Below, piece after piece: positions 1 through 64,000 of a DNA stretch of 64,000 nucleotides (positions within the stretch are counted from its first letter, which is position 1; every line of letters starts with the position of its first letter). This stretch comes from a virus. Under the pieces are notes generated by a model. It was not told where the DNA came from. It did not search any database and worked only from the letters and a program-made list of their open reading frames with translations. Where the stretch lies: IMG/VR virus record IMGVR_UViG_3300028666_000022, positions 186,001-250,000 of that record; one strand, written 5' to 3'. The position numbers and the translations under genes were made by a program.

Positions 1-393
1 TAAAGATCGATTAACATAATTTCCAGATAAATCATTTGTATATTGAATTCCCTTAAAATTTGTATCTCCACTAATACTAAATGTTTTATTATTGACATTA
101 ATTAATGTATTTTTTATTAATGTGCCACCCAATTGAATACTTGTTCCTGATATATTTATACCATTTGTTGCATTAACTAACGATTTACTAATTAAATTAA
201 TATCTGCAACACCATTTTTATACCAATATTCTATACCACCAATATTTACGGTTAAACCAGTATATCTATATGATATTGGAACACCCAAATTTACTGCAGA
301 TGTAGATATCCAAGGCGTAGTAACATTTAAATATTTACTGTCAACTGGTTTACCAGTATTAATCGCTAAATTATCATTAAGTATTATTGACAT
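1..393 (-). CDS. Partial phage fibre/structural protein (N-terminus only)
   Basis: An open frame of 131 codons starts at an ATG at 391-393 and runs off the left edge without a stop, so only the N-terminal part is visible. The visible protein is rich in Asn, Ile, Gly, Ser and Thr with short beta-type stretches (NATNGINISGTSIQLGG region), as in trimeric phage fibres. It lies 28 bases downstream of the large fibre-like gene on the same strand, so it is probably part of one late tail-fibre transcript. Function by family is not recognised; the structural role is inferred from composition and position. Confidence 0.6.
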   Translation of the reverse strand, partial: MSIILNDNLAINTGKPVDSKYLNVTTPWISTSAVNLGVPISYRYTGLTVNIGGIEYWYKNGVADINLISKSLVNATNGINISGTSIQLGGTLIKNTLINVNNKTFSISGDTNFKGIQYTNDLSGNYVNRSL

Positions 394-421
394 CTCTTTA
401 TTTTATTTTCATATTTTTATT

Positions 422-2812
422 TTAGCTTACACACATTGGTACACCACATGCTGTTCCAGTTGTAGTACAACTAACATATACCATATAATTACAACCAGTC
501 CAACAACCTTGTGCTGATGTTACAGCAACAATACAATCCGTTGCAAATAAATTCCCAATACCACCAATACAACCATTATTTAAACTACTAACATACCAAC
601 AAGTTTTAACTGACGTACCATTTGGAACTGCAAACCATATATAATCACTTGGTGAACTGTTAAATATTATTGGTAGTGTACCACTAGCTGAAGCAATACA
701 TTTATTTCCTGCAGCAATATCAGAACTACCAAGTACCTGTGATGTACATTTTCCCCAATACCAAGGCAATATACCAGAAATTGATGATGAAGCAAAACTT
801 GTTGTTCCAGAAGACAATGGAGAACAATAATTACTACCACCACTTCCTTTTGGTTGAATACCAGAATTATATGTTGTATCTACTGACCATGTTTGACTTC
901 CACCAGAAACAACATAATTATTAGCTGTTTTAACTACGCTTGAACCACTACAAACATATAAACCCGCTACTTGAGAGCCAGTAAAACAATATTTATTTGC
1001 AGTTCCACTTCTAAATGGAGAAGTACTACAATATTGTGGACTAATAGATCCTCTATTAAAACATCCAGTAATATTTAAACTAGATATTGAACATCCGATT
1101 TCAAATGTACCTGAAGGAGATAATAAAATTGATGTACTTGGTGCAGTTAATGTACCAAATAATTCTGGTGCTAAAATATCTTGAAATAATTGAAATACTG
1201 TTTTTCCTGTTAATGCAGTACCAATAGTAATTCCACCAACAGTACATGTTGCTGGTGAATTTAGATTATATTTTGCATCATGAACTACAATAGTATTACC
1301 TACTTGGGATAATGCAGTACTACCACTACCCAATAATGAATTAAATCGTAAACAATTGTTTACTTTAGAATCAAATAAACCAATACCAGTTCCAATATTA
1401 ACAGCATTTGTCGTACCTGACGTAGTACCAGTGCTTGTTTGTGTTGCGCCAGAAATAAAAACAAAATTATCATCATAAGAAACACGTATAAGATCATTTG
1501 TTTTTGACATTATGGTTCTTAAATGAAGTTGTTGATTTGTTTTATTTACATAAACTGGTCCACCAATATTATATGTTGTTCCAGTAGTTAAACTACCACT
1601 AACATTTAAAACAACATTACCACCATTATTATATGCTCCTGTTGACCATGTAATACCACTATACATTGCACCAACAGCAGGAAACGCATTTAGAAATGTA
1701 CCAACAGTTTTTGTTATGTCACCATCAACCAAAATCCAACCAACTTGATTTGTTAATCCAGTATAAGTATTATATATCCATGATTTAACTGGAGTTGGTA
1801 TTGTTCTAACATAACCTCTTCTTAATGGTCCATTATAAATTGGAGAACCAATCCTAATTATACCATTAATATCTCTATAATAATAATTATAAACCGAATC
1901 ATATTCACCATTGTAAGCAGGATTAATAGTATTTGATATTATTAATTTTTGTATTCCAGTGCTTCCACTAAAATATCCAACATTTGTTGCACCAGTAACT
2001 GTTTTATTTAAAAATGTTTGTGTTGTACCAGTATATGTATTAAACTGTCCTAATGTAACACCTAGTTGTGTTTGTGTAGTTCCTCTATATTGTATAACAA
2101 TACCAGTATTACCACTAGCTAAAGTAATTAACATTGGTTTAGAAACTTGAGTTAAACCAGTTGGTGAAAATTTAGATAATTTTCCAGAAATACTTGCTAA
2201 ATAATACGTTCTCCCTGCAGTTAATGTTCCACCACTATAATCAACTACACCAGTAGTATTAATATTACCAGAAAAAGTTAAAGTAAAATTACTAATATCT
2301 TTTACAGTACTTACAATACCTAATGGTTCAACCGAAATCGCAGTTGTTGTAGAAACTTTAATAAAAATACTACCATTAAATCCAATTACATCTCCAACAA
2401 TAAAACCATGTGTCAATTGATAAAAATCTTTTGATATTTTTTCCCCCGCTGTAGAAGTACCACCACTAGTAAGAAAAACATTCCAATTGTTATTATCAGC
2501 AAGTGCAGTTAATTTTTGATTAGTAGTATATCCACTCCATACAGAATATGCTACAGATGGTTGTAAATGATATATTATATTATTTTCATATACATGAATA
2601 AGCATTCCTAATCTACGTTGTCCACTAGACAATCCATCAAAATTAATTCCATTAGTATAATCAACTGGTAACGCATCTCTTTCTACTATTGTCGAAACTT
2701 CCATGTATCCACCAACACCCAAAATTGAATGATGTGTACCATAAGTATCACCAGATGAACCTCTAACTATTGGAGAAGCTAATAATGTACCTGTATAATA
2801 TTGACCTGCCAT
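422..2812 (-). CDS. Large Cys-rich tail fibre/adhesin-like structural protein
   Basis: This 796-residue protein has an N-terminus (about residues 1-110, containing GTLLASPIVRGSSGDTYGTH and later ERDALP and GQRRLGM) of the type seen at the start of fibre or baseplate-attached proteins of Bacteroidota phages, from memory of the family. The rest is Gly/Ser/Thr/Asn-rich and repetitive beta-type sequence. The last 250 residues are strikingly cysteine-rich for a cytoplasmically assembled phage protein. No enzyme motif was seen. It is followed by another fibre fragment and preceded by a similar Cys-rich protein 12 bases away, so it probably belongs to the host-recognition end of the tail. Role inferred. 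Confidence 0.6.
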   Translation of the reverse strand: MAGQYYTGTLLASPIVRGSSGDTYGTHHSILGVGGYMEVSTIVERDALPVDYTNGINFDGLSSGQRRLGMLIHVYENNIIYHLQPSVAYSVWSGYTTNQKLTALADNNNWNVFLTSGGTSTAGEKISKDFYQLTHGFIVGDVIGFNGSIFIKVSTTTAISVEPLGIVSTVKDISNFTLTFSGNINTTGVVDYSGGTLTAGRTYYLASISGKLSKFSPTGLTQVSKPMLITLASGNTGIVIQYRGTTQTQLGVTLGQFNTYTGTTQTFLNKTVTGATNVGYFSGSTGIQKLIISNTINPAYNGEYDSVYNYYYRDINGIIRIGSPIYNGPLRRGYVRTIPTPVKSWIYNTYTGLTNQVGWILVDGDITKTVGTFLNAFPAVGAMYSGITWSTGAYNNGGNVVLNVSGSLTTGTTYNIGGPVYVNKTNQQLHLRTIMSKTNDLIRVSYDDNFVFISGATQTSTGTTSGTTNAVNIGTGIGLFDSKVNNCLRFNSLLGSGSTALSQVGNTIVVHDAKYNLNSPATCTVGGITIGTALTGKTVFQLFQDILAPELFGTLTAPSTSILLSPSGTFEIGCSISSLNITGCFNRGSISPQYCSTSPFRSGTANKYCFTGSQVAGLYVCSGSSVVKTANNYVVSGGSQTWSVDTTYNSGIQPKGSGGSNYCSPLSSGTTSFASSSISGILPWYWGKCTSQVLGSSDIAAGNKCIASASGTLPIIFNSSPSDYIWFAVPNGTSVKTCWYVSSLNNGCIGGIGNLFATDCIVAVTSAQGCWTGCNYMVYVSCTTTGTACGVPMCVS

Positions 2813-2824
2813 TTCTAATTTATT

Positions 2825-3799
2825 TTAAACTACTATAATACTAAATGTTCCAGTTACTCTATTATCTGATCTTGCAACATAATATTGATTACTATATCCA
2901 TTTGTGTTTACAAACGTATTCGTATACAATGTACCAATATTTATATTTCCCCATGCATTATTTGGTAATCCATTTACAGTAAATGTTGGAGTTCCCAATA
3001 CTTTAGGATATGTATAATAAAAAAATTGATTATTTAACGTTATATTAATATTAAGTGCTTTAGTTGTTGATAATATACCAGTCGTAGCACTTAAAACTGG
3101 ATTTATTGCTGAATTACTATATAATGTAGCGTTACCAAAATAAAACTTCTTATTTTGCCAATTAATTGCTGTTGTTGAAGTAGTTGTTTCATTACAACAC
3201 GAAATTGCACATAAACTAAAACCAACTGACGTGCAAGTAATTCCTGAAGCTGGTGTTGTACAAATAAATGGATAAGTATAACTTACTGTTCCACCTGTTG
3301 TCCCAACAGAACCATTTGTTAATATTGCACAATTATATAATCCACTTCCATTAGTACTCCCACTTATATTACGAATAGGATACGTATTCCTTACTACATT
3401 CCAACATAAATTACCCACACTACAATCACCAAATTGCCTTGATGCACCACCAGTTGCAATACTTAAACTTGATGAAGGTCCAACTGCAGGAAAAAAATAA
3501 TTTTCAAGAAAGCATTGAACCGTACATCCTGTACCTGTATTTACTGCTGGAATCCCAGAACGAGTAGTAATACGATTTGTGTTAAAAACAGGAGTACTAC
3601 CAGCACCAGAACAGTGTAATTTAATTTTACCACCAATATATGTTAAAACAGTACCAGTAGTAGCACCAGTTGTAGCATCAATTTCAATTCCCTTTGATTT
3701 TAATACTCCAACAAAATTAGTCGTACCTGACATAGTTAAAGTACTACCAGTCAATTGTTTAAAACTTACATCTTCCAGATTAGGCCTAGCAAAGAACAT
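2825..3799 (-). CDS. Cys-rich phage structural protein, probable fibre component
   Basis: The protein has 324 residues. It begins MFFARPNLEDVSFKQLTGST, then becomes Gly/Ser/Thr-rich with many cysteines in the middle (about residues 90-215). The start ATG at 3797-3799 follows a GTATTTATA motif. The gene ends 12 bases before the start of the 796-residue fibre-like gene, which suggests co-transcription. Composition resembles that neighbour. No family was recognised with certainty; a fibre or fibre-connector role is inferred from context. Confidence 0.55.
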   Translation of the reverse strand: MFFARPNLEDVSFKQLTGSTLTMSGTTNFVGVLKSKGIEIDATTGATTGTVLTYIGGKIKLHCSGAGSTPVFNTNRITTRSGIPAVNTGTGCTVQCFLENYFFPAVGPSSSLSIATGGASRQFGDCSVGNLCWNVVRNTYPIRNISGSTNGSGLYNCAILTNGSVGTTGGTVSYTYPFICTTPASGITCTSVGFSLCAISCCNETTTSTTAINWQNKKFYFGNATLYSNSAINPVLSATTGILSTTKALNINITLNNQFFYYTYPKVLGTPTFTVNGLPNNAWGNINIGTLYTNTFVNTNGYSNQYYVARSDNRVTGTFSIIVV

Positions 3800-3810
3800 A
3801 TGTCTATATT

Positions 3811-3879
3811 GTATTTATATTATTTTTAATAATTTTAAATAAATTATATTATGTATTTTAATTTATTTATTATAAATAC
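3811..3879 (-). promoter_or_regulatory. Candidate late-promoter region
   Basis: The motif GTATTTATA occurs at 3811-3819 on the plus strand and its reverse complement at 3871-3879, both directly upstream of the fibre gene starting at 3799. The same 9-mer precedes several other virion genes in this window and contains the complement of TATAAATA, the T4 late promoter core. Which copy and which orientation is active cannot be decided by reading. Confidence 0.4.
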
Positions 3880-3899
3880 AAAAAATTTTAATTAAAATC

Positions 3900-3935
3900 A
3901 AAAATCCTCACAAGATTTAACTTATGAGGATTTTT
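3900..3935 (-). terminator. Hairpin terminator after helicase gene
   Basis: A 15-bp inverted repeat with one mismatch (arms 3900-3914 and 3921-3935, loop ATTTAA) has A-run/T-run ends, so it can act as a rho-independent terminator in either direction. It lies 24 bases past the helicase stop codon on the minus strand and separates the replication genes from the fibre genes. Confidence 0.7.
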
Positions 3936-3958
3936 AAAACAATAGTATGGCAATACTA

Positions 3959-6820
3959 TTAAAACTTATTTTTATTCATTTTCATTAATGTATTAATTAA
4001 AAACTTATCACTATCAGTCATTTCATCAACATTATTTATTCTACTCTCAACATCTTCAATACTCTCTTGCGTAATATTATGTTTTTTTAAAATATTTTCA
4101 TGTATCTCTTTATCAACATCAACATTATTATCAGATTCAATTTCAAGTAAATCATGTGCTGGTTGAACATTTTCTTCAACAATAATTGCTTCAATAATAT
4201 CATTATTTTTAGAATTATCAAACTCTTTAATATTATTTCCAAAATCCATTATATCCCCAACAGTTCTATTATCAGAACCATCTGTTGGGATAGCATCACA
4301 TATTCTAGCATGAAATTCTACGGCACTTGCTTTACTCTCTAATTTCTTAATTTCATCATCACCATATTTTTTTATACCTTTATATCTATTACTAGTATAT
4401 CTATCATCCTTAATAATAATTTCCATACTATCATTATTGAAAATACAGTCTTTAAATGTTTGTCCATCTTGAGCAAATCTAGCTTTAAGAATTCTAATAT
4501 TAGCCAAATGTGCTTCTTTTTGATCTGGTGTTTTAGCTACCGACATAAAAAAATGTGCTTTCTGTAATCTTTTAATTGATCCACCAGTATGATGTGATTC
4601 TACTAATTCTTGATCGATTGATCCGCGTCCTCCCTGTAATGCCGACCATGATGGTATATCAAAATCTGCTGCCATTGCTTCAAATGATTTTATTACGACA
4701 AGTTCAGCATCATTTTTATCATTTGTTTTTTTATGTGAATCAACACAATCAAGATAATCAAGAACTAAAATATCAAACTTAAATCCATGTTTTTTTTGAT
4801 ATCTTAAAATCCAACTACGAATATCTTTCATTGTTGTATCTTCTTGACTCATTCTTTTAATAATAAGTCTACCCTTATTTCCTAATTGTTCTATTTTTTC
4901 ATTTACTTTCTTTATGACAATATCATTATTATCATTAATTTCACTTAATTTAACATCACTCCAAATAGTATAATGTTTCCTTTTAATTTGATCTTCCGTA
5001 TCTTCAAATATTATTTGAAGTACATTATAATCTAATTCACGTGCAGTATTAGCTATTTTAGTTAAAATCGTTGTATTATGTGTTAATATATAATCATCAG
5101 TAACATATAAATGATCATCATTTTCAACATATATACATTGTGCATCTTCTTCATGTGAATAAGAAATATTCGAAATATATTTATTATTTTTATATTTTTC
5201 TCTATAAATAACACGATCTTGTTTTCTTTTTAACCTAAATGGTATTAACGTATTGTCAGAAAACGATAATGTTAAAATATACGATTTTTGTCCAATTCTT
5301 ATTTCATTATTATATTTATATTTTGGTATTTTTTCTCGTATACTACAAAATCCACCCAAAGATAAAATTAATTCTTTTACGTCTAAAGCTAATTGTTTAG
5401 AAACACTACAATATTGTATTCTTCCATTTTTTGATGCGTAACCATCAGTATCTAATAAACCATTTAATAATAAAATTCTATTTTCAATACTATTATATTT
5501 GTAATCATCAGGTATAAATTTATTATTAGATAATTTATCAAATAAATTATATTTTTTTAATTCATTTGAACATTTAAATAATCTTATAACAAATAAATCA
5601 TTTTTTTTATTTTTTAATTGTTTTATTGATATATTTTTATCATAAAATTTTTTAATATTATTAATAATTTCAATATCTCCACTAGTTATACGACTATCTC
5701 TCATATAACCATCACCTAACATAGCTCCAATTACATAAGGATGGATTAATACATTTTTCTCATTAAAATTAACTGGTTGAATTATTGGTATTCTGTAATT
5801 TAATTTATTTTCTGATTTTCCGGTCAACCTATAATTTTTCAGTAATGAATCAACGGTTAATGGTTTATATGTATAATTTGGTTTTTTTATATATTTACCC
5901 TTTATTTTAGTACTTAATGTTCGTTGATTTATTGAATTTACTGCCCAAAGATGTTCTTTATCACAAAATGTGGTTGTTTGATCATTAAATTCAATTTTAT
6001 AAATCGGCCTTTTCCCTTGTGGAAAAACACCTAAAACCTTTTGTGATTTTCCATCACTTCCAATAACTAAATCATTAACTTTAACATCACCCATTTTAAT
6101 CCATCCATTTGGTGTAAGTATTTTGGATGTAAGAGGTTGTGCTTTACCAACGCCACTAGGTGTTAAAATTAAACCAATTTCACCTTTACCAAGACCCCCA
6201 CCAGTTAATTCATCAATTACTTGAATACCAGTTGGTATTGTTTGTCTAAATTCTTTTCTTAATGCTTTTTCAATTCCTTCAGTAACATCAGTACCATAAT
6301 CTTCATCATCACCAATATGTCCAATTTTTTGAATTTTTTCTTCAATTAAAGCCAGAGTATTTTTTATTTTAATATCTCCATTTTTTGTCTTATCTAAAAT
6401 AAATTCACCTAATTTTCTATATTCTTGTTGTCTTATGAATGTATGTGTTGCTTTTTGAATTACATCGCCATCGTGTAATAATTGTTTATTTAAAACTCTT
6501 TCATTCCATAATTCAATTCTCCTAATAACTGAAAATAATGATTCTTCTTCAATTACATTATTCGGAGTTTTAAACTTATTTATGGCTTGATGTATACTTT
6601 GATTTTGAAGATTAGGTACTTTCTCAAATTCCTTAATAAATTCAAGTATAATTAGAAATAATCTTTTTAAATTAGGATCATCAAAATATTCAACAGCAAT
6701 ATCTGGTATTATTTTTTCTGCAAATTCTGGTTCTACCAACAGTTGCCACATTAATCTTTGTTGAAATTCAGGACCTAAATATGCTGTTAAAGTATTATCT
6801 TTATCAATATGCTCACTCAT
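3959..6820 (-). CDS. 41: Replicative DNA helicase, DnaB/T4 gp41 family, with in-frame intein
   Basis: The translated product has 953 residues: extein residues 1-226, an intein at 227-582, and extein 583-953, leaving a mature helicase of about 597 residues after splicing. It unwinds duplex DNA 5' to 3' ahead of the phage replisome as a ring hexamer. The N-terminal part (1-180) matches the DnaB/gp41 N-domain; the intein cuts the Walker A motif between GVGK (223-226) and TT (583-584); Walker B is DILVLDYLD at 683-691. The C-terminal 130 residues are acidic and poorly conserved. The gene is bounded by hairpins on both sides (3900-3935 and 6864-6908), so it may be a single-gene unit. Start ATG at 6818-6820. 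The helicase must self-splice to regain ATP binding. Confidence 0.9.
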   Translation of the reverse strand: MSEHIDKDNTLTAYLGPEFQQRLMWQLLVEPEFAEKIIPDIAVEYFDDPNLKRLFLIILEFIKEFEKVPNLQNQSIHQAINKFKTPNNVIEEESLFSVIRRIELWNERVLNKQLLHDGDVIQKATHTFIRQQEYRKLGEFILDKTKNGDIKIKNTLALIEEKIQKIGHIGDDEDYGTDVTEGIEKALRKEFRQTIPTGIQVIDELTGGGLGKGEIGLILTPSGVGKAQPLTSKILTPNGWIKMGDVKVNDLVIGSDGKSQKVLGVFPQGKRPIYKIEFNDQTTTFCDKEHLWAVNSINQRTLSTKIKGKYIKKPNYTYKPLTVDSLLKNYRLTGKSENKLNYRIPIIQPVNFNEKNVLIHPYVIGAMLGDGYMRDSRITSGDIEIINNIKKFYDKNISIKQLKNKKNDLFVIRLFKCSNELKKYNLFDKLSNNKFIPDDYKYNSIENRILLLNGLLDTDGYASKNGRIQYCSVSKQLALDVKELILSLGGFCSIREKIPKYKYNNEIRIGQKSYILTLSFSDNTLIPFRLKRKQDRVIYREKYKNNKYISNISYSHEEDAQCIYVENDDHLYVTDDYILTHNTTILTKIANTARELDYNVLQIIFEDTEDQIKRKHYTIWSDVKLSEINDNNDIVIKKVNEKIEQLGNKGRLIIKRMSQEDTTMKDIRSWILRYQKKHGFKFDILVLDYLDCVDSHKKTNDKNDAELVVIKSFEAMAADFDIPSWSALQGGRGSIDQELVESHHTGGSIKRLQKAHFFMSVAKTPDQKEAHLANIRILKARFAQDGQTFKDCIFNNDSMEIIIKDDRYTSNRYKGIKKYGDDEIKKLESKASAVEFHARICDAIPTDGSDNRTVGDIMDFGNNIKEFDNSKNNDIIEAIIVEENVQPAHDLLEIESDNNVDVDKEIHENILKKHNITQESIEDVESRINNVDEMTDSDKFLINTLMKMNKNKF
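5075..6142 (-). mobile_element. Intein with LAGLIDADG homing endonuclease in helicase Walker A
   Basis: A 356-residue insertion begins AQPLTSKILTPNGW right after GVGK and ends YILTHN before Thr-583. These are the splicing block A, with Ala instead of the usual Cys/Ser at position 1, and block G, with penultimate His, terminal Asn and a +1 Thr. Between them lie two dodecapeptide motifs, VIGAMLGDGY (363-372) and LNGLLDTDGY (452-461 region), typical of LAGLIDADG homing nucleases. An Ala-1 intein implies splicing that starts by direct attack of the +1 residue. The insertion site inside the ATPase P-loop is a known intein hotspot. Confidence 0.9.
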
Positions 6821-6863
6821 TATTAATATATAACATATAAAAATACTAGGAATATCTGTAAAA

Positions 6864-6908
6864 ATGTTATTATAAGATCAAAAATTTAGTTCAATCTTAT
6901 AATAACAT
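6864..6908 (-). terminator. 15-bp perfect hairpin, probable terminator
   Basis: Arms 6864-6878 and 6894-6908 are perfect 15-bp complements around a 15-base loop. On the minus strand the 3' arm is followed by TTTT. It sits between the stop of the 111-residue gene (6928) and the start of the helicase (6820), so it may end upstream transcripts or cut helicase read-through. Confidence 0.55.
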
Positions 6909-6927
6909 GAATTTTAAAAAAATTGTT

Positions 6928-7263
6928 TTAACCAACAAGTTTTGTTAATAAACTACCTACTTCTATAAGTTTTGCATTTTCTATTGTCATTTCGTTAAGC
7001 AAAACATATAAATTATCTGTAATATTTTGTGGACTTTTTTCTTGAATATTATCAACTTTTACATCAACGTCTGGTTGAGTAAATTTACTAACACATCTTG
7101 AGAGGTAATTACTATTATCTCTCATTTTTAATATTTCGTTTCTAAATCTATCTAATATTTTATCAAATTCAGCTTTATCTTCAAGAATTTTATCTTGAAA
7201 AGTAGGATTCCTTGTACCATAAGTATTATTAGAATTTGATTCATTGTATGCACCAGCTATCAT
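6928..7263 (-). CDS. Hypothetical protein, 111 residues
   Basis: No family was recognised. The protein is hydrophilic and looks largely helical from about residue 20 on (FQDKILEDKAEFDKILDRFRNEI), ending in LLTKLVG. It lies between the duplicated-domain protein upstream and the helicase downstream, on the same strand as the replication genes, and is followed by a strong hairpin. A role in replication or in a small structural complex cannot be distinguished. Confidence 0.6.
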   Translation of the reverse strand: MIAGAYNESNSNNTYGTRNPTFQDKILEDKAEFDKILDRFRNEILKMRDNSNYLSRCVSKFTQPDVDVKVDNIQEKSPQNITDNLYVLLNEMTIENAKLIEVGSLLTKLVG

Positions 7264-7297
7264 AATATTAATTTTTAATTAATGAATCTCATTATTT

Positions 7298-7933
7298 TTA
7301 AACTCTAGTCATTCTTCTTATCATTTCTTCCCTTTTTGGAACTGAAAGTTGTCTTATTTGATCAATTGTTAATCCACAAGTATTAATCAAATCATAATCA
7401 TTCCACATATTTTTAATATCATTTTTCTTTATTCTATCAAAAATACTATCTGTTATTTCAACAACAGTATCTACTACATCAACAGAATATCTTGCAACTG
7501 GATTAAATCCATCAACATAAAATAATCTTTCAACTATTGGATTTTGATTTATATATAAACCCATTTTACATTCAACACCTCTAATAGTTTTTTCTTCAAT
7601 ATGTTGAACTCTCGTTTGTGGATTATAACGAATATCATTTCTATCTTCTTCAGGAAATGAATTTATTAAATTCTGCTGGTAATAATAAAGATCATAATAT
7701 ATATTCGGAGAATTATCAACATTAATATCTTCTCTTCCTACTTCAGCAATTACATCATACTTCTTTTTTGATAATACTTTCTGTAATTTACTTATTGCCT
7801 TTGGCAAAATATCCCTAATGTCTATGGAATACCTAGTAAAAGGATTAAATACATCAGCATCAAAAATTTTTTCACATAATAATACATTCCCCTGATATAA
7901 GGAAAACCTAAAAGCATTGTTATTATCACTCAT
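7298..7933 (-). CDS. Hypothetical protein with an internal domain duplication
   Basis: The start is taken at the ATG at 7931-7933 (MSDNNNAFRF); the frame is open 49 codons further upstream, but that extension is an unlikely hydrophobic leader covering a promoter-like site. The 211-residue protein contains two related segments, residues 7-50 and 121-165, that share the pattern F/GLY-x-N, then DxFNPxxRYS(I/V)D(I/V). No known family came to mind. A conserved duplicated fold suggests a pseudo-dimer. Function unknown. It is followed 34 bases later by the 111-residue gene. Confidence 0.65.
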   Translation of the reverse strand: MSDNNNAFRFSLYQGNVLLCEKIFDADVFNPFTRYSIDIRDILPKAISKLQKVLSKKKYDVIAEVGREDINVDNSPNIYYDLYYYQQNLINSFPEEDRNDIRYNPQTRVQHIEEKTIRGVECKMGLYINQNPIVERLFYVDGFNPVARYSVDVVDTVVEITDSIFDRIKKNDIKNMWNDYDLINTCGLTIDQIRQLSVPKREEMIRRMTRV

Positions 7934-7964
7934 ATTTTTAATTATTAATTTGTTTATAACACAA

Positions 7965-7972
7965 CAAATATA
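7965..7972 (-). promoter_or_regulatory. Possible -7 element (TATATTTG)
   Basis: On the minus strand TATATTTG matches the Bacteroidota -7 consensus TAnnTTTG, 32 bases upstream of the chosen start at 7933. No clear TTG was seen at -33, so support is partial. It favours the 7933 start over the longer open frame. Confidence 0.35.
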
Positions 7973-8001
7973 AATTATATTTTTTAATAGTAAAAGGGTT
8001 T

Positions 8002-8136
8002 TTAAAAAAATATAACAGAAATTAAAATAATTAATTGCACTAAATAAAATATTATTAAATATATGGCAAATAAAAACCATATAATTAATTTATTATTAGT
8101 TCCAATCAACTTAAACACATTGATAATTCTTTTCAT
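8002..8136 (-). CDS. Small predicted membrane peptide, 44 residues
   Basis: An ATG at 8134-8136 opens a 44-codon frame. After a short basic N-terminus (MKRIINVFK) the rest is almost entirely hydrophobic (about residues 17-44), which suggests one membrane helix. It begins 11 bases after the stop of another small membrane protein gene on the same strand, which supports translation as a pair. No homologue is recognised; similar tiny membrane peptides in phages are often lysis or superinfection-related, but nothing here shows that. Confidence 0.45.
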   Translation of the reverse strand: MKRIINVFKLIGTNNKLIIWFLFAIYLIIFYLVQLIILISVIFF

Positions 8137-8147
8137 AAAATTATTTA

Positions 8148-8348
8148 TTAAAATAAATTAAAATAATCACTACACAATCCTCCAAATACCATTGCAAATA
8201 AATAACCAACAGGTATTGTACAAAAGAAAAACATTAAATACCAAGGATCGAAATGTAAATAATGCACCCCAATATAAGGAAATAACATTATTATAAATGT
8301 AATAATTATAATAATTAAGAAACATGAATAACCCACAATTTTTTTCAT
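8148..8348 (-). CDS. Small membrane protein, 66 residues, two helices
   Basis: The sequence starts MKKIVGYS and has two hydrophobic stretches (about residues 7-27 and 36-56) separated by a short aromatic/His loop (HYLHFDPWY), so a two-helix hairpin in the host inner membrane is likely. It lies between a small membrane peptide downstream and a 154-residue unknown upstream. Function is unknown; holin-like or exclusion roles are possible but unsupported. Confidence 0.55.
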   Translation of the reverse strand: MKKIVGYSCFLIIIIITFIIMLFPYIGVHYLHFDPWYLMFFFCTIPVGYLFAMVFGGLCSDYFNLF

Positions 8349-8362
8349 AATTTTTCTTTTAA

Positions 8363-8827
8363 TTAAACATTTTCAATATTATATTCTTCAGGTATTAATA
8401 ATTCACATTTATTTGTATTATATATTCCAAACGTACTATCAATTTCTCTAAATTTATCTTCAATTTTATTTAATATTAATCCAGACAACATAAAAAGTTT
8501 AGCATTATATTCATCATAAGGAAAATCAATAATAATTTTTTTAAATTTTATTTCTTCAACAACAGGAATTAATTCATTTTTACTATATTCTAATAATTTA
8601 TATAATAAAAAATTTTTCTTAATATTATGATCAAATGAAACTAATTCTAAATTTATTTCATTATTATTCGTATTTTTTGAAATAAAAATAAAATATTTAA
8701 ATTTTTCTGAATCATATGTGCCATTAATCTTAATTTGTTCTTCTTTTTGTTTCTCATATTGTTTTCTTAAATCATCAAAACCTAAACGAAAAACAGTATT
8801 TATTTTTTCTTTTTTCATATTAATCAT
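8363..8827 (-). CDS. Hypothetical protein overlapping the end of rnh
   Basis: The protein has 154 residues (151 if the second ATG at 8816-8818 is used). It is mixed alpha/beta, charged and Lys/Asn/Ile-rich, with no known motif. The first ATG overlaps the stop codon of the RNase H gene, typical of translational coupling, so it is probably co-expressed with the replication genes. Function not recognised. Confidence 0.6.
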   Translation of the reverse strand: MINMKKEKINTVFRLGFDDLRKQYEKQKEEQIKINGTYDSEKFKYFIFISKNTNNNEINLELVSFDHNIKKNFLLYKLLEYSKNELIPVVEEIKFKKIIIDFPYDEYNAKLFMLSGLILNKIEDKFREIDSTFGIYNTNKCELLIPEEYNIENV

Positions 8828-9876
8828 AATTTAGTTTTACTATTTTTATAATACTCTGTTAATAACTGTTTTTCATTCATTATTACAGTATAAAACGGTT
8901 CGATATAATTAACAAATGTACTTCCATACACAGTCAAAAATTCATCTTCCACCATCATTTTATATAAATTCTTACTTCCTCTATTCTCTGGTGATAATGG
9001 CATTTCTAATTGTTCTAACTCATTTAAAGCCTGTTCATTTAAAAACGGTTCTTTTAAATTTATTAATTTATGATTTAATTTTAACCTCTCGACATTATTT
9101 AATAAATTCTCAAATGCCTTTAATGGTTTTAATTTCTTTGAAACTCTTTCCTTATTTAATTCTGCAGCTTTTTGACACACATCTTTTACACTAAAATGTT
9201 TGAACTGCATCTCTGGAAAATATTTTAATAATGTCGGTTCTTTTAACCCATCAATTCCTTTTATATTATCTGAAACATCTCCACATATTATTTTCATTGT
9301 TAATGCATTGGAATAATGATAACCAAAATTAAAAAAATAATTGGACTTTGTTACTGGCTGCTCTATATTTGAAAATATTATCGTTATATTCAAATCTAAT
9401 AATTGTGAAAAATCTCGATCATTGGTGAATATATGAATTTCTTCAGTATTATTATGATCTATGCAATATTTAGCAATTAGGTCATCAGCTTCCACCTCTA
9501 ATATTTCTAACTGTCTTACGAAGATTTCCTCAAGATAAGCTTGCGTCCTCTTGCGATTTGATAAAATACTCTTTGATTTCTCTTCTTCTCTTTTGATTTC
9601 AGCTTCAGACATTTCGATCTGGCTGTACCACTCCTTATTCTTTCTTGTAGATTTATAATCACTTGATAATCTGTGTCTTAGAACCCCACCATTTTGTCCA
9701 TCCCAACAAACAATAACTTTATTTATTTTATAATCTTTAATTAATTTACGTAATTTTGTGAGAAATCCATATAATCCAGAAATTTGCCCAAATGATTGTG
9801 TAAAAGTACTCTTACCTCCTTCAAATGAACGTTTTAGTAAATAATTACCATCAATTAATAATGTTCTATTTTTCAT
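8824..9876 (-). CDS. rnh: RNase H / FEN-type 5'-3' nuclease (T4 Rnh family)
   Basis: The 350-residue protein carries the acidic metal-binding pattern of the FEN/T4 RNase H family: D9 in LLIDGNY, D59 in CWDG, EVEADD at 127-132, TNDRD at 151-155 and GDVSDNIKGIDG at 199-210. In T4 this enzyme removes RNA primers and flaps from lagging-strand fragments, working with gp32 and polymerase. Its length is close to the T4 protein (about 305) with a longer C-terminus. It lies in a replication cluster with uvsX, gene 32 and the helicase, downstream of a homing-type endonuclease gene. Confidence 0.85.
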   Translation of the reverse strand: MKNRTLLIDGNYLLKRSFEGGKSTFTQSFGQISGLYGFLTKLRKLIKDYKINKVIVCWDGQNGGVLRHRLSSDYKSTRKNKEWYSQIEMSEAEIKREEEKSKSILSNRKRTQAYLEEIFVRQLEILEVEADDLIAKYCIDHNNTEEIHIFTNDRDFSQLLDLNITIIFSNIEQPVTKSNYFFNFGYHYSNALTMKIICGDVSDNIKGIDGLKEPTLLKYFPEMQFKHFSVKDVCQKAAELNKERVSKKLKPLKAFENLLNNVERLKLNHKLINLKEPFLNEQALNELEQLEMPLSPENRGSKNLYKMMVEDEFLTVYGSTFVNYIEPFYTVIMNEKQLLTEYYKNSKTKL

Positions 9877-9879
9877 TTC

Positions 9880-11496
9880 TTATTTTGTTTTAGGGAAAAA
9901 ATCATCTAACCAGCCATTTTTAGATGCAAAATCATAGAAACTTCTTTTTTTTGCTGCATAGTCTTTTCTACATGAATATTCTGTAGCATGATTTTTACAA
10001 ATAACATAATTATATTCAATTTTAGGTTTTTTTGGTAAAAATTCATCCAACCAATTAAATTTTACACAAACACGATATAATGTTTGGTTTTCTTTAGATA
10101 AAATACATCTATTCGAATATTTCAATGTTTCTTTTCTAGCATTTTCTTTATTTAAATAAAATTCTCTTGTTGTTAAATCTCTTTTTTTAATGGGGAATAA
10201 TTCATCTAATAAATTAAATTTAGTACAAAGACGATAAAGAGTATGATTCTTACTATAAAGCTCACTTCTGTTTTTAAATCCAACAACCTTATTTCTACAA
10301 TAAATTTCATCTTTATTTAATATTGGAAAAAATTCATTCAACCAATTATTTTCTAAGCAAATTCTATAGATTTTGGGGTTAGATTTATATAATTGTGTTC
10401 TATTTTCAAACTTTATTACTATATTTTTTATTTCTTCTTTATTTATTTTATTTTCAATTATTGGGAAAAATTCATCTAGCCATTTAGATTTTAAAGATTT
10501 AGAATATGCTGTTCCTTCATAATCGAAAAATGCTCTTTTATTAGTAAATTTAGATGCGACTAATTTACAACGAGATTTGGTCCAATAATTTTTTCCTTTA
10601 GATTTTTTTGTGTTCATATTAACACATACTTCATCTAAAATCCCCATTTGTTGAGCTGTTGAATAAGCACTACTGTTTTTAGCAAAAGCTGTACGTGTTT
10701 CAAATTTTTTTGCTTCTTCGAAAATTAGTTCTTTAGTCCACTTTCTTTGATTTCCACCTAAACTACCAGTTTTTGCTTTATTAATTTTTATTAATCCTTG
10801 TTTTTCTTTTTCTTCGAGAACAACACCTTCCATTTCAGATGCTAAATGAGCATTAATTATTCCAGAAATTTCTATTACTGGTTTAACACTATTTTTAATA
10901 ATATTATTTTTTTTTATAAATTCGAAAATACTACCTTCTCTCATATGATCACCATGTCTTCTTTTTATATTATTAGTTACACCAACATAAACATATTTAT
11001 CAAAAAATGTATATGAATATATCATTCTTTCTGTTTCTAAAACAACCGATTTTTTATTCATATGATCACATATTTCATTTAAAAAACCAGATTCTTTAGA
11101 AAAATTATAAATTTCTCGATTATTTTTATGAAATTCAGATTTAGTTTTCCATTTTTTAGAAAATTCTAAACATTCTAATTTAGACCATTTATCTAATTTA
11201 ATACATTCGTAAATTTCAGTAAGCCATCCATTTTGTCTAGCTACTGCACAAAGTGATAATTCTGAATGAGCCAACTCAAGTATTGAAGAATAAGTTCTAG
11301 CTATCTCCAAACATTTTGTTTTATTCCAAAATCCATTTGGTTTATGTTTTCTATTTAAATTTTTTAAAAGTTCTTTATTCCACCCTTTTCTATAAATTAA
11401 ATTATAAATGATTTTATTTTCCCTTTTTAAATCAATTAAATTCTCATAATTTTCAATTATTTTAATACAATCTTCTTTAGTATATAAACTTTTCAT
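9880..11496 (-). CDS. GIY-YIG endonuclease with about nine 40-residue repeats
   Basis: The start is taken at the ATG at 11494-11496; an in-frame TTG lies four codons upstream. The 538-residue protein has three N-terminal repeats, a GIY-YIG nuclease domain (YSYTFF-YVYVGVTNNIKRR, about residues 165-250 with catalytic Tyr, Arg), then six C-terminal repeats. Each repeat follows the pattern C/A-x-K-F-x-NR-x-x-x-x-x-x-x-x-Y-x-x-(A/C)-x-x-x-x-WLDE(F/I)(F/C)P and probably forms a small helical DNA-binding unit. It sits between rnh and the uvsX terminator, a free-standing homing position typical of T4-like phages. Confidence 0.75.
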   Translation of the reverse strand: MKSLYTKEDCIKIIENYENLIDLKRENKIIYNLIYRKGWNKELLKNLNRKHKPNGFWNKTKCLEIARTYSSILELAHSELSLCAVARQNGWLTEIYECIKLDKWSKLECLEFSKKWKTKSEFHKNNREIYNFSKESGFLNEICDHMNKKSVVLETERMIYSYTFFDKYVYVGVTNNIKRRHGDHMREGSIFEFIKKNNIIKNSVKPVIEISGIINAHLASEMEGVVLEEKEKQGLIKINKAKTGSLGGNQRKWTKELIFEEAKKFETRTAFAKNSSAYSTAQQMGILDEVCVNMNTKKSKGKNYWTKSRCKLVASKFTNKRAFFDYEGTAYSKSLKSKWLDEFFPIIENKINKEEIKNIVIKFENRTQLYKSNPKIYRICLENNWLNEFFPILNKDEIYCRNKVVGFKNRSELYSKNHTLYRLCTKFNLLDELFPIKKRDLTTREFYLNKENARKETLKYSNRCILSKENQTLYRVCVKFNWLDEFLPKKPKIEYNYVICKNHATEYSCRKDYAAKKRSFYDFASKNGWLDDFFPKTK

Positions 11497-11510
11497 TTTA
11501 AAATACAATT

Positions 11511-11541
11511 AAAAAGTGAATGGCATTTTACTACCATTCAC
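11511..11541 (-). terminator. Rho-independent terminator after uvsX
   Basis: On the minus strand an 8-bp stem (GTGAATGG with CCATTCAC, 11516-11523 and 11534-11541) is followed by TTTTT. It lies 13 bases after the uvsX stop and immediately before the inserted GIY-YIG endonuclease gene. Confidence 0.7.
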
Positions 11542-11553
11542 ATATAAATTTAT

Positions 11554-12669
11554 TTATTCACCTTTTTTTTCTAAAAAATTACTAACATAAGATGAATCAT
11601 CATTATTAGTAATTTCAGTAATTTTCGTTTCAATATCTTCAGCATTTATATCATCACCAAAAAGATTTCTAAAATAAAGTATATTTTTCTTCTTATATAA
11701 ATCAATTTCATCAGGAAATACAAAACCATGTGGTGTTGATATTATAGTACCTTCCATTGATATACCCCCTAGTGGACCATCAACATGATTTTTCGCGATA
11801 TTAACCTTTGCCTCTATACCATAAGACACATCACGTTTTTTGGAAGTAGCTGTAACTCTTTTAGTTCCATGTGTAATTATGCCGCCAAAGTTATAAATTA
11901 ATCTTGAACCGAAGAAAAACGTCTCGCCCCCTTTGTGCTTAACTACTTTATTCATAGAGTCGTACCAGATCTTTTGAACACACACGATAGTGTTAGTATA
12001 TTGTTTATTTATTTTTCTACTATTTGGAATCGTATTATTAAGTAATGACATAAATGATTTTTCATATGCTCCAGAATTCCACATATTATTATCACTCTCA
12101 CTCTTTTCTAAAGCATTTATTGTTTTAATACAATTTAACGTACCAATTGAATCAATTCCAAAAAATAATTCATAAGGTAAATTACCTGCATTTTGTTCAT
12201 CTAAAAAGAAGTAAATACATTTAGCAAGATCTTCAATAGAAGCTTCATTTCTATCTTTATCTTGTTTTTTACCGAAATTTTCAAGTAAATATTCATTATC
12301 AATTAAAATATAATCACCTTTCCAATCGAAACCCATTAATTCTAATCTATCAACACCTAAATTATTTTCAGTATCGATAATAATTGGTAACAACCCCATT
12401 TTCTGCGCGTTAACTAAGCCACGACAAACAGCGGTCGATTTTCCGGTATTGGAGTACCCACGACACAAATTAACAAATCCCTTAGCAAAGCCGGGCAGTC
12501 CAGTTGATTTTTCAAGTGCATCATCGCATTTAATCCATTGTAATGGTTTATCTGGTATATCTTCAGCACCAACCTTTTTCTTAAAATCATTTAAAGAAAA
12601 TTCCTTTTTTGCAGTAGGTTTTCTAACTGGATTATTAACAGGAACTTCAATATTTTCTTTTTTAGCCAT
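11554..12669 (-). CDS. uvsX: RecA-like recombinase UvsX
   Basis: The 371-residue protein has a Walker A motif GYSNTGKST (71-79), a Walker B-like strand ELFFGIDS (165-172) and the RecA-core order of motifs; length fits T4 UvsX (about 390). It polymerises on gp32-coated single-stranded DNA and drives strand invasion for recombination-dependent replication and repair. It is flanked by gene 32 upstream and by a terminator and an endonuclease downstream. The basic N-terminus (MAKKENIEV) is less conserved. Alternative RecA is less likely because the neighbours are T4-type. Confidence 0.88.
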   Translation of the reverse strand: MAKKENIEVPVNNPVRKPTAKKEFSLNDFKKKVGAEDIPDKPLQWIKCDDALEKSTGLPGFAKGFVNLCRGYSNTGKSTAVCRGLVNAQKMGLLPIIIDTENNLGVDRLELMGFDWKGDYILIDNEYLLENFGKKQDKDRNEASIEDLAKCIYFFLDEQNAGNLPYELFFGIDSIGTLNCIKTINALEKSESDNNMWNSGAYEKSFMSLLNNTIPNSRKINKQYTNTIVCVQKIWYDSMNKVVKHKGGETFFFGSRLIYNFGGIITHGTKRVTATSKKRDVSYGIEAKVNIAKNHVDGPLGGISMEGTIISTPHGFVFPDEIDLYKKKNILYFRNLFGDDINAEDIETKITEITNNDDSSYVSNFLEKKGE

Positions 12670-12725
12670 AAAATTTAATTTAAAATATTACAATTATTTA
12701 CTGTGAAATATATTATTCACATATT

Positions 12726-12762
12726 TAAAAAATAAAAAGATAGGGACACTAAGTTCCCCATC
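12726..12762 (-). terminator. Rho-independent terminator after gene 32
   Basis: On the minus strand GATGGGGA pairs with TCCCTATC (arms 12755-12762 and 12739-12746, one G-U pair, 8-base loop) and is followed by T5-A-T6. It lies 16 bases past the gene 32 stop codon and is one of the clearest terminators in the window. Confidence 0.85.
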
Positions 12763-12778
12763 CTTTAAGAGTATGAAA

Positions 12779-14005
12779 TTAAAAGGGTAAATCTTCGTAG
12801 TCGTTATCACTAGAGCCACTAGTTTCATCAATTTCTAGTGATTCATCAGCAACTTTACTTTTAGCAGTAATATCGACAGCATCTTCACTATAAGTACCAA
12901 CTTTACTAGGAGTAACATTAGTAATGTTTACACGTGCATCATTTTCGTCTAAATCAGAAGCTTGTTGAAAATCATCTTCTTCATCAGCATCAAGATTTCT
13001 TTGACGAGTATTAGCTTTTTCTTCCAAGTCAGGACGGCCCGGAAAAACCCAATGTTTATTTTTTTGATCAGTATCTTCCCAATAAGGAGAAGTACCATTA
13101 ACGATCATTTCAAGGAATTCTAAAGCAGTTGTATTAGGAGCAACTTTAGGTTTAAAAACATCTCTCCAAGTAATATCATCTTCAAGCCATTGTCTTGCAA
13201 CAATAGAATCATTATGAAGAGGTGATTTACCACGTGCAGTAATAGCTGAAATAGACTTATATGTCTTACCCTTTTCTTTACTAAAAGTAGCTACAGTATC
13301 AGCCATAGTAATATAAAGATCAGTACCATTATTAACATCAGCAAAACTAACACCGTTAATGTCAATATAATCTTCAAGAACTGGATATAACTTATCTATC
13401 GTACCCTGATTTTTGAAACTATGTTTAAATCTCCAAAATTTAACACCGTTATTTTCTCTCGATCTATCTATACCCCTTACGATATAAAATCGTTTTGCTT
13501 CCCAATTATTTGCTTCAAAGAATATAGCTTTATTTTTTTCAAAAACTACTTTCTGAGCGTCAGTTAAAATTTCTTTTTTAATGAACTTAATTGATTGATC
13601 TTGTTTAGCAAGAAGTTTCTTAGCTCTTTCACAAAGAGGACATGGAGCAGAAACTAAAATAGGATTTCCATTACCGTCTAACATCACATTACCATCCTTA
13701 TCATATTTTTTTACTTTAGGATCATTGTGAGCTGGACAATAAACAACTGTGTTAAGTTTTTTAAAACCACCTGCAGCGTTAGTTGGAACAACGTGAAAGA
13801 ATGCTTCTGTGTAAAAATTTTTAGATTTGTAAGGTAAGATTCTAAAGATTTCTTTAGTGTTTCGAGGAACAAAATACTTTGCCAGTATTTCTTCTTTTGT
13901 TTTTTTCTTATCTTTCACTTGATTTTTTTGGTAGTCAGAAAAAGATTTTCTGAATTCAGACAAATCACCACCTTGTGGGTTTGTTGTTGCATTTTGATTT
14001 TCCAT
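12779..14005 (-). CDS. 32: Single-stranded DNA-binding protein, gp32-like
   Basis: The start is placed at the ATG at 14003-14005 (MENQNATTNP), because the upstream 17 codons begin at a non-ATG codon. The 408-residue protein has a zinc-binding site in the gp32 position (YCPAH with C90 and H93, then CPLC with C122 and C125), a core OB-type region, and a long acidic C-terminal tail ending NDYEDLPF, the hallmark protein-interaction tip of SSBs. It coats and protects single-stranded DNA and recruits UvsX, polymerase and helicase loader. It is larger than T4 gp32 (301) owing to the extended tail. A terminator follows. Confidence 0.85.
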   Translation of the reverse strand: MENQNATTNPQGGDLSEFRKSFSDYQKNQVKDKKKTKEEILAKYFVPRNTKEIFRILPYKSKNFYTEAFFHVVPTNAAGGFKKLNTVVYCPAHNDPKVKKYDKDGNVMLDGNGNPILVSAPCPLCERAKKLLAKQDQSIKFIKKEILTDAQKVVFEKNKAIFFEANNWEAKRFYIVRGIDRSRENNGVKFWRFKHSFKNQGTIDKLYPVLEDYIDINGVSFADVNNGTDLYITMADTVATFSKEKGKTYKSISAITARGKSPLHNDSIVARQWLEDDITWRDVFKPKVAPNTTALEFLEMIVNGTSPYWEDTDQKNKHWVFPGRPDLEEKANTRQRNLDADEEDDFQQASDLDENDARVNITNVTPSKVGTYSEDAVDITAKSKVADESLEIDETSGSSDNDYEDLPF

Positions 14006-14058
14006 TTTTTGATAATTACAAATAAAATTATTTTTTTCAATTATAAAAATTGACAATA

Positions 14059-14087
14059 CAAATATATTTCTAAGTTTTTATAAATAC
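14059..14087 (-). promoter_or_regulatory. Promoter region of gene 32
   Basis: Upstream of gene 32 the minus strand carries TATATTTG (14059-14066), matching the Bacteroidota -7 element, and GTATTTATA (14079-14087), the motif found before virion genes. The combination would allow both host-type and late expression of the SSB, but activity is inferred only. Confidence 0.45.
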
Positions 14088-14132
14088 TAGAGTTTTAAAA
14101 AATAAATTAAAAATATTTTTAAAACCTTATTC

Positions 14133-15566
14133 TTACATTATCCCATTTGAAGCAATTGTAAATAATAAACTTTGTTTATTTTCATAATAATTTCCATTTT
14201 TCATTCTAATTTGAAGATAATAATCTTGAGGTATTAACCACGAGGTGTCTAAATTGAATTCAAAACCAGTACTAGTTCTATTTACAGCAGTAAATGGTAT
14301 AACATCGATTTCGTATTTACTTCCAACTGTAATATAAACACGATATTCAATTTCTAAAGGTAAAAAATTATTTTGATTTGGGTATAATTCTTTAAGACTT
14401 AATCTAATTTTTTTAATAACACCAGCGATTATTTTTTCGTTTTCATTAATTCCCCAAAAATTAAAATAATAATTAGCAAAATTGATTTGATTTGAGAGGT
14501 TGAAATTATAATATCTATTTGGAGAAATTAAATAGAATTCATTTTCATGTACAACTTGTTTATTGTTAACTGTTATTGTCCATAAATCTCTAAATAAAAC
14601 TGCATCTGGATATGTTTGTGAATCAATATTTAGGGTAATTTTATATATACCTTTAGATACGTGAGTAACATTATTACCACTTACTGAAGTAACGATATTA
14701 TCTTCATGATCATAAATGTCTACTTTATTAACAATAATGTCTTGTGAAGAATTACCTATATTAGAATATAAATATAGATCATTATCTTTATCTAAAAAGA
14801 AATAATTTCTATCATCGGTAATTGTATCATCAATTATTGTTTCAATATATGGTTCATAGAAGGTATTTGTATGTTTTGCATGAAAAGCAACGGCATTAAT
14901 AAATTCAGTTTGTAAATCCTCGATATCGTCAGGAAATTTAATTCCAATTCCAAATGTATCACCATTATATATTGTTGTTCCAGTATAACCAGTTCCTAAT
15001 AATCTTTGATTTAAATAATCAGTAATATCTAATTCAATATTTTCATTACCCATATTAAATTCTTGACTTCCAATAATATTTGTTATTCCAGAAATATATG
15101 ATCCTCCTGCAACAGTCCAATCGGTACCTGCTTTTCTTTTTTCCCAATTAGCAATTTGTTCAGGAGTTAATACTGGAACTGTGTCTACATATATTGTTTG
15201 ATTATTAGAATAAGAAAAATCATAACCAGCACCCTCATCCCAATCTTCATTTATATTAAAAAAATCTAAACTAAATGCAGAAGCTCTTTCAATATTTAAA
15301 CTATATGATCTTTTACCAATGTATTGTGAAGCATTGGCAATAGTATTCGTCATGTGAAGCACATGTTTAGTTATTCTATTAGGATTAATCAAACCCGAAG
15401 ATATTTTAGTTTGAAGAGGTTCTAAATCAATATCAAAAATAAATCTACTAACTTGCTTATTAACAGATCCATAAAAAATTTCGTGGACTGGATTTAAGGA
15501 ATTATTCGTTAAATTACTACTAATTAAAGTATCATTCTTTTTTAAATATGAATGGAAAATACTCAT
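14133..15566 (-). CDS. Probable virion structural protein, 477 residues
   Basis: No enzyme motif is visible. The protein is mixed beta-rich (many Y/N/I/T) with two or more immunoglobulin-like stretches towards the C-terminus (about residues 255-330 and 385-470, e.g. KIRLSLKELYPNQNNFLPLEIEYRVYI). The gene has the GTATTTATA motif 12 bases upstream of its ATG, which links it to the virion set. A tail or neck component is a reasonable inference; the exact role is not recognised. Confidence 0.55.
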   Translation of the reverse strand: MSIFHSYLKKNDTLISSNLTNNSLNPVHEIFYGSVNKQVSRFIFDIDLEPLQTKISSGLINPNRITKHVLHMTNTIANASQYIGKRSYSLNIERASAFSLDFFNINEDWDEGAGYDFSYSNNQTIYVDTVPVLTPEQIANWEKRKAGTDWTVAGGSYISGITNIIGSQEFNMGNENIELDITDYLNQRLLGTGYTGTTIYNGDTFGIGIKFPDDIEDLQTEFINAVAFHAKHTNTFYEPYIETIIDDTITDDRNYFFLDKDNDLYLYSNIGNSSQDIIVNKVDIYDHEDNIVTSVSGNNVTHVSKGIYKITLNIDSQTYPDAVLFRDLWTITVNNKQVVHENEFYLISPNRYYNFNLSNQINFANYYFNFWGINENEKIIAGVIKKIRLSLKELYPNQNNFLPLEIEYRVYITVGSKYEIDVIPFTAVNRTSTGFEFNLDTSWLIPQDYYLQIRMKNGNYYENKQSLLFTIASNGIM

Positions 15567-15577
15567 AACATTTTTTA

Positions 15578-15586
15578 TATAAATAC
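15578..15586 (-). promoter_or_regulatory. Late-promoter-like motif GTATTTATA
   Basis: The 9-mer lies 12 bases upstream of the ATG of the 477-residue structural gene. It is followed on the minus strand by TAAAAAA, like other copies in the window. Confidence 0.45.
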
Positions 15587-15590
15587 TAAC

Positions 15591-15618
15591 AAAAAAGAGT
15601 ATAATTAAATACTCTTTT
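15591..15618 (-). terminator. Rho-independent terminator after the 656-residue gene
   Basis: Arms AAAAGAGTA and TACTCTTTT (15593-15601, 15610-15618) form a 9-bp stem with an 8-base loop; on the minus strand the stem runs into TTTTTT. It follows the stop codon at 15645 and immediately precedes the late-type motif of the next gene. Confidence 0.65.
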
Positions 15619-15644
15619 AATATGATTTATTAATTGTTTTTATC

Positions 15645-17615
15645 TTATTTTACACCCCTAAATTTCTTCCAAAGATTAAATAATTCTTCCCTTTGATTAT
15701 CATCTAAATTATCAAAACCAGCTTTTCTATATTCCAAATATTTTTGTTGATCTTGAGGTAATGTTGAAGTACTAGAATCTTCTTGAATTTCATCATTTTC
15801 TACTTCATCACCAACATTTTTTGGTTCAAAACCTAATAACATATCTGTCATTTGTTTATCTTTATCGTCATCAAAACCCATTTTACTAAAATCTGGTTCA
15901 ATTGCAGGTATTGGATCTTCATTTCTATCTAATTCTCCCGGCATACCTTCTTGATTTTCTTCAGCATCCATAGCTGCATTATATTGTGCTGAATCATTAG
16001 GACTATCCTTAACTGTGTAATACTTTTTATTGGTCGAAAGATGATCGATCACAATTTCAATAGCAAACATAGGATCATTAGTATGTTCCATTTCTACCTT
16101 TAATCCCATTAATATTTGTTCAGGATCAAATTCTAATGTTGAATTATTTTCACCATCACCACCGGGAATTAATTCACCAACTTCTTCTTTTTCTTTAGCT
16201 AATTGTTGTACTTTATCTACATCTGATTCTTCTGAATCATTATTAATTTCTACTCCCGTAGGTATTTCATCATTTTCAATTTCATCTTCTTCACCTAATT
16301 TAACCTTCTTTGTTTTATTTTTCTTTTTTTCACTAGGATAATTTTTCTCAGGACTAAATTCTTTTCCAATTGTATCTGGATAATCCCCTTCATTCATTCC
16401 TGTAGATATTTTTTCTTTATAATATTTTTCACCAGAAGGATCGTTATCTTGTTTTTCAAAAATATCATATTTTTCGCCTTTAATCATGTAACTACCTTGA
16501 TAAATTCCTTTACCTTCATAAAATTGACCAACTTTATATGTTAATGATTTGTTTTGTTTTTTTGAATTATTAATATTATTTGTTTTTTCTTTTTTTAATC
16601 TTTCAACTTCATTTTGAATTGAATCAATTGTTGTTTCTTCACCTCTATTTCTTAAATTAGAAATTGCTTGACGTATAATTGCTTGCTTATCTGGTGAAAT
16701 ATCGGGAATTTGTTTATTATTTGTTCTAGGTTTAGTTCTTGTTGGGTATTGGTCGGTTTCGATTTCATTAACGTTTTGATTTTCTAATTTATTTATTTCA
16801 GCTTGAATTTCATGAACATTAGGATGATATTGTGGTCTACCCATCTTTACTATTATATTATCAATTGCTTTTAAAATTAAAGCTTTCTTTTCTGGAGATA
16901 AACTTTCTAATGGAGATTTCGTACTTAAAATGCCTTTAGGTTTTGCTGGATATTCATTTCTAATATCACTTAATTCTTCTGCAATATATTTTTCTAATTC
17001 TGGAGATTTAGTTCTTAATTCAGGATTAACTGGTTTTTCATCTGCATATCCTTTTCCTGTTTGCATTCTATCTGAACCACCACCATAAGGATAACTATCT
17101 TTTTTCATTGCATCGATCATTTGTATTGCTTCAGCTAATTCATCTGATTGTAGTTCTGGACTTTTAACATCAACAAATTTACTTACAACATCATATAATT
17201 CATTACTATTTTGAGAATTAAAATTTGTTAAATCATTTTCATTCAATTCAAAAGTTTGTGTTCCATCACCATTTTTAAATGAAAACTTTTTTAATTCAAC
17301 TGTTTTAATATTATAAGTTCCATCTTGATCAGCTTCATCATAATTTACTTTAAAAATAAATTGATAATTATTTTTATTATCGTCCACGCCATTTATTTGA
17401 ACAATGCTTTCATCATCAGTCATTTGTATAGTGGTATTATTACTTCCACCACCTTGTATAGATAGTTCACCATTTTTTAATGCTTGAAATCCAGTAGTTA
17501 ATATACCATTAACGTCAATACCAGTATTAATATCTTCATTAATTTTTACTTTATTAACTTTTTCTATCATTTCAAAAAGTCTATCTTTACTACCTCTGGT
17601 TTTATAAATTTTCAT
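15645..17615 (-). CDS. Large acidic protein with a leader motif shared with the metallopeptidase
   Basis: The protein has 656 residues and is highly charged and acidic with low-complexity linkers. Residues 8-22 (GSKDRLFEMIEKVNK) match residues 8-22 of the next gene upstream almost exactly. Two copies of a helical unit follow (240-278 and 307-343; S-P-(E/D)-K-x-A-(L/I)-I-x-x-A-I then I-Q-x-E-(I/V)-x-x-L). It is not a recognised enzyme. The layout suggests an internal head or scaffold-like protein delivered by the shared leader, but this is inference. A terminator follows the gene. Confidence 0.55.
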   Translation of the reverse strand: MKIYKTRGSKDRLFEMIEKVNKVKINEDINTGIDVNGILTTGFQALKNGELSIQGGGSNNTTIQMTDDESIVQINGVDDNKNNYQFIFKVNYDEADQDGTYNIKTVELKKFSFKNGDGTQTFELNENDLTNFNSQNSNELYDVVSKFVDVKSPELQSDELAEAIQMIDAMKKDSYPYGGGSDRMQTGKGYADEKPVNPELRTKSPELEKYIAEELSDIRNEYPAKPKGILSTKSPLESLSPEKKALILKAIDNIIVKMGRPQYHPNVHEIQAEINKLENQNVNEIETDQYPTRTKPRTNNKQIPDISPDKQAIIRQAISNLRNRGEETTIDSIQNEVERLKKEKTNNINNSKKQNKSLTYKVGQFYEGKGIYQGSYMIKGEKYDIFEKQDNDPSGEKYYKEKISTGMNEGDYPDTIGKEFSPEKNYPSEKKKNKTKKVKLGEEDEIENDEIPTGVEINNDSEESDVDKVQQLAKEKEEVGELIPGGDGENNSTLEFDPEQILMGLKVEMEHTNDPMFAIEIVIDHLSTNKKYYTVKDSPNDSAQYNAAMDAEENQEGMPGELDRNEDPIPAIEPDFSKMGFDDDKDKQMTDMLLGFEPKNVGDEVENDEIQEDSSTSTLPQDQQKYLEYRKAGFDNLDDNQREELFNLWKKFRGVK

Positions 17616-17657
17616 GTTCTAAAAATATAATCTAATTTATTGTTATTTTTTCTTATT

Positions 17658-18143
17658 TTATTCGAATATTTCTGGATATTTTTTCCCAAACTCTCTCATT
17701 ATTAAACCAGCTTTTGAATTTGCTTCGTTTTCAAATTCACTACCATCTTCACCCGAATCTGATTTTAATTTACCTTCTTTATATTGTTTAGTGTGTACTA
17801 ATTCATGTCCTAATGTTCTTAATACATCAGCTAAATTTCTATTAATTGCCACTACTCTTATTTCATTTGCTTCTGGTGTATTTTTACCAAAAGATTTCAT
17901 TTCTTGAGCTTCCTTATTATCATAAGATATTATGATTCTTGGATTATCATCACCTAATTCAAGTTTTTCTTTAACAAAATCAATAAAAATATTAATTATT
18001 TTATTCTTTTCATTAATAGGAAGTACTTCTTCGTTTAATTTCTTTACTGGTTTTTCTTCTTTTTTTTCAATAGGTAGTTTATTAACTTTTTTCATCATAT
18101 CAAAAAGTCTTTCCTTGCTACCTTTTTGGCTAAAAATTCTCAT
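17658..18143 (-). CDS. HExxH zinc metallopeptidase-like protein
   Basis: The 161-residue protein has the zinc-protease signature LGHELVHTKQY with HELVH at 113-117, and a downstream Glu-rich segment (SEFENEAN, 135-142) that could supply the third zinc ligand. Its N-terminus (residues 8-22, GSKERLFDMMKKVNK) is shared with the following 656-residue protein. Small phage proteins of this kind are often described as SprT-like or toxin-like metallopeptidases. With the shared leader a virion-carried or prohead-associated protease is possible. The catalytic domain call is confident; its substrate is unknown. Confidence 0.65.
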   Translation of the reverse strand: MRIFSQKGSKERLFDMMKKVNKLPIEKKEEKPVKKLNEEVLPINEKNKIINIFIDFVKEKLELGDDNPRIIISYDNKEAQEMKSFGKNTPEANEIRVVAINRNLADVLRTLGHELVHTKQYKEGKLKSDSGEDGSEFENEANSKAGLIMREFGKKYPEIFE

Positions 18144-18171
18144 TAAAACATGTGAATTAAAATAAATTTAT

Positions 18172-18301
18172 AAAACATTCAATAATTATTTTTATCAGGA
18201 ATCTCGCTTCCGCTTCGAACACCATTAAAGAAATACTTAGTGTTCACCCTTGAGTCACTGTTCTTCCAGCTAAATAATCTACTCTTTGTATTGAATGTTT
18301 T
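18172..18301 (-). other. GC-richer island bounded by a perfect 13-bp inverted repeat
   Basis: AAAACATTCAATA (18172-18184) and TATTGAATGTTTT (18289-18301) are exact complements. They enclose about 100 bases clearly richer in G and C than the surroundings. On the minus strand the interior holds a further 6-bp inverted repeat (GAACAC with GTGTTC) and short GGAA/TTCC pairs. It may be a structured RNA, a small mobile element with terminal repeats, or part of a short gene (see the overlapping CDS). No tRNA cloverleaf could be fitted. Confidence 0.5.
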
Positions 18302-18310
18302 TATTTTCAA
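18179..18310 (-). CDS. Doubtful 43-codon reading frame with TTG start
   Basis: A frame beginning TTG at 18308-18310 continues for 43 codons (KIKTFNTKSRLFSWKN..., ending GSEIPDKNNY) through the GC-richer island. The TTG context (AAATATTTGAAAATA) resembles that of two other TTG-started genes at 20794 and 39317. Against it, the codons (AAG, AAC, GAC, GTG, AGG) are unlike this phage's usual AT-rich choice, so the frame may be an accident of a structured RNA. Confidence 0.25.
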   Translation of the reverse strand: MKIKTFNTKSRLFSWKNSDSRVNTKYFFNGVRSGSEIPDKNNY

Positions 18311-18317
18311 ATATTTT

Positions 18318-19070
18318 TTAATCGTATTGACTAAAACTATTCTGTATATCTATTTTAGATGACTTCGGTAAATCATCAAAATCTGCAATATATGTACCAT
18401 CTGGTAATTCTCTTATACCTTTTTCTTTACCATTTCTTTCATTAAATGAATTGCCTTGCCAAAAATCATTTAAATTAAAATAATAAGGATATGATACATT
18501 CGTTTTATTCATTAATTTTTCACTATTTGTAGGTTCTCTAACCTCTTGAACATCTGCATTCAATGCTTCTAATTTAGAATTTAAACCCTGAACAGTAGTA
18601 TTTAAACCTTCTAATTGATCATTAATGCTTTGCATTGCTGCAATATTATGTTTAATTATATCATTCTGAATATCATCAACTTTTTGAACTGGTTGAATAG
18701 ATGCGTTAATATCTGCTCCCATTGGATTTACTGGGGCAGTAGTTGTAGGTGGAGCAATACCTGCAGTACTATCAATAGGTGGTTGTGTTGCTTCTCTATC
18801 AATTGGCTGATCATTTGATGGTGCAGGAGGTTCACTTCCTTCTGGTTTAGGTGCATCTTCTTGATCACCAGCTTCATTTGTAAAAGAAGGACTTGCTGGA
18901 ACAGGTAATCCATCACTAGTATTATATAATTCAACAGGAAGATTATCAAATTCTTCGTTATTATCTACCAGTGGACGATATTTAGGAGATTCATTGATCT
19001 TATAATCATAACGATATTTAATCTTCCTAAGTTGTTCCTCAAAAAGTTTATCTTTTTTTATATCTTTCAT
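18318..19070 (-). CDS. Pro-rich, coiled-coil hypothetical protein, 250 residues
   Basis: The order is a charged N-terminus (MKDIKKDKLFEEQLRKIKYRYDYKINE), a long Pro/Asp/Thr-rich disordered region (about 60-125), then a helical heptad stretch around residues 130-175 (NDQLEGLNTTVQGLNSKLEAL) likely to form a coiled coil, and a tail with YPYYFNLNDFW. No known family. The neighbouring leader-bearing proteins and the coiled coil suggest a head-internal or assembly protein, which is inference only. Confidence 0.55.
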   Translation of the reverse strand: MKDIKKDKLFEEQLRKIKYRYDYKINESPKYRPLVDNNEEFDNLPVELYNTSDGLPVPASPSFTNEAGDQEDAPKPEGSEPPAPSNDQPIDREATQPPIDSTAGIAPPTTTAPVNPMGADINASIQPVQKVDDIQNDIIKHNIAAMQSINDQLEGLNTTVQGLNSKLEALNADVQEVREPTNSEKLMNKTNVSYPYYFNLNDFWQGNSFNERNGKEKGIRELPDGTYIADFDDLPKSSKIDIQNSFSQYD

Positions 19071-19082
19071 ACACTAAAAATA

Positions 19083-19235
19083 TTAACCTCTAAGCAATAA
19101 ACGACCATCTTCGGTAATAAATTGTTTTTCTAATCTTTCAACTTTAAGATTTAATTTTTTTGTTTTAACACTTTCTTCCTCACTTTGAGGAACATCATTA
19201 AAATTATCGAGTGTTTTTTCGATGTTTTTATCCAT
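19083..19235 (-). CDS. Small acidic/helical protein, 50 residues
   Basis: An ATG at 19233-19235 opens a 50-codon frame (MDKNIEKTLDNF...ending GRLLLRG) in a stretch otherwise without a gene. It is charged, with a helical C-terminal half (LKVERLEKQF). A GTATTTATA motif (19255-19263) lies 19 bases upstream. It lies 12 bases before the next gene, the 250-residue protein, so a shared transcript is likely. Function unknown. Confidence 0.6.
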   Translation of the reverse strand: MDKNIEKTLDNFNDVPQSEEESVKTKKLNLKVERLEKQFITEDGRLLLRG

Positions 19236-19254
19236 GATAATTTATATTATTTTA

Positions 19255-19263
19255 TATAAATAC
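19255..19263 (-). promoter_or_regulatory. Late-promoter-like motif GTATTTATA
   Basis: Located 19 bases upstream of the 50-residue gene at 19235 and followed by TATAAAATAA on the minus strand, as at the other copies. Confidence 0.45.
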
Positions 19264-19273
19264 TATGTAATTA

Positions 19274-19909
19274 TCATTTTGTTAACAACGTAACTAAAAA
19301 TCTTTTAAGATGAGTAAAATTTGGAAGTATCTTATAATATTCAATATATTTATCACCATCTAAATCGATGATTGAAGCATTTGTTCTTTGTAATAATTTG
19401 TCTTTGATTTCATCAATATTAAATTGAAAAAATTTGTAAATATTAATGTCAACACCAAATATTTTATTTTCAGATAAGAGATATATCATCTCATTTTTAA
19501 AATTATATAATATATCTGCTTTTTCTGGTATTTTATTTAATAAGTCTTGAATGTTTTTTATTTGAGAAAATATAGGATCAACAATAATATATTCATATTT
19601 AGAAAAGAAATAAAATTGTGGTACTAAATTTATAAAATTTTCAATACCATTTACATGAGATGATTTACTTTCTTCAAAACTACATTCCCAATATAATTCA
19701 TTTGTTATTATTTTCTTTTTTAGAATATCTGCATTTTGAATAATATTATTATTTGGATTACTAGCTTTCATAAATGACCATCCTACATATAAAGTAGGTA
19801 ATCTTTTATCTAATTTATCGTATTCAATCGATTCTTTATAATAATTTATATAATCAACTTTTATGTGGTTAACTAGTTCTTTTTCATAGATAATATTAGC
19901 AAGTTTCAT
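19274..19909 (-). CDS. Hypothetical protein, 211 residues
   Basis: Not recognised. The sequence (MKLANIIYEKELVNHIKVDY...) has a mixed alpha/beta pattern with a YVGWSFMK segment near residue 41-48 and a conserved-looking EYIIVDPIF strand (about 105-113). It is the last gene of the long minus-strand island and abuts the 80-residue gene with no gap, suggesting translational coupling. It is not a clear glycosyltransferase. Confidence 0.55.
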   Translation of the reverse strand: MKLANIIYEKELVNHIKVDYINYYKESIEYDKLDKRLPTLYVGWSFMKASNPNNNIIQNADILKKKIITNELYWECSFEESKSSHVNGIENFINLVPQFYFFSKYEYIIVDPIFSQIKNIQDLLNKIPEKADILYNFKNEMIYLLSENKIFGVDINIYKFFQFNIDEIKDKLLQRTNASIIDLDGDKYIEYYKILPNFTHLKRFLVTLLTK

Positions 19910-20152
19910 TTAAATATCATTATTTAATATATTATAAAATTTACTATTTTTATTAATTTTATTTGATTTATTTATCATTTTTTCGGTAAGTATTAAAATT
20001 TTAATTTTAAACCAACCATCAGTATCTTTATACACATAACTATAATCAGAAACTATTTCATCATTTTCTTTTTTACATTTACTTATATATTTTTTTCTTT
20101 GTTTATTTAATTCAGTTTTTGCTTTCAATTTAGTTTTGTATCTCATAAACAT
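19910..20152 (-). CDS. Small basic hypothetical protein, 80 residues
   Basis: A Lys-rich N-terminal half (MFMRYKTKLKAKTELNKQRKKYISK) is followed by a DGWFKIKILIL strand and a Asn/Lys-rich tail. It starts directly at the end of the upstream glycosyltransferase and stops where the 211-residue gene begins. No family recognised; nucleic-acid binding is possible from charge alone. Confidence 0.5.
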   Translation of the reverse strand: MFMRYKTKLKAKTELNKQRKKYISKCKKENDEIVSDYSYVYKDTDGWFKIKILILTEKMINKSNKINKNSKFYNILNNDI

Positions 20153-20794
20153 TTATTTACTGTTAGCAATAAAATGTGAATAGTAGGTGCTTGTCTTTAT
20201 ATTTTTAAAATAATATTTTTCATCATCCGAAATATTATTCATATCGGTATAATACCAAGGAACATGCCTAGCACAATAAGGAATATTAGTTCTTATACTA
20301 TTAAATGATTTAAGTCTTGTACGATATAAAGAAAATGTGGTATCTGTTGCAGCATCAAAATACATATCATCTAACGGTCTTGTCCAGTATCCACCTTCTG
20401 TTTTCCTAACAAAATTACTAAATTCAATATTAGGTAAATCATCTATTCTTAAAGATAATGCACATTTTTCATATTGAGGATATTTATCTAAACCTCTTCT
20501 TAGTACATCTAAGAAATCTTTAGGAACTCCAGTTAAATCTAAATCAGAATCTGTTACTATGTATTCATCATCTATTCCCAATTTAAATAATATTCCAGCA
20601 TCCCAAATAACTGTGTGACCAAAATTATGATCTAATAAAACCGTTTCATATTTACAATTTTTATAATAATCTAATAATGGTTGATATGTACTTGCATTGT
20701 CTATAAAAATAGGATCTACCCCACAATTATGTAAATAATCTGCCATTTTCATTGGCAACAATAATCGATTATTATTTATTATTAATGCTTTCAA
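20153..20794 (-). CDS. Glycosyltransferase-like protein (GT-A fold), TTG start
   Basis: The 213-residue protein begins MKALIINNNRLLLPMKMADYL and has IFIDNAST and the metal-binding-like TDSDLDLTG, with WTRPLDDMYFDAATDTTFSLYR later, a pattern of small GT-A sugar-nucleotide transferases found in capsule clusters. The natural N-terminus starts at a TTG codon (20792-20794); an ATG at residue 15 would remove the first strand, so TTG is preferred. It lies at the downstream end of the glycan island. Donor and acceptor are unknown. Confidence 0.65.
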   Translation of the reverse strand: MKALIINNNRLLLPMKMADYLHNCGVDPIFIDNASTYQPLLDYYKNCKYETVLLDHNFGHTVIWDAGILFKLGIDDEYIVTDSDLDLTGVPKDFLDVLRRGLDKYPQYEKCALSLRIDDLPNIEFSNFVRKTEGGYWTRPLDDMYFDAATDTTFSLYRTRLKSFNSIRTNIPYCARHVPWYYTDMNNISDDEKYYFKNIKTSTYYSHFIANSK

Positions 20795-20808
20795 AATATT
20801 TTAAAATT

Positions 20809-21042
20809 TTAATATATAATATCCTTATCATTAATGCCTAACCAAAGCGTTCTTTGTAATACATCAATCATTTCTGGATTTCCATTACTATAACCACCAT
20901 TACTAAAAATATGCCAACCAGTTTTTCTTAAATAATTAACCATTTCTTCATCACATAAATTTATTTCTACATGATACTTATAATTTTCCCAACCATTTGG
21001 TAAAATTTCAGTATTTGTCATTCTAGGATCAAAAAAACTCAT
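20809..21042 (-). CDS. Hypothetical protein, 77 residues
   Basis: A short protein (MSFFDPRMTNTEILPNGWENYK...) with several Trp and Gly residues and an YSNGNPEMIDVLQRTLWLGI segment. No known family. It starts immediately after the stop of the 141-residue gene and precedes a glycosyltransferase gene by about 15 bases, so it belongs to the island transcript. Confidence 0.5.
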   Translation of the reverse strand: MSFFDPRMTNTEILPNGWENYKYHVEINLCDEEMVNYLRKTGWHIFSNGGYSNGNPEMIDVLQRTLWLGINDKDIIY

Positions 21043-21043
21043 T

Positions 21044-21469
21044 TTATTTATTTTTAATTAATAATAAACCTTCATATAATCCAATTTCGAGTGCTTCTTC
21101 ATAAGAATCATAAGTAACATCATTTTTATCAAGATTAATAAACGCATAGAATTGTTTATAATTTACATAAAGATGATATTTACATTCAGAATTTTCATTA
21201 GTAGAATCAATTGCAAATGGAACTATAACAATTTGAATATTGTGTTTTTCTCTTAACCATTTTTGTAATAAACTCTGTTCTGGTGCTGCAATATATCCTC
21301 TATATTCTACACCATAATATCCACATAAATTAGAATAAACTTTCCATAAAGAGGGACTTCTTTCTTCATTATTAACAACAGGAATTCTATATTCCATTAC
21401 AGTTTCTTCATCAAATCCAACTTCTTTAGCTAATACTGCAGTTTTGTGTTCAATTATTTGGTTTTCCAT
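21044..21469 (-). CDS. Conserved phage hypothetical protein, 141 residues
   Basis: The ATG at 21467-21469 (MENQIIEHKT) is chosen; another in-frame ATG lies four codons upstream inside the end of the methyltransferase gene. The protein contains EQSLLQKWLREKHNIQIVI and a C-terminal SYEEALEIGLYEGLLLI, a combination I recall from many phages of Bacteroidota where it is annotated only as hypothetical. No catalytic motif can be named. It overlaps or abuts the methyltransferase. Confidence 0.6.
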   Translation of the reverse strand: MENQIIEHKTAVLAKEVGFDEETVMEYRIPVVNNEERSPSLWKVYSNLCGYYGVEYRGYIAAPEQSLLQKWLREKHNIQIVIVPFAIDSTNENSECKYHLYVNYKQFYAFINLDKNDVTYDSYEEALEIGLYEGLLLIKNK

Positions 21470-21470
21470 T

Positions 21471-22091
21471 TTAATTATCATTCATTATTATTTCTTTATA
21501 TTCTTCAAAACTAACTAGTTGTAATAATTCTTTTCTATTTTTATCAAAATCTTCCCAATTAAGATTGTAGATATTATAATCTAACATTTTATTTTCTAAA
21601 ATATTTCTCTTCGTAATAATAGTACATCCCCAATCTTCATCAACAACAAAACAACTCCAATCTTTTAACTCATGTTTAATTAAAACAACTGCTTTATATA
21701 CATCACCATTCCATTGTCCTTTTGTTTTTAAATATTCTTCATAAGATCTTGCATGATATTCTGTTGGTGGATTACAATCGTGCATTATTATAAATCCACC
21801 TTCATTAAGACATTTTATTGCGTTATAGACATCCTTATATGATTGTTCTGCAGTATGCATTCCATCCACAAATATAACATCATATTTATTATTACCTACT
21901 CTATTATAAAAGAAATTATCACTAGTAGTAATATATGTACAATTACCAATAGGATTTGGATCTACCGATTCTTTTATTAAAGAATTTATTTTATCGAAAT
22001 TTTCTTCTGGCCTCTCTACACCAATTTCAAGATAGGTTTGAAAATTATACTTTTCAAATAGTAGATTAATTATTTCTGTTCTAGTTGTCAT
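21471..22091 (-). CDS. Class I SAM-dependent methyltransferase
   Basis: The 206-residue protein shows motif I (YLEIGVERPEENF, about 19-31) and the Methyltransf_24-type DVIFVDGMHTAEQSYKD (about 77-93) followed by a GGFIIMHDCNPP loop. Enzymes of this family often O-methylate sugars or small molecules. It is placed in the glycan island between unknown small genes, so sugar methylation or glycan capping is the best inference. Substrate unknown. Confidence 0.7.
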   Translation of the reverse strand: MTTRTEIINLLFEKYNFQTYLEIGVERPEENFDKINSLIKESVDPNPIGNCTYITTSDNFFYNRVGNNKYDVIFVDGMHTAEQSYKDVYNAIKCLNEGGFIIMHDCNPPTEYHARSYEEYLKTKGQWNGDVYKAVVLIKHELKDWSCFVVDEDWGCTIITKRNILENKMLDYNIYNLNWEDFDKNRKELLQLVSFEEYKEIIMNDN

Positions 22092-22106
22092 AAATTTTTA
22101 TTTTAA

Positions 22107-22289
22107 TTATTCTAATTCATTATTTAATACGTTTGCCATTTCATAAAATATATGATCATATATATCACCATCAATATAATCAAATAATTCAGCAAATAAC
22201 ATATTGTTTAGATTTTTATCTAATCTTACTAAATGATTAAAAATATCATTTTCAAGATCACATATTATATCTTCTGTGTTTCTAAACAT
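22107..22289 (-). CDS. Small acidic protein of a local family, 60 residues
   Basis: The protein ends NVLNNELE and contains a helical, Asp/Asn/Leu-rich middle. It resembles the next gene upstream (22289-22489) and the 59-residue gene at 25113-25292 in size, acidity, and a C-terminal ending of the type (I/V)-L-x-x-(E/D)-L. Its start codon overlaps the stop of that upstream gene by one base, so the two are coupled. Function unknown. Confidence 0.5.
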   Translation of the reverse strand: MFRNTEDIICDLENDIFNHLVRLDKNLNNMLFAELFDYIDGDIYDHIFYEMANVLNNELE

Positions 22290-22489
22290 TATTTTAATTC
22301 TTCATCTAGTATATTATTCATTTCAAAATCTAAATATTCTATATTTAAATCATTCCACATGTTACATATATTAACATTCATATTATTATTTAATATATTA
22401 TGTATATTCTTAATTAATTCAACATTTAAGTTTTTAATATAATTAAAATCATAAGAAGATATTTTTTCATTTTCAAATTTATTTTTCAT
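22289..22489 (-). CDS. Small acidic protein of a local family, 66 residues
   Basis: Asn/Ile/Leu-rich with the C-terminal ending EMNNILDEELK, similar to the 60-residue neighbour (ending NVLNNELE). Likely a tandem duplicate that has diverged. No function is recognised; small acidic helical proteins of phages often bind host proteins, but nothing here proves that. Confidence 0.5.
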   Translation of the reverse strand: MKNKFENEKISSYDFNYIKNLNVELIKNIHNILNNNMNVNICNMWNDLNIEYLDFEMNNILDEELK

Positions 22490-22511
22490 AACCCAAAATT
22501 AAATAATATTT

Positions 22512-23222
22512 TCATTTAATTCCATGTTTATTAAAAATATTTTCAATTATTTTAATATCTTCTTGATTTAACTCAGCTTCACCATATATTGATTTATGCC
22601 AATCTTTAAGTAATTTTCCATGTTCCATCACATGTCCGAGAGCAACTACAAAATTATTTACTGGAAGTAATATTGCTGCATTATCATATTTTGCAGTATC
22701 TCTAGTTTCCCATTGCCAAGGATTTATATTCTGAACTAAATATTTTTTAAAATATGATGTTTTCCATATTGAATATTGTAATGATAGTCGATAATCAGCA
22801 TTTTGATTTATTTCAGAAATATTATAATTACCAAAATTTTTAATACAACTACTTCCACCATAGAAATCTGAAGGTGTTTTTGTTAACCACATTCTTCCAA
22901 AATTTGGAATTTCTTTAATGGTTTTAATTATTTGATCTAAAAAATCATTATTAAATTCAGTAGTAACAACACAATCATCATTACCATAAATGAAATATTC
23001 ATCATTGAAATCATTAAAAAATTTAATTAAATCATTACTAAAATTCTGTGCTCCGGTATCTTCACCTAATGATATGAATTTCCAATTACCTAAATCAAAA
23101 TCTAATGTTTTATATCCTAAAACTGTAATATCTAATTCAGAACCACCAAATTTATCTAATGAATATTTATTAGCTTCTAAAATATTACGATATTTATCAC
23201 ATGTGGGAATTATTATTTTCAT
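22512..23222 (-). CDS. Glycosyltransferase-like protein (GT-A fold)
   Basis: The 236-residue protein begins MKIIIPTCDKYRNIL, the first strand of a GT2-type fold, and has YFIYGNDDCVV (about 96-106) where the DxD-like metal site is expected. WQWETRD and LGHVMEHGKLL follow. It is directly downstream of the GDP-mannose dehydratase gene. A sugar transferase using a locally made nucleotide sugar is likely; specificity unknown. Confidence 0.6.
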   Translation of the reverse strand: MKIIIPTCDKYRNILEANKYSLDKFGGSELDITVLGYKTLDFDLGNWKFISLGEDTGAQNFSNDLIKFFNDFNDEYFIYGNDDCVVTTEFNNDFLDQIIKTIKEIPNFGRMWLTKTPSDFYGGSSCIKNFGNYNISEINQNADYRLSLQYSIWKTSYFKKYLVQNINPWQWETRDTAKYDNAAILLPVNNFVVALGHVMEHGKLLKDWHKSIYGEAELNQEDIKIIENIFNKHGIK

Positions 23223-23233
23223 AAAAAATATAA

Positions 23234-24211
23234 TTATTTCTTATCTTTAAGAATATTCATCCAATTATTCACCATATCTTTCATTAATTCTTCCACTGTT
23301 TGTTCTGGTTTCCAATTAAGAATAGTTTTAGCTTTAGTTGCATCACCTCGCAAATATGGTAATTCTTCTGAACGTAAATATATTGGATTTTGTACAACAT
23401 AATCTTTATAGTCCATATCTAAATATTTAAATACCATATCACATATTTCTCTAATTGATGTTGCTATTCCTGTTGCAATTACAAAATCATCAGGAACTTC
23501 ATGATTTACTATTTTCCACATAGCTTTAACATAATCAACACTAGAACCAAAATCCCTATATGTATCTAAATTACCTAATTCAATATTTTTTCTTAATCCC
23601 AATTTAATTTCTACCGCTTGCTTACATATTTTTTGTTCAACAAAATTTGAACCCCTTCTTACACCAGTGTGGTTAAAGAGAATTCCCACACATGCATGTA
23701 AATTATATGCTCTTCTAAAATGACGAACTAAATTAATTGAAGCAACTTTACTTATTCCATAAGGACTTGTTGGATTAAAAGGGGTGGTTTCTCTTTGATA
23801 TAAATCTTCATCTACATTTAAACCAAATGATTCTGAGCTTCCAGCAAAATAATATTTAGCATCAGGACAAATTAATTTATATCCCTCTAAAATATTTTGA
23901 TTTCCCTTAAAATTAACATCCATTACATAGGTTGGCACGTCAAAACTGACTCGTACATGGCTCATAGCCGCTAAATTAAAAATATAATCAGGATTTGAGT
24001 TTTTTAAAAATCTATTAACTGATACTGAATCAGTAACATCGCCATATTCACAATGAATTAAATTTTTAATGTGTTCTAATCTATATTGTTGATTTTCGGC
24101 AACACTATGTCTTCTGACCATTCCATATATGTTATGACCCATCGATAATAAGTAATCAGTTAGGTTACTGCCGTCCATGCCTGAAATTCCAAACAATGCA
24201 ATATTACTCAT
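23234..24211 (-). CDS. gmd: GDP-mannose 4,6-dehydratase
   Basis: The 325-residue protein has the GMD/SDR nucleotide-binding start GISGMDGSNL (8-17), the substrate-site SSESFG (125-130), the catalytic Tyr-Lys pair YGISK (151-155), RRGSNFV, and LGNLDTYRDFG, all characteristic of GMD. It converts GDP-D-mannose to GDP-4-keto-6-deoxy-D-mannose, the precursor of GDP-fucose, GDP-rhamnose and GDP-perosamine. The DegT aminotransferase gene next door suggests perosamine. Length fits the family, which is usually 325-370. Confidence 0.9.
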   Translation of the reverse strand: MSNIALFGISGMDGSNLTDYLLSMGHNIYGMVRRHSVAENQQYRLEHIKNLIHCEYGDVTDSVSVNRFLKNSNPDYIFNLAAMSHVRVSFDVPTYVMDVNFKGNQNILEGYKLICPDAKYYFAGSSESFGLNVDEDLYQRETTPFNPTSPYGISKVASINLVRHFRRAYNLHACVGILFNHTGVRRGSNFVEQKICKQAVEIKLGLRKNIELGNLDTYRDFGSSVDYVKAMWKIVNHEVPDDFVIATGIATSIREICDMVFKYLDMDYKDYVVQNPIYLRSEELPYLRGDATKAKTILNWKPEQTVEELMKDMVNNWMNILKDKK

Positions 24212-24238
24212 GTTTATATTATTTATAATTTAATTTTA

Positions 24239-25096
24239 TTAAGATGCTATATCTAAAGTATGTTTTTTACCACATCTTTTACATTTAAAAATTTCTAATT
24301 CAAATTTTTCTAAATTACGATGAATATCATCTATTAATTTTGTTTCAATAGGTTCATCATTTAACCAATCAATATCAGATTCTAAATTTAATAATTCTGG
24401 ACAAAAACACCAATCTGGATTATTCTTAATTTCTTCTTCTAATTGATATTTTTTTCTTATTTCTTTATTTAATTTCTTTTTGTTACTCATTTTATTATTT
24501 TTAAATATATCCATATTAGTTAAATCAGGCCAATCAGTAACAACCCATTGTTTAGGTGGAGTATTAATAGCATTATCTAATCTTTCTAATCCCAATTGTG
24601 CTGCTTCCGGTGTTAAATAATAGTGATAACCAATAGTATCAATATTTTGTTCTCTCCAAGGTATATCAGGTAATCTACCATCATATGAATTTTTTTTCAA
24701 TTCTAATGCAGCTTCTTTATTATCTGTTAAAATTATTCCAGCACGTCCAATTTTCAAATGTTTTCTATATTGGAAAGACAGTGACATGAAAGTATTTGGA
24801 ATATAACTATTTCTTTTCCAAAGAACTGCAGCATCAATTACTTTTTTAGTTAAATAATAATAATCAACCCAATTTTCATCTTTCCATTCTAAATTAATAT
24901 TTAATTTATGTGCTAAAAAGGGAATTGATAAATATGTTCTTTTAGGAACTGTTATTTTGGTTGCCTTTGTATGTCTTAAACATAATTCAATACCATGTGT
25001 ACATGAATCAACAGCAATTGCATATGGAGATCCAAAAAACTCACATATTTTATCTTCAAATAATTTTACTGTTTCAAAATTTATATTATTATTCAT
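24239..25096 (-). CDS. Compact DegT/DnrJ-type sugar aminotransferase with C-terminal zinc ribbon
   Basis: The 285-residue protein has the DegT features SPYAIAVDSCTHGIELCL (about 23-40), a IPKRTYLS-like loop, and SFQYRK with Lys-112 in the position of the PLP-binding lysine, followed by GRAGIILTDN. It is much shorter than usual (about 370): the region between the cofactor-loop and the lysine is reduced. The last 30 residues end in a CKRCGKKH zinc-ribbon-like motif, unusual for the family. With GMD upstream of it in function, GDP-perosamine synthesis is inferred. Confidence 0.6.
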   Translation of the reverse strand: MNNNINFETVKLFEDKICEFFGSPYAIAVDSCTHGIELCLRHTKATKITVPKRTYLSIPFLAHKLNINLEWKDENWVDYYYLTKKVIDAAVLWKRNSYIPNTFMSLSFQYRKHLKIGRAGIILTDNKEAALELKKNSYDGRLPDIPWREQNIDTIGYHYYLTPEAAQLGLERLDNAINTPPKQWVVTDWPDLTNMDIFKNNKMSNKKKLNKEIRKKYQLEEEIKNNPDWCFCPELLNLESDIDWLNDEPIETKLIDDIHRNLEKFELEIFKCKRCGKKHTLDIAS

Positions 25097-25112
25097 TAGG
25101 TTTTTAATGATT

Positions 25113-25292
25113 TTAATTATTTAAATCTCTATCTAATTCATTACTTATTTCAAACAATTGTTGATTATCACTCACCCAAATTTCCCGATAAATTTCATCA
25201 TTCAATTTTAAAATTAAATCACAATATAACTCAATACTTATTTGTTCACAATATAATATTTGTTCCTTATTTTCAACTAAATAATGAATCAT
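25113..25292 (-). CDS. Small acidic protein, 59 residues
   Basis: An ATG at 25290-25292 gives a 59-residue frame (MIHYLVENKEQILYCEQ...ending ELDRDLNN). It is acidic and helical and shares size and C-terminal character with the pair at 22107-22489. It ends 17 bases before the aminotransferase gene, and its start is 2 bases past the stop of the membrane protein gene, so translation is likely coupled. Confidence 0.5.
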   Translation of the reverse strand: MIHYLVENKEQILYCEQISIELYCDLILKLNDEIYREIWVSDNQQLFEISNELDRDLNN

Positions 25293-25294
25293 TT

Positions 25295-25492
25295 TTAATC
25301 TTTATTATTATCTTTTTTCTGAAAATCACCATCTGCATCACAATGTGACGGAGGATATCCAAGCTTTTTCAAACTATAGTGACGTAAAATTCTTTGTATT
25401 ATATTATAAATACCAGTAAAGATACCACCAATTAAAAACATAAATCCTAACCAAATCCAAAAATCACTAAAAATAAATTTTAATTCTTCCAT
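25295..25492 (-). CDS. Small single-pass membrane protein, 65 residues
   Basis: After MEELKFIFSDF a hydrophobic segment (about residues 11-32, WIWLGFMFLIGGIFTGIYNII) predicts one membrane helix, followed by a basic, then polar tail (HCDADGDFQKKDNNKD). Not recognised. It sits in a set of short genes inside the glycan island. Confidence 0.5.
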   Translation of the reverse strand: MEELKFIFSDFWIWLGFMFLIGGIFTGIYNIIQRILRHYSLKKLGYPPSHCDADGDFQKKDNNKD

Positions 25493-25509
25493 AATAATAT
25501 ATTTTATAA

Positions 25510-25647
25510 TTAAATTTCAACTAATATTTCATCATTTTCTAATATAATTATATTTTTAATACGATTTTCTTCGCCAGTTTCATTATTTATTTCAGGTAAT
25601 GAATTTATTTTCTTTTTTAAATTTTTAATTGAAATACTATTTTCCAT
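25510..25647 (-). CDS. Small hypothetical protein, 45 residues
   Basis: A frame from the ATG at 25645-25647 encodes MENSISIKNLKKKI, then an acidic stretch and a beta-type end (NIIILENDEILVEI). It fills the gap between the membrane protein gene and the 141-residue gene on the same strand with short spacers. Function unknown. Confidence 0.45.
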   Translation of the reverse strand: MENSISIKNLKKKINSLPEINNETGEENRIKNIIILENDEILVEI

Positions 25648-25659
25648 AATTATAATTTT

Positions 25660-26085
25660 TTATAAATATTCTTTTTTAAAAAATAATCTCTTATACCAAG
25701 ATAACTTAGAAAATTTATCTAATATTTTATTGGTATTATTTTTAATTATTTCATCTATTTCTTCTTGTTTTAATTTTTCGTGTTCTTCTTTTAAATTAGA
25801 TATTAAATCAATACTTTCTTCTAAAATTAAACACATTGTCCCATTATCAATAGCAATAGGAATTCGTTTTCCTTTTAATTTATTAAGATTATTCCACGAT
25901 ACAATATCACATTTAATATCATTAACTAAATCTTTACCGTAACTTATTTTGTGAGCTAATAATATTTTTTCACGATCATAATTTTTAACTCCATCAATCA
26001 TGAGTTTTGTATGTCCACATCCCCTTGTATTCAGATAATAGTCATATAATATTATAAGTTTTTCTAATGTTTTAGTTTCTTCCAT
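25660..26085 (-). CDS. Hypothetical protein, 141 residues
   Basis: It begins MEETKTLEKLIILYDYYLNTRGCGHTKLMIDG; the Gly-rich TRGCGHTKLM is reminiscent of, but does not match, a P-loop. A RIPIAIDNGTM strand is followed by a long helix (EEHEKLKQEEIDEIIKNN) and a basic end WYKRLFFKKEYL. No confident family. It lies just downstream of the repeat endonuclease gene. Confidence 0.5.
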   Translation of the reverse strand: MEETKTLEKLIILYDYYLNTRGCGHTKLMIDGVKNYDREKILLAHKISYGKDLVNDIKCDIVSWNNLNKLKGKRIPIAIDNGTMCLILEESIDLISNLKEEHEKLKQEEIDEIIKNNTNKILDKFSKLSWYKRLFFKKEYL

Positions 26086-26097
26086 GATAATTTATCA

Positions 26098-27821
26098 TTA
26101 AATAATATTATGTTCTCTTAAAATTTTCTCAATATTATCATAATCAAAATACGCAATTCTAATTAATTTAATATTTTTATCTTTAGCAAATTTATTTTTT
26201 ATTTCATCATTAATTTGTAGTTCTTTAAATTTTTCTTCTCCACCGAAATGTTTAATAATTTTATAATGTTGTATACCGTCAAATTCAATTAGAATGTTTT
26301 GTTCTGGTAAATAAAAATCAAATGGTAAAGATTTTTTATTTCTGCAATTTTCAAATTTTTTTTGATAAATAAAATTTATATTATTTTCTTTTAAAATTTC
26401 AGAAATTTTATTTTCACCCTTTGATTCGTTACATTTAGGACAACAATTATCACGATTTATAAAATTAATGTAACTTACATACCAAATATGATTATCTTTA
26501 TTACATCTTAAATGAATTTTTGTTTGATTATTTTTATATAAAAATTTTTCTATTAATTCATAATTTTTCTTTTTGCATTTATTTAGAACATTTTTTTCTG
26601 CTTCTTCTTGTGTTATTTTTAAAACATTAACACATTTAGAACATCCATGATCTTGACTCACAAAACTACTATAAATTGTTTTCCATATATAATTATCTTT
26701 TTTACATTTTAAATAAATAGTTGTTTCATTATTCACATATATAAAATTTTCAACTAATTCATAGTTTTTTTCTTTACATTTTTTCAAAACTTTTTCTTCA
26801 GCTTCTTGTTGTGTTATTTTTATACTATTTCCACATTTAGGACAACCTTGATTTTGATTAATAAAATTATCATATTTAACATTCCACACATAATTATCTT
26901 TATTACATTTTAAATGAATTTTTGTTTGGTTATTTTCATATGAAAAGTTTTCAACTAAGGTATAGTTTTTTTCTATACATTTTTTTCTGCTTCTCCTTGT
27001 GTTATTTTTGAAACATTACCACATTTAGGACATCCACTTTTATTATGAATAAAACTATCGTATGTTGGTGTCCATTTATACTCATCAATAGTACATTTTA
27101 AATGAATTTTTGTTTTTGTACCTTTATAAATAAATTTATCAAATAAAACATATTTTTTTTCTTTACATTTTTCTAAAACTCTTTCTTCGGCTTCTTGTTG
27201 TGTTATTTTTAAATTTCCATTACATTTAGGACAACCTTGATTTTTATTTATAAATTTATTATATCTTACAAACCATTCATGTTTATCTTTATTACATTTT
27301 AAATGAATTTTTGTTTTATGGTTTTTATAAATAAAATTTTCAACTAATATATAGTTTTTTTCTTTGCACTTTATTAAAACTTTTTTCTCTGCTTCTTCTT
27401 GTGTTATTAATGGTCTATTACCACATTTAGGACATCCACTTTTACTATGAATAAAACTATCATAAATTATATTCCATATATAATTATCTTTATTACATTT
27501 TAAGTGAATTATAGTATCGTTATTAACATATATAAAATTTTTAATTAATTCATAATTTTTTTCTTTACATTTCTCTAAAACTTTTTGTTCGGCTTCTTGT
27601 TGTGTTAATCTTAAGTTTCCACTACATTTAGGGCATCCTTGATTCTTACTAAGAAAATTATTATAAGTTACATACCAATCATACTTATCTTTGTTACATT
27701 TTAAATGAATTTTTGTTTTATTATTTTTATATGAAAAATTTTCAACAAGAATATAGTTTCTTTTCTCACACTTTTTAAAAACATTTTCTTCTGCTTCTTG
27801 TTGTGTTAATTTCTTTAACAT
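26098..27821 (-). pseudogene. Seven-repeat zinc-ribbon protein with Vsr-like endonuclease domain, split by a frameshift
   Basis: Two frames, 26973-27821 (N-terminal) and the rest down to 26098, join in the -1 direction at a run of seven A residues (26980-26986 on the plus strand as T). Joined, they encode about seven tandem units of 67 residues (pattern ITQxEAExxVLxKCKEKNY...KIHLKCNKD...W...GCPKC, each with a likely zinc site), then a Vsr/PD-(D/E)XK-type domain (PFDFYLPEQNILIEFDGIQHY). The fifth unit lacks 13 bases compared with the others, which explains the shift; deletion between two AAAAAAATGT copies fits. The A-run also forms an A-AAA-AAT slippery site, so recoding is possible. A homing-type nuclease is likely. 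Confidence 0.7.
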
Positions 27822-27855
27822 TAAATAATTTTAAACATAAATTTATTTTTAAATT

Positions 27856-28407
27856 TTAATAACAATATCCCAATTCCTTAGCCCCTTTTAATATTAATTC
27901 TTTATCTCTTTCACCTATTTTTCTTGCTGGACTTCCACCATAAATACACCACTGTTCAGTACTTTTTTTCAATAATGAATTTGCTGCTAAAACACTGCCC
28001 TCTGCCATTTCAACATAAGGTAATACAACAGAATTAACTCCCACTAATGAAAATCTTCTCATGATTATTTTATTACCAATAAGATTTCTATATTTTAATG
28101 GTACTATTGGATTTATTAATCCTTTTGTAAAATCATCACTTATAACCACAATTTTTGACCCCGATCCAATGTTTGTGAAGTCTTCCATAATTAATTCACC
28201 TGTAGGGCCACCTAGCACAGATACTCCATTTCCAATGTGTATATATGATCCTAATTCAGCAGAAACAGAAAAATAAACATATCCATCAATCGAAACATGA
28301 TTTTCAATTTCAACTAATTCTGGTTGTGTTATTTCACACCACTGATGGATTCTAACATCTTCACCAATTTTCTTAAAAAGATTATCATATCTATCGGTTC
28401 TTACCAT
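27856..28407 (-). CDS. Hexapeptide-repeat acyltransferase
   Basis: The 183-residue protein has the left-handed beta-helix pattern with repeated hydrophobic-x-x-G turns (VSIDGYVYFSVSAELGSYIHIGNGVSVLGG, LIMEDFTNIGSGSKIVV) and a C-terminal IYGGSPARKIGER typical of WbbJ/maltose O-acetyltransferase-type enzymes. It moves an acyl group, usually acetyl from acetyl-CoA, to a sugar. The start overlaps the stop of the upstream reductase gene region, indicating coupling. It could N-acylate the amino sugar made by the GMD/aminotransferase pair, an inference. Confidence 0.75.
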   Translation of the reverse strand: MVRTDRYDNLFKKIGEDVRIHQWCEITQPELVEIENHVSIDGYVYFSVSAELGSYIHIGNGVSVLGGPTGELIMEDFTNIGSGSKIVVISDDFTKGLINPIVPLKYRNLIGNKIIMRRFSLVGVNSVVLPYVEMAEGSVLAANSLLKKSTEQWCIYGGSPARKIGERDKELILKGAKELGYCY

Positions 28408-29052
28408 TTAGATTCCTCCATCGATTTTTAAATTACTTCCACAAACATAATCATTTTCAATTAAAAAAACAATGGTTTTAAATAATTCTTCAACAGTACA
28501 AAATCTTTTTAAACCTATTTTATTTTTCGCCATTTCAATAAATTTCTCATCTACTTTTTCACCCATTCCATATTCTGTATACCCCAATTGAATTGTATTA
28601 CATGTTATTCCATATTTAGCATTTTCTTTATTTGCTGTACTTATTAATCTATCTAAAAATGCTTTTGAAGCACAATATATTGAATTCTTTGGAATGTTTT
28701 GTTCAGAAAATACTGACGATATTGCAATTATTTTACCACTTTTCTTTTCAATCATTCTAGGTAAACAAGCAGCTAATATATTAATATTTCCCATGATATT
28801 AACATTTAACATATCAATAATTGATTGATAATTATCTTCATTAATATCATTTAAAAATACATCAAATTTTTTACCAGATAAATTCAAAACAATATCAACA
28901 TCGTTGACTTCAAAAAAATGTTGTACTTGTTTTAAATTAGTAACGTCAACAATTTTACTACTTATTGCAAGTACTTCATAATTTTCCTTCAATAATGGAA
29001 TTAATTTAGAACCTAAACCACCTGTTGCACCAAAAACAGCAATTGTTTTCAT
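28408..29052 (-). CDS. Short-chain dehydrogenase/reductase
   Basis: The 214-residue protein has the classical SDR features GATGGLG (8-14), NLSG, SS at 113-114 and the catalytic YCASK (Tyr-127, Lys-131), ending in a C-terminal SNLKIDGGI of the FabG/KR type. It probably reduces or oxidises a keto-sugar or acyl intermediate with NAD(P)H. It is co-directional and abutting with the acyltransferase, so they may act on the same substrate. Specific substrate unknown. Confidence 0.75.
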   Translation of the reverse strand: MKTIAVFGATGGLGSKLIPLLKENYEVLAISSKIVDVTNLKQVQHFFEVNDVDIVLNLSGKKFDVFLNDINEDNYQSIIDMLNVNIMGNINILAACLPRMIEKKSGKIIAISSVFSEQNIPKNSIYCASKAFLDRLISTANKENAKYGITCNTIQLGYTEYGMGEKVDEKFIEMAKNKIGLKRFCTVEELFKTIVFLIENDYVCGSNLKIDGGI

Positions 29053-29058
29053 AAAATT

Positions 29059-29871
29059 TTATATATTATTTAATATAATATTCCATGTTGGTGTAATATT
29101 CAGAAAAGAACTAACATTATTTTCAATAAATTCATCATCAATATATTTAGTATGATTAAATATTACCATTTTCTCATCAACATATAATTTATTATTATAT
29201 TTTTTGGCATTAAATTGGATATACCATGCACCACATTGGTATACATTATCAACAATTTTTATTTTTAATTTTTCATGTGTTATTTTTGAGATCATCCATT
29301 GAATCCCAGCATGATGTGAATTAATTTTTACAAATTCATCCCACTCTAAAATTATATTATCTCTTAGTTTAAGAAATGTTTTTTTATTTCCAATCAAAAT
29401 CGATCCAGTAAATTCATTAAAAATTTTTAAATATTCAAATTGTTCAGAATTAATAAAATTTAAATTTTTTGTAACGTCATATAATGTCATAGGTGGATTA
29501 GCAGAATAAACAGAAATAATTTGATCTTCTTCTGGTATTAAATTATTTAATTCAATATCTGTCATTTCTCGTTGCATTATTGTATCTGCATCAATCTGAA
29601 TTATTACGTCATCATCAGAACAATTTAAATAATCAATAAATTCACCACCTTGTGGACAAACAAAATCACATCTATTTTTTGGATAATCAGAACGATACGT
29701 ATAAATTCTTTTTCTTTCCATTAAATAATATTCACCAATATAATCATTAGGTAAAAAATCAATAAATCCAACAACAAATCTGTCTTTCCAATATTTTTTT
29801 ACTGAATCAAATAATGGTTTTGATTTTTCATAATAACTACTTGTTACTTGCGTTGTTAATATAAATTTCAT
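29059..29871 (-). CDS. Glycosyltransferase-like protein with DxD motif
   Basis: A 270-residue protein that starts MKFILTTQVTSSYYEKSKPL and contains VIIQIDADTIMQ (about 89-100), where DAD is in the position of a metal-binding DxD, and HHAGIQWM further on. This matches GT-A enzymes that read nucleotide sugars, although the family number is not assigned. It is placed between a methyltransferase and SDR/acyltransferase genes in the glycan island. Confidence 0.6.
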   Translation of the reverse strand: MKFILTTQVTSSYYEKSKPLFDSVKKYWKDRFVVGFIDFLPNDYIGEYYLMERKRIYTYRSDYPKNRCDFVCPQGGEFIDYLNCSDDDVIIQIDADTIMQREMTDIELNNLIPEEDQIISVYSANPPMTLYDVTKNLNFINSEQFEYLKIFNEFTGSILIGNKKTFLKLRDNIILEWDEFVKINSHHAGIQWMISKITHEKLKIKIVDNVYQCGAWYIQFNAKKYNNKLYVDEKMVIFNHTKYIDDEFIENNVSSFLNITPTWNIILNNI

Positions 29872-29922
29872 TTTTTATATATAATATTTCTAATTAACCT
29901 AATGATCATATTAATAATATTT

Positions 29923-30618
29923 TTATCTAGGCTTTGGATATTTAGTTTCTCCCACAACATCTAAAATATCTACATTATTCCAATCAAAATTATTAACATC
30001 AGCTATTTTTTTACCTAAATATTCACTATGACAATATAATCCACCAACTGGTCTATTTCTCAAATATTCATCAGCTAATAATGAAAATCTTCCAACAATT
30101 GGATTTGACATACCTGCCTCAATACATTCAAAACCAAGTGCTTTTGAAAATAAACACTTTAATGCCATATCACTAAATTGAAAAAAATGCCAAGGTCTTT
30201 CATGTGAAGAAAAAGAAAAATGTGTTTCAATCATTACAATTCCCCCAATTTTTAATAATTTAGAAATTTCTATAGCAACAATCCAAGGCATTGCAAAATG
30301 TTCAAAACACGCACTACTGAATATTATGTCAAATTTTTCATCTTCATTAAAATATGAAGAAAGTTTATGTGCATCACCAACAACATCAACATTTTTTCCT
30401 GCATAAAAATCAAATCCAACATATTCTGCATTAGAAAATTTATTTCTATTTTTAGCGTTAGTTACTTCACGACTCCCCACTTCTAATATTCTCATTCCAC
30501 TTTTATTCCCAATAGAATATAAATAATTTTGCCATTTAGAATGATTAATTGTTTCTGATAGAGGAACATCTGGTGCTAGAAATTGTCTATCATAAAATAC
30601 GTTATTTTGATTTTCCAT
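29923..30618 (-). CDS. SAM-dependent methyltransferase
   Basis: The 231-residue protein has motif I MRILEVGSREVTN (about 39-51), an acidic strand-end EYVGFDF, and the FDIIFSSACFEHFAMPW motif (about 95-111) of Methyltransf_11-type enzymes. Such proteins methylate sugar hydroxyls or small metabolites. Location in the island suggests glycan tailoring. Substrate not identified. Confidence 0.75.
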   Translation of the reverse strand: MENQNNVFYDRQFLAPDVPLSETINHSKWQNYLYSIGNKSGMRILEVGSREVTNAKNRNKFSNAEYVGFDFYAGKNVDVVGDAHKLSSYFNEDEKFDIIFSSACFEHFAMPWIVAIEISKLLKIGGIVMIETHFSFSSHERPWHFFQFSDMALKCLFSKALGFECIEAGMSNPIVGRFSLLADEYLRNRPVGGLYCHSEYLGKKIADVNNFDWNNVDILDVVGETKYPKPR

Positions 30619-30649
30619 TGTTAGTTTATTTTAAAATTTAAAATTATTT

Positions 30650-31027
30650 TTATTTGATTATATTAAGTTTTGAAGTTATGTTTTTATGTTTCTTTCTATG
30701 TTTAAGAACACGATATGTTGGTACTTCAAACTCTTTTCTTTTGAAGACTCTTTTCACCATTTTTTTACATAATTCTTTTATTTCTTTATTATTGAGTTCA
30801 TATTTTGATTTTAATATTGAATATATTTTATGATAACTAACATGTATTTCATTATTATCTAAATCATATGTTAAATACCATTCTCCTTTTCTGTAAGATT
30901 CAATTATCCCATCATTTATATTATCTTCTAAAATTATTTCTTTAAATTCTGATTGTTTAAATGATTTCAATAAAAATTTACTTGCTTCCTGAATATTTAT
31001 TTCGTTTTTCATATTATGAATAATCAT
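30650..31027 (-). CDS. Hypothetical protein, 125 residues
   Basis: A basic, helical protein (C-terminus YRVLKHRKKHKNITSKLNIIK). The first ATG overlaps the stop of the MT-A70 methyltransferase gene by four bases; an alternative start lies at 31012 (MKNEINIQ). No family recognised. The strongly basic C-terminus might bind nucleic acid, together with the overlapping DNA-methyltransferase gene. Confidence 0.5.
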   Translation of the reverse strand: MIIHNMKNEINIQEASKFLLKSFKQSEFKEIILEDNINDGIIESYRKGEWYLTYDLDNNEIHVSYHKIYSILKSKYELNNKEIKELCKKMVKRVFKRKEFEVPTYRVLKHRKKHKNITSKLNIIK

Positions 31028-31599
31028 AATTTTATACTATTTTCCACTTCATTTCCGAAAACGTCCCAACCTTCTGTTTGTTGCCTTGCAAACAATTCAA
31101 CACGAGGTAAATCACCCATTAATTCAATTATTCTTTCTCTAAAAATATCTGGCTTCTTAGAATGTTTTTCATTTAAAGCAAATATTGTTTCTTCGTTAAA
31201 TTCTTCTTCAGCTAACTGAACAGATCTTATACCATGATTAATTACTTTAGGTTTTCCTTTAGTTGCAATTAAACAAAATTCTGATAATTGCCTTGAATAA
31301 AACCCCATTCCAAAACCAAGTTTATCATTTTTGGTTGTTTTAACCCAATTGAATCCTGACATTGTTTTTACCTTAAAACCCCAAGATTTAACAACTCTAA
31401 GTGCTTCTTCTGGTTGTGATGCCACCCACCACATAAATAAAATACAATCATCTGCAGCTATTTCACTTACTGGTAAATTACAAATTTCATCAACAGTCAT
31501 GGTTTTATATTGTGCTTCAGAACCACTTTTCATACTACCACCAGTATTTTTATTATTAAAACTCCAAGGACAATCAGCGTATATGATAGAATATTTCAT
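31024..31599 (-). CDS. MT-A70 family adenine methyltransferase
   Basis: The 191-residue protein begins MKYSIIYADCPWSF; DCPW at 9-12 is the DPPW-type catalytic motif of MT-A70 N6-adenine methyltransferases, and CILFMWW, GFNWVKTTK and VELFARQQTEGWDVFGNE are typical. It methylates adenine in DNA (or RNA), which phages use to evade host restriction. It is set among glycan genes and overlaps a small basic gene. Recognition sequence unknown. Confidence 0.85.
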   Translation of the reverse strand: MKYSIIYADCPWSFNNKNTGGSMKSGSEAQYKTMTVDEICNLPVSEIAADDCILFMWWVASQPEEALRVVKSWGFKVKTMSGFNWVKTTKNDKLGFGMGFYSRQLSEFCLIATKGKPKVINHGIRSVQLAEEEFNEETIFALNEKHSKKPDIFRERIIELMGDLPRVELFARQQTEGWDVFGNEVENSIKL

Positions 31600-31613
31600 G
31601 ATAATATTTTTAA

Positions 31614-31877
31614 TTAAGATATTTCTGATTGAATAACTTGACCCACATTATATTCATCTAATGTATATTTCAAAAAAAATGTGGAATTATCTAATGGATT
31701 AACAATTTTCCAATCTTCTAAATATCTATTCCACATTTTTTTATAATATAAATTACTTGATTTATTAATTCGATTTTTAAAATATTTTAAAAGATATTCG
31801 TGTGCTTTGATTTTATCTTCTGCCATCACAAAATATTCTTCACCATGATCGTTTGGATTAAAATGATATTGTTTCAT
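31614..31877 (-). CDS. Hypothetical protein, 87 residues
   Basis: A polar protein (MKQYHFNPNDHGEEYFVMAEDKIKAHEYLLKYFKN...) with regular helices and an end of beta type (VGQVIQSEIS). Similar short proteins are common next to phage methyltransferase genes but no family name is remembered. It ends 15 bases before the MT-A70 gene start. Confidence 0.5.
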   Translation of the reverse strand: MKQYHFNPNDHGEEYFVMAEDKIKAHEYLLKYFKNRINKSSNLYYKKMWNRYLEDWKIVNPLDNSTFFLKYTLDEYNVGQVIQSEIS

Positions 31878-31933
31878 AATTTTATTATTAATGTTCTCAC
31901 AAAATTAAATAAATTATAATTAATATCCTAGTT

Positions 31934-32869
31934 TTATTTAAAATATTTTATAATTGATACTCCCCATGTCCAACCTGAACCTACTGCTGGCATAATTAGA
32001 ATATCACCATTTTTTATTTTATTTTCTCGATATAATCCATCTAATGCCATTGGTATTGAAGCACCTGCAGAATTACCATATTTAATCATATTTAAAACTA
32101 CTTTTTCGATTGGTAGTCGAAGTATTTCTGCAGTTTTAATAAGAACATTAATACTTGGTTGATGTGGAATTAGCCAAGAAATGTCTTCAACACTTAAGTT
32201 ATTTTTATTTAAAGAATCTAATATTGTATATGGTAATGTTTTTGTAGCAAATTCAAAAACTGCTTTTCCATTCATTTGAAATGTTTCACCGTGATGACAA
32301 GTAAAAATATCTTTTCCTATGCCATCACCATAAATATCAGTACTTATCCAACCACCTTCTGTTTCAGAAATAATTATACTTCCAGAACCATCGCCAAAAA
32401 ATACGCAATTCCGATCACTCCAATCAGTAATTTTAGAATATGTTTCTGAAGCAACCAACAATATATTTTTATATTGTTTTGTTTGAATTAAATTAGTTGC
32501 TAATTGCATTCCATACACAAAACCAGAACAAACTGCATTAATATCAAATGCTGGACAAGTTATATCTAATTTTGACATTAAAATACATGCTGTTGAAGGA
32601 GATATTCTTTCAGGACTTGAGGTAGCAAATATTATTAAATCGATTTGATTTTTATTTAAACCACTATCTTCAATTGCATTTAATGCTGCTCTATATGCTA
32701 AATCTGAATTACTTTCTTCTAAGACAACATGTCTTTCTTCAATACCTAATTTATTTTTAGTCCACTCAGGATTTGTATTTTTATTTATTAAATAAACTTC
32801 TTCGTTATTTAACGTTTTTAATGGAACATATGATCCAATGCCTTTTATTCCAACATTGTTTATTTTCAT
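31934..32869 (-). CDS. 3-oxoacyl-ACP synthase III (KAS III, FabH-like)
   Basis: The 311-residue protein has the full KAS III triad: Cys-114 in INAVCSGFVYG, His-236 in WLIPHQPS and Asn-266 in YGNSAGAS, with length typical of FabH (about 317). KAS III condenses acyl-CoA with malonyl-ACP to start or extend acyl chains. In this island it could make or transfer a small acyl group for sugar decoration, as related enzymes do in some antigen clusters. The start abuts the WcbI-like gene, so they are coupled. All catalytic residues present. Confidence 0.85.
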   Translation of the reverse strand: MKINNVGIKGIGSYVPLKTLNNEEVYLINKNTNPEWTKNKLGIEERHVVLEESNSDLAYRAALNAIEDSGLNKNQIDLIIFATSSPERISPSTACILMSKLDITCPAFDINAVCSGFVYGMQLATNLIQTKQYKNILLVASETYSKITDWSDRNCVFFGDGSGSIIISETEGGWISTDIYGDGIGKDIFTCHHGETFQMNGKAVFEFATKTLPYTILDSLNKNNLSVEDISWLIPHQPSINVLIKTAEILRLPIEKVVLNMIKYGNSAGASIPMALDGLYRENKIKNGDILIMPAVGSGWTWGVSIIKYFK

Positions 32870-33703
32870 TTATTTTCTGGAATTAAAATATTTTATTATT
32901 ATATTTCTATAAAATTCATTGGCAATAAATTTTTCATCTTTTGAAATAAATTCAAACTTAAAAAAATTATTAGAACATGTTGAAAATGCAATTGGAATTG
33001 GTGATTTAAGATCAACAAAATCTATTGGGTATTCATCACCAATGTTTTCTAAACCAAGAATATTTAATATTTGATTAGTCATATGAATAAAAACATATGA
33101 TGTAGGATGACTTGCATATAGAAATAATCTTTTCTTGCTTATATTTTCTTTTATATAATCATGTACTTTTATATCGGTATATTTATCTTTTTCTTTTAAA
33201 ATCTTCATTGTTTTATCATGTCTTTCATCATAATTAAAATCAATTTGATTATTATCATATTTCAATAAAATTTCATTCAATGATAAACCAGATTTTATTA
33301 AATCATCAATAATTTCGATATTTTTAGTAACACTATTATACCCATCCCTATTGCACCATTCATCAGTAACATCTCCATTAAGTGCAGGTACTAAAGGCCA
33401 TAAACTAAAATTATATACATAAGGTATTGAGATTGTTATACATGTTGATTTCAATAATGACTTCAAATAATTTGTTGAATTTTTACCATATCTATCGTCT
33501 AATGGTTGATAAATAAAAACATCTGTATCTCTTAATGAAGTATAATATTTGTCAATTAATATTTCATCATTATGAATCATTTGATAGTTACGAACAACGT
33601 CAGTAATATTATATTTATCTCTAAATTCTTGACTTTCATTAAGAAATTTAGCAATTGCTCCACCTTGGCAAGTAGCAAATATAAAAACATTTAATTTATT
33701 CAT
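32870..33703 (-). CDS. WcbI-like polysaccharide biosynthesis protein
   Basis: The 277-residue protein begins NVFIFATCQGGAIAKFL, resembling the N-terminal motif (G-N-C-Q) of the WcbI family, which has a Cys-His catalytic arrangement and a role in capsule polysaccharide acylation. YQPLDDRYG and IPYVYNF are also in keeping. It directly follows the KAS III gene on the transcript, suggesting a common acylation step. Confidence is moderate because similarity is by memory. Confidence 0.55.
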   Translation of the reverse strand: MNKLNVFIFATCQGGAIAKFLNESQEFRDKYNITDVVRNYQMIHNDEILIDKYYTSLRDTDVFIYQPLDDRYGKNSTNYLKSLLKSTCITISIPYVYNFSLWPLVPALNGDVTDEWCNRDGYNSVTKNIEIIDDLIKSGLSLNEILLKYDNNQIDFNYDERHDKTMKILKEKDKYTDIKVHDYIKENISKKRLFLYASHPTSYVFIHMTNQILNILGLENIGDEYPIDFVDLKSPIPIAFSTCSNNFFKFEFISKDEKFIANEFYRNIIIKYFNSRK

Positions 33704-34124
33704 TTAAAAACACTTTATCTAGCTTCTGTCCTTGATATTTCCCCGTTTTCATTTCCAGTACTTTCGTTTTATCTTCTAATATAGTATAGGTATGTCCACC
33801 TCTTAAAGTAAAGCTACAATCACCTTCTTCAAGTATTGATTCAGCAATTATATTATCATCAATATCATAGAAAGTACATTTAACCTTTCCTCTTAAAACA
33901 ACCCATGATTCTTGAGCAATTCTATCATTATCGGTTACTTCTCTTATTATGTGTTTATGTGGCCTAAATGTTTTACCTTTATCCATTTTAAGTGCTGCAC
34001 ATTGAATAAAATTATCTGGTTCAATTATTTCAAACCTAAAATCATCCATTTTATCAAAATCATCAAATCTATATATCACATGTAATAAAAGATTAGGATC
34101 TACTTTTGAGAATATTTTTTCCAT
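33696..34124 (-). CDS. Cupin-fold protein
   Basis: The 142-residue protein has the cupin double-motif pattern RPHKH (about 53-57) with WVVLRGKVKCTFYDID, then EGDCSFTLRGGHTY. It overlaps the WcbI-like gene by 8 bases. Cupins in sugar clusters act as epimerases, isomerases or sugar-binding proteins; here the exact reaction is unknown. A cupin is also fused to the SDR in CapF-type reductases, so it could be a separated partner of the reductase gene at 35619, which is speculative. Confidence 0.6.
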   Translation of the reverse strand: MEKIFSKVDPNLLLHVIYRFDDFDKMDDFRFEIIEPDNFIQCAALKMDKGKTFRPHKHIIREVTDNDRIAQESWVVLRGKVKCTFYDIDDNIIAESILEEGDCSFTLRGGHTYTILEDKTKVLEMKTGKYQGQKLDKVFLNE

Positions 34125-34132
34125 TTAATTTA

Positions 34133-35626
34133 TTATATTAAAAAATCTTTATATATTTCATTATATTTTTGAAGATTAGATGTAGTGCGTTTCACAATAA
34201 AACCATATTCTGGCGAAATATAAAATGTATCCCAAACACTGCCCCAATCTAAATAAGTATTTTTATTATCTGTTTTAAAATAATCAATAATCACATTAGT
34301 TGCCATGCTTGCACTAAATAAATAATAATTATCATTACCTAATTTATTTATGTTTTCAATTGCATTAATAATTTCTTGTTTAGCTAAATAACAATTTATT
34401 GTTGGTATACTAATGTGGGTAAAATTAAAAAATTTGCTTAATTTCTCTAAATATTGTGGTCCAATCAATACTAATTTTTTTGTTTTTAATACGTCTAATA
34501 ATTTTAGGTATTTTTCTGGACTTTGTTCATGGGTAATCCTAATAAAATCATAGTTTAAATATGATAATTGTGGATTTTTATTTTTTAGATCATTTAAAAT
34601 ATTTTTTACGTGAGGGAGTTGAGCATACCAATAATCAAAAGATTCTAAAACATAATTTTCATCATGAACATAATTTAATAATGCATTTTTTAATTCAATC
34701 GACATTTCTGGAAAATATACATGACCATCACAATTAGCGTTATTTGGAGTTTCACCAATTATTGCAATTAATTCACCATCATTATATCTTGAATATTTAA
34801 AATGTTCATTATTTTTAATTTTATTAAAATAATAATCAAAATCTTTTGTATAAAACATATTATTTATTATTTGTTTTATTTTCATATTTGGTTCAGGAAT
34901 TCTCTCACAAAGACCAACATTTGTTGTTATATTTATTTGTATTAATTTTTCTTCTGCTAATATTCTATAAAAATTTTTTGCATCATTTTTTTGAATTTCA
35001 TCTATATTTGAAACAGTTGCACGAGTTTTACTACTGTGATGAATAATCGGAGAACTATAAACTAAAGCAACATTATAACCAGCATTTACTGTTTTTGCAA
35101 AAACATAATCATCACCACCAAAAATTATTAATTCTTTTGGTATTTCTGGCATTATGTTTCTTCTTATTGTAAAATCCCAACCCTGATAATATACTGGATC
35201 TAATATCTTATATTCTAACGTGCTCTTAGTTTCAATATAATTAGGATTATTTGTTACATGTATAACAAAACCAACTTGTGTTTCTAAATTAAAAACATTA
35301 ATAGTATCATCAATAAATTTATTAGATAATTCAACATCGTTATTTAAAAAACACAAAAATTCACATAAACAAATATTTTTAAAATTATTCCAAATATGAT
35401 TAAGTGGTACATTCTCAGAATTTCTAAGTACGATAATTTTATTGCTTTCACAATAATTTAGAAAATCTTGAGTACCTTCTTCACTAGAATTTTGATCATA
35501 TAAATATATTTCAAAATTTTTATTTGTTTGATTTAATAAATCATATATACACTTCTTTGTTAATTGAAGTTGATTTAAATTTACTACAACAACTCCAATT
35601 TTATTTTTTTGAATTTCACTATTCAT
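34133..35626 (-). CDS. Bifunctional glycosyltransferase: GT2 domain plus GT-D (DUF1792-like) domain
   Basis: The 497-residue protein has an N-terminal GT2 domain (IGVVVVNLNQLQLTKKCI, FLCFLNNDVEL, about residues 9-230) and a C-terminal region with YSRYNDGELIAIIGE (about 263-277), matching the F-x-R-x-x-D-G-E motif of GT-D transferases, and YLFSASMATNVIIDY. This is known from bacterial glycan clusters and suggests two linkages made by one protein. It overlaps the reductase gene upstream. Confidence 0.7.
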   Translation of the reverse strand: MNSEIQKNKIGVVVVNLNQLQLTKKCIYDLLNQTNKNFEIYLYDQNSSEEGTQDFLNYCESNKIIVLRNSENVPLNHIWNNFKNICLCEFLCFLNNDVELSNKFIDDTINVFNLETQVGFVIHVTNNPNYIETKSTLEYKILDPVYYQGWDFTIRRNIMPEIPKELIIFGGDDYVFAKTVNAGYNVALVYSSPIIHHSSKTRATVSNIDEIQKNDAKNFYRILAEEKLIQINITTNVGLCERIPEPNMKIKQIINNMFYTKDFDYYFNKIKNNEHFKYSRYNDGELIAIIGETPNNANCDGHVYFPEMSIELKNALLNYVHDENYVLESFDYWYAQLPHVKNILNDLKNKNPQLSYLNYDFIRITHEQSPEKYLKLLDVLKTKKLVLIGPQYLEKLSKFFNFTHISIPTINCYLAKQEIINAIENINKLGNDNYYLFSASMATNVIIDYFKTDNKNTYLDWGSVWDTFYISPEYGFIVKRTTSNLQKYNEIYKDFLI

Positions 35627-36458
35627 GTTTAGCTAAATTTAAAATATAATTATATTCAAATAATTCTTTTAATTGTGTTTTATAATCAGGAACAATAATA
35701 TTAATGTTATTACGTATTGTAATTAATGAACGATCACATTTTATTGGTGTCCTGAGTGGAATAACATTTACATTTAATTTATATGTTTCAGAAACTAATT
35801 TAACTAAATCATATTTATTTATTGAATTTTCAGTAAAAACATGTTTTACTCCTTTCCAAAACATATTTTCATTAATTATGTCTTCACATATTTTTACAAA
35901 TTCTAAACAAGTAATGCCATTCCAAATATGATTAGTATACCCGTTTACTGTCTTATTTTTATTTGATTTAACAAATTCAATAAAAGACATTTTATTTTTT
36001 AATTCTTCACCAATTATTGAAGTTCGAATAACAGTTGCATTTGATGGTTCGCCCAATGCTTTTGTTTTTCCATAAACATCTATTGCATTTGTAGAATCTT
36101 CTTCTGAATATTTACCACGTAAACCATCAAAACAACAATCTGAACTAGGTTGTAGCATATTAACCTTAAATAATTCACAAATATTAGCTAATTTTCGTGG
36201 AAAAACAGAATTAATATTAATAAAATCTAAATCATCAATTCCATTTCTTTGTTTTATTATTCCAATACAATTAATTACCACATCTCCAACATTAATATCT
36301 TTATTTTTTAATACTAACATAATATCACTAGAATTTGTTAAAGATAAATCATTAAAATCTTTTCTGTTTATATCAATAACATCAAAATTTTTTAATTTAA
36401 AATATGTACTAACATATCTTCCTAACATTCCGGTACTGCCAAATACAAAAATTTTCAT
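35619..36458 (-). CDS. RmlD-like 4-keto-sugar reductase
   Basis: The 279-residue SDR shows GSTGMLG (7-13), PSSDCCFDG with the S-x-D catalytic site, and YGKTK (Tyr-129, Lys-133), the family of dTDP-4-dehydrorhamnose reductases. In combination with the dehydratase (36465-37460) and the 2-epimerase (38241-39317) it fits the UDP-L-QuiNAc (WbvB/WbvR/WbvD) or UDP-L-FucNAc pathways; a stand-alone RmlD-type reductase favours L-QuiNAc. It is translated in an overlap with the GT2/GT-D gene. Confidence 0.75.
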   Translation of the reverse strand: MKIFVFGSTGMLGRYVSTYFKLKNFDVIDINRKDFNDLSLTNSSDIMLVLKNKDINVGDVVINCIGIIKQRNGIDDLDFININSVFPRKLANICELFKVNMLQPSSDCCFDGLRGKYSEEDSTNAIDVYGKTKALGEPSNATVIRTSIIGEELKNKMSFIEFVKSNKNKTVNGYTNHIWNGITCLEFVKICEDIINENMFWKGVKHVFTENSINKYDLVKLVSETYKLNVNVIPLRTPIKCDRSLITIRNNINIIVPDYKTQLKELFEYNYILNLAKHE

Positions 36459-36464
36459 AATAAA

Positions 36465-37460
36465 TCATTTTTTTAAAAAACCACCATTCATTAGTAATTT
36501 ATAAAGATAATTCTCATCTTTAATATTGTCTGCTGATGAAAATTCTATAAAATTAACTTTTTTATTTTTTTCTATATGTGAATAATCTTTATTTATTTTT
36601 ATTGAAGGTAAAATTATAAAATAATTTTCATTAAAAATATAAGATTTTTGAGATTCATGTTCTGATATTAATACTTCATGTATTTTTTCACCTTCTCTTA
36701 TACCAACTTCCTCAATAATAGTATCTTTATTACCATAATAATCAACCAATGCTTTACCCAAATCTTTAATATAAAAACTAGGCATATTCATAACAAACGT
36801 TTCTCCACCAATACTATTTTCAACTGCTTGAAATAATAATTCAATTGCTTCTGAAAGTGTTAAGAAAAATCTTGTCATTATGTTACTAGTTATAGTAATT
36901 TTATTATTCGTTTTGATTTGATCAATAAAATATGGCACAACACTACCATTAGATCCTAAAACATTTCCACCTCTTATACAAACAAAATTAGTATCAGTTG
37001 TTAAATTATTTGCTTGAATTGTTAATTTTTCACCAACTGCTTTAGTTAATCCATATAAATTATTTGGACTGACCGATTTATCTGTTGATACATCAATAAA
37101 ATATTTTATTTTATATTTAATTGCTGAATTAATTAAATTAATTGTACCATTTATATTTGTTTTAATTGCTTCTTGGGGTAAATTTTCACAAATAGGAACA
37201 TGTTTAAGTGCAGCTAAATGAAAAACATAATCAATATTGTTATTACTAAACAATCTATCTACTGCTTCAGCATCTCTAATATCACCAATAACATATTCAA
37301 TTATTTTATTATTAAATTTTCTTTGCATATTTACCTGCGCAAATTCACCTCTTGAAAAAATTATTATTTTCTTAGGATTTTTTAATAATAATTGTTTTGT
37401 TAATTCGTTTCCCCATGAACCAGAACCACCATCAATTAATATTGTTTTATTTTTAAACAT
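36465..37460 (-). CDS. UDP-GlcNAc 4,6-dehydratase, CapD/FnlA-type
   Basis: The 331-residue protein has GGSGSWG (11-17), the HLAALKHVPICE motif, STDKSVSP (125-132) and YGLTK (Tyr-136, Lys-140), then LGSNGSVVP and VGIREGEKIHEVL, typical of the CapE/FnlA/WbjB inverting 4,6-dehydratases of UDP-GlcNAc. It makes UDP-2-acetamido-2,6-dideoxy-L-hexos-4-ulose types, the precursor for L-FucNAc or L-QuiNAc. It is followed by the RmlD-like reductase. Confidence 0.8.
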   Translation of the reverse strand: MFKNKTILIDGGSGSWGNELTKQLLLKNPKKIIIFSRGEFAQVNMQRKFNNKIIEYVIGDIRDAEAVDRLFSNNNIDYVFHLAALKHVPICENLPQEAIKTNINGTINLINSAIKYKIKYFIDVSTDKSVSPNNLYGLTKAVGEKLTIQANNLTTDTNFVCIRGGNVLGSNGSVVPYFIDQIKTNNKITITSNIMTRFFLTLSEAIELLFQAVENSIGGETFVMNMPSFYIKDLGKALVDYYGNKDTIIEEVGIREGEKIHEVLISEHESQKSYIFNENYFIILPSIKINKDYSHIEKNKKVNFIEFSSADNIKDENYLYKLLMNGGFLKK

Positions 37461-37463
37461 AGA

Positions 37464-38234
37464 TTATATTTTAATAAAATTCGGATATTTTATTACCCAT
37501 TCTTTTAATTCTTTATGATTTACTTCTTCTAAAGAAACGAATCTTTTTTTAAAGATTTCATCATTTCTATTAAATAGATCAATACCACTTTCCAAACATT
37601 TTATAATATGTTCTTCATTATTTATTTCAACATTATTTGTTTGTATTTCAGAATATGATTCTAATTTTAATTTAATTCTATCTTTATCACCAAGAAAACT
37701 ATAATGCCAACCACCATTATTAATTATCTTAATATCTCTACCACTAAATAAACGAGTATCTTGTGGTGATTTTACGTATTTTTTCTTGATTACTACTGTA
37801 CCAAACCATTCTTGATTTTGTATGCAATTCACATAATAATAAAACAATTTTTGTTTTAATTTAAAAATATCATAATTATTATTAATTCCTTCTAATATTG
37901 CATCTGGATTAGGAATTTCATCAACATCTGAAATAATAATATAATCATTGTCATTTGCTGAACTTAAACCTTGAATAATTAGATTTCTATTATAGAACTC
38001 ATTTTCCCATGCATCACTATATGGTAATTTATCTACACTAATATAAATTATCTTATCTGAATATTTTTCAAATAAATTTTTATTCTTTTCATAATACATT
38101 TCTTTTTCATTTCCAGTAAATGTTGTTCCTGCTTCAACTAATACAAAATAATCAACCACATTATATAATGTCATCAACCTAAGTTCTAATAACTCAAGTT
38201 CATTAAAAAATATAAAACAGTCAAAAATTTTCAT
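37464..38234 (-). CDS. GT17-type glycosyltransferase
   Basis: The 256-residue protein begins KIFDCFIFFNELELLELRL and has FVLVEAGTTFTGNEK, AWENEFYNRN and IISDVDEIPNP, the characteristic motifs of glycosyltransferase family 17 (N-acetylglucosaminyltransferase type). In bacteria and phages, members attach GlcNAc or related sugars to glycans. It lies between the dehydratase and the 2-epimerase. The DVDE acidic site is present. Confidence 0.75.
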   Translation of the reverse strand: MKIFDCFIFFNELELLELRLMTLYNVVDYFVLVEAGTTFTGNEKEMYYEKNKNLFEKYSDKIIYISVDKLPYSDAWENEFYNRNLIIQGLSSANDNDYIIISDVDEIPNPDAILEGINNNYDIFKLKQKLFYYYVNCIQNQEWFGTVVIKKKYVKSPQDTRLFSGRDIKIINNGGWHYSFLGDKDRIKLKLESYSEIQTNNVEINNEEHIIKCLESGIDLFNRNDEIFKKRFVSLEEVNHKELKEWVIKYPNFIKI

Positions 38235-38240
38235 AAAAAT

Positions 38241-39317
38241 CTATATTTTTCCTAACAAAACATTAATTATTATGTCTGAAACATTTTCAATCAAATAACC
38301 ATCGGGTACAATCCATTTATTTTTTCTTTTATTTATTATATTATATGCTTCAATAATATTTTCTGTTTTCGTACCACACAATATACTTGAACCGCATTCA
38401 ATTAATTCTTGTCTTTCAGTATATTCTCTAATTACTAATGATGGTATGCCAAAAATACATCCCTCTTCTGGTGTGGTTCCCGAATCACTTATTATACATT
38501 TAGCGTTTCTTTCTAATTTAACAAAGTCAAAGAATCCAAACGGTTCAGAAACAATAATATCTTCATTTAATTTTATGTTAAATAATTTAAGTTTATTTCT
38601 AGTTCTAGGATGTATCGAAAATACTATTTTTTCTTTACTATCTTTATCTATAATATTAATTGCATTTATGATATTTCTTAATGTTTCTTCATTATCTACA
38701 TTTTCAGAACGGTGTGCAGTAACCAAAACATATTCATTTGAATAAAGATTTAATTTTTTTAAAATATCACTATTACTAATATCAAAACTATAATTTTCTA
38801 ATACTTCAAATATTGGATTGCCTGTTTTAAACACATTATTTTTACTAAATCCAATATCTAAAAGATTTTGTTTACTATTTTCGATATAAGGAAGATTATA
38901 CGTTGATACATTATCAATTATTCTCCTATTCATTTCTTCTGGAACTCTATTATCAAAAGCTCTATTACCTGCTTCCATGTGATATACTGGAATTTTATGT
39001 TTTGCAGCAACAATAGCAAGCAATGCTGAATTAGTATCTCCAAGAATTAATATTTTGTCTGGTTTTTCTTTTATTAATATTTTTTCAAATTCAATAATAG
39101 CATTTCCTAAAAAATCTCCAAATGATTTACTCTCGTGTTCAAAATAATAATCTGGTTTTCTAATTCTTAGTTCATTGAAAAATATTTTACTTAAATTATA
39201 ATCAAAATTTTGATTAGTATAAACCAAAACATGATCAACCAGTTTGTTTAATTTTTCTACTATTACTGATAAACGTATGATTTCTGGTCGAGTACCAATT
39301 AATGTTAATATTTTCAA
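38241..39317 (-). CDS. UDP-sugar 2-epimerase, WbjD/FnlC-like, TTG start
   Basis: The 358-residue protein starts MKILTLIGTRPEIIRLS and contains RKPDYYF, ILGDTNSAL, MEAGNRAFDNRVPEEMNRRI and SDSGTTPEEG, diagnostic of the WecB/FnlC-type epimerases (family length about 370). It inverts C2 of a UDP-N-acetylamino sugar, the last step in UDP-L-FucNAc or UDP-L-QuiNAc synthesis. The natural start is a TTG codon at 39315-39317 in the context TTTAAAATATTTTGAAA, the same context as the TTG start at 20794. Confidence 0.8.
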   Translation of the reverse strand: MKILTLIGTRPEIIRLSVIVEKLNKLVDHVLVYTNQNFDYNLSKIFFNELRIRKPDYYFEHESKSFGDFLGNAIIEFEKILIKEKPDKILILGDTNSALLAIVAAKHKIPVYHMEAGNRAFDNRVPEEMNRRIIDNVSTYNLPYIENSKQNLLDIGFSKNNVFKTGNPIFEVLENYSFDISNSDILKKLNLYSNEYVLVTAHRSENVDNEETLRNIINAINIIDKDSKEKIVFSIHPRTRNKLKLFNIKLNEDIIVSEPFGFFDFVKLERNAKCIISDSGTTPEEGCIFGIPSLVIREYTERQELIECGSSILCGTKTENIIEAYNIINKRKNKWIVPDGYLIENVSDIIINVLLGKI

Positions 39318-39339
39318 AATATTTTAAATTTTATTATAT

Positions 39340-41256
39340 TTATTTTTTATTTACTTCGTAATCAGTTTCTAATGTAGTGACTCCATAATATAATAATCTA
39401 TTTTTATTACGTAACTCATCAAGATTAGGCATTGAATAAAATGCTCTTGGATGATATTGATGTACAACTGAAATATCATCAGAAATACTTAAATTTAACC
39501 CCAATCTTTTTATTCTTAATAAGAATTCATTATCATCATATTCAATTCCCTTTGCATATCTTTCATCAAAACCACCTAATTTTTTCATGTTTTTTCTAGT
39601 CATTGCTGAACAAAAATGATAATAACATGGTCTATGTTTTGAATGATTATACCAACCAACATCATTTGTTATTCCTTGTGGCAATGTTTTTAATAAATTA
39701 GGAATTGTATTATTTTCACAATATTTATATAATTCATTTGTTAATTTTTCATCTAATGAAAATGTTGACATAGTAATATACTTAGTATCATCAATATTTT
39801 TATTAACATAACTAAGTACATCATGAACATGTAAACATTCAGGATTTTGAATTATAATTATATCCCCAACAGCAGCTCGTATTCCAACATTAAATGGTAC
39901 ACAAGGATTGACATACCATTTATCTTCTTTTTCTAATCTAATTATCTTTAAAAATGAAAATTCTTCAAGATATTCTTCTAATCTATGTTCTGGTGAACTA
40001 CAATCATCAACAACAATTAATTCAAAATTTTTAAATTCTGATTTTTCGATAGATTTAAGTGTTTCAAAAAACTGCTTCTTTCTATCGAAATAAGATGTGA
40101 TAATCGATATTTTTGGTTTTTGGTTTTTAATTAAAATACAACCATTTTTATCTGTTTTTGTTTTAATTACTTCGTTAGCAATTTTAGAAAATGTTGTTTT
40201 ATATTCATTATGATTATTTTCATTTAAAATATTATTATATTTTTGTGATGTAGCATGTCCACCATACCAATGATAACCAATAGAATTTAAATTAAATTCA
40301 TTAATACCTAATGATCTACTAAAACTATAATCAACTTTAGTCCAATCTAAACCATATAATAATGTTGTCGATAAATTATAAAACTTTAAATTAGAATATT
40401 TTGAAATTATTTTATTATATATTTGAGTAAAAGGGCTATGACCAAATTTTTTATAAATTAAATGAACACCCATCGATTGATAATCACTTTCATTATAATT
40501 ATTTACACCAAATTCAAATAATTTTTTATAATATTCATTATTAATTGATGCGCCTAAAAATCCTATAGTTAACCACCAAACCTTATAATCTGTTTTAGAT
40601 TGATATTCATGGATTATTGTATCATAACCACCATCAACAATTTTATTATAAAAATCATCTATCGGTCTAAAAAACAACACGTCCATATCACAATAAAATC
40701 CACCACCAACGAATAATTGATAATATCTAAATAAATCGCTTTCGTGTACTGGTGATATATTTTTTAATTTATCTTGTACTTCTTTGGGAAACTCAACCAT
40801 TTCTATTTTAATATTTAATTCTTTAAGTTTACTAAAATAACTACTACCAGTATACATATAATAATCTTGTTCATCTGTTCCTTTCCATGCTTTATCTTTT
40901 ACATTATTATTTGATACAAATAAAGTAATATCCCAATCTGGATTCATTTTTCTAAATGAAAATATTGTCATATATCTCATCCAAGATAAATCACAACCAC
41001 TCCAATAAAAAAATATTTTTTTTGGTATTTTTCTCGATAAAGAAAAAGTATTAACTTTTTTTATTTCAATAATTTCTTTTTGTTCTATATTTGCTGATAT
41101 AACAGGAGCTTTAGGTTTACCGTATATTCTTAATTTATCTGCTTCATCCATTTTTTTATTCTCTTTTTTATCAATAAAAATTCCTTGCTTATTTCTAAAT
41201 TCTATATTTTTTTTTATTTGATTTTTTAAATTAAACCTTTCTTTTTTTACTCCCAT
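39340..41256 (-). CDS. Bifunctional glycosyltransferase: GT32-like plus GT2 domain
   Basis: The 638-residue protein has a basic N-terminal 70-residue leader, a GT32/DXD sugar-transferase domain (RKIPKKIFFYWSG then YCDMDVLFFRPIDD, about 75-330), and a C-terminal GT2 domain (KPKISIITSYF, LIVVDDCSSPEHR, about 380-630). Two linkage reactions on one chain are suggested. It overlaps the 540-residue transferase upstream by 10 bases. Sugars unknown. Confidence 0.75.
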   Translation of the reverse strand: MGVKKERFNLKNQIKKNIEFRNKQGIFIDKKENKKMDEADKLRIYGKPKAPVISANIEQKEIIEIKKVNTFSLSRKIPKKIFFYWSGCDLSWMRYMTIFSFRKMNPDWDITLFVSNNNVKDKAWKGTDEQDYYMYTGSSYFSKLKELNIKIEMVEFPKEVQDKLKNISPVHESDLFRYYQLFVGGGFYCDMDVLFFRPIDDFYNKIVDGGYDTIIHEYQSKTDYKVWWLTIGFLGASINNEYYKKLFEFGVNNYNESDYQSMGVHLIYKKFGHSPFTQIYNKIISKYSNLKFYNLSTTLLYGLDWTKVDYSFSRSLGINEFNLNSIGYHWYGGHATSQKYNNILNENNHNEYKTTFSKIANEVIKTKTDKNGCILIKNQKPKISIITSYFDRKKQFFETLKSIEKSEFKNFELIVVDDCSSPEHRLEEYLEEFSFLKIIRLEKEDKWYVNPCVPFNVGIRAAVGDIIIIQNPECLHVHDVLSYVNKNIDDTKYITMSTFSLDEKLTNELYKYCENNTIPNLLKTLPQGITNDVGWYNHSKHRPCYYHFCSAMTRKNMKKLGGFDERYAKGIEYDDNEFLLRIKRLGLNLSISDDISVVHQYHPRAFYSMPNLDELRNKNRLLYYGVTTLETDYEVNKK

Positions 41257-42869
41257 GTCTCATTTATAACATTTTCATATAATTCTAATATTTTTTTAGT
41301 TGAATAATTACTATGATATTTTATAACATCTTTTGGAACTTCTTGTAATTCTTTACTTAAAATATTACCCTCTTTATCTACACTATAAATAATTCCGGGT
41401 TTTCCACATAAAAATCCTTCTATTGTTGTTCGACCTTTAAATATTCCTGCAGTATAATCACATTTTTTTAAATAATCTTCAACGTTTGATTTAACTCCCA
41501 AATATTTTACGTGTTGATTATTTAAATCAAGTAATTCATTAATGTAATCATTATTATCTGCACCGATAATCCAAAGTTCTTGATTATTTTCTTTTGTTGT
41601 TTGAATCAAATCTATTATAATATTTTTTCTCAAATGATCTAATGTTCCTATAAATAGTACTACTTCTTTTTCATTTTTTATTTGTTTATACTTAGTATTA
41701 AACCTATTAGAATCAAACGGATTATCTATTTCAACAATATTTTCTTCATCAATACCAAAATTTTTAATATAATTAGTAATTGATTCTCTAATTGAAATAT
41801 ATTTTTTTATTGTTGGATTAATAATTGGTTCTTCAAATACTGGAATAACTTCACTTCTTACATGCATAACTGCAGGAGTATTTGGTATTAATTGTAATAT
41901 TAACTCACCAATAGGTTTATGATTAATATGTATTATATCAAATTCAACTTCATTTTTAATAAAATTAAATCTACCTTCTTGATCTAAAATATAATTAGGT
42001 AAATTTGCATATGAATATACTTTAACACCATTTTTTCTTGCTTTATCATATAAAGGATTACCAACAACAGATGATATAATTGTAACATCACACCCTAATT
42101 TAACTAATTCTTTTGATAACTCATAGTTTGAAACTTCTGAACCAGTATAATTTTTAAAAAATTGACAACAAATTAATACTCTTAACTTATCTTCAGAAAC
42201 ATGTCTTATTGGTAAATCATATTCTTTTACAAATTTTTGTCTATTCTCTTCCCAACTTTGATTAGTTATTCCAATAGATTTATGTAAAACTCTTATTGAG
42301 GTAATTACTCCTATGTTATTGTTACTCAGATAGTTATCTACTACGAAGGAATGATCATAATAGTGGTACTTACCATAATTTTCATTAAATTTATTCGTAA
42401 TTTTATTACAATCAACAGCCATAAATAATCCATCAATTGTTACAACTGGTTTTATTCCTTTATATTCATTTGAATATTCACTTACCCAAGTATTAATACC
42501 ATCTGAATGTTCTACCACCCCCACCATTTTACTGCGATCGCTCCAAAATACAGCACTATCACTCATAAACGTACTACCTGCAACACCTAATATAGAATAA
42601 TCACTATTATTAAAATAATTTAATAATATTTTACCCCAATTATTTGTTTTTATAATTATATCGTTATGACAAAATACCATTATAGAATTTTCAGTATTAT
42701 GTTCTTCAATAGCTTTATTATAAATTTCAGATAGTGAATATTGATTATAGTTAGTATAACATATTACTTTATGTTTTACACCAACAGTACTATCTATGTG
42801 TTTAATAAATTTTTGATTCTCATCATCAGAAAGATGCGAGGAAAATACGACAACTATATTATTCTTCAT
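41247..42869 (-). CDS. Two-domain glycosyltransferase: GT2-like plus GT4
   Basis: The 540-residue protein, first gene of the island, has an N-terminal GT-A-like domain (IVVVFSSHL..., MVFCHNDIII, about 1-215) and a C-terminal GT-B/GT4 domain (LRVLICCQFFKNYTGSEVSNYEL, HVRSEVIPVFE, VVLFIGTLDHLRKN, about 230-535). It overlaps the next gene. The Bacteroidota-type promoter 23-53 bases upstream should drive the whole minus-strand glycan transcript. Confidence 0.75.
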   Translation of the reverse strand: MKNNIVVVFSSHLSDDENQKFIKHIDSTVGVKHKVICYTNYNQYSLSEIYNKAIEEHNTENSIMVFCHNDIIIKTNNWGKILLNYFNNSDYSILGVAGSTFMSDSAVFWSDRSKMVGVVEHSDGINTWVSEYSNEYKGIKPVVTIDGLFMAVDCNKITNKFNENYGKYHYYDHSFVVDNYLSNNNIGVITSIRVLHKSIGITNQSWEENRQKFVKEYDLPIRHVSEDKLRVLICCQFFKNYTGSEVSNYELSKELVKLGCDVTIISSVVGNPLYDKARKNGVKVYSYANLPNYILDQEGRFNFIKNEVEFDIIHINHKPIGELILQLIPNTPAVMHVRSEVIPVFEEPIINPTIKKYISIRESITNYIKNFGIDEENIVEIDNPFDSNRFNTKYKQIKNEKEVVLFIGTLDHLRKNIIIDLIQTTKENNQELWIIGADNNDYINELLDLNNQHVKYLGVKSNVEDYLKKCDYTAGIFKGRTTIEGFLCGKPGIIYSVDKEGNILSKELQEVPKDVIKYHSNYSTKKILELYENVINETWE

Positions 42870-42891
42870 TATTAATTTAATTTACCAAAAG

Positions 42892-42922
42892 CAAATGTAA
42901 TTAAATTAATTTAATATTGCAA
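42892..42922 (-). promoter_or_regulatory. Bacteroidota-type promoter of the glycan island
   Basis: On the minus strand TTG (42920-42922), a 20-base spacer and TACATTTG (42892-42899) match the -33/-7 consensus of the Bacteroidota primary sigma factor (TTG, TAnnTTTG). It lies 23 bases before the ATG of the first island gene, so it probably uses host RNA polymerase. Confidence 0.65.
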
Positions 42923-42925
42923 GAA

Positions 42926-43240
42926 TTAATTTTTTTTAAATGCAGTTAAAGCTGTTTCGTAATCTGCTTTTGCTTTTGATAAAGGAAATGGAATTCTAAT
43001 AACTTTTTGATTTGGGATATCAAATTCGCTAACATATTGATTATTACTTAATAAAATTAAAAAATCGTAAAATGGACTACCATAATATTTTTGTGATAAT
43101 TTATCTAATCTACTAAATTCAGTGTTCCATGTTTCATACTTATCACTTGAATTAACAGGTAAATTAACAAATGGCATCATGTCTATTGTTCCATCATTGT
43201 TTCTTAATATTGAATATCTATCGTAATCATTTTGCTGCAT
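42926..43240 (-). CDS. LysM-like small baseplate/tail protein
   Basis: The 104-residue protein has DRLDKLSQKYYGSPFYDFLILLSNN (about residues 43-68) followed by a VIRIPFP strand, the pattern of LysM-like domains in phage tail proteins such as gpX and the T4 gp53 wedge. It follows the large baseplate-like gene by about 56 bases on the transcript. Baseplate wedge or hub component is inferred. Confidence 0.55.
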   Translation of the reverse strand: MQQNDYDRYSILRNNDGTIDMMPFVNLPVNSSDKYETWNTEFSRLDKLSQKYYGSPFYDFLILLSNNQYVSEFDIPNQKVIRIPFPLSKAKADYETALTAFKKN

Positions 43241-43296
43241 AATGTACTTTATTTTAATATATTATATCACTTTATTTAAAGTATTATTACAATTAT

Positions 43297-46200
43297 TTAT
43301 CTAACATTAGTTAAAGCTTTTGTTAAGTTATTCTGTTCTACTGTTAAAATATTACTCATATATGCTTCTTGTTTATCTGCCTCAGTAGAAGGACGATAAT
43401 ACATACCATCTTTACTAAAAGTTGAATTAGCATATTGATTAAAAGTAACTGCATTCTGAAGTGCATCAATTGGTCCTTTTAATGATTGACCACCTAAAAC
43501 CTTCATTTGTAGGGTTATTTTGGCACTCATATATTGTACACCAAAATTTTCGGGATTAGTATCTAAAATTGCGTCACTATAATCAATAGTTAAATTTTCA
43601 ATAATAACTTTAGTATAGAATTGATCACCAATTCTTAAAACACATATTGGTTGACGGCCAAATACAGAATTTCTAGCAGTTAAATTACCTTGTGAATCAA
43701 CAGTATCAAATCTTTTAGCAGAACCTTGTCTCATACATTGATGTAAAAATGTTAATCTTCTATGAAAATCTTCTGGTGTTTGACTATGAAAAACAGGGTA
43801 AAAATAATTACCAGAGATCGATTTAAATCCTTTGAGAATACCACCATCATTTGAACCGTTTTCTAAATCTACTGTTCTTTCTTTAAAAACATTTTCACTG
43901 GCCTTATTACTGTTTTGTTTTTTACTTATATTATCAGCAGCAGCATTATCTTTTTTTAAATTTTGAACTGCTTGAGTATCTGTTGTTGTTAATGGTTGTA
44001 CTTTTTTATCAACAGCAACATTATTTCTAATTACTTTAATTTCGGCATATCTTTCAAAGATAACAGCAGGATCTTCATTTTCTAAAGCTAAATTTCTATT
44101 TTCAGCAGTAGTACTTCCAATAGAACTATATGTAATATTAATACCTAATTTATCTGGTGTATTAGCAAATATTGCTTTTATTCTTTCAGTAACAAAAATT
44201 TGAGCTACTTGTGCTCTTCTTATTCCTAAAGATTGATTATTAACATCAGTACCACTTTTAGAAGCAGCACCAGTGATTATAATATCATAATATTTTCTAT
44301 TAACTTCATTACTATAAACATTTCTTAATATATTATTTAATGGACAATCTCCATTAAGATTATATTGTGAAAAATTAGGTGGCAATAATGATAAATTTAA
44401 ATGTAAATTATTATCTGGAGCACTTCCTGTTAATCCAGTAACTATATACACACTACTATTAAAACCATTACCTTTAATTTTAGTTGATTCAAAACATCCA
44501 TCATCTATTTCATAAGCCATTGTTTTATACAAATAATCAATAACTGTTGTTAAATTATCTTTTTGTGTTGGATAATCATTCGGAAAATACATTTTAATTG
44601 ACTGAGGTGATAATACATCGGGTTCTGCCATATCAACTGGTCCAGTTATTATTTCTTGTTTTTTATTATTTCCGTCCTGTATTTTATTTGGATTAACAGT
44701 AGGTGGTGTAATTGGATTATATGATTCACCCCCAAATGCAAAAAATTCCGAAATTAATCTATGTTTATCAGTACCTTGATATAATTGATTTTTTAAATTC
44801 ATTGGATAGTCAACAATTAAAGAAAAACTAACTGTCGCACTTCTTTCACTATACATGTAACTATACATTGGTTCATTTCTACCAACCATAACAGTAGGTT
44901 CAAATTTAGCAGATTCACTTTCATTTACTTCCATATTATATGGAGGAAACCACATTAATCTACCATTAAATTGTCCTACTTCACTAATTGGAATTGTTGA
45001 ACCATATTCATCATCAATAATACCAACACCATCACTACCAATAACTCTAACAGCAAGATTTTCAATACTAAACATTAAATTTTTACTATTAACTTTACCT
45101 TCTTTATCTAAAGTAGGATGAATTCTAGGTATAACACTATTATATGTTACTGAATCAGGATTTCCACCATAAACTTGATTTCCATTAAATCTAATTGCTT
45201 TAGCAAATCTATCGTATTGATCTAACATTGAATGTTGTCTAATACCAGTTTTTCCAGCAGTTCCATTTTTTTGAGAATATGTACTATTACTAGCAGCCCA
45301 CATTGCTGAACCATTAAAACCAATTACATTTTGTCCTTTTTTAAATGCTTTTCTTGTAATATCAACAACACCACCTTCACTTGCATTTAATAAATTTCTA
45401 GTATATTCTAATAATCCAGAATATACATTAAATCTAGTTAAATCAGGAGTTAAATTATTTACTTCTTTTTGAACATTTAAACTATTACCACGTGAATCAG
45501 CAATATTTTTATTTGCATTTGAAGATATACCATCTCTACCCCAAACTATTTTATTATGAATATCATCATTTTCATCACTAGTACTAATCCAACTATTTTC
45601 TATTTGACTTATTTGAAATTCATCTTTTTTTACTGTTTCTCCAAAATTATACTTAACAAAATTATAATCTGGTGCATATTCTTGTGTTGTATTAGGATAT
45701 TGAGGATTAGTTCTATTCATAGAAATAACCATATCTCCATTAGCATCATTAATTGATCCTTGTTTTGATTGAGTACTACTATATGGATTTAAATTAAAAA
45801 AACTATAATAATTTTTAAATTTATTAAGTGGATTAGCAAATGAACCAATAATATTATTTCTTTTAGTTAATGGCATTTCAACATCAACACTAGATTGATT
45901 TAATACTGAATCATTATTAGAACTAATACCAAAATAATTTGAAGTACTAAATCCTTCTTTATATAAATTTTGATTAAGTGCTTGATATAAAAATGTTAAT
46001 TGTCCACTACCACTATTTTTTATAAAATCAGCATTAGTTGATGTTTTAGTAAATGGATAATTTTGTTCTGGATTAGCAAATACTATAGCATTTAGAAATT
46101 GTTGAAATGTAGATATACTATTAGGTTTAGTTATTTTATAATCTATATTTTTATTAAAAACGTGAGTATTTTTACTTCCATCAAATAAATTAGCTAATTT

Positions 46201-46563
46201 AATAGTTGGTAACGTTTGTTGAGAAATATGTGAAGTAGCATTATAAGCTAATTGTGTACCTAACATTGCTAATCCAATTTGAGCAAGTGGTGTATTTGGA
46301 GTACTTACTAATCTACCTATAACAGTATTATTCAAATCAAATGCTTTGAATGGCATAATTAGACTAGTAACACTATTAACTGAATTTATTATATTTTGAG
46401 ATTTAGTTTCTTCAGTTAATGGATATATTCTATTTGAATCATATAAATTCCTAGATAATAGTTTTTTTCTAAAATTATTATTTTCAATTAATAATCTTGA
46501 TGGACTTATATTAACATTATCTATTGACGTTGAAGTATTATTAATTGGTTTACTACCAGCCAT
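43297..46563 (-). CDS. Large baseplate/tail structural protein with OmpA-like domain
   Basis: The 1088-residue protein is Asn/Ser-rich and contains, at about residues 754-844, an OmpA/MotB-type motif (IIITGAASKSGTDVNNQSLGIRRAQVAQ then AEIKVI), a peptidoglycan-binding fold unusual in a virion protein. Near the C-terminus CMRQGSAKRF, VLRIGDQFYTKVIIENLTIDYSD and MSAKITLQMKVLGG resemble tail baseplate proteins that carry LysM-adjacent domains. It is preceded by a GTATTTATA motif and lies between the tape measure and LysM-like genes. Confidence 0.55.
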   Translation of the reverse strand: MAGSKPINNTSTSIDNVNISPSRLLIENNNFRKKLLSRNLYDSNRIYPLTEETKSQNIINSVNSVTSLIMPFKAFDLNNTVIGRLVSTPNTPLAQIGLAMLGTQLAYNATSHISQQTLPTIKLANLFDGSKNTHVFNKNIDYKITKPNSISTFQQFLNAIVFANPEQNYPFTKTSTNADFIKNSGSGQLTFLYQALNQNLYKEGFSTSNYFGISSNNDSVLNQSSVDVEMPLTKRNNIIGSFANPLNKFKNYYSFFNLNPYSSTQSKQGSINDANGDMVISMNRTNPQYPNTTQEYAPDYNFVKYNFGETVKKDEFQISQIENSWISTSDENDDIHNKIVWGRDGISSNANKNIADSRGNSLNVQKEVNNLTPDLTRFNVYSGLLEYTRNLLNASEGGVVDITRKAFKKGQNVIGFNGSAMWAASNSTYSQKNGTAGKTGIRQHSMLDQYDRFAKAIRFNGNQVYGGNPDSVTYNSVIPRIHPTLDKEGKVNSKNLMFSIENLAVRVIGSDGVGIIDDEYGSTIPISEVGQFNGRLMWFPPYNMEVNESESAKFEPTVMVGRNEPMYSYMYSERSATVSFSLIVDYPMNLKNQLYQGTDKHRLISEFFAFGGESYNPITPPTVNPNKIQDGNNKKQEIITGPVDMAEPDVLSPQSIKMYFPNDYPTQKDNLTTVIDYLYKTMAYEIDDGCFESTKIKGNGFNSSVYIVTGLTGSAPDNNLHLNLSLLPPNFSQYNLNGDCPLNNILRNVYSNEVNRKYYDIIITGAASKSGTDVNNQSLGIRRAQVAQIFVTERIKAIFANTPDKLGINITYSSIGSTTAENRNLALENEDPAVIFERYAEIKVIRNNVAVDKKVQPLTTTDTQAVQNLKKDNAAADNISKKQNSNKASENVFKERTVDLENGSNDGGILKGFKSISGNYFYPVFHSQTPEDFHRRLTFLHQCMRQGSAKRFDTVDSQGNLTARNSVFGRQPICVLRIGDQFYTKVIIENLTIDYSDAILDTNPENFGVQYMSAKITLQMKVLGGQSLKGPIDALQNAVTFNQYANSTFSKDGMYYRPSTEADKQEAYMSNILTVEQNNLTKALTNVR

Positions 46564-46576
46564 TGAATTTATTTTT

Positions 46577-46585
46577 TATAAATAC
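46577..46585 (-). promoter_or_regulatory. Late-promoter-like motif GTATTTATA
   Basis: Located 14 bases upstream of the ATG of the 1088-residue structural gene and followed by AAAAAAT on the minus strand. Confidence 0.45.
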
Positions 46586-47391
46586 TTGCTTATTAATTTT
46601 GATTGTTGTAGTTTTACCTTGGGATATTATATACTTGGCTTAAAATACTTATATATCTATATTTCAATCTCTTAATGTTGAGGGTGATATTAAGGTTTTC
46701 TTAATAAGAATTAAAGAAAGATCTTAATTTAAGTAATTCTTCTTAAATTAAGAAGAAAAATATTTGGGTATAAATATAGTATGATTTTAAATGAAAAATA
46801 TTCAAACCAGAATTTATTCAAAATAATTATATATCTTTGTTTTTAAAACTGAATTTCAAAAAGAAATGAATATAATATCCCCTTACTGTCGAGTTTTTAT
46901 TAAATTAATTAATTTAATCACAAACATTGTAAATTCGTTTTTGCTTTGTAAAAGCGAGAAAGAGTTTTGTTTATATATTTATCTTTCGTAAGAAAAGATT
47001 CGTTTGAAAGTAAAAAACTTGTCGAAGTTACAAGAAATAATTTACATTTCAAAGTACTAACTTAAATTTTCGTCAAAAATATTTAAGTTATTTTCTAAGT
47101 ACTTAATAATCAATAAAAATATTTTTAAATTTTTTTAAAAAATATGCTAGTAATTTTCTAATTAAGAAGAAGTTTTAATAAAATATGGTTTTGAAAATCG
47201 GGAATATTAATTTTATACTTCAATAAAATCTAATTATATTTAAATATTTACTTTAAATACGATCTCATATAATTCTATTACTTAATTATTTATATACGTT
47301 CACTTAAAGTAAAGTGATTCTTTAAATAGAATATAATAAGTATTTAATTTAGAAAAGATTATAATGTTTTATTTAAAGTAAAACTTTAACG
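46586..47391. other. Gene-free stretch of about 800 bases with several hairpins
   Basis: No frame with a credible start exceeds about 25 codons. It holds a 12-bp inverted repeat (46722-46733 with 46742-46753), GCTTT/AAAGC and ATCTTT/AAAGAT hairpins near 46935-46997, CACTT-type hairpins near 47300, and a palindrome TTAAAGTAAAACTTTAA (47373-47389) that recurs at 51189-51205. A replication origin, a non-coding RNA, a long leader for the downstream baseplate gene or a decayed gene are all possible; none is shown. Confidence 0.55.
47373..47389. repeat. Palindromic repeat, copy 1
   Basis: TTAAAGT-AAA-ACTTTAA, a 7-bp stem with a 3-base loop, lies directly past the tape measure stop codon. An identical 17-mer is at 51189-51205. 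Confidence 0.6.
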
Positions 47392-49914
47392 TTAACCATT
47401 TCCAGTTAATCCAGCTTTACCGTCATAATTTTTATTTCTAATATATGCACCTGTTTTAGTAGCCTCATGAAATTTATAACCATCTATATTCATAGTTATA
47501 TTAGAAACAACAGCAACTTGTTTATCAGTAAATTCAACTTTTACTCCATTTTTTAATAATTTAGATATTTCAGCAAATATACTTCCTCCTTTTGTATTCA
47601 TATTAGAAATTGATTCAACTGCATTTTTTACTGCAATAAAATCTTCTTTACTACCAGACATAACAGTATTTATTTGTTTAAAAGCATCACCTACTCTAGC
47701 TATAGCATCTGCATGTCCAGCAATTGTTTTCATTGTACCAGCAAATACTAATAATCCTAAACCTCCTGTTGTAAATAATGCCATACTACCAGCTAATGTT
47801 GCAATTCCAGCACCTAAACTTAACATAGATGCACCTGCTCCTTTACCAGCAGTAACCAGTTTTGAGAGCCCATCACCCATATATCCAATACCTGCAGCAG
47901 CAACTCCAATACCTCCACCTACCATTAAAACAGCAGCACCTAAAGCAAGTAATCCTACAGCACCAGCAGTGGCAGAACCAGCAACTAAAGCAATTCCAAT
48001 AGCAGCAGCAGGAAATGTAATTGCTAATGTAGTTGCAATTGATTTTAATGTATCTGCTTGTTTATCAGTTAATTTACTCATTGAATCAGCCAATTTACTT
48101 AATCCAACAGCAGCAATAGCTATACCACCACCAACACCTGCAGCAGCAGCACCTACCCCAACACCCATACCAAGTGCTTTTAAGCCTTGTCCTTTAGCTA
48201 AAGCACCACCAGCATTCATTTTATTTACTTGACCAACATCAAATGCTCTTTGAGCACCCTGATTAAGAGGAAGACCATTTTTACCTATTGTTGGAGTAGC
48301 ACCACCAAAACCGGGTAATTTACCAACTAAAGAACCAGCAACTTTATTTAAAATCATTCCACTGGCTTTAAATGCTACACTAGCAGCCATAAATGTAGCA
48401 GCAACTTTAAGCCAAGCAGGTGCTATTTGTGGTCCAGTTAAAAATTTAATAATACCTTCAGCATAGGGTCTAACAGAAACCATTACTTTATTTATACCTT
48501 GTAATATTGGTAATAATCCAGTTTTTAGTTCAGCAATACTTGCTTTAAATGCACTCTCTAAATCCTGTGCTGCTTTTGCCCTATCTTCTAAACTTACACT
48601 TTGTTTTGCAAATGCTTCTGCTTCTGTTTTAGTTAGAGATGAAATATCTCTCATTTGACCACCAAGTTCTACTTGAAATTTACTACTTTTACTGTTAAAA
48701 ATAGCAGCTCCTTTAATAAGTTCTTTTTCACGTCCAGTTAAACCAGTTCCAGATAATTCTGAATTCATTTTATCTAGTTCTGCTCTTCTTTGTGCAATTT
48801 GTGTTAACTCACTAGCTTGCATTCCTAATGATTTAGCAACTGCAGCAAGTCTATCTCTATCAGCAGGACTAATAAATTTTTCAAAAGTTCCATCGGCCAT
48901 TTTTCTAAATGAAACAACACCTTTGGTCATATCTGAAATTTTTTCAGTGAATTTAGCTGGATCATTACGACTTAAAAATAACATTTCAAATGGATCTGTT
49001 TTTGCAAATTCACCACCCATGACTTGTAATTGTGCAGCTAAATCAATAGCACCTTCAAGACTTTTAGCAATGTCAGCAGCATTAAGTGCATCAGTCATAC
49101 TAACTTTTAATTTTTCTCCACTTGCTGCCATTTGAGCAATACCTTTTGCTCCAGATTGAAAAGTATATGTATTTAATCTTTTAAAATTATCATTAACATT
49201 TTTTAATACCTTAGTAGTATTAACACCCATTCTTTCAGTAGTATCAACAATACCTTGAACAAAATTCATTGTTGATTTAGCATCTAAACCAATTAATTCA
49301 AATTGAGATCCTAATCTTGTTGCTTGTTCAATTCCTAATCCAGTTCCTTTACCAATAGCTGCAATATCTTTAACCATTTCTGCAGATAAAACCCTAGCTC
49401 TTCCAGTTTCATCAGCAAAACCTTGCATTACTGTTTGTATGTCTTCAATATTACCACCTAAACTAGCTACAAATCCAGCAGACTGTTCAAATGAATTTCT
49501 CATTAATTCTGCTTTTGTACCTGACATTCCAAGACTAAGAATTGTTTGACGAATAATTTTGTCAGACTGCATTAAATATTGAAAACCAGATTTTAATTGA
49601 GAATTAAAGCTAGTAAGTGTAGAATTTATTGTTTTTCTTAATTTCTGTTCATCAGTTAATTTATTATTAATACCACCTTGACTTTTCTCAATATCAGATA
49701 ACAACTTTTTTTCATCTTCGGTTAATTTACTACCTTTAGATTTTAAATCATTTATTAATTTTTGATTATTTAAATTAATTTCTTCTTGTTTTGCTCTGGC
49801 CGAACCTAAATCATTAATACTTAAAGATAAATCTCTCTGTGCTTTTAAAGCATCATTTTGTTGTTGTATTAATCTTATATTGTCTGAAAAATTTTTTTTA
49901 TCATCAGCAGCCAT
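47392..49914 (-). CDS. Tail tape measure protein
   Basis: The 840-residue protein has a helical, coiled-coil N-terminal region (about 1-125, many Gln/Lys/Glu), a long helical middle, and a C-terminal Ala/Gly-rich hydrophobic segment (about 530-770) with several membrane-like stretches (e.g. GVGVGAAAAGVGGGIAIAAVGL), as in tape measure proteins. It sets tail length and helps DNA pass into the cell. Two small tail-assembly genes lie immediately upstream, as expected. The following gene-free stretch ends its transcript. Confidence 0.8.
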   Translation of the reverse strand: MAADDKKNFSDNIRLIQQQNDALKAQRDLSLSINDLGSARAKQEEINLNNQKLINDLKSKGSKLTEDEKKLLSDIEKSQGGINNKLTDEQKLRKTINSTLTSFNSQLKSGFQYLMQSDKIIRQTILSLGMSGTKAELMRNSFEQSAGFVASLGGNIEDIQTVMQGFADETGRARVLSAEMVKDIAAIGKGTGLGIEQATRLGSQFELIGLDAKSTMNFVQGIVDTTERMGVNTTKVLKNVNDNFKRLNTYTFQSGAKGIAQMAASGEKLKVSMTDALNAADIAKSLEGAIDLAAQLQVMGGEFAKTDPFEMLFLSRNDPAKFTEKISDMTKGVVSFRKMADGTFEKFISPADRDRLAAVAKSLGMQASELTQIAQRRAELDKMNSELSGTGLTGREKELIKGAAIFNSKSSKFQVELGGQMRDISSLTKTEAEAFAKQSVSLEDRAKAAQDLESAFKASIAELKTGLLPILQGINKVMVSVRPYAEGIIKFLTGPQIAPAWLKVAATFMAASVAFKASGMILNKVAGSLVGKLPGFGGATPTIGKNGLPLNQGAQRAFDVGQVNKMNAGGALAKGQGLKALGMGVGVGAAAAGVGGGIAIAAVGLSKLADSMSKLTDKQADTLKSIATTLAITFPAAAIGIALVAGSATAGAVGLLALGAAVLMVGGGIGVAAAGIGYMGDGLSKLVTAGKGAGASMLSLGAGIATLAGSMALFTTGGLGLLVFAGTMKTIAGHADAIARVGDAFKQINTVMSGSKEDFIAVKNAVESISNMNTKGGSIFAEISKLLKNGVKVEFTDKQVAVVSNITMNIDGYKFHEATKTGAYIRNKNYDGKAGLTGNG

Positions 49915-49929
49915 TAGAATAGTATTTTA

Positions 49930-49938
49930 TATAAATAC
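49930..49938 (-). promoter_or_regulatory. Late-promoter-like motif GTATTTATA
   Basis: Located 16 bases upstream of the tape measure ATG, just after a strong terminator, so the tape measure could be transcribed on its own late promoter. Confidence 0.45.
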
Positions 49939-49942
49939 AAAA

Positions 49943-49974
49943 AATAAAAAAATCGAGATTTAATGTCTCGATTT
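49943..49974 (-). terminator. Rho-independent terminator overlapping the end of the frameshift product
   Basis: Arms AAATCGAGA and TCTCGATTT (49950-49958, 49966-49974) with a 7-base loop; on the minus strand the stem is followed by a T-rich run (T7-A-T6 within about 14 bases). The stop codon of the 55-residue frame lies in the hairpin loop. Confidence 0.75.
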
Positions 49975-50127
49975 ACTATTCGCTTGATCTTGTAATCTTT
50001 CTATTTCATCATTTTCTTTTTGTAATAAATGAAGAAAATATCGTCTTTTATAAATAGGAATATTTTCTATATAATCTGCTTGAAATTTTGCATGTTTAGT
50101 TAAAATATAAATTTCTTCCTGAACCAT
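49960..50127 (-). CDS. Small tail-assembly protein (downstream frame of a -1 frameshift pair)
   Basis: A 55-residue frame from the ATG at 50125-50127 (MVQEEIYILTKHAKFQADYIENI, then PIYKRRYFLHLLQKEN) with the PxYKRRxFL motif seen in small phage hub or tail-assembly proteins. Its frame is open upstream through the end of the 310-residue gene; the nine-T run at 50158-50166 (minus strand TTT-TTT-TTC) can slip by -1 and join the two, giving a fusion of about 372 residues. It may be made alone, as the fusion, or both. It sits just upstream of the tape measure gene. Confidence 0.65.
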   Translation of the reverse strand: MVQEEIYILTKHAKFQADYIENIPIYKRRYFLHLLQKENDEIERLQDQANSKSRH

Positions 50128-50144
50128 ACGTTTATAAGATTCTA

Positions 50145-51077
50145 CTAGTTCGAGGGGAAAAAAAAATCCACACCTACGCTCAAAGTAGCATTAAATTTAT
50201 AACCATCTTTAGCTGTAAATTCATAATTCATATCTACATCAGGACTAACTTCTAATATTTTTTTACGAATAGTATATGCATCGAGTGCTGGCATAGCATC
50301 AACAAATTTATCAATATAAGCTCTTTCTGTTTTTTCATTAATTGCAACAATATGTGCTTTTAATTTTAATGTATTATATTGACTAACATCTTCATTATAA
50401 GCTTCTTTAATTGCTTCTGCTTTTTTAAAAATTTGATTTTCATCACCTGAACTAAGTAATCTAAATACAACTGTTTTTTTACGCATAGGTAACTCAACAA
50501 CGAAATTTCCATCTTCATTTGGAAGTTCAACTAATGTCTTATATTTTAATTTTAATAAATTAACAGTGGTTTTAAATGGAATACCACTTCTAGGATCAGT
50601 TACTTGTACAGTATAATCTGAACCATAACTTGAAGTACGAAGAAATAAAATAATTGCATTTCTATCACCAGCTAACAAATGTTCAGGATTAACTCCACTG
50701 GTTTTAATTTTTCTTTTTAATAATAAATCTAAAACACTACCATTTTCAATTAATGAAGGGGTTGTTAATAAATCTTCATCTTTAGATGTCATATATTCAA
50801 CATTTACTTCAGAAATGTGATTAGCATCGAATAAACCTTTTGATGGTAATTTAATTAATTCATAAGAAGTCATTAAATCAGGATCAGTTTCTTTTGACAT
50901 TGTTTTCTCAAAATCTTGAGGATTAAAAGGTTTGGCTCTTGGTACTGAATCAGTAATTACTTTATTATTGTTTGGTAATGAATCAATATTATCTGATGTA
51001 TTATTAGTACTTTCTTTATATTTTTTTAAAACATCAGAAATGTTTTCTTTTTTTGGTTGATTCAAATTTTCTTTCAT
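50145..51077 (-). CDS. gp26-like baseplate hub/tail-assembly chaperone protein
   Basis: The 310-residue protein has a 65-residue disordered N-terminus, then KLPSKGLFDANHISEVNVEYMTSKDEDLL (about 75-105), LLAGDRNAIILFLRTSSYGSDY (about 135-156), which correspond to the recurring pattern P-S-x-G-x-(F/L), M-T-x-x-(E/D)-(E/D)-L-L, G-D-R-N-A-I-(L/I)-x-x-x-R of T4 gp26-like proteins. It ends SVGVDFFFPSN. The Phe run is encoded by a slippery T-run, so a minor -1 product with the following frame is expected. Place and arrangement match tail chaperones preceding the tape measure gene. Confidence 0.65.
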   Translation of the reverse strand: MKENLNQPKKENISDVLKKYKESTNNTSDNIDSLPNNNKVITDSVPRAKPFNPQDFEKTMSKETDPDLMTSYELIKLPSKGLFDANHISEVNVEYMTSKDEDLLTTPSLIENGSVLDLLLKRKIKTSGVNPEHLLAGDRNAIILFLRTSSYGSDYTVQVTDPRSGIPFKTTVNLLKLKYKTLVELPNEDGNFVVELPMRKKTVVFRLLSSGDENQIFKKAEAIKEAYNEDVSQYNTLKLKAHIVAINEKTERAYIDKFVDAMPALDAYTIRKKILEVSPDVDMNYEFTAKDGYKFNATLSVGVDFFFPSN

Positions 51078-51253
51078 TTTATAAAATTTTATATTTTATT
51101 ATTGTTTTTATAAATACAAGCATTTTAAAAAATTTATAAAATAATATAAAAATAATTCAAGATTATTTAAAATTTTACGTATTAGTAGTTAAAGTAAAAC
51201 TTTAAGTAGAATAAAAGAATTAATTTAAATAATAATTGTATTTCATTGATTAA
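51078..51253. promoter_or_regulatory. Divergent promoter region with palindrome
   Basis: This 176-base gap separates the minus-strand tail genes from the plus-strand operon. It contains GTATTTATA on the minus strand (51109-51117) and the 17-base palindrome TTAAAGTAAAACTTTAA (51189-51205), also found after the tape measure gene. No Bacteroidota-type -7 element was recognised for the plus-strand genes, but the palindrome could be a regulator binding site or an RNA hairpin. Confidence 0.45.
51189..51205. repeat. Palindromic repeat, copy 2
   Basis: TTAAAGTAAAACTTTAA, identical to 47373-47389, lies in the divergent region between tail genes and the plus-strand operon, 49 bases before the first start codon of the latter. 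Confidence 0.6.
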
Positions 51254-51379
51254 ATGAAAACTAAAATGAAACAAAATAGTGTTGATTCTAAAAAAGAAGA
51301 AAAAATTTTAGAAGTAGAAAATAAAAATTCTAATAAAGATGATCTATTAGAATTGGATGGAGAAATAACAGCATTATAA
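51254..51379 (+). CDS. Small Lys/Glu-rich protein, 41 residues
   Basis: A frame from ATG at 51254-51256 encodes a highly charged protein (MKTKMKQNSVDSKKEEKILEVENKNS..., ending ELDGEITAL). It is the first gene of the plus-strand operon and ends nine bases before the next start. Not recognised. Confidence 0.5.
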   Translation: MKTKMKQNSVDSKKEEKILEVENKNSNKDDLLELDGEITAL

Positions 51380-51388
51380 TATTTTTAT

Positions 51389-51706
51389 ATGACTGAATCA
51401 AAAATATTAGTTATTTATATTGGTGTTGCTGGAATAAGATCTGAAGACATTTCAGATTATGTTAATAAAATTTATAAAACAATTTGTCCACCAACATTTT
51501 CTGGCTCGATTGTAGTTATTCCAATTCAAGAATTGAATACTAGAATTGAGTGTATTAATCCTAAATATATTACGAACGAAGAATTAATAAAAGAACATAC
51601 AGAATTAATGACTAATTTACAAAAAGAATTAAAATTTCAATTAGAACAACTAAAAGAAAATAATAAGATTAAACAAAATAAGAAAAAGAAGAATGAAAAT
51701 AAATAA
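51389..51706 (+). CDS. Conserved phage hypothetical protein, 105 residues
   Basis: The N-terminal half (ILVIYIGVAGIRSEDISDYV, then ELNTRIECINPKYIT) is well-ordered, and the C-terminus is a long Lys/Asn-rich helix. I recall similar proteins among phages of Bacteroidota as unknown virion-associated genes. Its end overlaps the next gene by 14 bases. Confidence 0.55.
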   Translation: MTESKILVIYIGVAGIRSEDISDYVNKIYKTICPPTFSGSIVVIPIQELNTRIECINPKYITNEELIKEHTELMTNLQKELKFQLEQLKENNKIKQNKKKKNENK

Positions 51707-52493
51707 TATAATAAATTCATTTAAAAATAAATTTCAAACAAAACTAAATCTTAATTCTAAATTAAAAATAGGAATTGATATAAATGAAGTTCTACGAGCA
51801 CGTTGGCTACAAATGGATAAATATTACTATTCTGAATTTCAAAATGAATTATTAAGTCCAGATCAACCTTATGTTTATGACTTTTTTAAATACTATAAGT
51901 GGGAAGATACTGTTGAAAATAGTAAAGTATTACGTGAGCCGGGAGAATTACCTGAAGATATTAATCCTATTGATTATCAAGTAGATCCAATTACTGGTGA
52001 AGCTCCTGTTGATTTTCTTTTATTTAAAAAAGATGAGGAAAAAAAATTAACTGCTAAAGAAGTTTATAATAGGTTCATGTATGAAGATTTTGTATTTGAA
52101 ATATTTGGTACTGCACCTATTATGTATAAAGGAATGGATTTACATGTTAAAAATTTTTATGAAAAATATAAAAATACTGTTGAATTTATTCTCATCTCAA
52201 AAGAAAATGAATTTAGTATACCATCAACACTTATGTTTTTAAGCAGAATGATGAGTAGATTTACTAAATATAAATTTATTAAGACCGATGATGAAATATG
52301 GTCAGATGTTGATATTTTAATAACTACAGATCCTGATATTATTGATTCTAATTTACCTAAAGGAAAAAAAATAATTAAATTAGATAGGCCATATAATATG
52401 AAATGTAAAAAAACTGGTTTAATTAAAGATTTAATTCACATAAACGATTTATTTGATAATGAAGATTTTAAAAAAATAATTAAATATGAGTAA
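51693..52493 (+). CDS. HAD-fold-like hypothetical protein, 266 residues
   Basis: Residues 25-33 (KIGIDINEVL) resemble the first Asp motif of HAD phosphatases, and LISKENEFSIPSTL and DILITTDPDII could be motifs II and IV, but the usual D-x-D is D-I-N and enzyme activity is uncertain. Overlaps the preceding and following genes, so translation is coupled within the late operon. A structural or neck role is equally possible. Confidence 0.4.
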   Translation: MKINNIINSFKNKFQTKLNLNSKLKIGIDINEVLRARWLQMDKYYYSEFQNELLSPDQPYVYDFFKYYKWEDTVENSKVLREPGELPEDINPIDYQVDPITGEAPVDFLLFKKDEEKKLTAKEVYNRFMYEDFVFEIFGTAPIMYKGMDLHVKNFYEKYKNTVEFILISKENEFSIPSTLMFLSRMMSRFTKYKFIKTDDEIWSDVDILITTDPDIIDSNLPKGKKIIKLDRPYNMKCKKTGLIKDLIHINDLFDNEDFKKIIKYE

Positions 52494-52830
52494 TATTAAA
52501 TATAAATTTGAAATAAACGATACTGTTTATTATATTGAAACAACACCAAATCCACATAAAGAAATATGTGAAATGTGTTTAAGTGAAGGATTTCTTTTAA
52601 GAAAAGACAATAGTAGTATTATTTGTCCAAAATGTGAAGGTAAAAAAATGTTTTTTAATTCTGGTTCAATAAAACAAATAATTAAAGAAGATAATGTTAG
52701 AAACATAACAATTAAAATAAATGAAAAAAATATCATTGCTAAATATTATTTAAGAAACAATAATAAAAAATTTTATGAAGATGAATTATTTTTAACAGAA
52801 AATGAAGCAGAAAATAATAAATTAAAATAG
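52486..52830 (+). CDS. Zinc-ribbon hypothetical protein, 114 residues
   Basis: ICEMC (about 27-30) and IICPKCEGK (about 44-52) form a four-cysteine zinc ribbon; the rest is Lys/Asn-rich and beta-type. It overlaps the HAD-like gene by 8 bases. No family beyond the zinc motif is recognised. Confidence 0.55.
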   Translation: MSNIKYKFEINDTVYYIETTPNPHKEICEMCLSEGFLLRKDNSSIICPKCEGKKMFFNSGSIKQIIKEDNVRNITIKINEKNIIAKYYLRNNNKKFYEDELFLTENEAENNKLK

Positions 52831-52874
52831 TTAAAATGAATAAAAAATAATAAAATATAAAAATAATAATTAAT

Positions 52875-54020
52875 ATGAGCGAAGAATTAATGAATAACGA
52901 AGTACAAAAGGCTGATTCAGAAAAATTAGAAAAAATTAAACTTTCTTTAGATAAAATATCTAATAAAAAATCAAAATTTCTTTTCTGTGTTCCTGAATCA
53001 CAAAATCCTAATGCAAGTGTATATGAAATTTATTTTCATGCTACAGTTGTAAAAAATATGGGTTATGAAGTACTCATTTTAGTAGAAAAGGGTGATTATG
53101 TAATACCTACTTGGGTTGAACAAGAATTAACAGATTTTAAACATATTCCAATGGCCGATCCTAAATTAACTGTTGGACCAGAAGATGTGATGATTATTCC
53201 AGAAGTATATTCAAATATTATGGAACAAACAAAAAATCTTCCATGTATACGAGTTGGTTTATTACAATCTGTTGATTATATGTTAAATGGGCTAATACCG
53301 GGAACAGATTGGAAATCATTTGGAATAGATAATATTATAACAACATCACAGACAATAAAAGAATGGATTGAAACATATTATAGTAAAAATAAATTTAATA
53401 TTATTACTTATGATATTGGTATACCAGAATATTTTGAAAAATCAACAGTTCCACAAAAACCAATAATTTCAGTTGTTGGTAGAAATGCAAATGAAATATC
53501 TAAACTAGTTAAATTATTTTTTAGTAGATATCCTCAATATAGTTGGGTAACATTTGATCCAATGCTTACTAAGAGTAAACCACCTCAACAAATGAGAAGA
53601 GTTGATTTTGCTAAAAGATTGGCTGGAAATTTTGCTGCTGTTTGGGTAGATAGAATAGCTTCTCTAGGTACATTTCCATTAGAATGTATGAAATCTGGTG
53701 TAATTCCAATTTGTTTAAAACCAGATATTATGCCAGAATATTTACTTGAAAGAGGTGAAAATTCTGAAGATGTTAAAGTAGTTGATGGTGCAGGTGTTTG
53801 GACAAGTAATTATTATGATATACCTGTTTTAGTTGGTGAAGTACTAATAAAATATCTTGATGATGCAATTATGCCTGAATTGTATGCTTCAATGGATAAA
53901 ATAGTTGAAAAATATACTCAAGAAAATTCAGAAAAACAATTAGTTAATATATATCAAGGTTTAGTTGATACTAGAATTGCTTTATTTAAAGCAGCAATTG
54001 AACCAACAGAAAATAAATAA
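52875..54020 (+). CDS. GT-B-like glycosyltransferase in the late operon
   Basis: The 381-residue protein begins with a helix-rich leader (about 1-35) and then shows FLFCVPESQNPNASVYEIYF, YEVLILVEKGDYV and PIISVVGRNANEIS, with a C-terminal FPLECMKSGVIPICLKPD segment of the GT4/GT-B donor-site type. Unlike the island enzymes, it is encoded among virion and late-expression genes, next to a GT2-like gene. Its target could be a virion protein or host glycan, not known. Confidence 0.55.
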   Translation: MSEELMNNEVQKADSEKLEKIKLSLDKISNKKSKFLFCVPESQNPNASVYEIYFHATVVKNMGYEVLILVEKGDYVIPTWVEQELTDFKHIPMADPKLTVGPEDVMIIPEVYSNIMEQTKNLPCIRVGLLQSVDYMLNGLIPGTDWKSFGIDNIITTSQTIKEWIETYYSKNKFNIITYDIGIPEYFEKSTVPQKPIISVVGRNANEISKLVKLFFSRYPQYSWVTFDPMLTKSKPPQQMRRVDFAKRLAGNFAAVWVDRIASLGTFPLECMKSGVIPICLKPDIMPEYLLERGENSEDVKVVDGAGVWTSNYYDIPVLVGEVLIKYLDDAIMPELYASMDKIVEKYTQENSEKQLVNIYQGLVDTRIALFKAAIEPTENK

Positions 54021-54050
54021 GAATAAATATTATTAATAAAATATAAAGAA

Positions 54051-54869
54051 ATGAGTAAAGTCACAATTATAATACCAGTACATGAATATAATGATGTAGT
54101 ATCTAATTATTTAGATAGAGCTATAGAATCAATTCAAAAACAAGAGTTTATAGAAGAAAAACCTAGTGTAATTATAGTTTATCCAATTGATATTGATGTT
54201 CAAATTAAAGATAATGTTTCTAAATACGATGAAAATTTAAAAACAATATTAGTAAAGAATGAGGGTAAAACTGATTATCAATCTCAAGTTAATTTAGCTG
54301 TTGAATCAGTAGATACTGATTATTTTAGTGTTCTTGAATTTGATGATGAATATAGTACTACTTATTTTAGAAATGTAAATAAATATATTAATTCATATTC
54401 TGATATTGATATGTTTCTAACAATGATGATTGAAGTCAATGAAAAGAATGAAGGTATTAAATTAACTAATGAAACTGTTTGGGCACAACAATTTGTTGGT
54501 GAGAATGGTGAGATGGGTTATTTAAACGTAAACTCCTTGAAACAATATACAGACTTTAAATTATCTGGTGCTGTAATTAAAAAATCTGAATTTAAAAATA
54601 TTGGTGGGTTTAAATCAAATATTAAATTGACCTTTATGTATGAATTCTTACTCAGAGCATTAAATAATACTTGTAAAATATTTACTATACCAAAAATTGG
54701 CTATAAACATCTTGCGACCAGAGAAGGTAGTTTGTTTGATAATTATCTGAAGAATATGCCTGTAGATGAAAGGAAATTTTGGTTTGAAACAGCAAATAAA
54801 GAAGCTAATTTCATGAATGACAGAGTGATTGATATGACTAGATTGCAAAAAATAGTTGTTTCAGAATAA
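54051..54869 (+). CDS. GT2-like glycosyltransferase in the late operon
   Basis: The 272-residue protein starts KVTIIIPVHEYNDVVSNYL, the GT2 first strand, with YFSVLEFDDEYST (about 90-102) holding a D-D-type metal site and LSGAVIKKSEFKNIGGF later. It follows the GT-B-like gene by 30 bases and precedes the sigma-like gene. The pair may form a small sugar-addition unit acting on late proteins. No sugar donor can be assigned. Confidence 0.6.
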   Translation: MSKVTIIIPVHEYNDVVSNYLDRAIESIQKQEFIEEKPSVIIVYPIDIDVQIKDNVSKYDENLKTILVKNEGKTDYQSQVNLAVESVDTDYFSVLEFDDEYSTTYFRNVNKYINSYSDIDMFLTMMIEVNEKNEGIKLTNETVWAQQFVGENGEMGYLNVNSLKQYTDFKLSGAVIKKSEFKNIGGFKSNIKLTFMYEFLLRALNNTCKIFTIPKIGYKHLATREGSLFDNYLKNMPVDERKFWFETANKEANFMNDRVIDMTRLQKIVVSE

Positions 54870-54897
54870 TAAATAATTTTATATAGAATTACTATGA

Positions 54898-55770
54898 ATG
54901 AGGAAAGTTGATCCAGAAAATGCACAATATTTTGCAGAAAGAGAAGAACGAGCTGTTTTTAATTATATAAATTCAGATTTATTAGAAGAAAAAAATAGAA
55001 TTTATAATGAGGTTCTAATTGAACCATTCAGAAAAATGATAGAGTCTATTTTAAGAAGGTATCCAATTCATATAGGTAATTATGAAATGTATGAGGTTGA
55101 AGCCAATGCTCTAACACATTTGATTGAACACATGATTAAATATAGACCGTTTATTATTGAACAAAGTAAAGATGAAATTAAATGGGTTAAATTAAATAAT
55201 AATTATAGATTTTGGTATGTTGAAGATGCTAACGAAAAATTAAATTTGTTAATTAGTGAAAATAATGGGTTTAGTTATAGAATTTTCAATTCCAGAGCTT
55301 ATAGTTATTGTCAAACAATCATCAGAAATTATTATAAAGATCATAGTAAAAAAAGTTATAATGAAAAAAAAATGATACTATCATTTGATGATTACGCAGA
55401 TGAAATTGAAGAAAGTGATGAATATGTATATGAAATTGAGAATGATGAACACAATCATTTAGATAAATTAATTAAGAATGTAATTGATAAAATAGAGGAA
55501 AAAATTAATAATGATCCTCTTATTAAAAGAAATGAATTTATTGTTGGAGATGCTATAATTAATGTTTTAAATAATTGGCATCTCCTTTTTATGGAAGATA
55601 CTCCAGACGGTAAATATAATAAAAGAATTACCAATAAATTTGCTAAAAATAAGATCTTATTATACTTAAAAGAACAAACTGGCTTATCAACAAAAGAAAT
55701 ACGATTAGCAATAAAACCCTTTAAAGACGTATATTTCATTGAAAAGATAGGTTATTGGAAAGAAGAATAA
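54898..55770 (+). CDS. Probable late transcription sigma factor, gp55-like
   Basis: The 290-residue protein has EREERAVFNYINSDL and KNRIYNEVLIEPFRKMIESILRRYPIHIG (about 32-60) followed by AYSYCQTIIRNYYKDHSKKSYNEKK (about 139-163), resembling the sigma-2-like region of T4 gp55-type late factors, as I recall them from phages of Bacteroidota. T4 gp55 is shorter (185). It would direct RNA polymerase to late promoters such as the GTATTTATA motif. The C-terminal half has a helix-turn-helix-like segment (TGLSTKEIRLAIK). Confidence 0.6.
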   Translation: MRKVDPENAQYFAEREERAVFNYINSDLLEEKNRIYNEVLIEPFRKMIESILRRYPIHIGNYEMYEVEANALTHLIEHMIKYRPFIIEQSKDEIKWVKLNNNYRFWYVEDANEKLNLLISENNGFSYRIFNSRAYSYCQTIIRNYYKDHSKKSYNEKKMILSFDDYADEIEESDEYVYEIENDEHNHLDKLIKNVIDKIEEKINNDPLIKRNEFIVGDAIINVLNNWHLLFMEDTPDGKYNKRITNKFAKNKILLYLKEQTGLSTKEIRLAIKPFKDVYFIEKIGYWKEE

Positions 55771-55776
55771 AATATT

Positions 55777-56055
55777 ATGAAAGAAAGAAAAAATACGATT
55801 GATGATGTTCTTCTTAATTATATGAGAAGAAGTGGTAATACAATTAGGCAAATTGATGCTGCAATACAACTATTATATAATGGATATATTGTTGAAGTTA
55901 AAGATCATTGGGAAAATGGTAAAAATAAACGAGCAAATATTGGTTTATTTTTGAGTATTCTAAAGAGATTAGAATGTGAACATAATTTAAATGGTTTAAT
56001 TGAAGAAAATAAAATTCGAATAGATAGAAATAAATGTGAAATAGAATTGTTATAA
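55777..56055 (+). CDS. Hypothetical protein, 92 residues
   Basis: Helical, charged protein (MKERKNTIDDVLLNYMRRSGNTIRQIDAAIQLLYNG...). Follows the sigma-like gene by 6 bases and is probably co-translated. Not recognised; a transcription co-factor role is possible only by neighbourhood. Confidence 0.5.
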   Translation: MKERKNTIDDVLLNYMRRSGNTIRQIDAAIQLLYNGYIVEVKDHWENGKNKRANIGLFLSILKRLECEHNLNGLIEENKIRIDRNKCEIELL

Positions 56056-56061
56056 ATTATT

Positions 56062-56427
56062 ATGAAAAAAGTAAAAGAAAATAAATCATCGATTGGTAAT
56101 ATATTAATTACAAAAGAATTGTTCATTGAAACAATGAATATGATTGAAAAACAAATGGAACATGATCATAAATGTAATAATGCTTTTAGTATAATTTTAC
56201 CTAACGATTATACTTCAGGTTATGATAGTCATTGGATTTTTAATCAATTACTTAAATTAATTAAATTAGCATTTAATGATGATAATAAAGATTCTTGGAT
56301 TGATTATTATATTTGGGATCTTGAATTTGGTGTAAAATATAGAGAAGGTAGTTGTACTAATGCCGATGGAAGTATTATTGATTTAAGTAATACTGAAAAT
56401 TTATATGAATTTTTAATTAAAAAATAA
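56062..56427 (+). CDS. Hypothetical protein, 121 residues
   Basis: A soluble, Asp/Asn-rich protein with DHKCNNAFSIILPNDYTSGYDSHW and DYYIWDLEFGVKYREGSCTNADGS segments, a pattern I recall in phage genes of unknown function. Six bases follow the upstream gene. No motif. Confidence 0.55.
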   Translation: MKKVKENKSSIGNILITKELFIETMNMIEKQMEHDHKCNNAFSIILPNDYTSGYDSHWIFNQLLKLIKLAFNDDNKDSWIDYYIWDLEFGVKYREGSCTNADGSIIDLSNTENLYEFLIKK

Positions 56428-56451
56428 TTATAATAATTTATTGTAGTTAAA

Positions 56452-56460
56452 GTATTTATA
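56452..56460 (+). promoter_or_regulatory. Late-promoter-like motif GTATTTATA, plus strand
   Basis: Located 15 bases upstream of the HNH endonuclease ATG (56476) and preceded by TTAAA. The only copy found in front of a plus-strand gene. Confidence 0.4.
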
Positions 56461-56475
56461 ATAAATTATATTGAA

Positions 56476-57081
56476 ATGAGAATATGTATAACGTGTAAAG
56501 AAAATAAAGAAGATTCTTGTTTTCATAAAGATAAAAGTAAACCAGATGGAATATATACTATATGTAAACAATGTTTAAAAAATAAATATCATACAGATGA
56601 ATTAAAAATTAAGAAAAGAGAATATGATAAACAATATAGAATAAAAAATAAAGAAATTTATGCTGAAAGACACAAAATATATCAAAAAAATTTATCATTA
56701 GAACAAAGAGCAAAATATAATCGTGAATATAGACATAGACATGCAGATAAATGGAAAAAATGGGACTTAGATTATAGAAATAAAAATAAATGTAAATTTG
56801 CATGGAGAGCAGTGTTACGTAATTTTTTTATACGTTTTGGAATAAAGAAAAATGGTTTAACATGTAATCTTTTAGATTATGATTTTGAAAAATTTAAACA
56901 AAGAATAGAATTTAATTTTAAAGAAGGTATGAGCTGGAATAATTATGGTGAATGGCACATTGATCATAAAAAACCAATATCTAAATTTAAAATAGATACA
57001 CCACCACACATAGTAAATGCATTATGTAATTTACAACCATTGTGGGCAAAAGATAATCTATCCAAAGGTAATAAATTTTAA
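56476..57081 (+). CDS. HNH endonuclease
   Basis: The 201-residue protein has an N-terminal zinc ribbon (CITCKENKEDSCFHKDK, CKQC, residues 3-34), a basic helical middle with repeated Y-x-R segments, and a C-terminal HNH motif (WHIDHKKPISKF, then NALCNLQPLWAKDNLSKGNK). It is a free-standing homing or nicking endonuclease inserted within the late operon. Confidence 0.8.
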   Translation: MRICITCKENKEDSCFHKDKSKPDGIYTICKQCLKNKYHTDELKIKKREYDKQYRIKNKEIYAERHKIYQKNLSLEQRAKYNREYRHRHADKWKKWDLDYRNKNKCKFAWRAVLRNFFIRFGIKKNGLTCNLLDYDFEKFKQRIEFNFKEGMSWNNYGEWHIDHKKPISKFKIDTPPHIVNALCNLQPLWAKDNLSKGNKF

Positions 57082-57106
57082 ATAATAATATTAATAATTA
57101 AACCAA

Positions 57107-57499
57107 ATGGCAAGGCCAACTCGTAGAAAGCTTAAATTCGATGAAGAAAGTGTAAATAAATTACTTCAAGAAATTTATGACGAATCTCATAATATCAGAT
57201 CTAAAATAGCTCGTTTATTTAGTAAATGGGAAAGTAAAACTAAAGAAAATGGTGAAATTGCTGCAATAGGTGATCAAATAGTTAAACTTATTGCTGCAGA
57301 AGCAAAAAACCAAGATCAGAAGATCATGCTTTTAAAATATTTAAAAGAGGTTGTTTTTGATATTAAGTCTAATAAAGGAAAAGATGACGATAATCCAGAA
57401 AATTTAGGTGTTGTTACATCAGAAAAAAGAAATGAATTACTTAGTTTTATTGAATCTGAAGTAGAAAGAAGAGAAAAAACTAAAAATAAAGATAAATAA
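57107..57499 (+). CDS. Hypothetical virion-operon protein, 130 residues
   Basis: Charged, helical sequence (MARPTRRKLKFDEESVNKLLQEIYDESHNIRSKIARLFSKWES...) with a regular heptad middle. A small terminase subunit or a baseplate/neck adaptor are both possible; neither is supported strongly. Its stop is eight bases before the next gene. Confidence 0.5.
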   Translation: MARPTRRKLKFDEESVNKLLQEIYDESHNIRSKIARLFSKWESKTKENGEIAAIGDQIVKLIAAEAKNQDQKIMLLKYLKEVVFDIKSNKGKDDDNPENLGVVTSEKRNELLSFIESEVERREKTKNKDK

Positions 57500-57507
57500 T
57501 ATCATTA

Positions 57508-58809
57508 ATGGCTCTTACTGATGACAAAAAAAATGTTTTTACTACTATAGGTGCATATACTAGCTTAATGCAAGCTAAAACTCCACCTGAAGGTAATAAT
57601 ACATTTTCATCAATAAATAATAGTAATGAAGTTGTACCTTTTTTAATAGATATTTTAAAAATAGTTGTAGGAACAACAGCACTGCAACAATTAACCGGAG
57701 AATTACTTACTAATTTTATTACTACTGTTGAACCAGATATGAAAGCTGGTGTTAAAAAACAAACAATTCAACAAAATTCAAATGAACCACTTCCGGGTTA
57801 TTTTAAAACAAATGGTATTAATGTACCAGTTAAAAATATTGATACTAACGGAAAATTAAAAACAAATCCTAATTCAGAAACAGGTAATTTATTATATGAT
57901 AATTCTAAGCCAAATTTTGATAATACTGCATATCAAGCAATACAAAATGCTGGAACAGATACTACATATAATAATTTAGTTATTAATTATAATTCATCTA
58001 CAGACAGTTTTAATTTTAAACCTAATCTTGCAACTAATTCTAATCCTACAATTGGTGATTGGACATCTTCTTTTATTGATAATACAACAATTGTAAATAA
58101 AAAAGAATTTATGACTAATGTAACAAATTCTTTTTATGGAACAGTAACAACAAATCAAAATAAATCAGTAAATGAAGTATATAATGAATTATTATTAAAA
58201 AAATTATTAGAACAATTAATTGCTGGTAATGATAGTTTTGTTATTTCACCTGAAGATTATGATGCATTATTAAGACAAGCACAAGATTTAGTTAATGGAA
58301 CTGTTAATTATAATCTTGGTTGTGGTAGTATGCCAGCTAATTTTCAGTTGAATGATATGACTACACTAATTAATAATATTTCTAATTCAGTAGATCCACA
58401 TTATGTTGGAAATCAATTAAATAATACAATAAATAATAGTGTTAGTGATCCAAGTATTAACGATGAAAATAAAGAAACAATTAAAGATAATTTTTTTCAT
58501 AGATTAATTGAAATAATTACATTAATGTTAGCAACAGCAGCAACTACTTCACCACAAATACGAACATTATTAGCTATAACAAGTGCATTTCAAAATAACG
58601 GAGTAGTTAAAATTGGAGATCCTAAAAGCGATTTAGCTAATTTTAAAATATATTTAAATTGTATTATTAAAATAGCAATGAAATTAATTAATAAATTTAT
58701 TTATGATTTAGTTGTTGTTTTTTTAATTGCATTAATTAGTCCTGTAATTAAAAAAATATTAAAAGAAAAAATAAATCAATATATTGGAATAATAAGATCA
58801 TTAACATAA
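57508..58809 (+). CDS. Probable baseplate or tail structural protein, 433 residues
   Basis: The protein has an Asn/Thr-rich, beta-type middle and a C-terminal segment with two hydrophobic stretches (about 335-360 and 390-415, LINKFIYDLVVVFLIALISPVI), which may be membrane helices or a buried core. It is encoded in the run of baseplate genes. Family not recognised. Confidence 0.5.
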   Translation: MALTDDKKNVFTTIGAYTSLMQAKTPPEGNNTFSSINNSNEVVPFLIDILKIVVGTTALQQLTGELLTNFITTVEPDMKAGVKKQTIQQNSNEPLPGYFKTNGINVPVKNIDTNGKLKTNPNSETGNLLYDNSKPNFDNTAYQAIQNAGTDTTYNNLVINYNSSTDSFNFKPNLATNSNPTIGDWTSSFIDNTTIVNKKEFMTNVTNSFYGTVTTNQNKSVNEVYNELLLKKLLEQLIAGNDSFVISPEDYDALLRQAQDLVNGTVNYNLGCGSMPANFQLNDMTTLINNISNSVDPHYVGNQLNNTINNSVSDPSINDENKETIKDNFFHRLIEIITLMLATAATTSPQIRTLLAITSAFQNNGVVKIGDPKSDLANFKIYLNCIIKIAMKLINKFIYDLVVVFLIALISPVIKKILKEKINQYIGIIRSLT

Positions 58810-58815
58810 TAGATT

Positions 58816-58983
58816 ATGAATAAAGAAGATAATACTAAAGTATCGCTGAATGATATTGTTATGTATAGTTCAAATACATCAATAAGTAGTAATTTAAATT
58901 ATAAAATAAGTAGTAATGTTAATACGAGTGCTACTCATTTAGATTTTAATAAAATTACTTGGAATTATACTACTAATAAATAA
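58816..58983 (+). CDS. Small Ser/Asn-rich protein, 55 residues
   Basis: An ATG at 58816-58818 opens a 55-codon frame between two baseplate-type genes (spacers of 6 bases on both sides). Sequence is polar (MNKEDNTKVSLNDIV... ending WNYTTNK). No known family. Confidence 0.5.
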   Translation: MNKEDNTKVSLNDIVMYSSNTSISSNLNYKISSNVNTSATHLDFNKITWNYTTNK

Positions 58984-58989
58984 AATTTA

Positions 58990-59397
58990 ATGGCAGTAGA
59001 TTTTAATAATATTGATTCAATAATTGGTGGTTTTACTAAGATACTAAATCTATCTTCTGTTGGTGGACCTCCACCAGTACCAACTCCATTAATTTTAGTT
59101 GGTGTTCCAAGTAGGCCGGGATTATCACCAACTAAAATTGCATCACGTATTATTAGTAGAAAAGGAGAAGCTGGATTACCTGTTGGAGATTTACCTTCAG
59201 GTGGTGCTTCACCAGACGAAATAATGGAAAGAATTAGAATCGAAGAAATTGTTAAAGCAATTCAAGAAGATGGTATTATCACTGTTGCTATTCCTCCGGG
59301 AATTACATTAAGTGCTGCAGGAACATCACCATCTGGACCTGTAACAGTATTTGGTTCAACAATAACATTTTCAACAGGTTATGGAATAATACAATAA
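58990..59397 (+). CDS. Baseplate-operon protein, Pro/Gly-rich, 135 residues
   Basis: Rich in Pro, Gly and Ile (SVGGPPPVPTPLILVGVPSRPG, IPPGITLSAAGTSPSGPVTVFG), beginning with a short hydrophobic helix. Such composition is usual for phage baseplate tip or connector proteins. Placed between unknown baseplate genes and the gp5-like gene. Role inferred. Confidence 0.5.
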   Translation: MAVDFNNIDSIIGGFTKILNLSSVGGPPPVPTPLILVGVPSRPGLSPTKIASRIISRKGEAGLPVGDLPSGGASPDEIMERIRIEEIVKAIQEDGIITVAIPPGITLSAAGTSPSGPVTVFGSTITFSTGYGIIQ

Positions 59398-59400
59398 ATA

Positions 59401-59619
59401 ATGGATGATTTAAACACATATTCACCTACAGAATTACTTAAGTTAATTAACGATCTTAAAGTAGAACATGATATACTAAAGGAAGAATTGGTTAATTACA
59501 CTTATGAAGTTGATGAACTTGAAGGTAAAATTAATAAAAAATTAGAATTATTATCAAATATTGAAAAAGAATATATTACATTAATAGAAGAATTAAATAA
59601 TAGAGAAAATAATATTTAA
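59401..59619 (+). CDS. Small coiled-coil protein, 72 residues
   Basis: Nearly all of the protein is a heptad-like helix (LLKLINDLKVEHDILKEELVNYTYEVDELEGKINKKLELLSNIEKEYITLIEEL), so it is likely a dimeric or trimeric coiled coil, as in small baseplate proteins. Three bases separate it from the gp5-like gene. Confidence 0.6.
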   Translation: MDDLNTYSPTELLKLINDLKVEHDILKEELVNYTYEVDELEGKINKKLELLSNIEKEYITLIEELNNRENNI

Positions 59620-59622
59620 AAA

Positions 59623-60513
59623 ATGGGTTTTGATAAACCAATATTACAAACTAGTGATCCATATAAAAAGGAAGGTACTACTACACAAGTTACTAGAACA
59701 ATTTATTATGGTGAAGTCGTTTCTATTGAAGATGATACTGATGGTGGTAGAATTAAAGTTAAAATTCCTGATTTTGATAATAAAACAGCTAATGCTGATT
59801 TACCATTTTCATATCCATTAATGCCTAAATTTTTTCATGTATATCCTAAAGTTGGAGAAATGGTGAGGATTTTTATTGAAGACATTAAATATCCTCAGAG
59901 AAGTCGTTTTTGGGAAGGTAGTATTATTTCTCAACCTCAAAAAATAGAATTTGATTCAATTTATACTGCACTCTCAACAACAAATATGGCTTTAACTAAT
60001 CCAGAACCTGCAGTTAGTACATATCCTGATGCAGATGGTATATATCCAACAAAAGAAGATATCGCTATTGTTGGTAGAGTTAATACTGATGTTATTTTAA
60101 GACTTAATGAAGTTCATTTAAGAGCAGGAAAACATGAAAATGGTAATGTTTTAAAACTAAATACAACCAATCCTGCTGAAATTAGTATGGTTTATGAACC
60201 ACTTCTAACTGGAAACACATATTATAGTAATACTCTTATTTTAAGTGATAAAATAGCTTTTATTTCTCATTCTGGTAATCCTAAATTTAAAGCAGCTAGA
60301 ATAACTGCAGAAGATAGAAATAATATTTTCAAAAATGCCCATCCCACTGTTAGGGGCGATGTTTTAGTTGAAGCACTAAATATATTGAGAAATGCAATAA
60401 TTAATCATATTCATCCCTATTCTAAAATGACAGCAGATAAAGAATCAATCATTACTGATTTAGAAAAAATAGATTTTGATGGAATGTTACAAAATAATAT
60501 TGTAATTAATTAA
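59623..60513 (+). CDS. Spike/hub OB-fold protein, gp5/VgrG N-domain-like
   Basis: Residues about 23-110 (RTIYYGEVVSIEDDTDGGRIKVKIPDFD, PLMPKFFHVYPKVGEMVRIFIED, YPQRSRFWEG) match the OB-fold start of T4 gp5 and VgrG proteins that form the membrane-puncturing spike base. The rest (about 110-296) is beta and mixed. No lysozyme domain is present, unlike T4 gp5. The gene closes the baseplate operon. Confidence 0.7.
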   Translation: MGFDKPILQTSDPYKKEGTTTQVTRTIYYGEVVSIEDDTDGGRIKVKIPDFDNKTANADLPFSYPLMPKFFHVYPKVGEMVRIFIEDIKYPQRSRFWEGSIISQPQKIEFDSIYTALSTTNMALTNPEPAVSTYPDADGIYPTKEDIAIVGRVNTDVILRLNEVHLRAGKHENGNVLKLNTTNPAEISMVYEPLLTGNTYYSNTLILSDKIAFISHSGNPKFKAARITAEDRNNIFKNAHPTVRGDVLVEALNILRNAIINHIHPYSKMTADKESIITDLEKIDFDGMLQNNIVIN

Positions 60514-60521
60514 AATATTAT

Positions 60522-60551
60522 TTTGTTTATTAAAAATATTTTATATATTTG
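60522..60551 (+). promoter_or_regulatory. Bacteroidota-type promoter of the Nudix gene
   Basis: TTTG (60522-60525), an 18-base spacer and TATATTTG (60544-60551) match the -33/-7 consensus of Bacteroidota sigma factors, 37 bases before the Nudix ATG. This suggests separate, early-type expression. Confidence 0.7.
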
Positions 60552-60588
60552 CTGAAAGAAATATTTTAGTTAACCTAATTGTTATAAC

Positions 60589-61116
60589 ATGGAAAAGTCT
60601 GCAGGTCTTTTAATTATTTTAGATAATAAATATATTCTTTTAGGTCATCCTACTGGTTCAGCATGGGAAACTAAATTAACCTTTTCTAAAGGTCATTTAA
60701 AACTAAATGAAACTGCACTCGATGCAGCAATTCGTGAAACTAAAGAAGAATTTGGAATCAATATTCCTTTAGATCTTATTGACAAAACAGAACATATTGT
60801 ATATTATGAAGATAAGAAAGGTTATACATACAAAATAGTTAAATATTTTATTGTAAATATTAATCTTAATGATTGGTATAATATTATGGGTAAAAATTTA
60901 AATTCTAAGAATGAATTGATTATACCTAAAAATATGTTACAACAAAGTGAAATCGATTGGGCTGGATTTCTCAGTAAAGAAGAAGCTCAGGATAAGATTT
61001 TTTGGAGATTCAATGATGTTTTAAATCATGTTGTTGATAAAAACGTAACTTTTACTGTTCTAACTGAAGAAGAAATTGAAGCAGATAGAAGTTCGGCTTA
61101 TAGTTATTTACTATAG
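60589..61116 (+). CDS. Nudix hydrolase
   Basis: The 175-residue protein holds a complete Nudix box G-x5-E-x7-R-E-x-x-E-E-x-G at 35-57 (GHLKLNE...RETKEEFGI), with Gly-35, Glu-41, Arg-49, Glu-50, Glu-53, Glu-54 and Gly-56. Such hydrolases cleave nucleoside diphosphate derivatives; phage members often remove RNA 5' ends or damaged nucleotides. It has its own promoter and converges with an endonuclease gene. Confidence 0.85.
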   Translation: MEKSAGLLIILDNKYILLGHPTGSAWETKLTFSKGHLKLNETALDAAIRETKEEFGINIPLDLIDKTEHIVYYEDKKGYTYKIVKYFIVNINLNDWYNIMGKNLNSKNELIIPKNMLQQSEIDWAGFLSKEEAQDKIFWRFNDVLNHVVDKNVTFTVLTEEEIEADRSSAYSYLL

Positions 61117-61148
61117 ATAATCAATGGATACGAATTGGATATATTCAT

Positions 61149-62681
61149 TTATAATTTTAATTCATATATAGTATTACCACAATCATAGATTCTATAGTAA
61201 CCCTTTTCTAACATTATCTCATGTTCAGTTTTAGATGGATCAGAATTTTCATTATGATCAGAAAAATAATGCCTATTCAAATCACCCGGTTTAATATATA
61301 AATAATTTGGTTCAGTATTTTTAATAAATTTAAAACCTAATTGTTTAATTGAATCATTATTTAGTTTTCTATCTATTGAAATAGTTATTAGTTTAGGTTT
61401 ATATGTATTCTTAAAATAAGATAAGAATTTACTCGCACAACCATTAATTTTTGTGTTTAATTTATTAGTAAATCTAAGTATCTCATATTCATTATTTAAA
61501 TTATTTTTAAAACACATAACTGATACTAAATCATTATTATAAAACAAACCAATTCTAATATCACTTTCAATAACTCCAGATAAATGATTAATATATAAAA
61601 AATTATCTACTTCTATTTCATTAATTTCTTTAAGTTCACATTTATTAATATCTATTATGTTGTTAAATATGTTTAATCTACATAAAATATTTGAAACTAC
61701 AACATCGGTTTTAAATAATATTTCATCCTCGAAGAAATGTAATAATTTAATTTCTCTTTTTTCACATAATAGAGTTTTGTTTAAATGATAATCATTATTT
61801 TTATAGAGTTCACAATGCCAGTACATGCCATTAATTTCAATGGCTAATTTATATTTTGGTAAATTAATATCTAATTCTAAGCCACTTAGTAATTTTCTAT
61901 TATTTAATTCGTATTCAATGTTATTTTCTTTTAATTTGTTAATAATTATTTCAACAATGCTTGAAAAAGACTTTCTTTTATTACAATTTAAACAAATTTT
62001 ATTTCCTCGATATAGTCTTGATGTTATTAAATTGCTATCAATAACAAATTCACTTTTACATATATTACAATAAAAATGCACAACACCATTATCACGTTTA
62101 ATAAATTTTAATGTATCATCATTAATTCTGTTTAACATACGTTTTAGATTGAATTCATCTCCACTTAAAACTAATTGTTTTCTATTATCAATAACTGATT
62201 GAATTTTCATTGGACTATCAACACCATAATTATTAAATAATGTATTATTAAATTTTTCTCTAATTTCCTTAGATTGTAAAGGACTTTCAACTCCATAATT
62301 TTTAAGTGTAGTTTGCTTTTTCTTTTCTTTAACAGAATCTAATTGGTTATGGCTCTCAACACCATATTTATTCATATTACTATCTTTAATTTTTTCTTTA
62401 TGTTCTTCTGAGGAATTTAAACAATTAATTGAACAATATTTACTATGTCCCTTATTAAGAGTATCGACAAATTTTACGTTATTACCACAATTTGGACATT
62501 TAGGAACATCTTTTAAATCATTAATATAAAGATAAACTTTTTCTTTAAAAGGAATTGTTTTATCATTTGAATTTTCAATAATTGCAGTATATAACTCATT
62601 ATGATTTTTACTAAGCCAATTTTCGGTTGTTTTAAATCCAGATTTATTGTCTTTTAAAAAGAAATCTTTTACATTTTCCAT
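61149..62681 (-). CDS. Homing-type endonuclease with zinc fingers and Vsr/PD-(D/E)XK-like domain
   Basis: The 510-residue protein has an N-terminal zinc segment (CPNCGNNV, CSINCLNS), several copies of an N-x-Y-G-V-(E/D)-S-(P/H) repeat (about 105-165), and a central region YELNNRKLLSGLELDINLPKY with AIEINGMYWHCELYKNNDYHLNKTLLCEKREIKLLHFFEDE (about 259-325), matching Vsr-like endonucleases of the phage Hef type. It is on the opposite strand to the Nudix gene and beside a GIY-YIG gene, suggesting a mobile-endonuclease cluster. Confidence 0.75.
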   Translation of the reverse strand: MENVKDFFLKDNKSGFKTTENWLSKNHNELYTAIIENSNDKTIPFKEKVYLYINDLKDVPKCPNCGNNVKFVDTLNKGHSKYCSINCLNSSEEHKEKIKDSNMNKYGVESHNQLDSVKEKKKQTTLKNYGVESPLQSKEIREKFNNTLFNNYGVDSPMKIQSVIDNRKQLVLSGDEFNLKRMLNRINDDTLKFIKRDNGVVHFYCNICKSEFVIDSNLITSRLYRGNKICLNCNKRKSFSSIVEIIINKLKENNIEYELNNRKLLSGLELDINLPKYKLAIEINGMYWHCELYKNNDYHLNKTLLCEKREIKLLHFFEDEILFKTDVVVSNILCRLNIFNNIIDINKCELKEINEIEVDNFLYINHLSGVIESDIRIGLFYNNDLVSVMCFKNNLNNEYEILRFTNKLNTKINGCASKFLSYFKNTYKPKLITISIDRKLNNDSIKQLGFKFIKNTEPNYLYIKPGDLNRHYFSDHNENSDPSKTEHEIMLEKGYYRIYDCGNTIYELKL

Positions 62682-62705
62682 ATTATTTAAAATTTTTATT
62701 ACAAA

Positions 62706-63338
62706 TTATTTTATGTTTAACCATGTCTTTCCAAGAATTATTGAAGATATTGTTGCTTGTGTTACATTGTATATTTTAGCTATTTTTGTTTGTGTAAAAT
62801 TTTCCACAGTAAATAACTTTCTAATATTTATTATGTCATCAGATTTTAATTTCGACATTGGGTGTTTTTCACATGTAAAAATTCCTTTTCTACTTATAGA
62901 AATTTTGTTTTTACTTTCTTCGGAGAGTTTATAATTAAATTTTGGATGTAAATTTCCTTTCTTACCATACATAGGATTTTTATCACCAGTTTTTTGATTA
63001 GAAGGAATTTTAGTATCTTTATTAAGATTTTTATTTATGTGAATTTCTTTTGGATCATTAATGTTATAACCAAAATTCTTATCAAATGAATTGTAATATA
63101 AAATATATTCCTTTTCTTTAGTTAATAAGTCATCAAGTTTACATTCTTCAACTATGAAAAATTCAAAAGCAGTTATAGTATATTTGTTCCAAGATAATTG
63201 TAGATGAGAGTTGTGATGTTTATTGTGATTTAAATACCATTTGTGATCACGCCATCTTTTACTTATATTGGTAGAACTACCAATATAAATTTTATTATTT
63301 ATTTTATTAACAATTATATAAATTCCAGTTATTATCAT
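62706..63338 (-). CDS. GIY-YIG homing endonuclease with NUMOD3 motif
   Basis: The start is taken at ATG 63336-63338 (MIITGIYIIVN), since the upstream nine codons are not needed for the GIY fold. The 210-residue protein has GIYIIVNKINNKIYIGSS with catalytic Tyr and Arg (KRWRDHK), then a NUMOD3 segment (NPMYGKKGNLHPKF, KLSEESKNKIS) and a C-terminal helix-turn-helix (TQTKIAKIYNVTQATISSI). It is typical of T4 SegA-type elements, located next to the tail tube gene. Confidence 0.8.
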   Translation of the reverse strand: MIITGIYIIVNKINNKIYIGSSTNISKRWRDHKWYLNHNKHHNSHLQLSWNKYTITAFEFFIVEECKLDDLLTKEKEYILYYNSFDKNFGYNINDPKEIHINKNLNKDTKIPSNQKTGDKNPMYGKKGNLHPKFNYKLSEESKNKISISRKGIFTCEKHPMSKLKSDDIINIRKLFTVENFTQTKIAKIYNVTQATISSIILGKTWLNIK

Positions 63339-63345
63339 ACAATAA

Positions 63346-63383
63346 AAATTTAACCACAAATACAAATATTATATCTGTGGTTA
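63346..63383 (-). terminator. Hairpin terminator after the tail tube gene
   Basis: Arms TAACCACA and TGTGGTTA (63351-63358 and 63376-63383) form an 8-bp stem with a 17-base loop; on the minus strand the 3' arm is followed by AATTTTT. It separates the tail tube gene from the GIY-YIG endonuclease gene downstream. Confidence 0.6.
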
Positions 63384-63401
63384 CTATAATTAAAATTAAT
63401 T

Positions 63402-63893
63402 TTACAAATTAAGAATGCATCGCCAAGGTTGTATCGTTAATTGAACTGTTTGAAGTGCATCATCTTCATAACTACTTTCTCCAAAATCAATTGCAACAAT
63501 TTGACATTGTTCAAGAAACCATTTTTCAACCTCAATACCAGTAGGATCTAATGCTTTAAGAAGGATATTTTTTGCATAACCAGATTTATAACCTTGCCTC
63601 CCAGTAAGGCTTTCAGCGTGTAATCGAACCCACTCCATTAATTGTTGTGATGTTGATGGACCAATAGGATCAAGAAATGTAATTTGCATTTCATCCCAAG
63701 TATATCTACCTGCAACATAATTCTGTTCATTCATAAATTGAATTGGAACTGAATTTATTTTCATTGAGGGTCTTTTAAATTTTTGTACTTTCCATACTTC
63801 GATCCCAAGTTCGTCAGCAAATTCTGCAAAGAATCTGTTTACTCTCTTAGGTTCAAAAGTCATGGGTATACCCCTGATTAATTCACCAGCCAT
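63402..63893 (-). CDS. 19: Tail tube protein, T4 gp19-like
   Basis: The 163-residue protein begins MAGELIRGIPMTFEPKRVNRFFAEF and has FMNEQNYVAGRYTWDEMQITFLDPIGPSTSQQLMEWVRLHAE, QGYKSGYAKNILLKALDPTG and VQLTIQPWRC, the gp19 tube pattern of T4-like phages (T4 gp19 is 163 residues). It polymerises to form the inner tube of the contractile tail. GTATTTATA lies immediately upstream of its ATG (63895-63903), and another near-copy at 63940-63948. Confidence 0.8.
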   Translation of the reverse strand: MAGELIRGIPMTFEPKRVNRFFAEFADELGIEVWKVQKFKRPSMKINSVPIQFMNEQNYVAGRYTWDEMQITFLDPIGPSTSQQLMEWVRLHAESLTGRQGYKSGYAKNILLKALDPTGIEVEKWFLEQCQIVAIDFGESSYEDDALQTVQLTIQPWRCILNL

Positions 63894-63894
63894 A

Positions 63895-63948
63895 GTATTT
63901 ATATTAAAAATAAAGTTATCATTATAATCTTATGTTTAACATAAATAC
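63895..63948 (-). promoter_or_regulatory. Candidate late-promoter region of the tail tube gene
   Basis: TATAAATAC on the minus strand (63895-63903) abuts the ATG, and GTATTTATG (minus strand, 63940-63948) lies 47 bases upstream, followed by TTAAACATAAG. This is the spacing range of the copies before other late genes, so the farther copy is the likelier promoter. Confidence 0.4.
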
Positions 63949-64000
63949 TGAATATTTTGGAAAATGTAAATAAAAAAGAATTGATTGAATATTTTCTCAC

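Follow-up and report, generated by a model that had tools for sequence, protein, structure and literature searches.

A variable-content island of sugar genes was found at a fixed site, between a gp53-like baseplate wedge gene and a gene for a conserved 211-aa protein, in a large phage and its relatives; its boundaries, its promoter element and one gene domain are constant, and the remainder of its content turns over. Our favored reading, probably the correct one on the gene content, is that this separately promoted island would serve to glycosylate a virion protein step by step in the cytoplasm, with an exchangeable glycan. The window analyzed here is a stretch of 64 kb, bases 186001 to 250000 of a 339,898-base IMG/VR virus record (G000). 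Matches in PHROGs to tail sheath, major head protein, portal, head protease and baseplate wedge proteins mark G000 as a T4-type myovirus, and genes for a baseplate hub and a gp53-type wedge were detected inside the window by PHROG comparison. Judged by these genes, the source is a T4-type jumbo phage, represented by a contig of about 340 kb. No Rfam families or tRNAs were found in the 64-kb window.

From position 42869 down to 19274, the minus strand carries all 29 open reading frames of 70 aa or more and 94% of the sequence is coding, in agreement with an earlier claim, made from the sequence alone, of about two dozen co-directional genes. The extent given in that sequence-only reading had to be shortened, as the last gene belongs to the flank and is also found in relatives without the island. 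The island proper consists of about 28 tightly packed co-directional genes (20153 to 42869, minus strand; Table 1). Pfam and PDB comparisons showed a dominance of glycosyltransferases (GTs), nucleotide-sugar enzymes and decorating enzymes, which upholds the description of the block as a glycan assembly line resembling a capsule cluster or a chlorovirus gene set. The proposed acyltransferase, KAS III and WcbI-like proteins each had Pfam matches, as did the nucleotide-sugar enzymes (CapE-like, CapG-like, RmlD-type, GDP-mannose dehydratase and DegT aminotransferase). Four GT proteins were confirmed by Pfam; the proposed number of roughly nine is reached only by counting domains and adding three unconfirmed proteins. 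The proposed cupin has a motif recognizable by eye but no Pfam match. SAM methyltransferases were likewise confirmed, but one methyltransferase gene encodes an MT-A70 adenine methylase and is not a sugar gene. This gene and a frame-broken gene with an endonuclease-like end, whose continuation sits in another frame, are passengers in the island; the frame break could be due to decay or to an error of assembly. Purifying selection acts on those island genes that were tested (dN/dS of 0.10 to 0.26, compared with 0.25 for gp53), indicating that they are not decaying.

Table 1. Island genes and flanking genes, in window coordinates
Feature	Coordinates	Strand	Evidence
gp53-like baseplate wedge gene, left boundary/upstream flank	42926..43240	-	phrog_7145, E 3e-4
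Core GT, PF13712 (GT2_5) + GT4	41247..42869	-	Pfam
Bifunctional GT, Gly_transf_sug (GT32-type) + GT2	39340..41256	-	Pfam
CapG/WbjD-like UDP-HexNAc 2-epimerase	38241..39317	-	Pfam 7e-90; PDB 7ya2 CapG 1.4e-98; dN/dS 0.26
GT17-family glycosyltransferase	37464..38234	-	Pfam 4e-32
CapE/WbjB-like UDP-GlcNAc 4,6-dehydratase/5-epimerase	36465..37460	-	Pfam 2e-94; PDB CapE and relatives, best 1e-66; dN/dS 0.10-0.18
RmlD-type reductase	35619..36458	-	Pfam 1e-19
GT2 + second domain (weakly GT-D-like)	34133..35626	-	Pfam for GT2
Small cupin-like protein	33696..34124	-	Motif by eye only, no Pfam match; recurs in 4 islands
WcbI-family polysaccharide biosynthesis enzyme	32870..33703	-	Pfam 3e-23
KAS III-type ketosynthase/acyltransferase	31934..32869	-	Pfam
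MT-A70 adenine methyltransferase, passenger	31024..31599	-	Pfam 6e-27
SAM-dependent methyltransferase	29923..30618	-	Pfam
Putative GT-like protein	29059..29871	-	DxD motif by eye; no Pfam support
Short-chain dehydrogenase/reductase (SDR)	28408..29052	-	Pfam 6e-26
Hexapeptide-repeat acyltransferase	27856..28407	-	Pfam; recurs in 4 islands
Frame-broken CapR/treble-clef repeat gene, endonuclease-like, passenger	26098..27821	-	Pfam; ORFs 26973-27821 and 26098-26889
Short DegT-family sugar aminotransferase	24239..25096	-	Pfam 2e-12; common to 4 other islands
GDP-mannose 4,6-dehydratase (GMD)	23234..24211	-	Pfam 4e-91; common to 3 other islands
Putative GT-like protein	22512..23222	-	By eye; no Pfam support
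SAM-dependent methyltransferase (Methyltransf_24)	21471..22091	-	Pfam
Last island gene, putative GT-like	20153..20794	-	DSDLD motif by eye; no Pfam support
Conserved 211-aa phage protein, right boundary/downstream flank	19274..19909	-	57 blocks, median 60% identity

Viral contigs were scanned with the neighboring baseplate protein, the 211-aa protein and the core GT, and at least 78 related contigs were gathered by this three-protein scan. When counting was restricted to contigs identified with the baseplate protein, whose gene lies outside the island, the core GT gene followed gp53 in 24 of the 25 with enough downstream DNA among the matches listed (another four stop before this can be judged); L129, the one that differs, is only distantly related. 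The island measured 1.6 to 23.0 kb in 29 loci containing both anchors (window included), that of the window being the longest among the matches listed, and its genes run nearly all in one direction across these loci. Flanking genes were present throughout the relatives at median identities of 43 to 73%; for the gp53-like gene the median was 70%, over 48 related blocks. In relatives, the homologues are not scattered but form one operon at the corresponding site, and the comparison of gene content that the sequence-only reading had proposed yielded an island of fixed site and variable content between gp53 and the 211-aa gene.

Island content is swapped almost independently of backbone relatedness. 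Median pairwise gene sharing was 7 to 20% in every backbone-identity class, with a weak correlation (Spearman, 0.18) among genomes that are metagenomic and may be incomplete. In 25 non-redundant loci, 121 of 351 island genes had no homologue in another island at 35% identity; there were 170 gene families, 120 of which were singletons. Some pairs of distant phages share island genes at levels of up to about 0.7, indicating that gene sets appear to move between lineages. The sugar pathways are exchanged as sets, with CapE/CapG-type and GMD/DegT-type pathways present here and PfkB-type ones elsewhere. A PfkB-type kinase was detected in 11 islands, accompanied in some by a cytidylyltransferase-like protein and an epimerase, a combination that appears to resemble ADP-heptose synthesis. 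Two conserved proteins used as queries had no matches among GenBank phages, and the CapE-like protein matched two Clostridium genomes (55 to 57%) and others more weakly in a search of bacterial genomes. A 461-base segment (267811-268271) of GenBank record OR844989.1, which is 282 kb long and was labeled at deposition as a Staphylococcus aureus phage, is 66% identical to the CapG-like gene.

The only constant component of the island is the N-terminal PF13712 domain of the core GT (approximately residues 1 to 228), in which H68, D70, D146, G147 and H196 of the protein are invariant in 38 sequences. The second half is swappable, being absent, GT2, GT4 or longer in different phages, and is GT4 here. 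A structure model has a GT-A-like N-domain (majastridin) and a GT-B C-domain; a profile of the protein had no sequence match in the PDB, and no demonstrated protein acceptor of a PF13712 domain was found in the literature. The GT2 protein of the window is likewise a fusion: its weakly GT-D-like second domain is encoded on its own in other islands, by proteins with 67% and 59% identity to it.

The island is preceded by a promoter, TTG-N20-TACATTTG, at 42892..42922 on the minus strand, 23 bases before the core GT start. In 29 of 39 relatives the element was present no more than 130 bp after gp53, compared with 0.2 expected, and it was kept in several relatives despite an extra gene between gp53 and the core GT. 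TAnnTTTG at -7 is the Bacteroidota promoter consensus, which the island promoter fits (PMC7366714), with a TTG-type element about 20 bases upstream; a strict TTTG at -33 is absent. The strict pattern TTTG...TANNTTTG was discarded, having no match at the cluster, and the aligned upstream regions of relatives have TTG, not TTTG. The proposal that one Bacteroidota-type promoter serves the whole block therefore stands for this conserved element, but a second candidate within the block (28472-28442) means that it may not be the sole promoter. Shine-Dalgarno sites precede 1.3% of the phage genes and positions -11 to -14 are A-rich, a pattern reported for Flavobacterium johnsoniae (PMC6847099). Promoter type and this combination of Shine-Dalgarno scarcity and A-richness speak for a Bacteroidota-like host; a direct link to a host was not found, and the hosts of the clade are most likely Bacteroidota.

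The 211-aa gene was initially considered a conserved island gene, but outgroups without the island have it too, indicating that it is older than the island and is flank rather than cargo. Its product gave a confident model (pLDDT, 88.8) that matched no PDB fold; one uncharacterized phage protein matches it. The outgroup slot between the gp53-like and 211-aa genes is filled by a giant gene of about 1,780 to 2,160 aa in 9 of 10 loci examined (L089, L090 and L129 among them), and a homologue lies far from the slot in most island carriers, e.g., G000:305293-309261. The simplest reading would be that the ancestor of the clade lost the giant gene from the slot and that the glycan island has been there since.

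Several features elsewhere in G000 were recorded. The gene at 3959-6820, tried as a terminase, was reassigned from its translation and best PHROG match as a DnaB-like helicase gene with an intein (approximately residues 230 to 581), which is missing from relatives G002 and G009. An HNH segment lies within the portal gene (G000:311216-314704) and a foreign segment within the head protease gene (G000:302637-304544), both probably inteins. Adjoining the helicase gene are Ser/Thr-rich, fibre-like tandem paralogous genes (window 422-3799), whose number varies among relatives and which were also seen at G001:136369-147193 and G009:105824-121124. GT-like genes outside the island were located at window 52875-54020 and 54051-54869 and at G000:153101-154486 and 12317-13678; the two in the window (GT-B-like by eye and GT2, respectively) are conserved across the clade and might attach a core sugar shared by its members.

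In the proposed mechanism, the phage would synthesize nucleotide sugars of its own during infection from the UDP-GlcNAc and GDP-mannose of the host, the predicted products being an L-FucNAc/L-QuiNAc-type sugar and a 4-amino-4,6-dideoxymannose-type sugar that would then be acylated. The CapE-type dehydratase/epimerase and the CapG-type 2-epimerase of the UDP-L-FucNAc pathway (CapE-CapF-CapG/FnlABC) are present. The third step may be performed by the RmlD-type reductase, whose PDB matches were RmlD-type and did not include CapF, and the product could be an L-QuiNAc-type sugar rather than L-FucNAc. In the cytoplasm, the constant core GT would add the first or an early sugar to a virion protein that is conserved, the fused GTs and the soluble ones that follow would extend the glycan, and the methyl- and acyltransferases would cap it. 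Exchange of the distal genes at the slot would then result in a different glycan for each lineage. The site among baseplate genes favors, circumstantially, a virion protein as the putative acceptor; the fibres, with 24 to 25% Ser plus Thr compared with a genome mean of 12%, are possible candidates.

A role at the surface of the infected host, in which remodeling of LPS or capsule excludes rival phages or affects release and host carriers and transporters provide initiation and export, would explain both the resemblance of the enzymes to those of bacterial O-antigen and capsule clusters (CapE/CapG-like, GMD, DegT and WcbI) and the similar variation in content. This role is, however, unlikely. 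Proteins with two or more predicted membrane segments were absent from all 29 islands (0 of 415 proteins), as scored by a simple hydropathy count that gave 9 segments for Wzx and 6 for Wzy of a single control cluster from Escherichia coli. Multi-span proteins do occur elsewhere in G000, which thus does not lack membrane genes altogether. None of ten phage genomes had a flippase (PF01943), an initiating transferase (PF02397) or GtrA in a search that recovered its positive controls; PF00953-type transferases were covered by the hydropathy count, which gave no multi-span protein in the islands. Together, these results indicate that export of a capsule or O antigen is unlikely. The island, moreover, lies among virion genes and not in a lysogeny module, and serotype-converting phages, to our knowledge, bring their own membrane components. 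Soluble GTs could nevertheless act on host lipid-linked precursors, which would count against a virion acceptor.

Glycosylation of phage DNA as hypermodified bases, against restriction, is very unlikely here. GTs of T4-like phages act in this way (PMC6024577), the island holds an MT-A70 methylase, and a TS-family gene, possibly for an ordinary thymidylate synthase or a hydroxymethylase, was found in 7 of 10 relatives. Against this, no TS-family enzyme, C5 methyltransferase or TET/JBP protein (the last searched without a positive control) was found in G000, a possibly incomplete record that yet has the largest island, and two complete-looking deoxysugar pathways with acyl and methyl decoration exceed the known needs of base glycosylation. 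That laterally acquired genes simply accumulate at this site, with no single coherent product, is extremely unlikely, as volatile content and two passengers are outweighed by a first gene, promoter and site that are constant across the clade, one gene direction, near-complete coding density, complete-looking pathways and the low dN/dS values. With the export and DNA routes disfavored, stepwise cytoplasmic transfer to protein remains, and virion glycosylation appears to be the best fit of the three roles originally proposed.

Chloroviruses provide the closest comparison in enzymes. PBCV-1 glycosylates its capsid with self-encoded enzymes, and eight kinds of GT gene, scattered, occur in 43 viruses (PMC5408694). 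Virus-encoded, mostly soluble GTs and nucleotide-sugar enzymes act there in the cytoplasm (PMC5408694), as is predicted from genes here, and both systems have a few constant enzymes with variable decoration, a GT17 and multi-domain GTs. The chlorovirus GT genes are, however, few and dispersed, whereas this tailed phage has up to about 28 genes side by side behind a promoter, in a cassette at one exchangeable site; the capsid acceptor has been demonstrated there, and a virion acceptor is proposed here. Bacterial Wzx/Wzy clusters for O antigen or capsule share the fixed site, variable content and CapE/CapG-like, GMD, DegT and WcbI enzymes but differ from the phage-borne island, which has no initiating phosphosugar transferase, flippase, polymerase or other multi-span protein. 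The gtrABC serotype-converting module differs in its membrane protein GtrA, not found in the ten phage genomes. Mycobacteriophage virions are also reportedly glycosylated (Freeman et al. 2023), with phage GTs modifying structural proteins. Those are likewise tailed phages, with structural-protein glycosylation reported there and proposed here, but they belong to another lineage and have a couple of GTs rather than full nucleotide-sugar pathways in a variable island. Phage GTs are usually met singly, with their role guessed. Virion glycosylation by soluble enzymes of the chlorovirus type being already known, what appears to be new is an operon-sized, exchangeable glycan cassette.

Moraphages (PMC12619734) are large phages of T4 type for which Bacteroidota hosts are predicted; they have four GT orthogroups in their core and variable genomic islands of unexamined function. 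The jumbo size, Bacteroidota-like hosts, GTs and variable islands resemble those seen here. Membership of this group was unsupported in a comparison limited to gene content: lysyl-tRNA ligase and ClpA, near-core in moraphages, were not found in ten phages of the clade, although positive controls were detected. A description of the island locus was not found in the available part of that paper. The island may indicate what is encoded in the variable islands, of unknown function, that were described there for Bacteroidota jumbo phages (PMC12619734).

Throughout the clade, a single slot among the virion genes, fixed in position and led by a promoter, is given over to a glycan operon whose first enzyme is invariant and whose other content varies. 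A further proposal, which we consider quite doubtful, is that the operon is a swapped identity cassette, such that a self-made tail or baseplate glycan in each lineage helps to decide which cells capture the phage, for example through binding of the glycan to Bacteroidota glycan-uptake proteins. In that case, swaps of sugar genes, in addition to those of fibre genes, would drive the evolution of host range. The clade may be viewed as a natural experiment with one candidate initiating enzyme and about two dozen alternative outer pathways, and would represent a testable viral counterpart of O-antigen diversity, but one without lipid carrier or export.

Follow-up and report, generated by a model that had tools for sequence, protein, structure and literature searches.

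The window, by which we mean the whole 64,000-nucleotide stretch of viral DNA that was analysed (positions 186,001 to 250,000 of IMG/VR record IMGVR_UViG_3300028666_000022), carries on its minus strand a 310-residue ORF, a short overlapping frame and an 840-residue ORF (Table 1). We refer to the product of the first as TAC-N and to its frameshifted extension as TAC-NC, after the tail assembly chaperone (TAC) forms that these frames resemble. The TAC-N ORF ends in GGT GTG GAT TTT TTT TTC CCC TCG AAC TAG (protein ...GVDFFFPSN*) and includes a run of nine T, seen as A9 on the plus strand at 50158-50166. Two in-phase heptamers of the XXXYYYZ type, T_TTT_TTT and T_TTT_TTC, lie within the site. Read in the -1 frame from the T run, the codons are TTT TTT TTT CCC CTC GAA CTA GTA GAA TCT TAT AAA CGT ATG..., so that the frame continues as PLELVESYKRM..., runs into a 55-aa ORF and reaches its stop at 49960-49962. 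The preliminary description of this DNA had reported a 310-residue gene ending on GAT TTT TTT TTC CCC over nine T, with a -1 frame open through the run and a fusion of about 372 residues; the letters bear out each of these statements, and the fusion is exactly 372 aa long, with FFF at residues 305-307 followed by 65 more residues. The two forms would be distinguishable by the C-terminal peptide of TAC-N, FNATLSVGVDFFFPSN, and by the trans-frame tryptic peptide of TAC-NC in the window's phage, FNATLSVGVDFFFPLELVESYK. The 340-kb record contains just 8 separate T9 runs, both strands counted, and the 15-mer spanning the slip site, GATTTTTTTTTCCCC, occurs there once. An A9 run is also present at window 55364-55372, within a 290-aa plus-strand ORF (54898-55770).

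Table 1. Features of the proposed chaperone locus and its probable tape measure neighbour (window coordinates).
Feature	Coordinates	Strand	Comment
TAC-N ORF, 310 aa + stop, short chaperone form	50145..51077	-	PF12322 / phrog_150 N-part, T4 gp26-like
Slippery site T_TTT_TTT_TTC (T9 = 50166-50158 + C of TTC)	50157..50166	-	Invariant in 13 distinct clade members
0-frame stop codon TAG, shortly 3' of the slip site	50145..50147	-	Nearby 0-frame stop kept in relatives
-1 frame, open from T9 to stop, FFFPLELVESYKRMVQEEIYILTKHAKFQADYIENIPIYKRRYFLHLLQKENDEIERLQDQANSKSRH; TAC-C part of the predicted 372-aa TAC-NC	49960..50166	-	
Possible 3' stimulatory stem, 5' arm, 7 nt after T9	50143..50150	-	
Possible 3' stimulatory stem, 3' arm	50085..50092	-	
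55-aa ORF from the in-frame ATG of TAC-C	49960..50127	-	Probably no independent gene
840-aa ORF, 45 nt 3' of TAC-C	47392..49914	-	Probable tape measure, expected chaperone client

Profile searches place both frames in one protein family. Residues 69-306 of the 310-aa protein match PF12322 (E=2.7e-9, 37.5 bits, against a curated cut-off of 24.5 bits), and the same protein matches positions 17-233 of the 282-position profile phrog_150 ('baseplate hub'; E=3.6e-9), in agreement with its initial assignment as gp26-like. When the -1 fusion is searched instead, the phrog_150 match extends from position 233 to 281 of 282 and its score rises from 37.4 to 45.4 bits. A phrog_150 search of whole phage records revealed that T4 gp51 occupies positions 3-281 in one frame and T4 gp26 only 10-236, and that another frame just 3' of gp26 matches the final ~50 positions in P-SSM2, HTVC008M and Melnitz; given these spans and out-of-frame matches, the profile segment missing from the 310-aa protein corresponds to the 55-residue frame. 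Searched by itself against Pfam and PHROGs, the 55-aa ORF gave no significant family, so the gp51-type assignment of the C-part rests on the fused match and the family alignments. Together, these comparisons establish that both parts are homologous to the T4 gp26/gp51 family. T4 genes 26 and 51 themselves (locus L016, 3803-5229) are paralogues in opposite orientation, gp26 stopping at the N-part; GenBank also lists 26', an internal-start product comprising the C-terminal 95 residues.

Structure prediction was carried out with AlphaFold on the N-part and C-part separately, yielding an N-domain model with a pLDDT of 90.9 and a two-helix hairpin for the C-part with a pLDDT of 77.5. Foldseek returned no significant E-value for the N-domain model against the PDB. 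A structural aligner was run on the PDB chains ranked highest by Foldseek, and the best two matches, over model residues 1-94, were 2ob9 (the HK97 tail assembly chaperone; Z 5.1, rmsd 4.0, 80 aligned) and 3klu (YqbN, which we take to be a prophage tail assembly chaperone; Z 5.0, rmsd 4.0, 89 aligned), both modest similarities below the Z of 8 from which such a match would count as conclusive. These matches suggest that the N-domain may adopt a tail assembly chaperone fold.

The 840-aa ORF gave no tape-measure family match in Pfam or PHROGs, and pairwise BLASTP against the tape measures of immuto and SP-15 returned no significant match. Its central part is hydrophobic, and the ORF is conserved behind the chaperone gene, with 39-60% identity in the window's clade and about 30% in sister loci that require a +1 shift. 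In immuto, SP-15 and LIS04, annotated tape measure genes lie directly behind the chaperone locus. Position, length, hydrophobic central part and synteny indicate that the ORF is probably the tape measure gene. Elsewhere in the window, an ORF at 54051-54869 matches glycosyl transferase family 2 (PF00535, just above the cut-off), and the adjoining 381-aa ORF (52875-54020), which has no Pfam match, may also encode a glycosyltransferase. A 201-aa ORF at 56476-57081 contains paired Cys motifs and a C-terminal stretch resembling HNH-type homing endonucleases, with no Pfam match at E<0.01.

Comparison with relatives revealed strict conservation of the site. The clade consists of the window and 12 further distinct, closely related sequences, all with GAT TTT TTT TTC CCN, and GATTTTTTTTTCCC is invariant in the alignment of these 13 sequences. 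The preliminary description had looked to related phages for the same slippery run and an open -1 frame; in all of the clade's distinct members (13/13) the run is exactly T9 and the frame is open. The Phe codons at the site are TTT TTT TTC in all 13, whereas TTT accounts for 76% of Phe codons elsewhere in the same genes.

A wider survey covered 203 distinct loci with both parts and enough downstream sequence, drawn from viral contigs and a few phage records. The C-part was never absent and never in frame: at every one of the 203 loci it was out of frame yet continuous with the N-part, 189 in +1 and 14 in -1, where '+1' counts cover both +1 and -2 shifts, the two being indistinguishable from sequence. 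The -1 direction originally proposed is therefore upheld for the window's clade (13/13) and does not extend to the wider family, which is mostly +1 (or -2). Sites of the +1 group read TTT TTT TGG or TTT TTT TAY, with exactly T7 in 126 of 132 loci of the first set, and TTT serves as the second Phe codon in 131/131, compared with 76% elsewhere in the same genes. A further 54 +1 loci, mostly of the sister clade, have T7 in 53 cases and T8 in one. More distant +1 phages shift at the same Phe codons on diverse sequences (RM378, TTTTTTTGG; SP-15, TTTTTTC; GXN1, TTCTTTC; LR756508, TTTC). Distant -1 phages likewise use these codons and have the canonical heptamer T_TTT_TTY in the same place, as T_TTT_TTC in P-SSM2, Syn9 and KVP40 and as T_TTT_TTT in HTVC008M and Melnitz. 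Locus L077 (3715-4080) is the only surveyed member of the +1 group with its C-part in -1; it has extra sequence between the N-part and C-part, and AAGGA-ATG precedes the C-part as if it were a separate gene.

We interpret TAC-N and TAC-NC as a chaperone pair of the lambda gpG/gpGT type, produced in a large T4-like phage by -1 ribosomal slippage, a reading to which we assign a probability of roughly 0.8. A -1 frameshift in a gpG/gpGT-type chaperone had been put forward at the outset, and it gains support from the open shifted frame, its conservation, the gp26/gp51 homology and the best PDB matches. Most ribosomes would terminate at the TAG and release TAC-N, and a minority would slip -1 on T_TTT_TTT_TTC, the two tRNA-Phe re-pairing one base upstream so that the TAG is bypassed. 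The slip would append a 65-residue helical-hairpin domain to give TAC-NC. By analogy with lambda gpG/gpGT, many copies of TAC-N together with few of TAC-NC would coat the tape measure protein encoded by the adjacent gene, and the C-domain would recruit tail-tube subunits. Both the position and the anatomy of the locus fit such a pair acting on the tape measure protein. The occurrence of slippage, its ribosomal nature, its rate and the binding roles of the two forms are inferences.

Folding of the clade sequences points to some structure directly after the site (offset 3), with a mean z of -1.55 compared with about 0 elsewhere. Several relatives form the candidate stem of Table 1 well. A stem of this kind in some clade members is nevertheless suggestive only, because RNAalifold found no supported consensus structure in the clade alignment, because the stem was picked by eye on the same alignment in which its double changes were counted (8 cells versus 3.8 in shuffles, 2/500), and because the window copy is poor (5/8 pairs, z -0.3). 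A search of 49800-51200 against Rfam returned nothing meaningful.

The lack of a strong 3' RNA structure in the window itself would suit transcriptional slippage, in which phage or host RNA polymerase adds one U (or drops two) on T9 and the ribosome stays in frame. Slippage by RNA polymerase calls for a homopolymer of about 8-9 or more, a length that T9 reaches; the homopolymer is exactly nine in 13/13 clade members, and the same logic minus one T would serve the T7/+1 group. However, the homologous sites of P-SSM2, Syn9 and KVP40 have only T6, always in the phase T_TTT_TTC, and the Phe codon is kept in SP-15, GXN1 and LR756508, whose sites have no long homopolymer; moreover, the in-phase placement of the codons is what ribosomal slippage predicts. 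We consider transcriptional slippage unlikely on this evidence, although it is the main rival of the ribosomal model.

A second alternative is that the locus encodes two proteins, the 55-aa ORF being translated separately from its ATG at 50127, 17 nt past the TAG. In its favour, 13/14 clade loci keep this in-frame ATG and many of them have purine-rich sequence ahead of it, an overlapping TAATG is seen in KVP40, and GenBank records of cyanophages and KVP40 annotate small gp51 genes as separate. Several features nevertheless run counter to independent translation. Upstream of the ATG the -1 frame is open and the residues FFFPxxLxGEYKK are conserved; in L019 the ATG is replaced by ATA (KKILDEE), while the sequence before it stays conserved; and in the window no clear Shine-Dalgarno stretch precedes the ATG. 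Of 149 +1 loci, 79 lack any ATG, GTG or TTG in the first 20 codons past the site, a region whose peptide is conserved, so that the conserved start of the C-part cannot be initiated independently at those loci. T4 gp51, finally, contains N and C fused in one frame. The 55-aa ORF is thus probably not a gene of its own, and separate translation seems to us very improbable. The remaining alternative, a sequencing or assembly error in the error-prone T9 of what is really an in-frame fusion gene, is ruled out by 13 distinct sequences, mostly from different metagenomes, with exact T9 and an intact 0-frame stop, and the gene is likewise split in isolates and the wider family, except for gp51 of T4 and 44RR.

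Public annotation treats the C-part in various ways. Frameshifted C-parts are annotated as separate small genes in L225 (2718-2891), L226 (2749-2892), L227 (3367-3504), L228 (4613-4780), L183 (3756-3899), L013 (4827-4937) and L181 (3821-3940). In public records such frames are labelled 'gp51', 'baseplate hub assembly' or hypothetical, and the long chaperone form is thus missing; the C-part is called 'gp51' in cyanophages and KVP40 and hypothetical in immuto and SP-15. Our comparisons indicate that such small genes, whether called 'gp51' or hypothetical, in the records of cyanophages, vibriophages and Flavobacterium phages are probably the C-terminal halves of a frameshifted chaperone.

In the N-domain tree the -1 clade (100/100) falls within the +1 group, well away from the -1 cyanophages, and groups with the +1 loci L021, L025, L028 and L060 and their relatives (20 rows, 100/98). 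None of the bootstrap trees unites the +1 rows as one clade. By the AU test, a single clade for all -1 rows is rejected (p 0.018), and a single clade for all +1 rows is borderline (p 0.0495). Measured by hand from the first T of the run to a conserved Tyr codon, the spacing in L021 and that in L002 are 8 nt apart, a difference consistent with an indel that altered the required frame as T7 became T9. In the immuto/Mel-JY01 group, large and mostly environmental, the shift would be +1 (or -2) at TTT_TTT_T(GG/AY), with tRNA-Phe probably re-pairing from UUU onto UUU/UUC; the site in the window's clade would have become T9, the -1 shift apparently following an indel between the slip site and the C-domain. 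We therefore think it likely that the direction of the shift switched within one homologous chaperone gene, the -1/T9 clade of the window being nested in a +1/T7 group. Such a switch implies that in evolution the link between the frames can be exchanged (a -1 shift, a +1 shift or, as in T4, paralogous genes), with the two-form output kept. If the nested tree is true, the family offers a natural experiment in which frameshift direction changed while the product was conserved.

A close parallel is lambda gpG/gpGT, a short chaperone and a rarer long form made by a -1 shift, from a locus that immediately precedes the tape measure gene, as the window's locus probably does too. The slippery sequence differs from that of the window, being G_GGA_AAG in lambda. 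A 2016 review (PMC5009743) described G-T frameshifting as conserved in long-tailed phages 'except T4'; our comparisons provide sequence support for the use of gpG/gpGT logic, described there as absent from T4, by a widespread group of large T4-like phages. The preliminary reading of a frameshifted chaperone holds, and for T4-like phages the phenomenon had already been published by Vladimirov, Gautam & Davidson (2022, Virology 566:9-15), whose account of T4-like gp26 (TAC-N) and gp51 (TAC-NC) as tail assembly chaperones is represented in PMC12846349 and PMC10885494. According to PMC12846349, which cites that study, poly-T -1 slippery sequences are known in T4-like TAC-N genes; as relayed by a citing paper, the study also describes T4-like phages in which a short gene and a long, fused gene take the place of the shift. 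We found no literature report of a direction switch, the 2022 study being represented by the papers that cite it, and the switch, like the +1 group itself, may be new.

With T4 itself the window shares the protein family (PF12322/phrog_150) and the N and N+C forms of gp26 and gp51. T4 differs in using two paralogous genes and no shift, whereas the link is T9 in -1 in the window's clade and T7 in +1 in the closest relatives outside it. The TAC of Vandenendeviridae and Andersonviridae, as in phage Adele (PMC12846349), is similar in its conserved -1 shift at a T-rich site before the tape measure; there the site is GTTTTT and the downstream frame was misannotated as a separate gene. These phages belong to another family and have a shorter T run than the window. 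The 'gp26' and short 'gp51' of cyanophages and KVP40 (P-SSM2, Syn9, HTVC008M, KVP40) show the same two parts in a -1 relation and a T_TTT_TTC/T ending to gp26; Sullivan et al. 2010 (PMC3037559) remarked that gp51 of cyanophages reaches only about 20% of the length. They differ from the window in being annotated as two genes and in carrying T6-T7 rather than T9.
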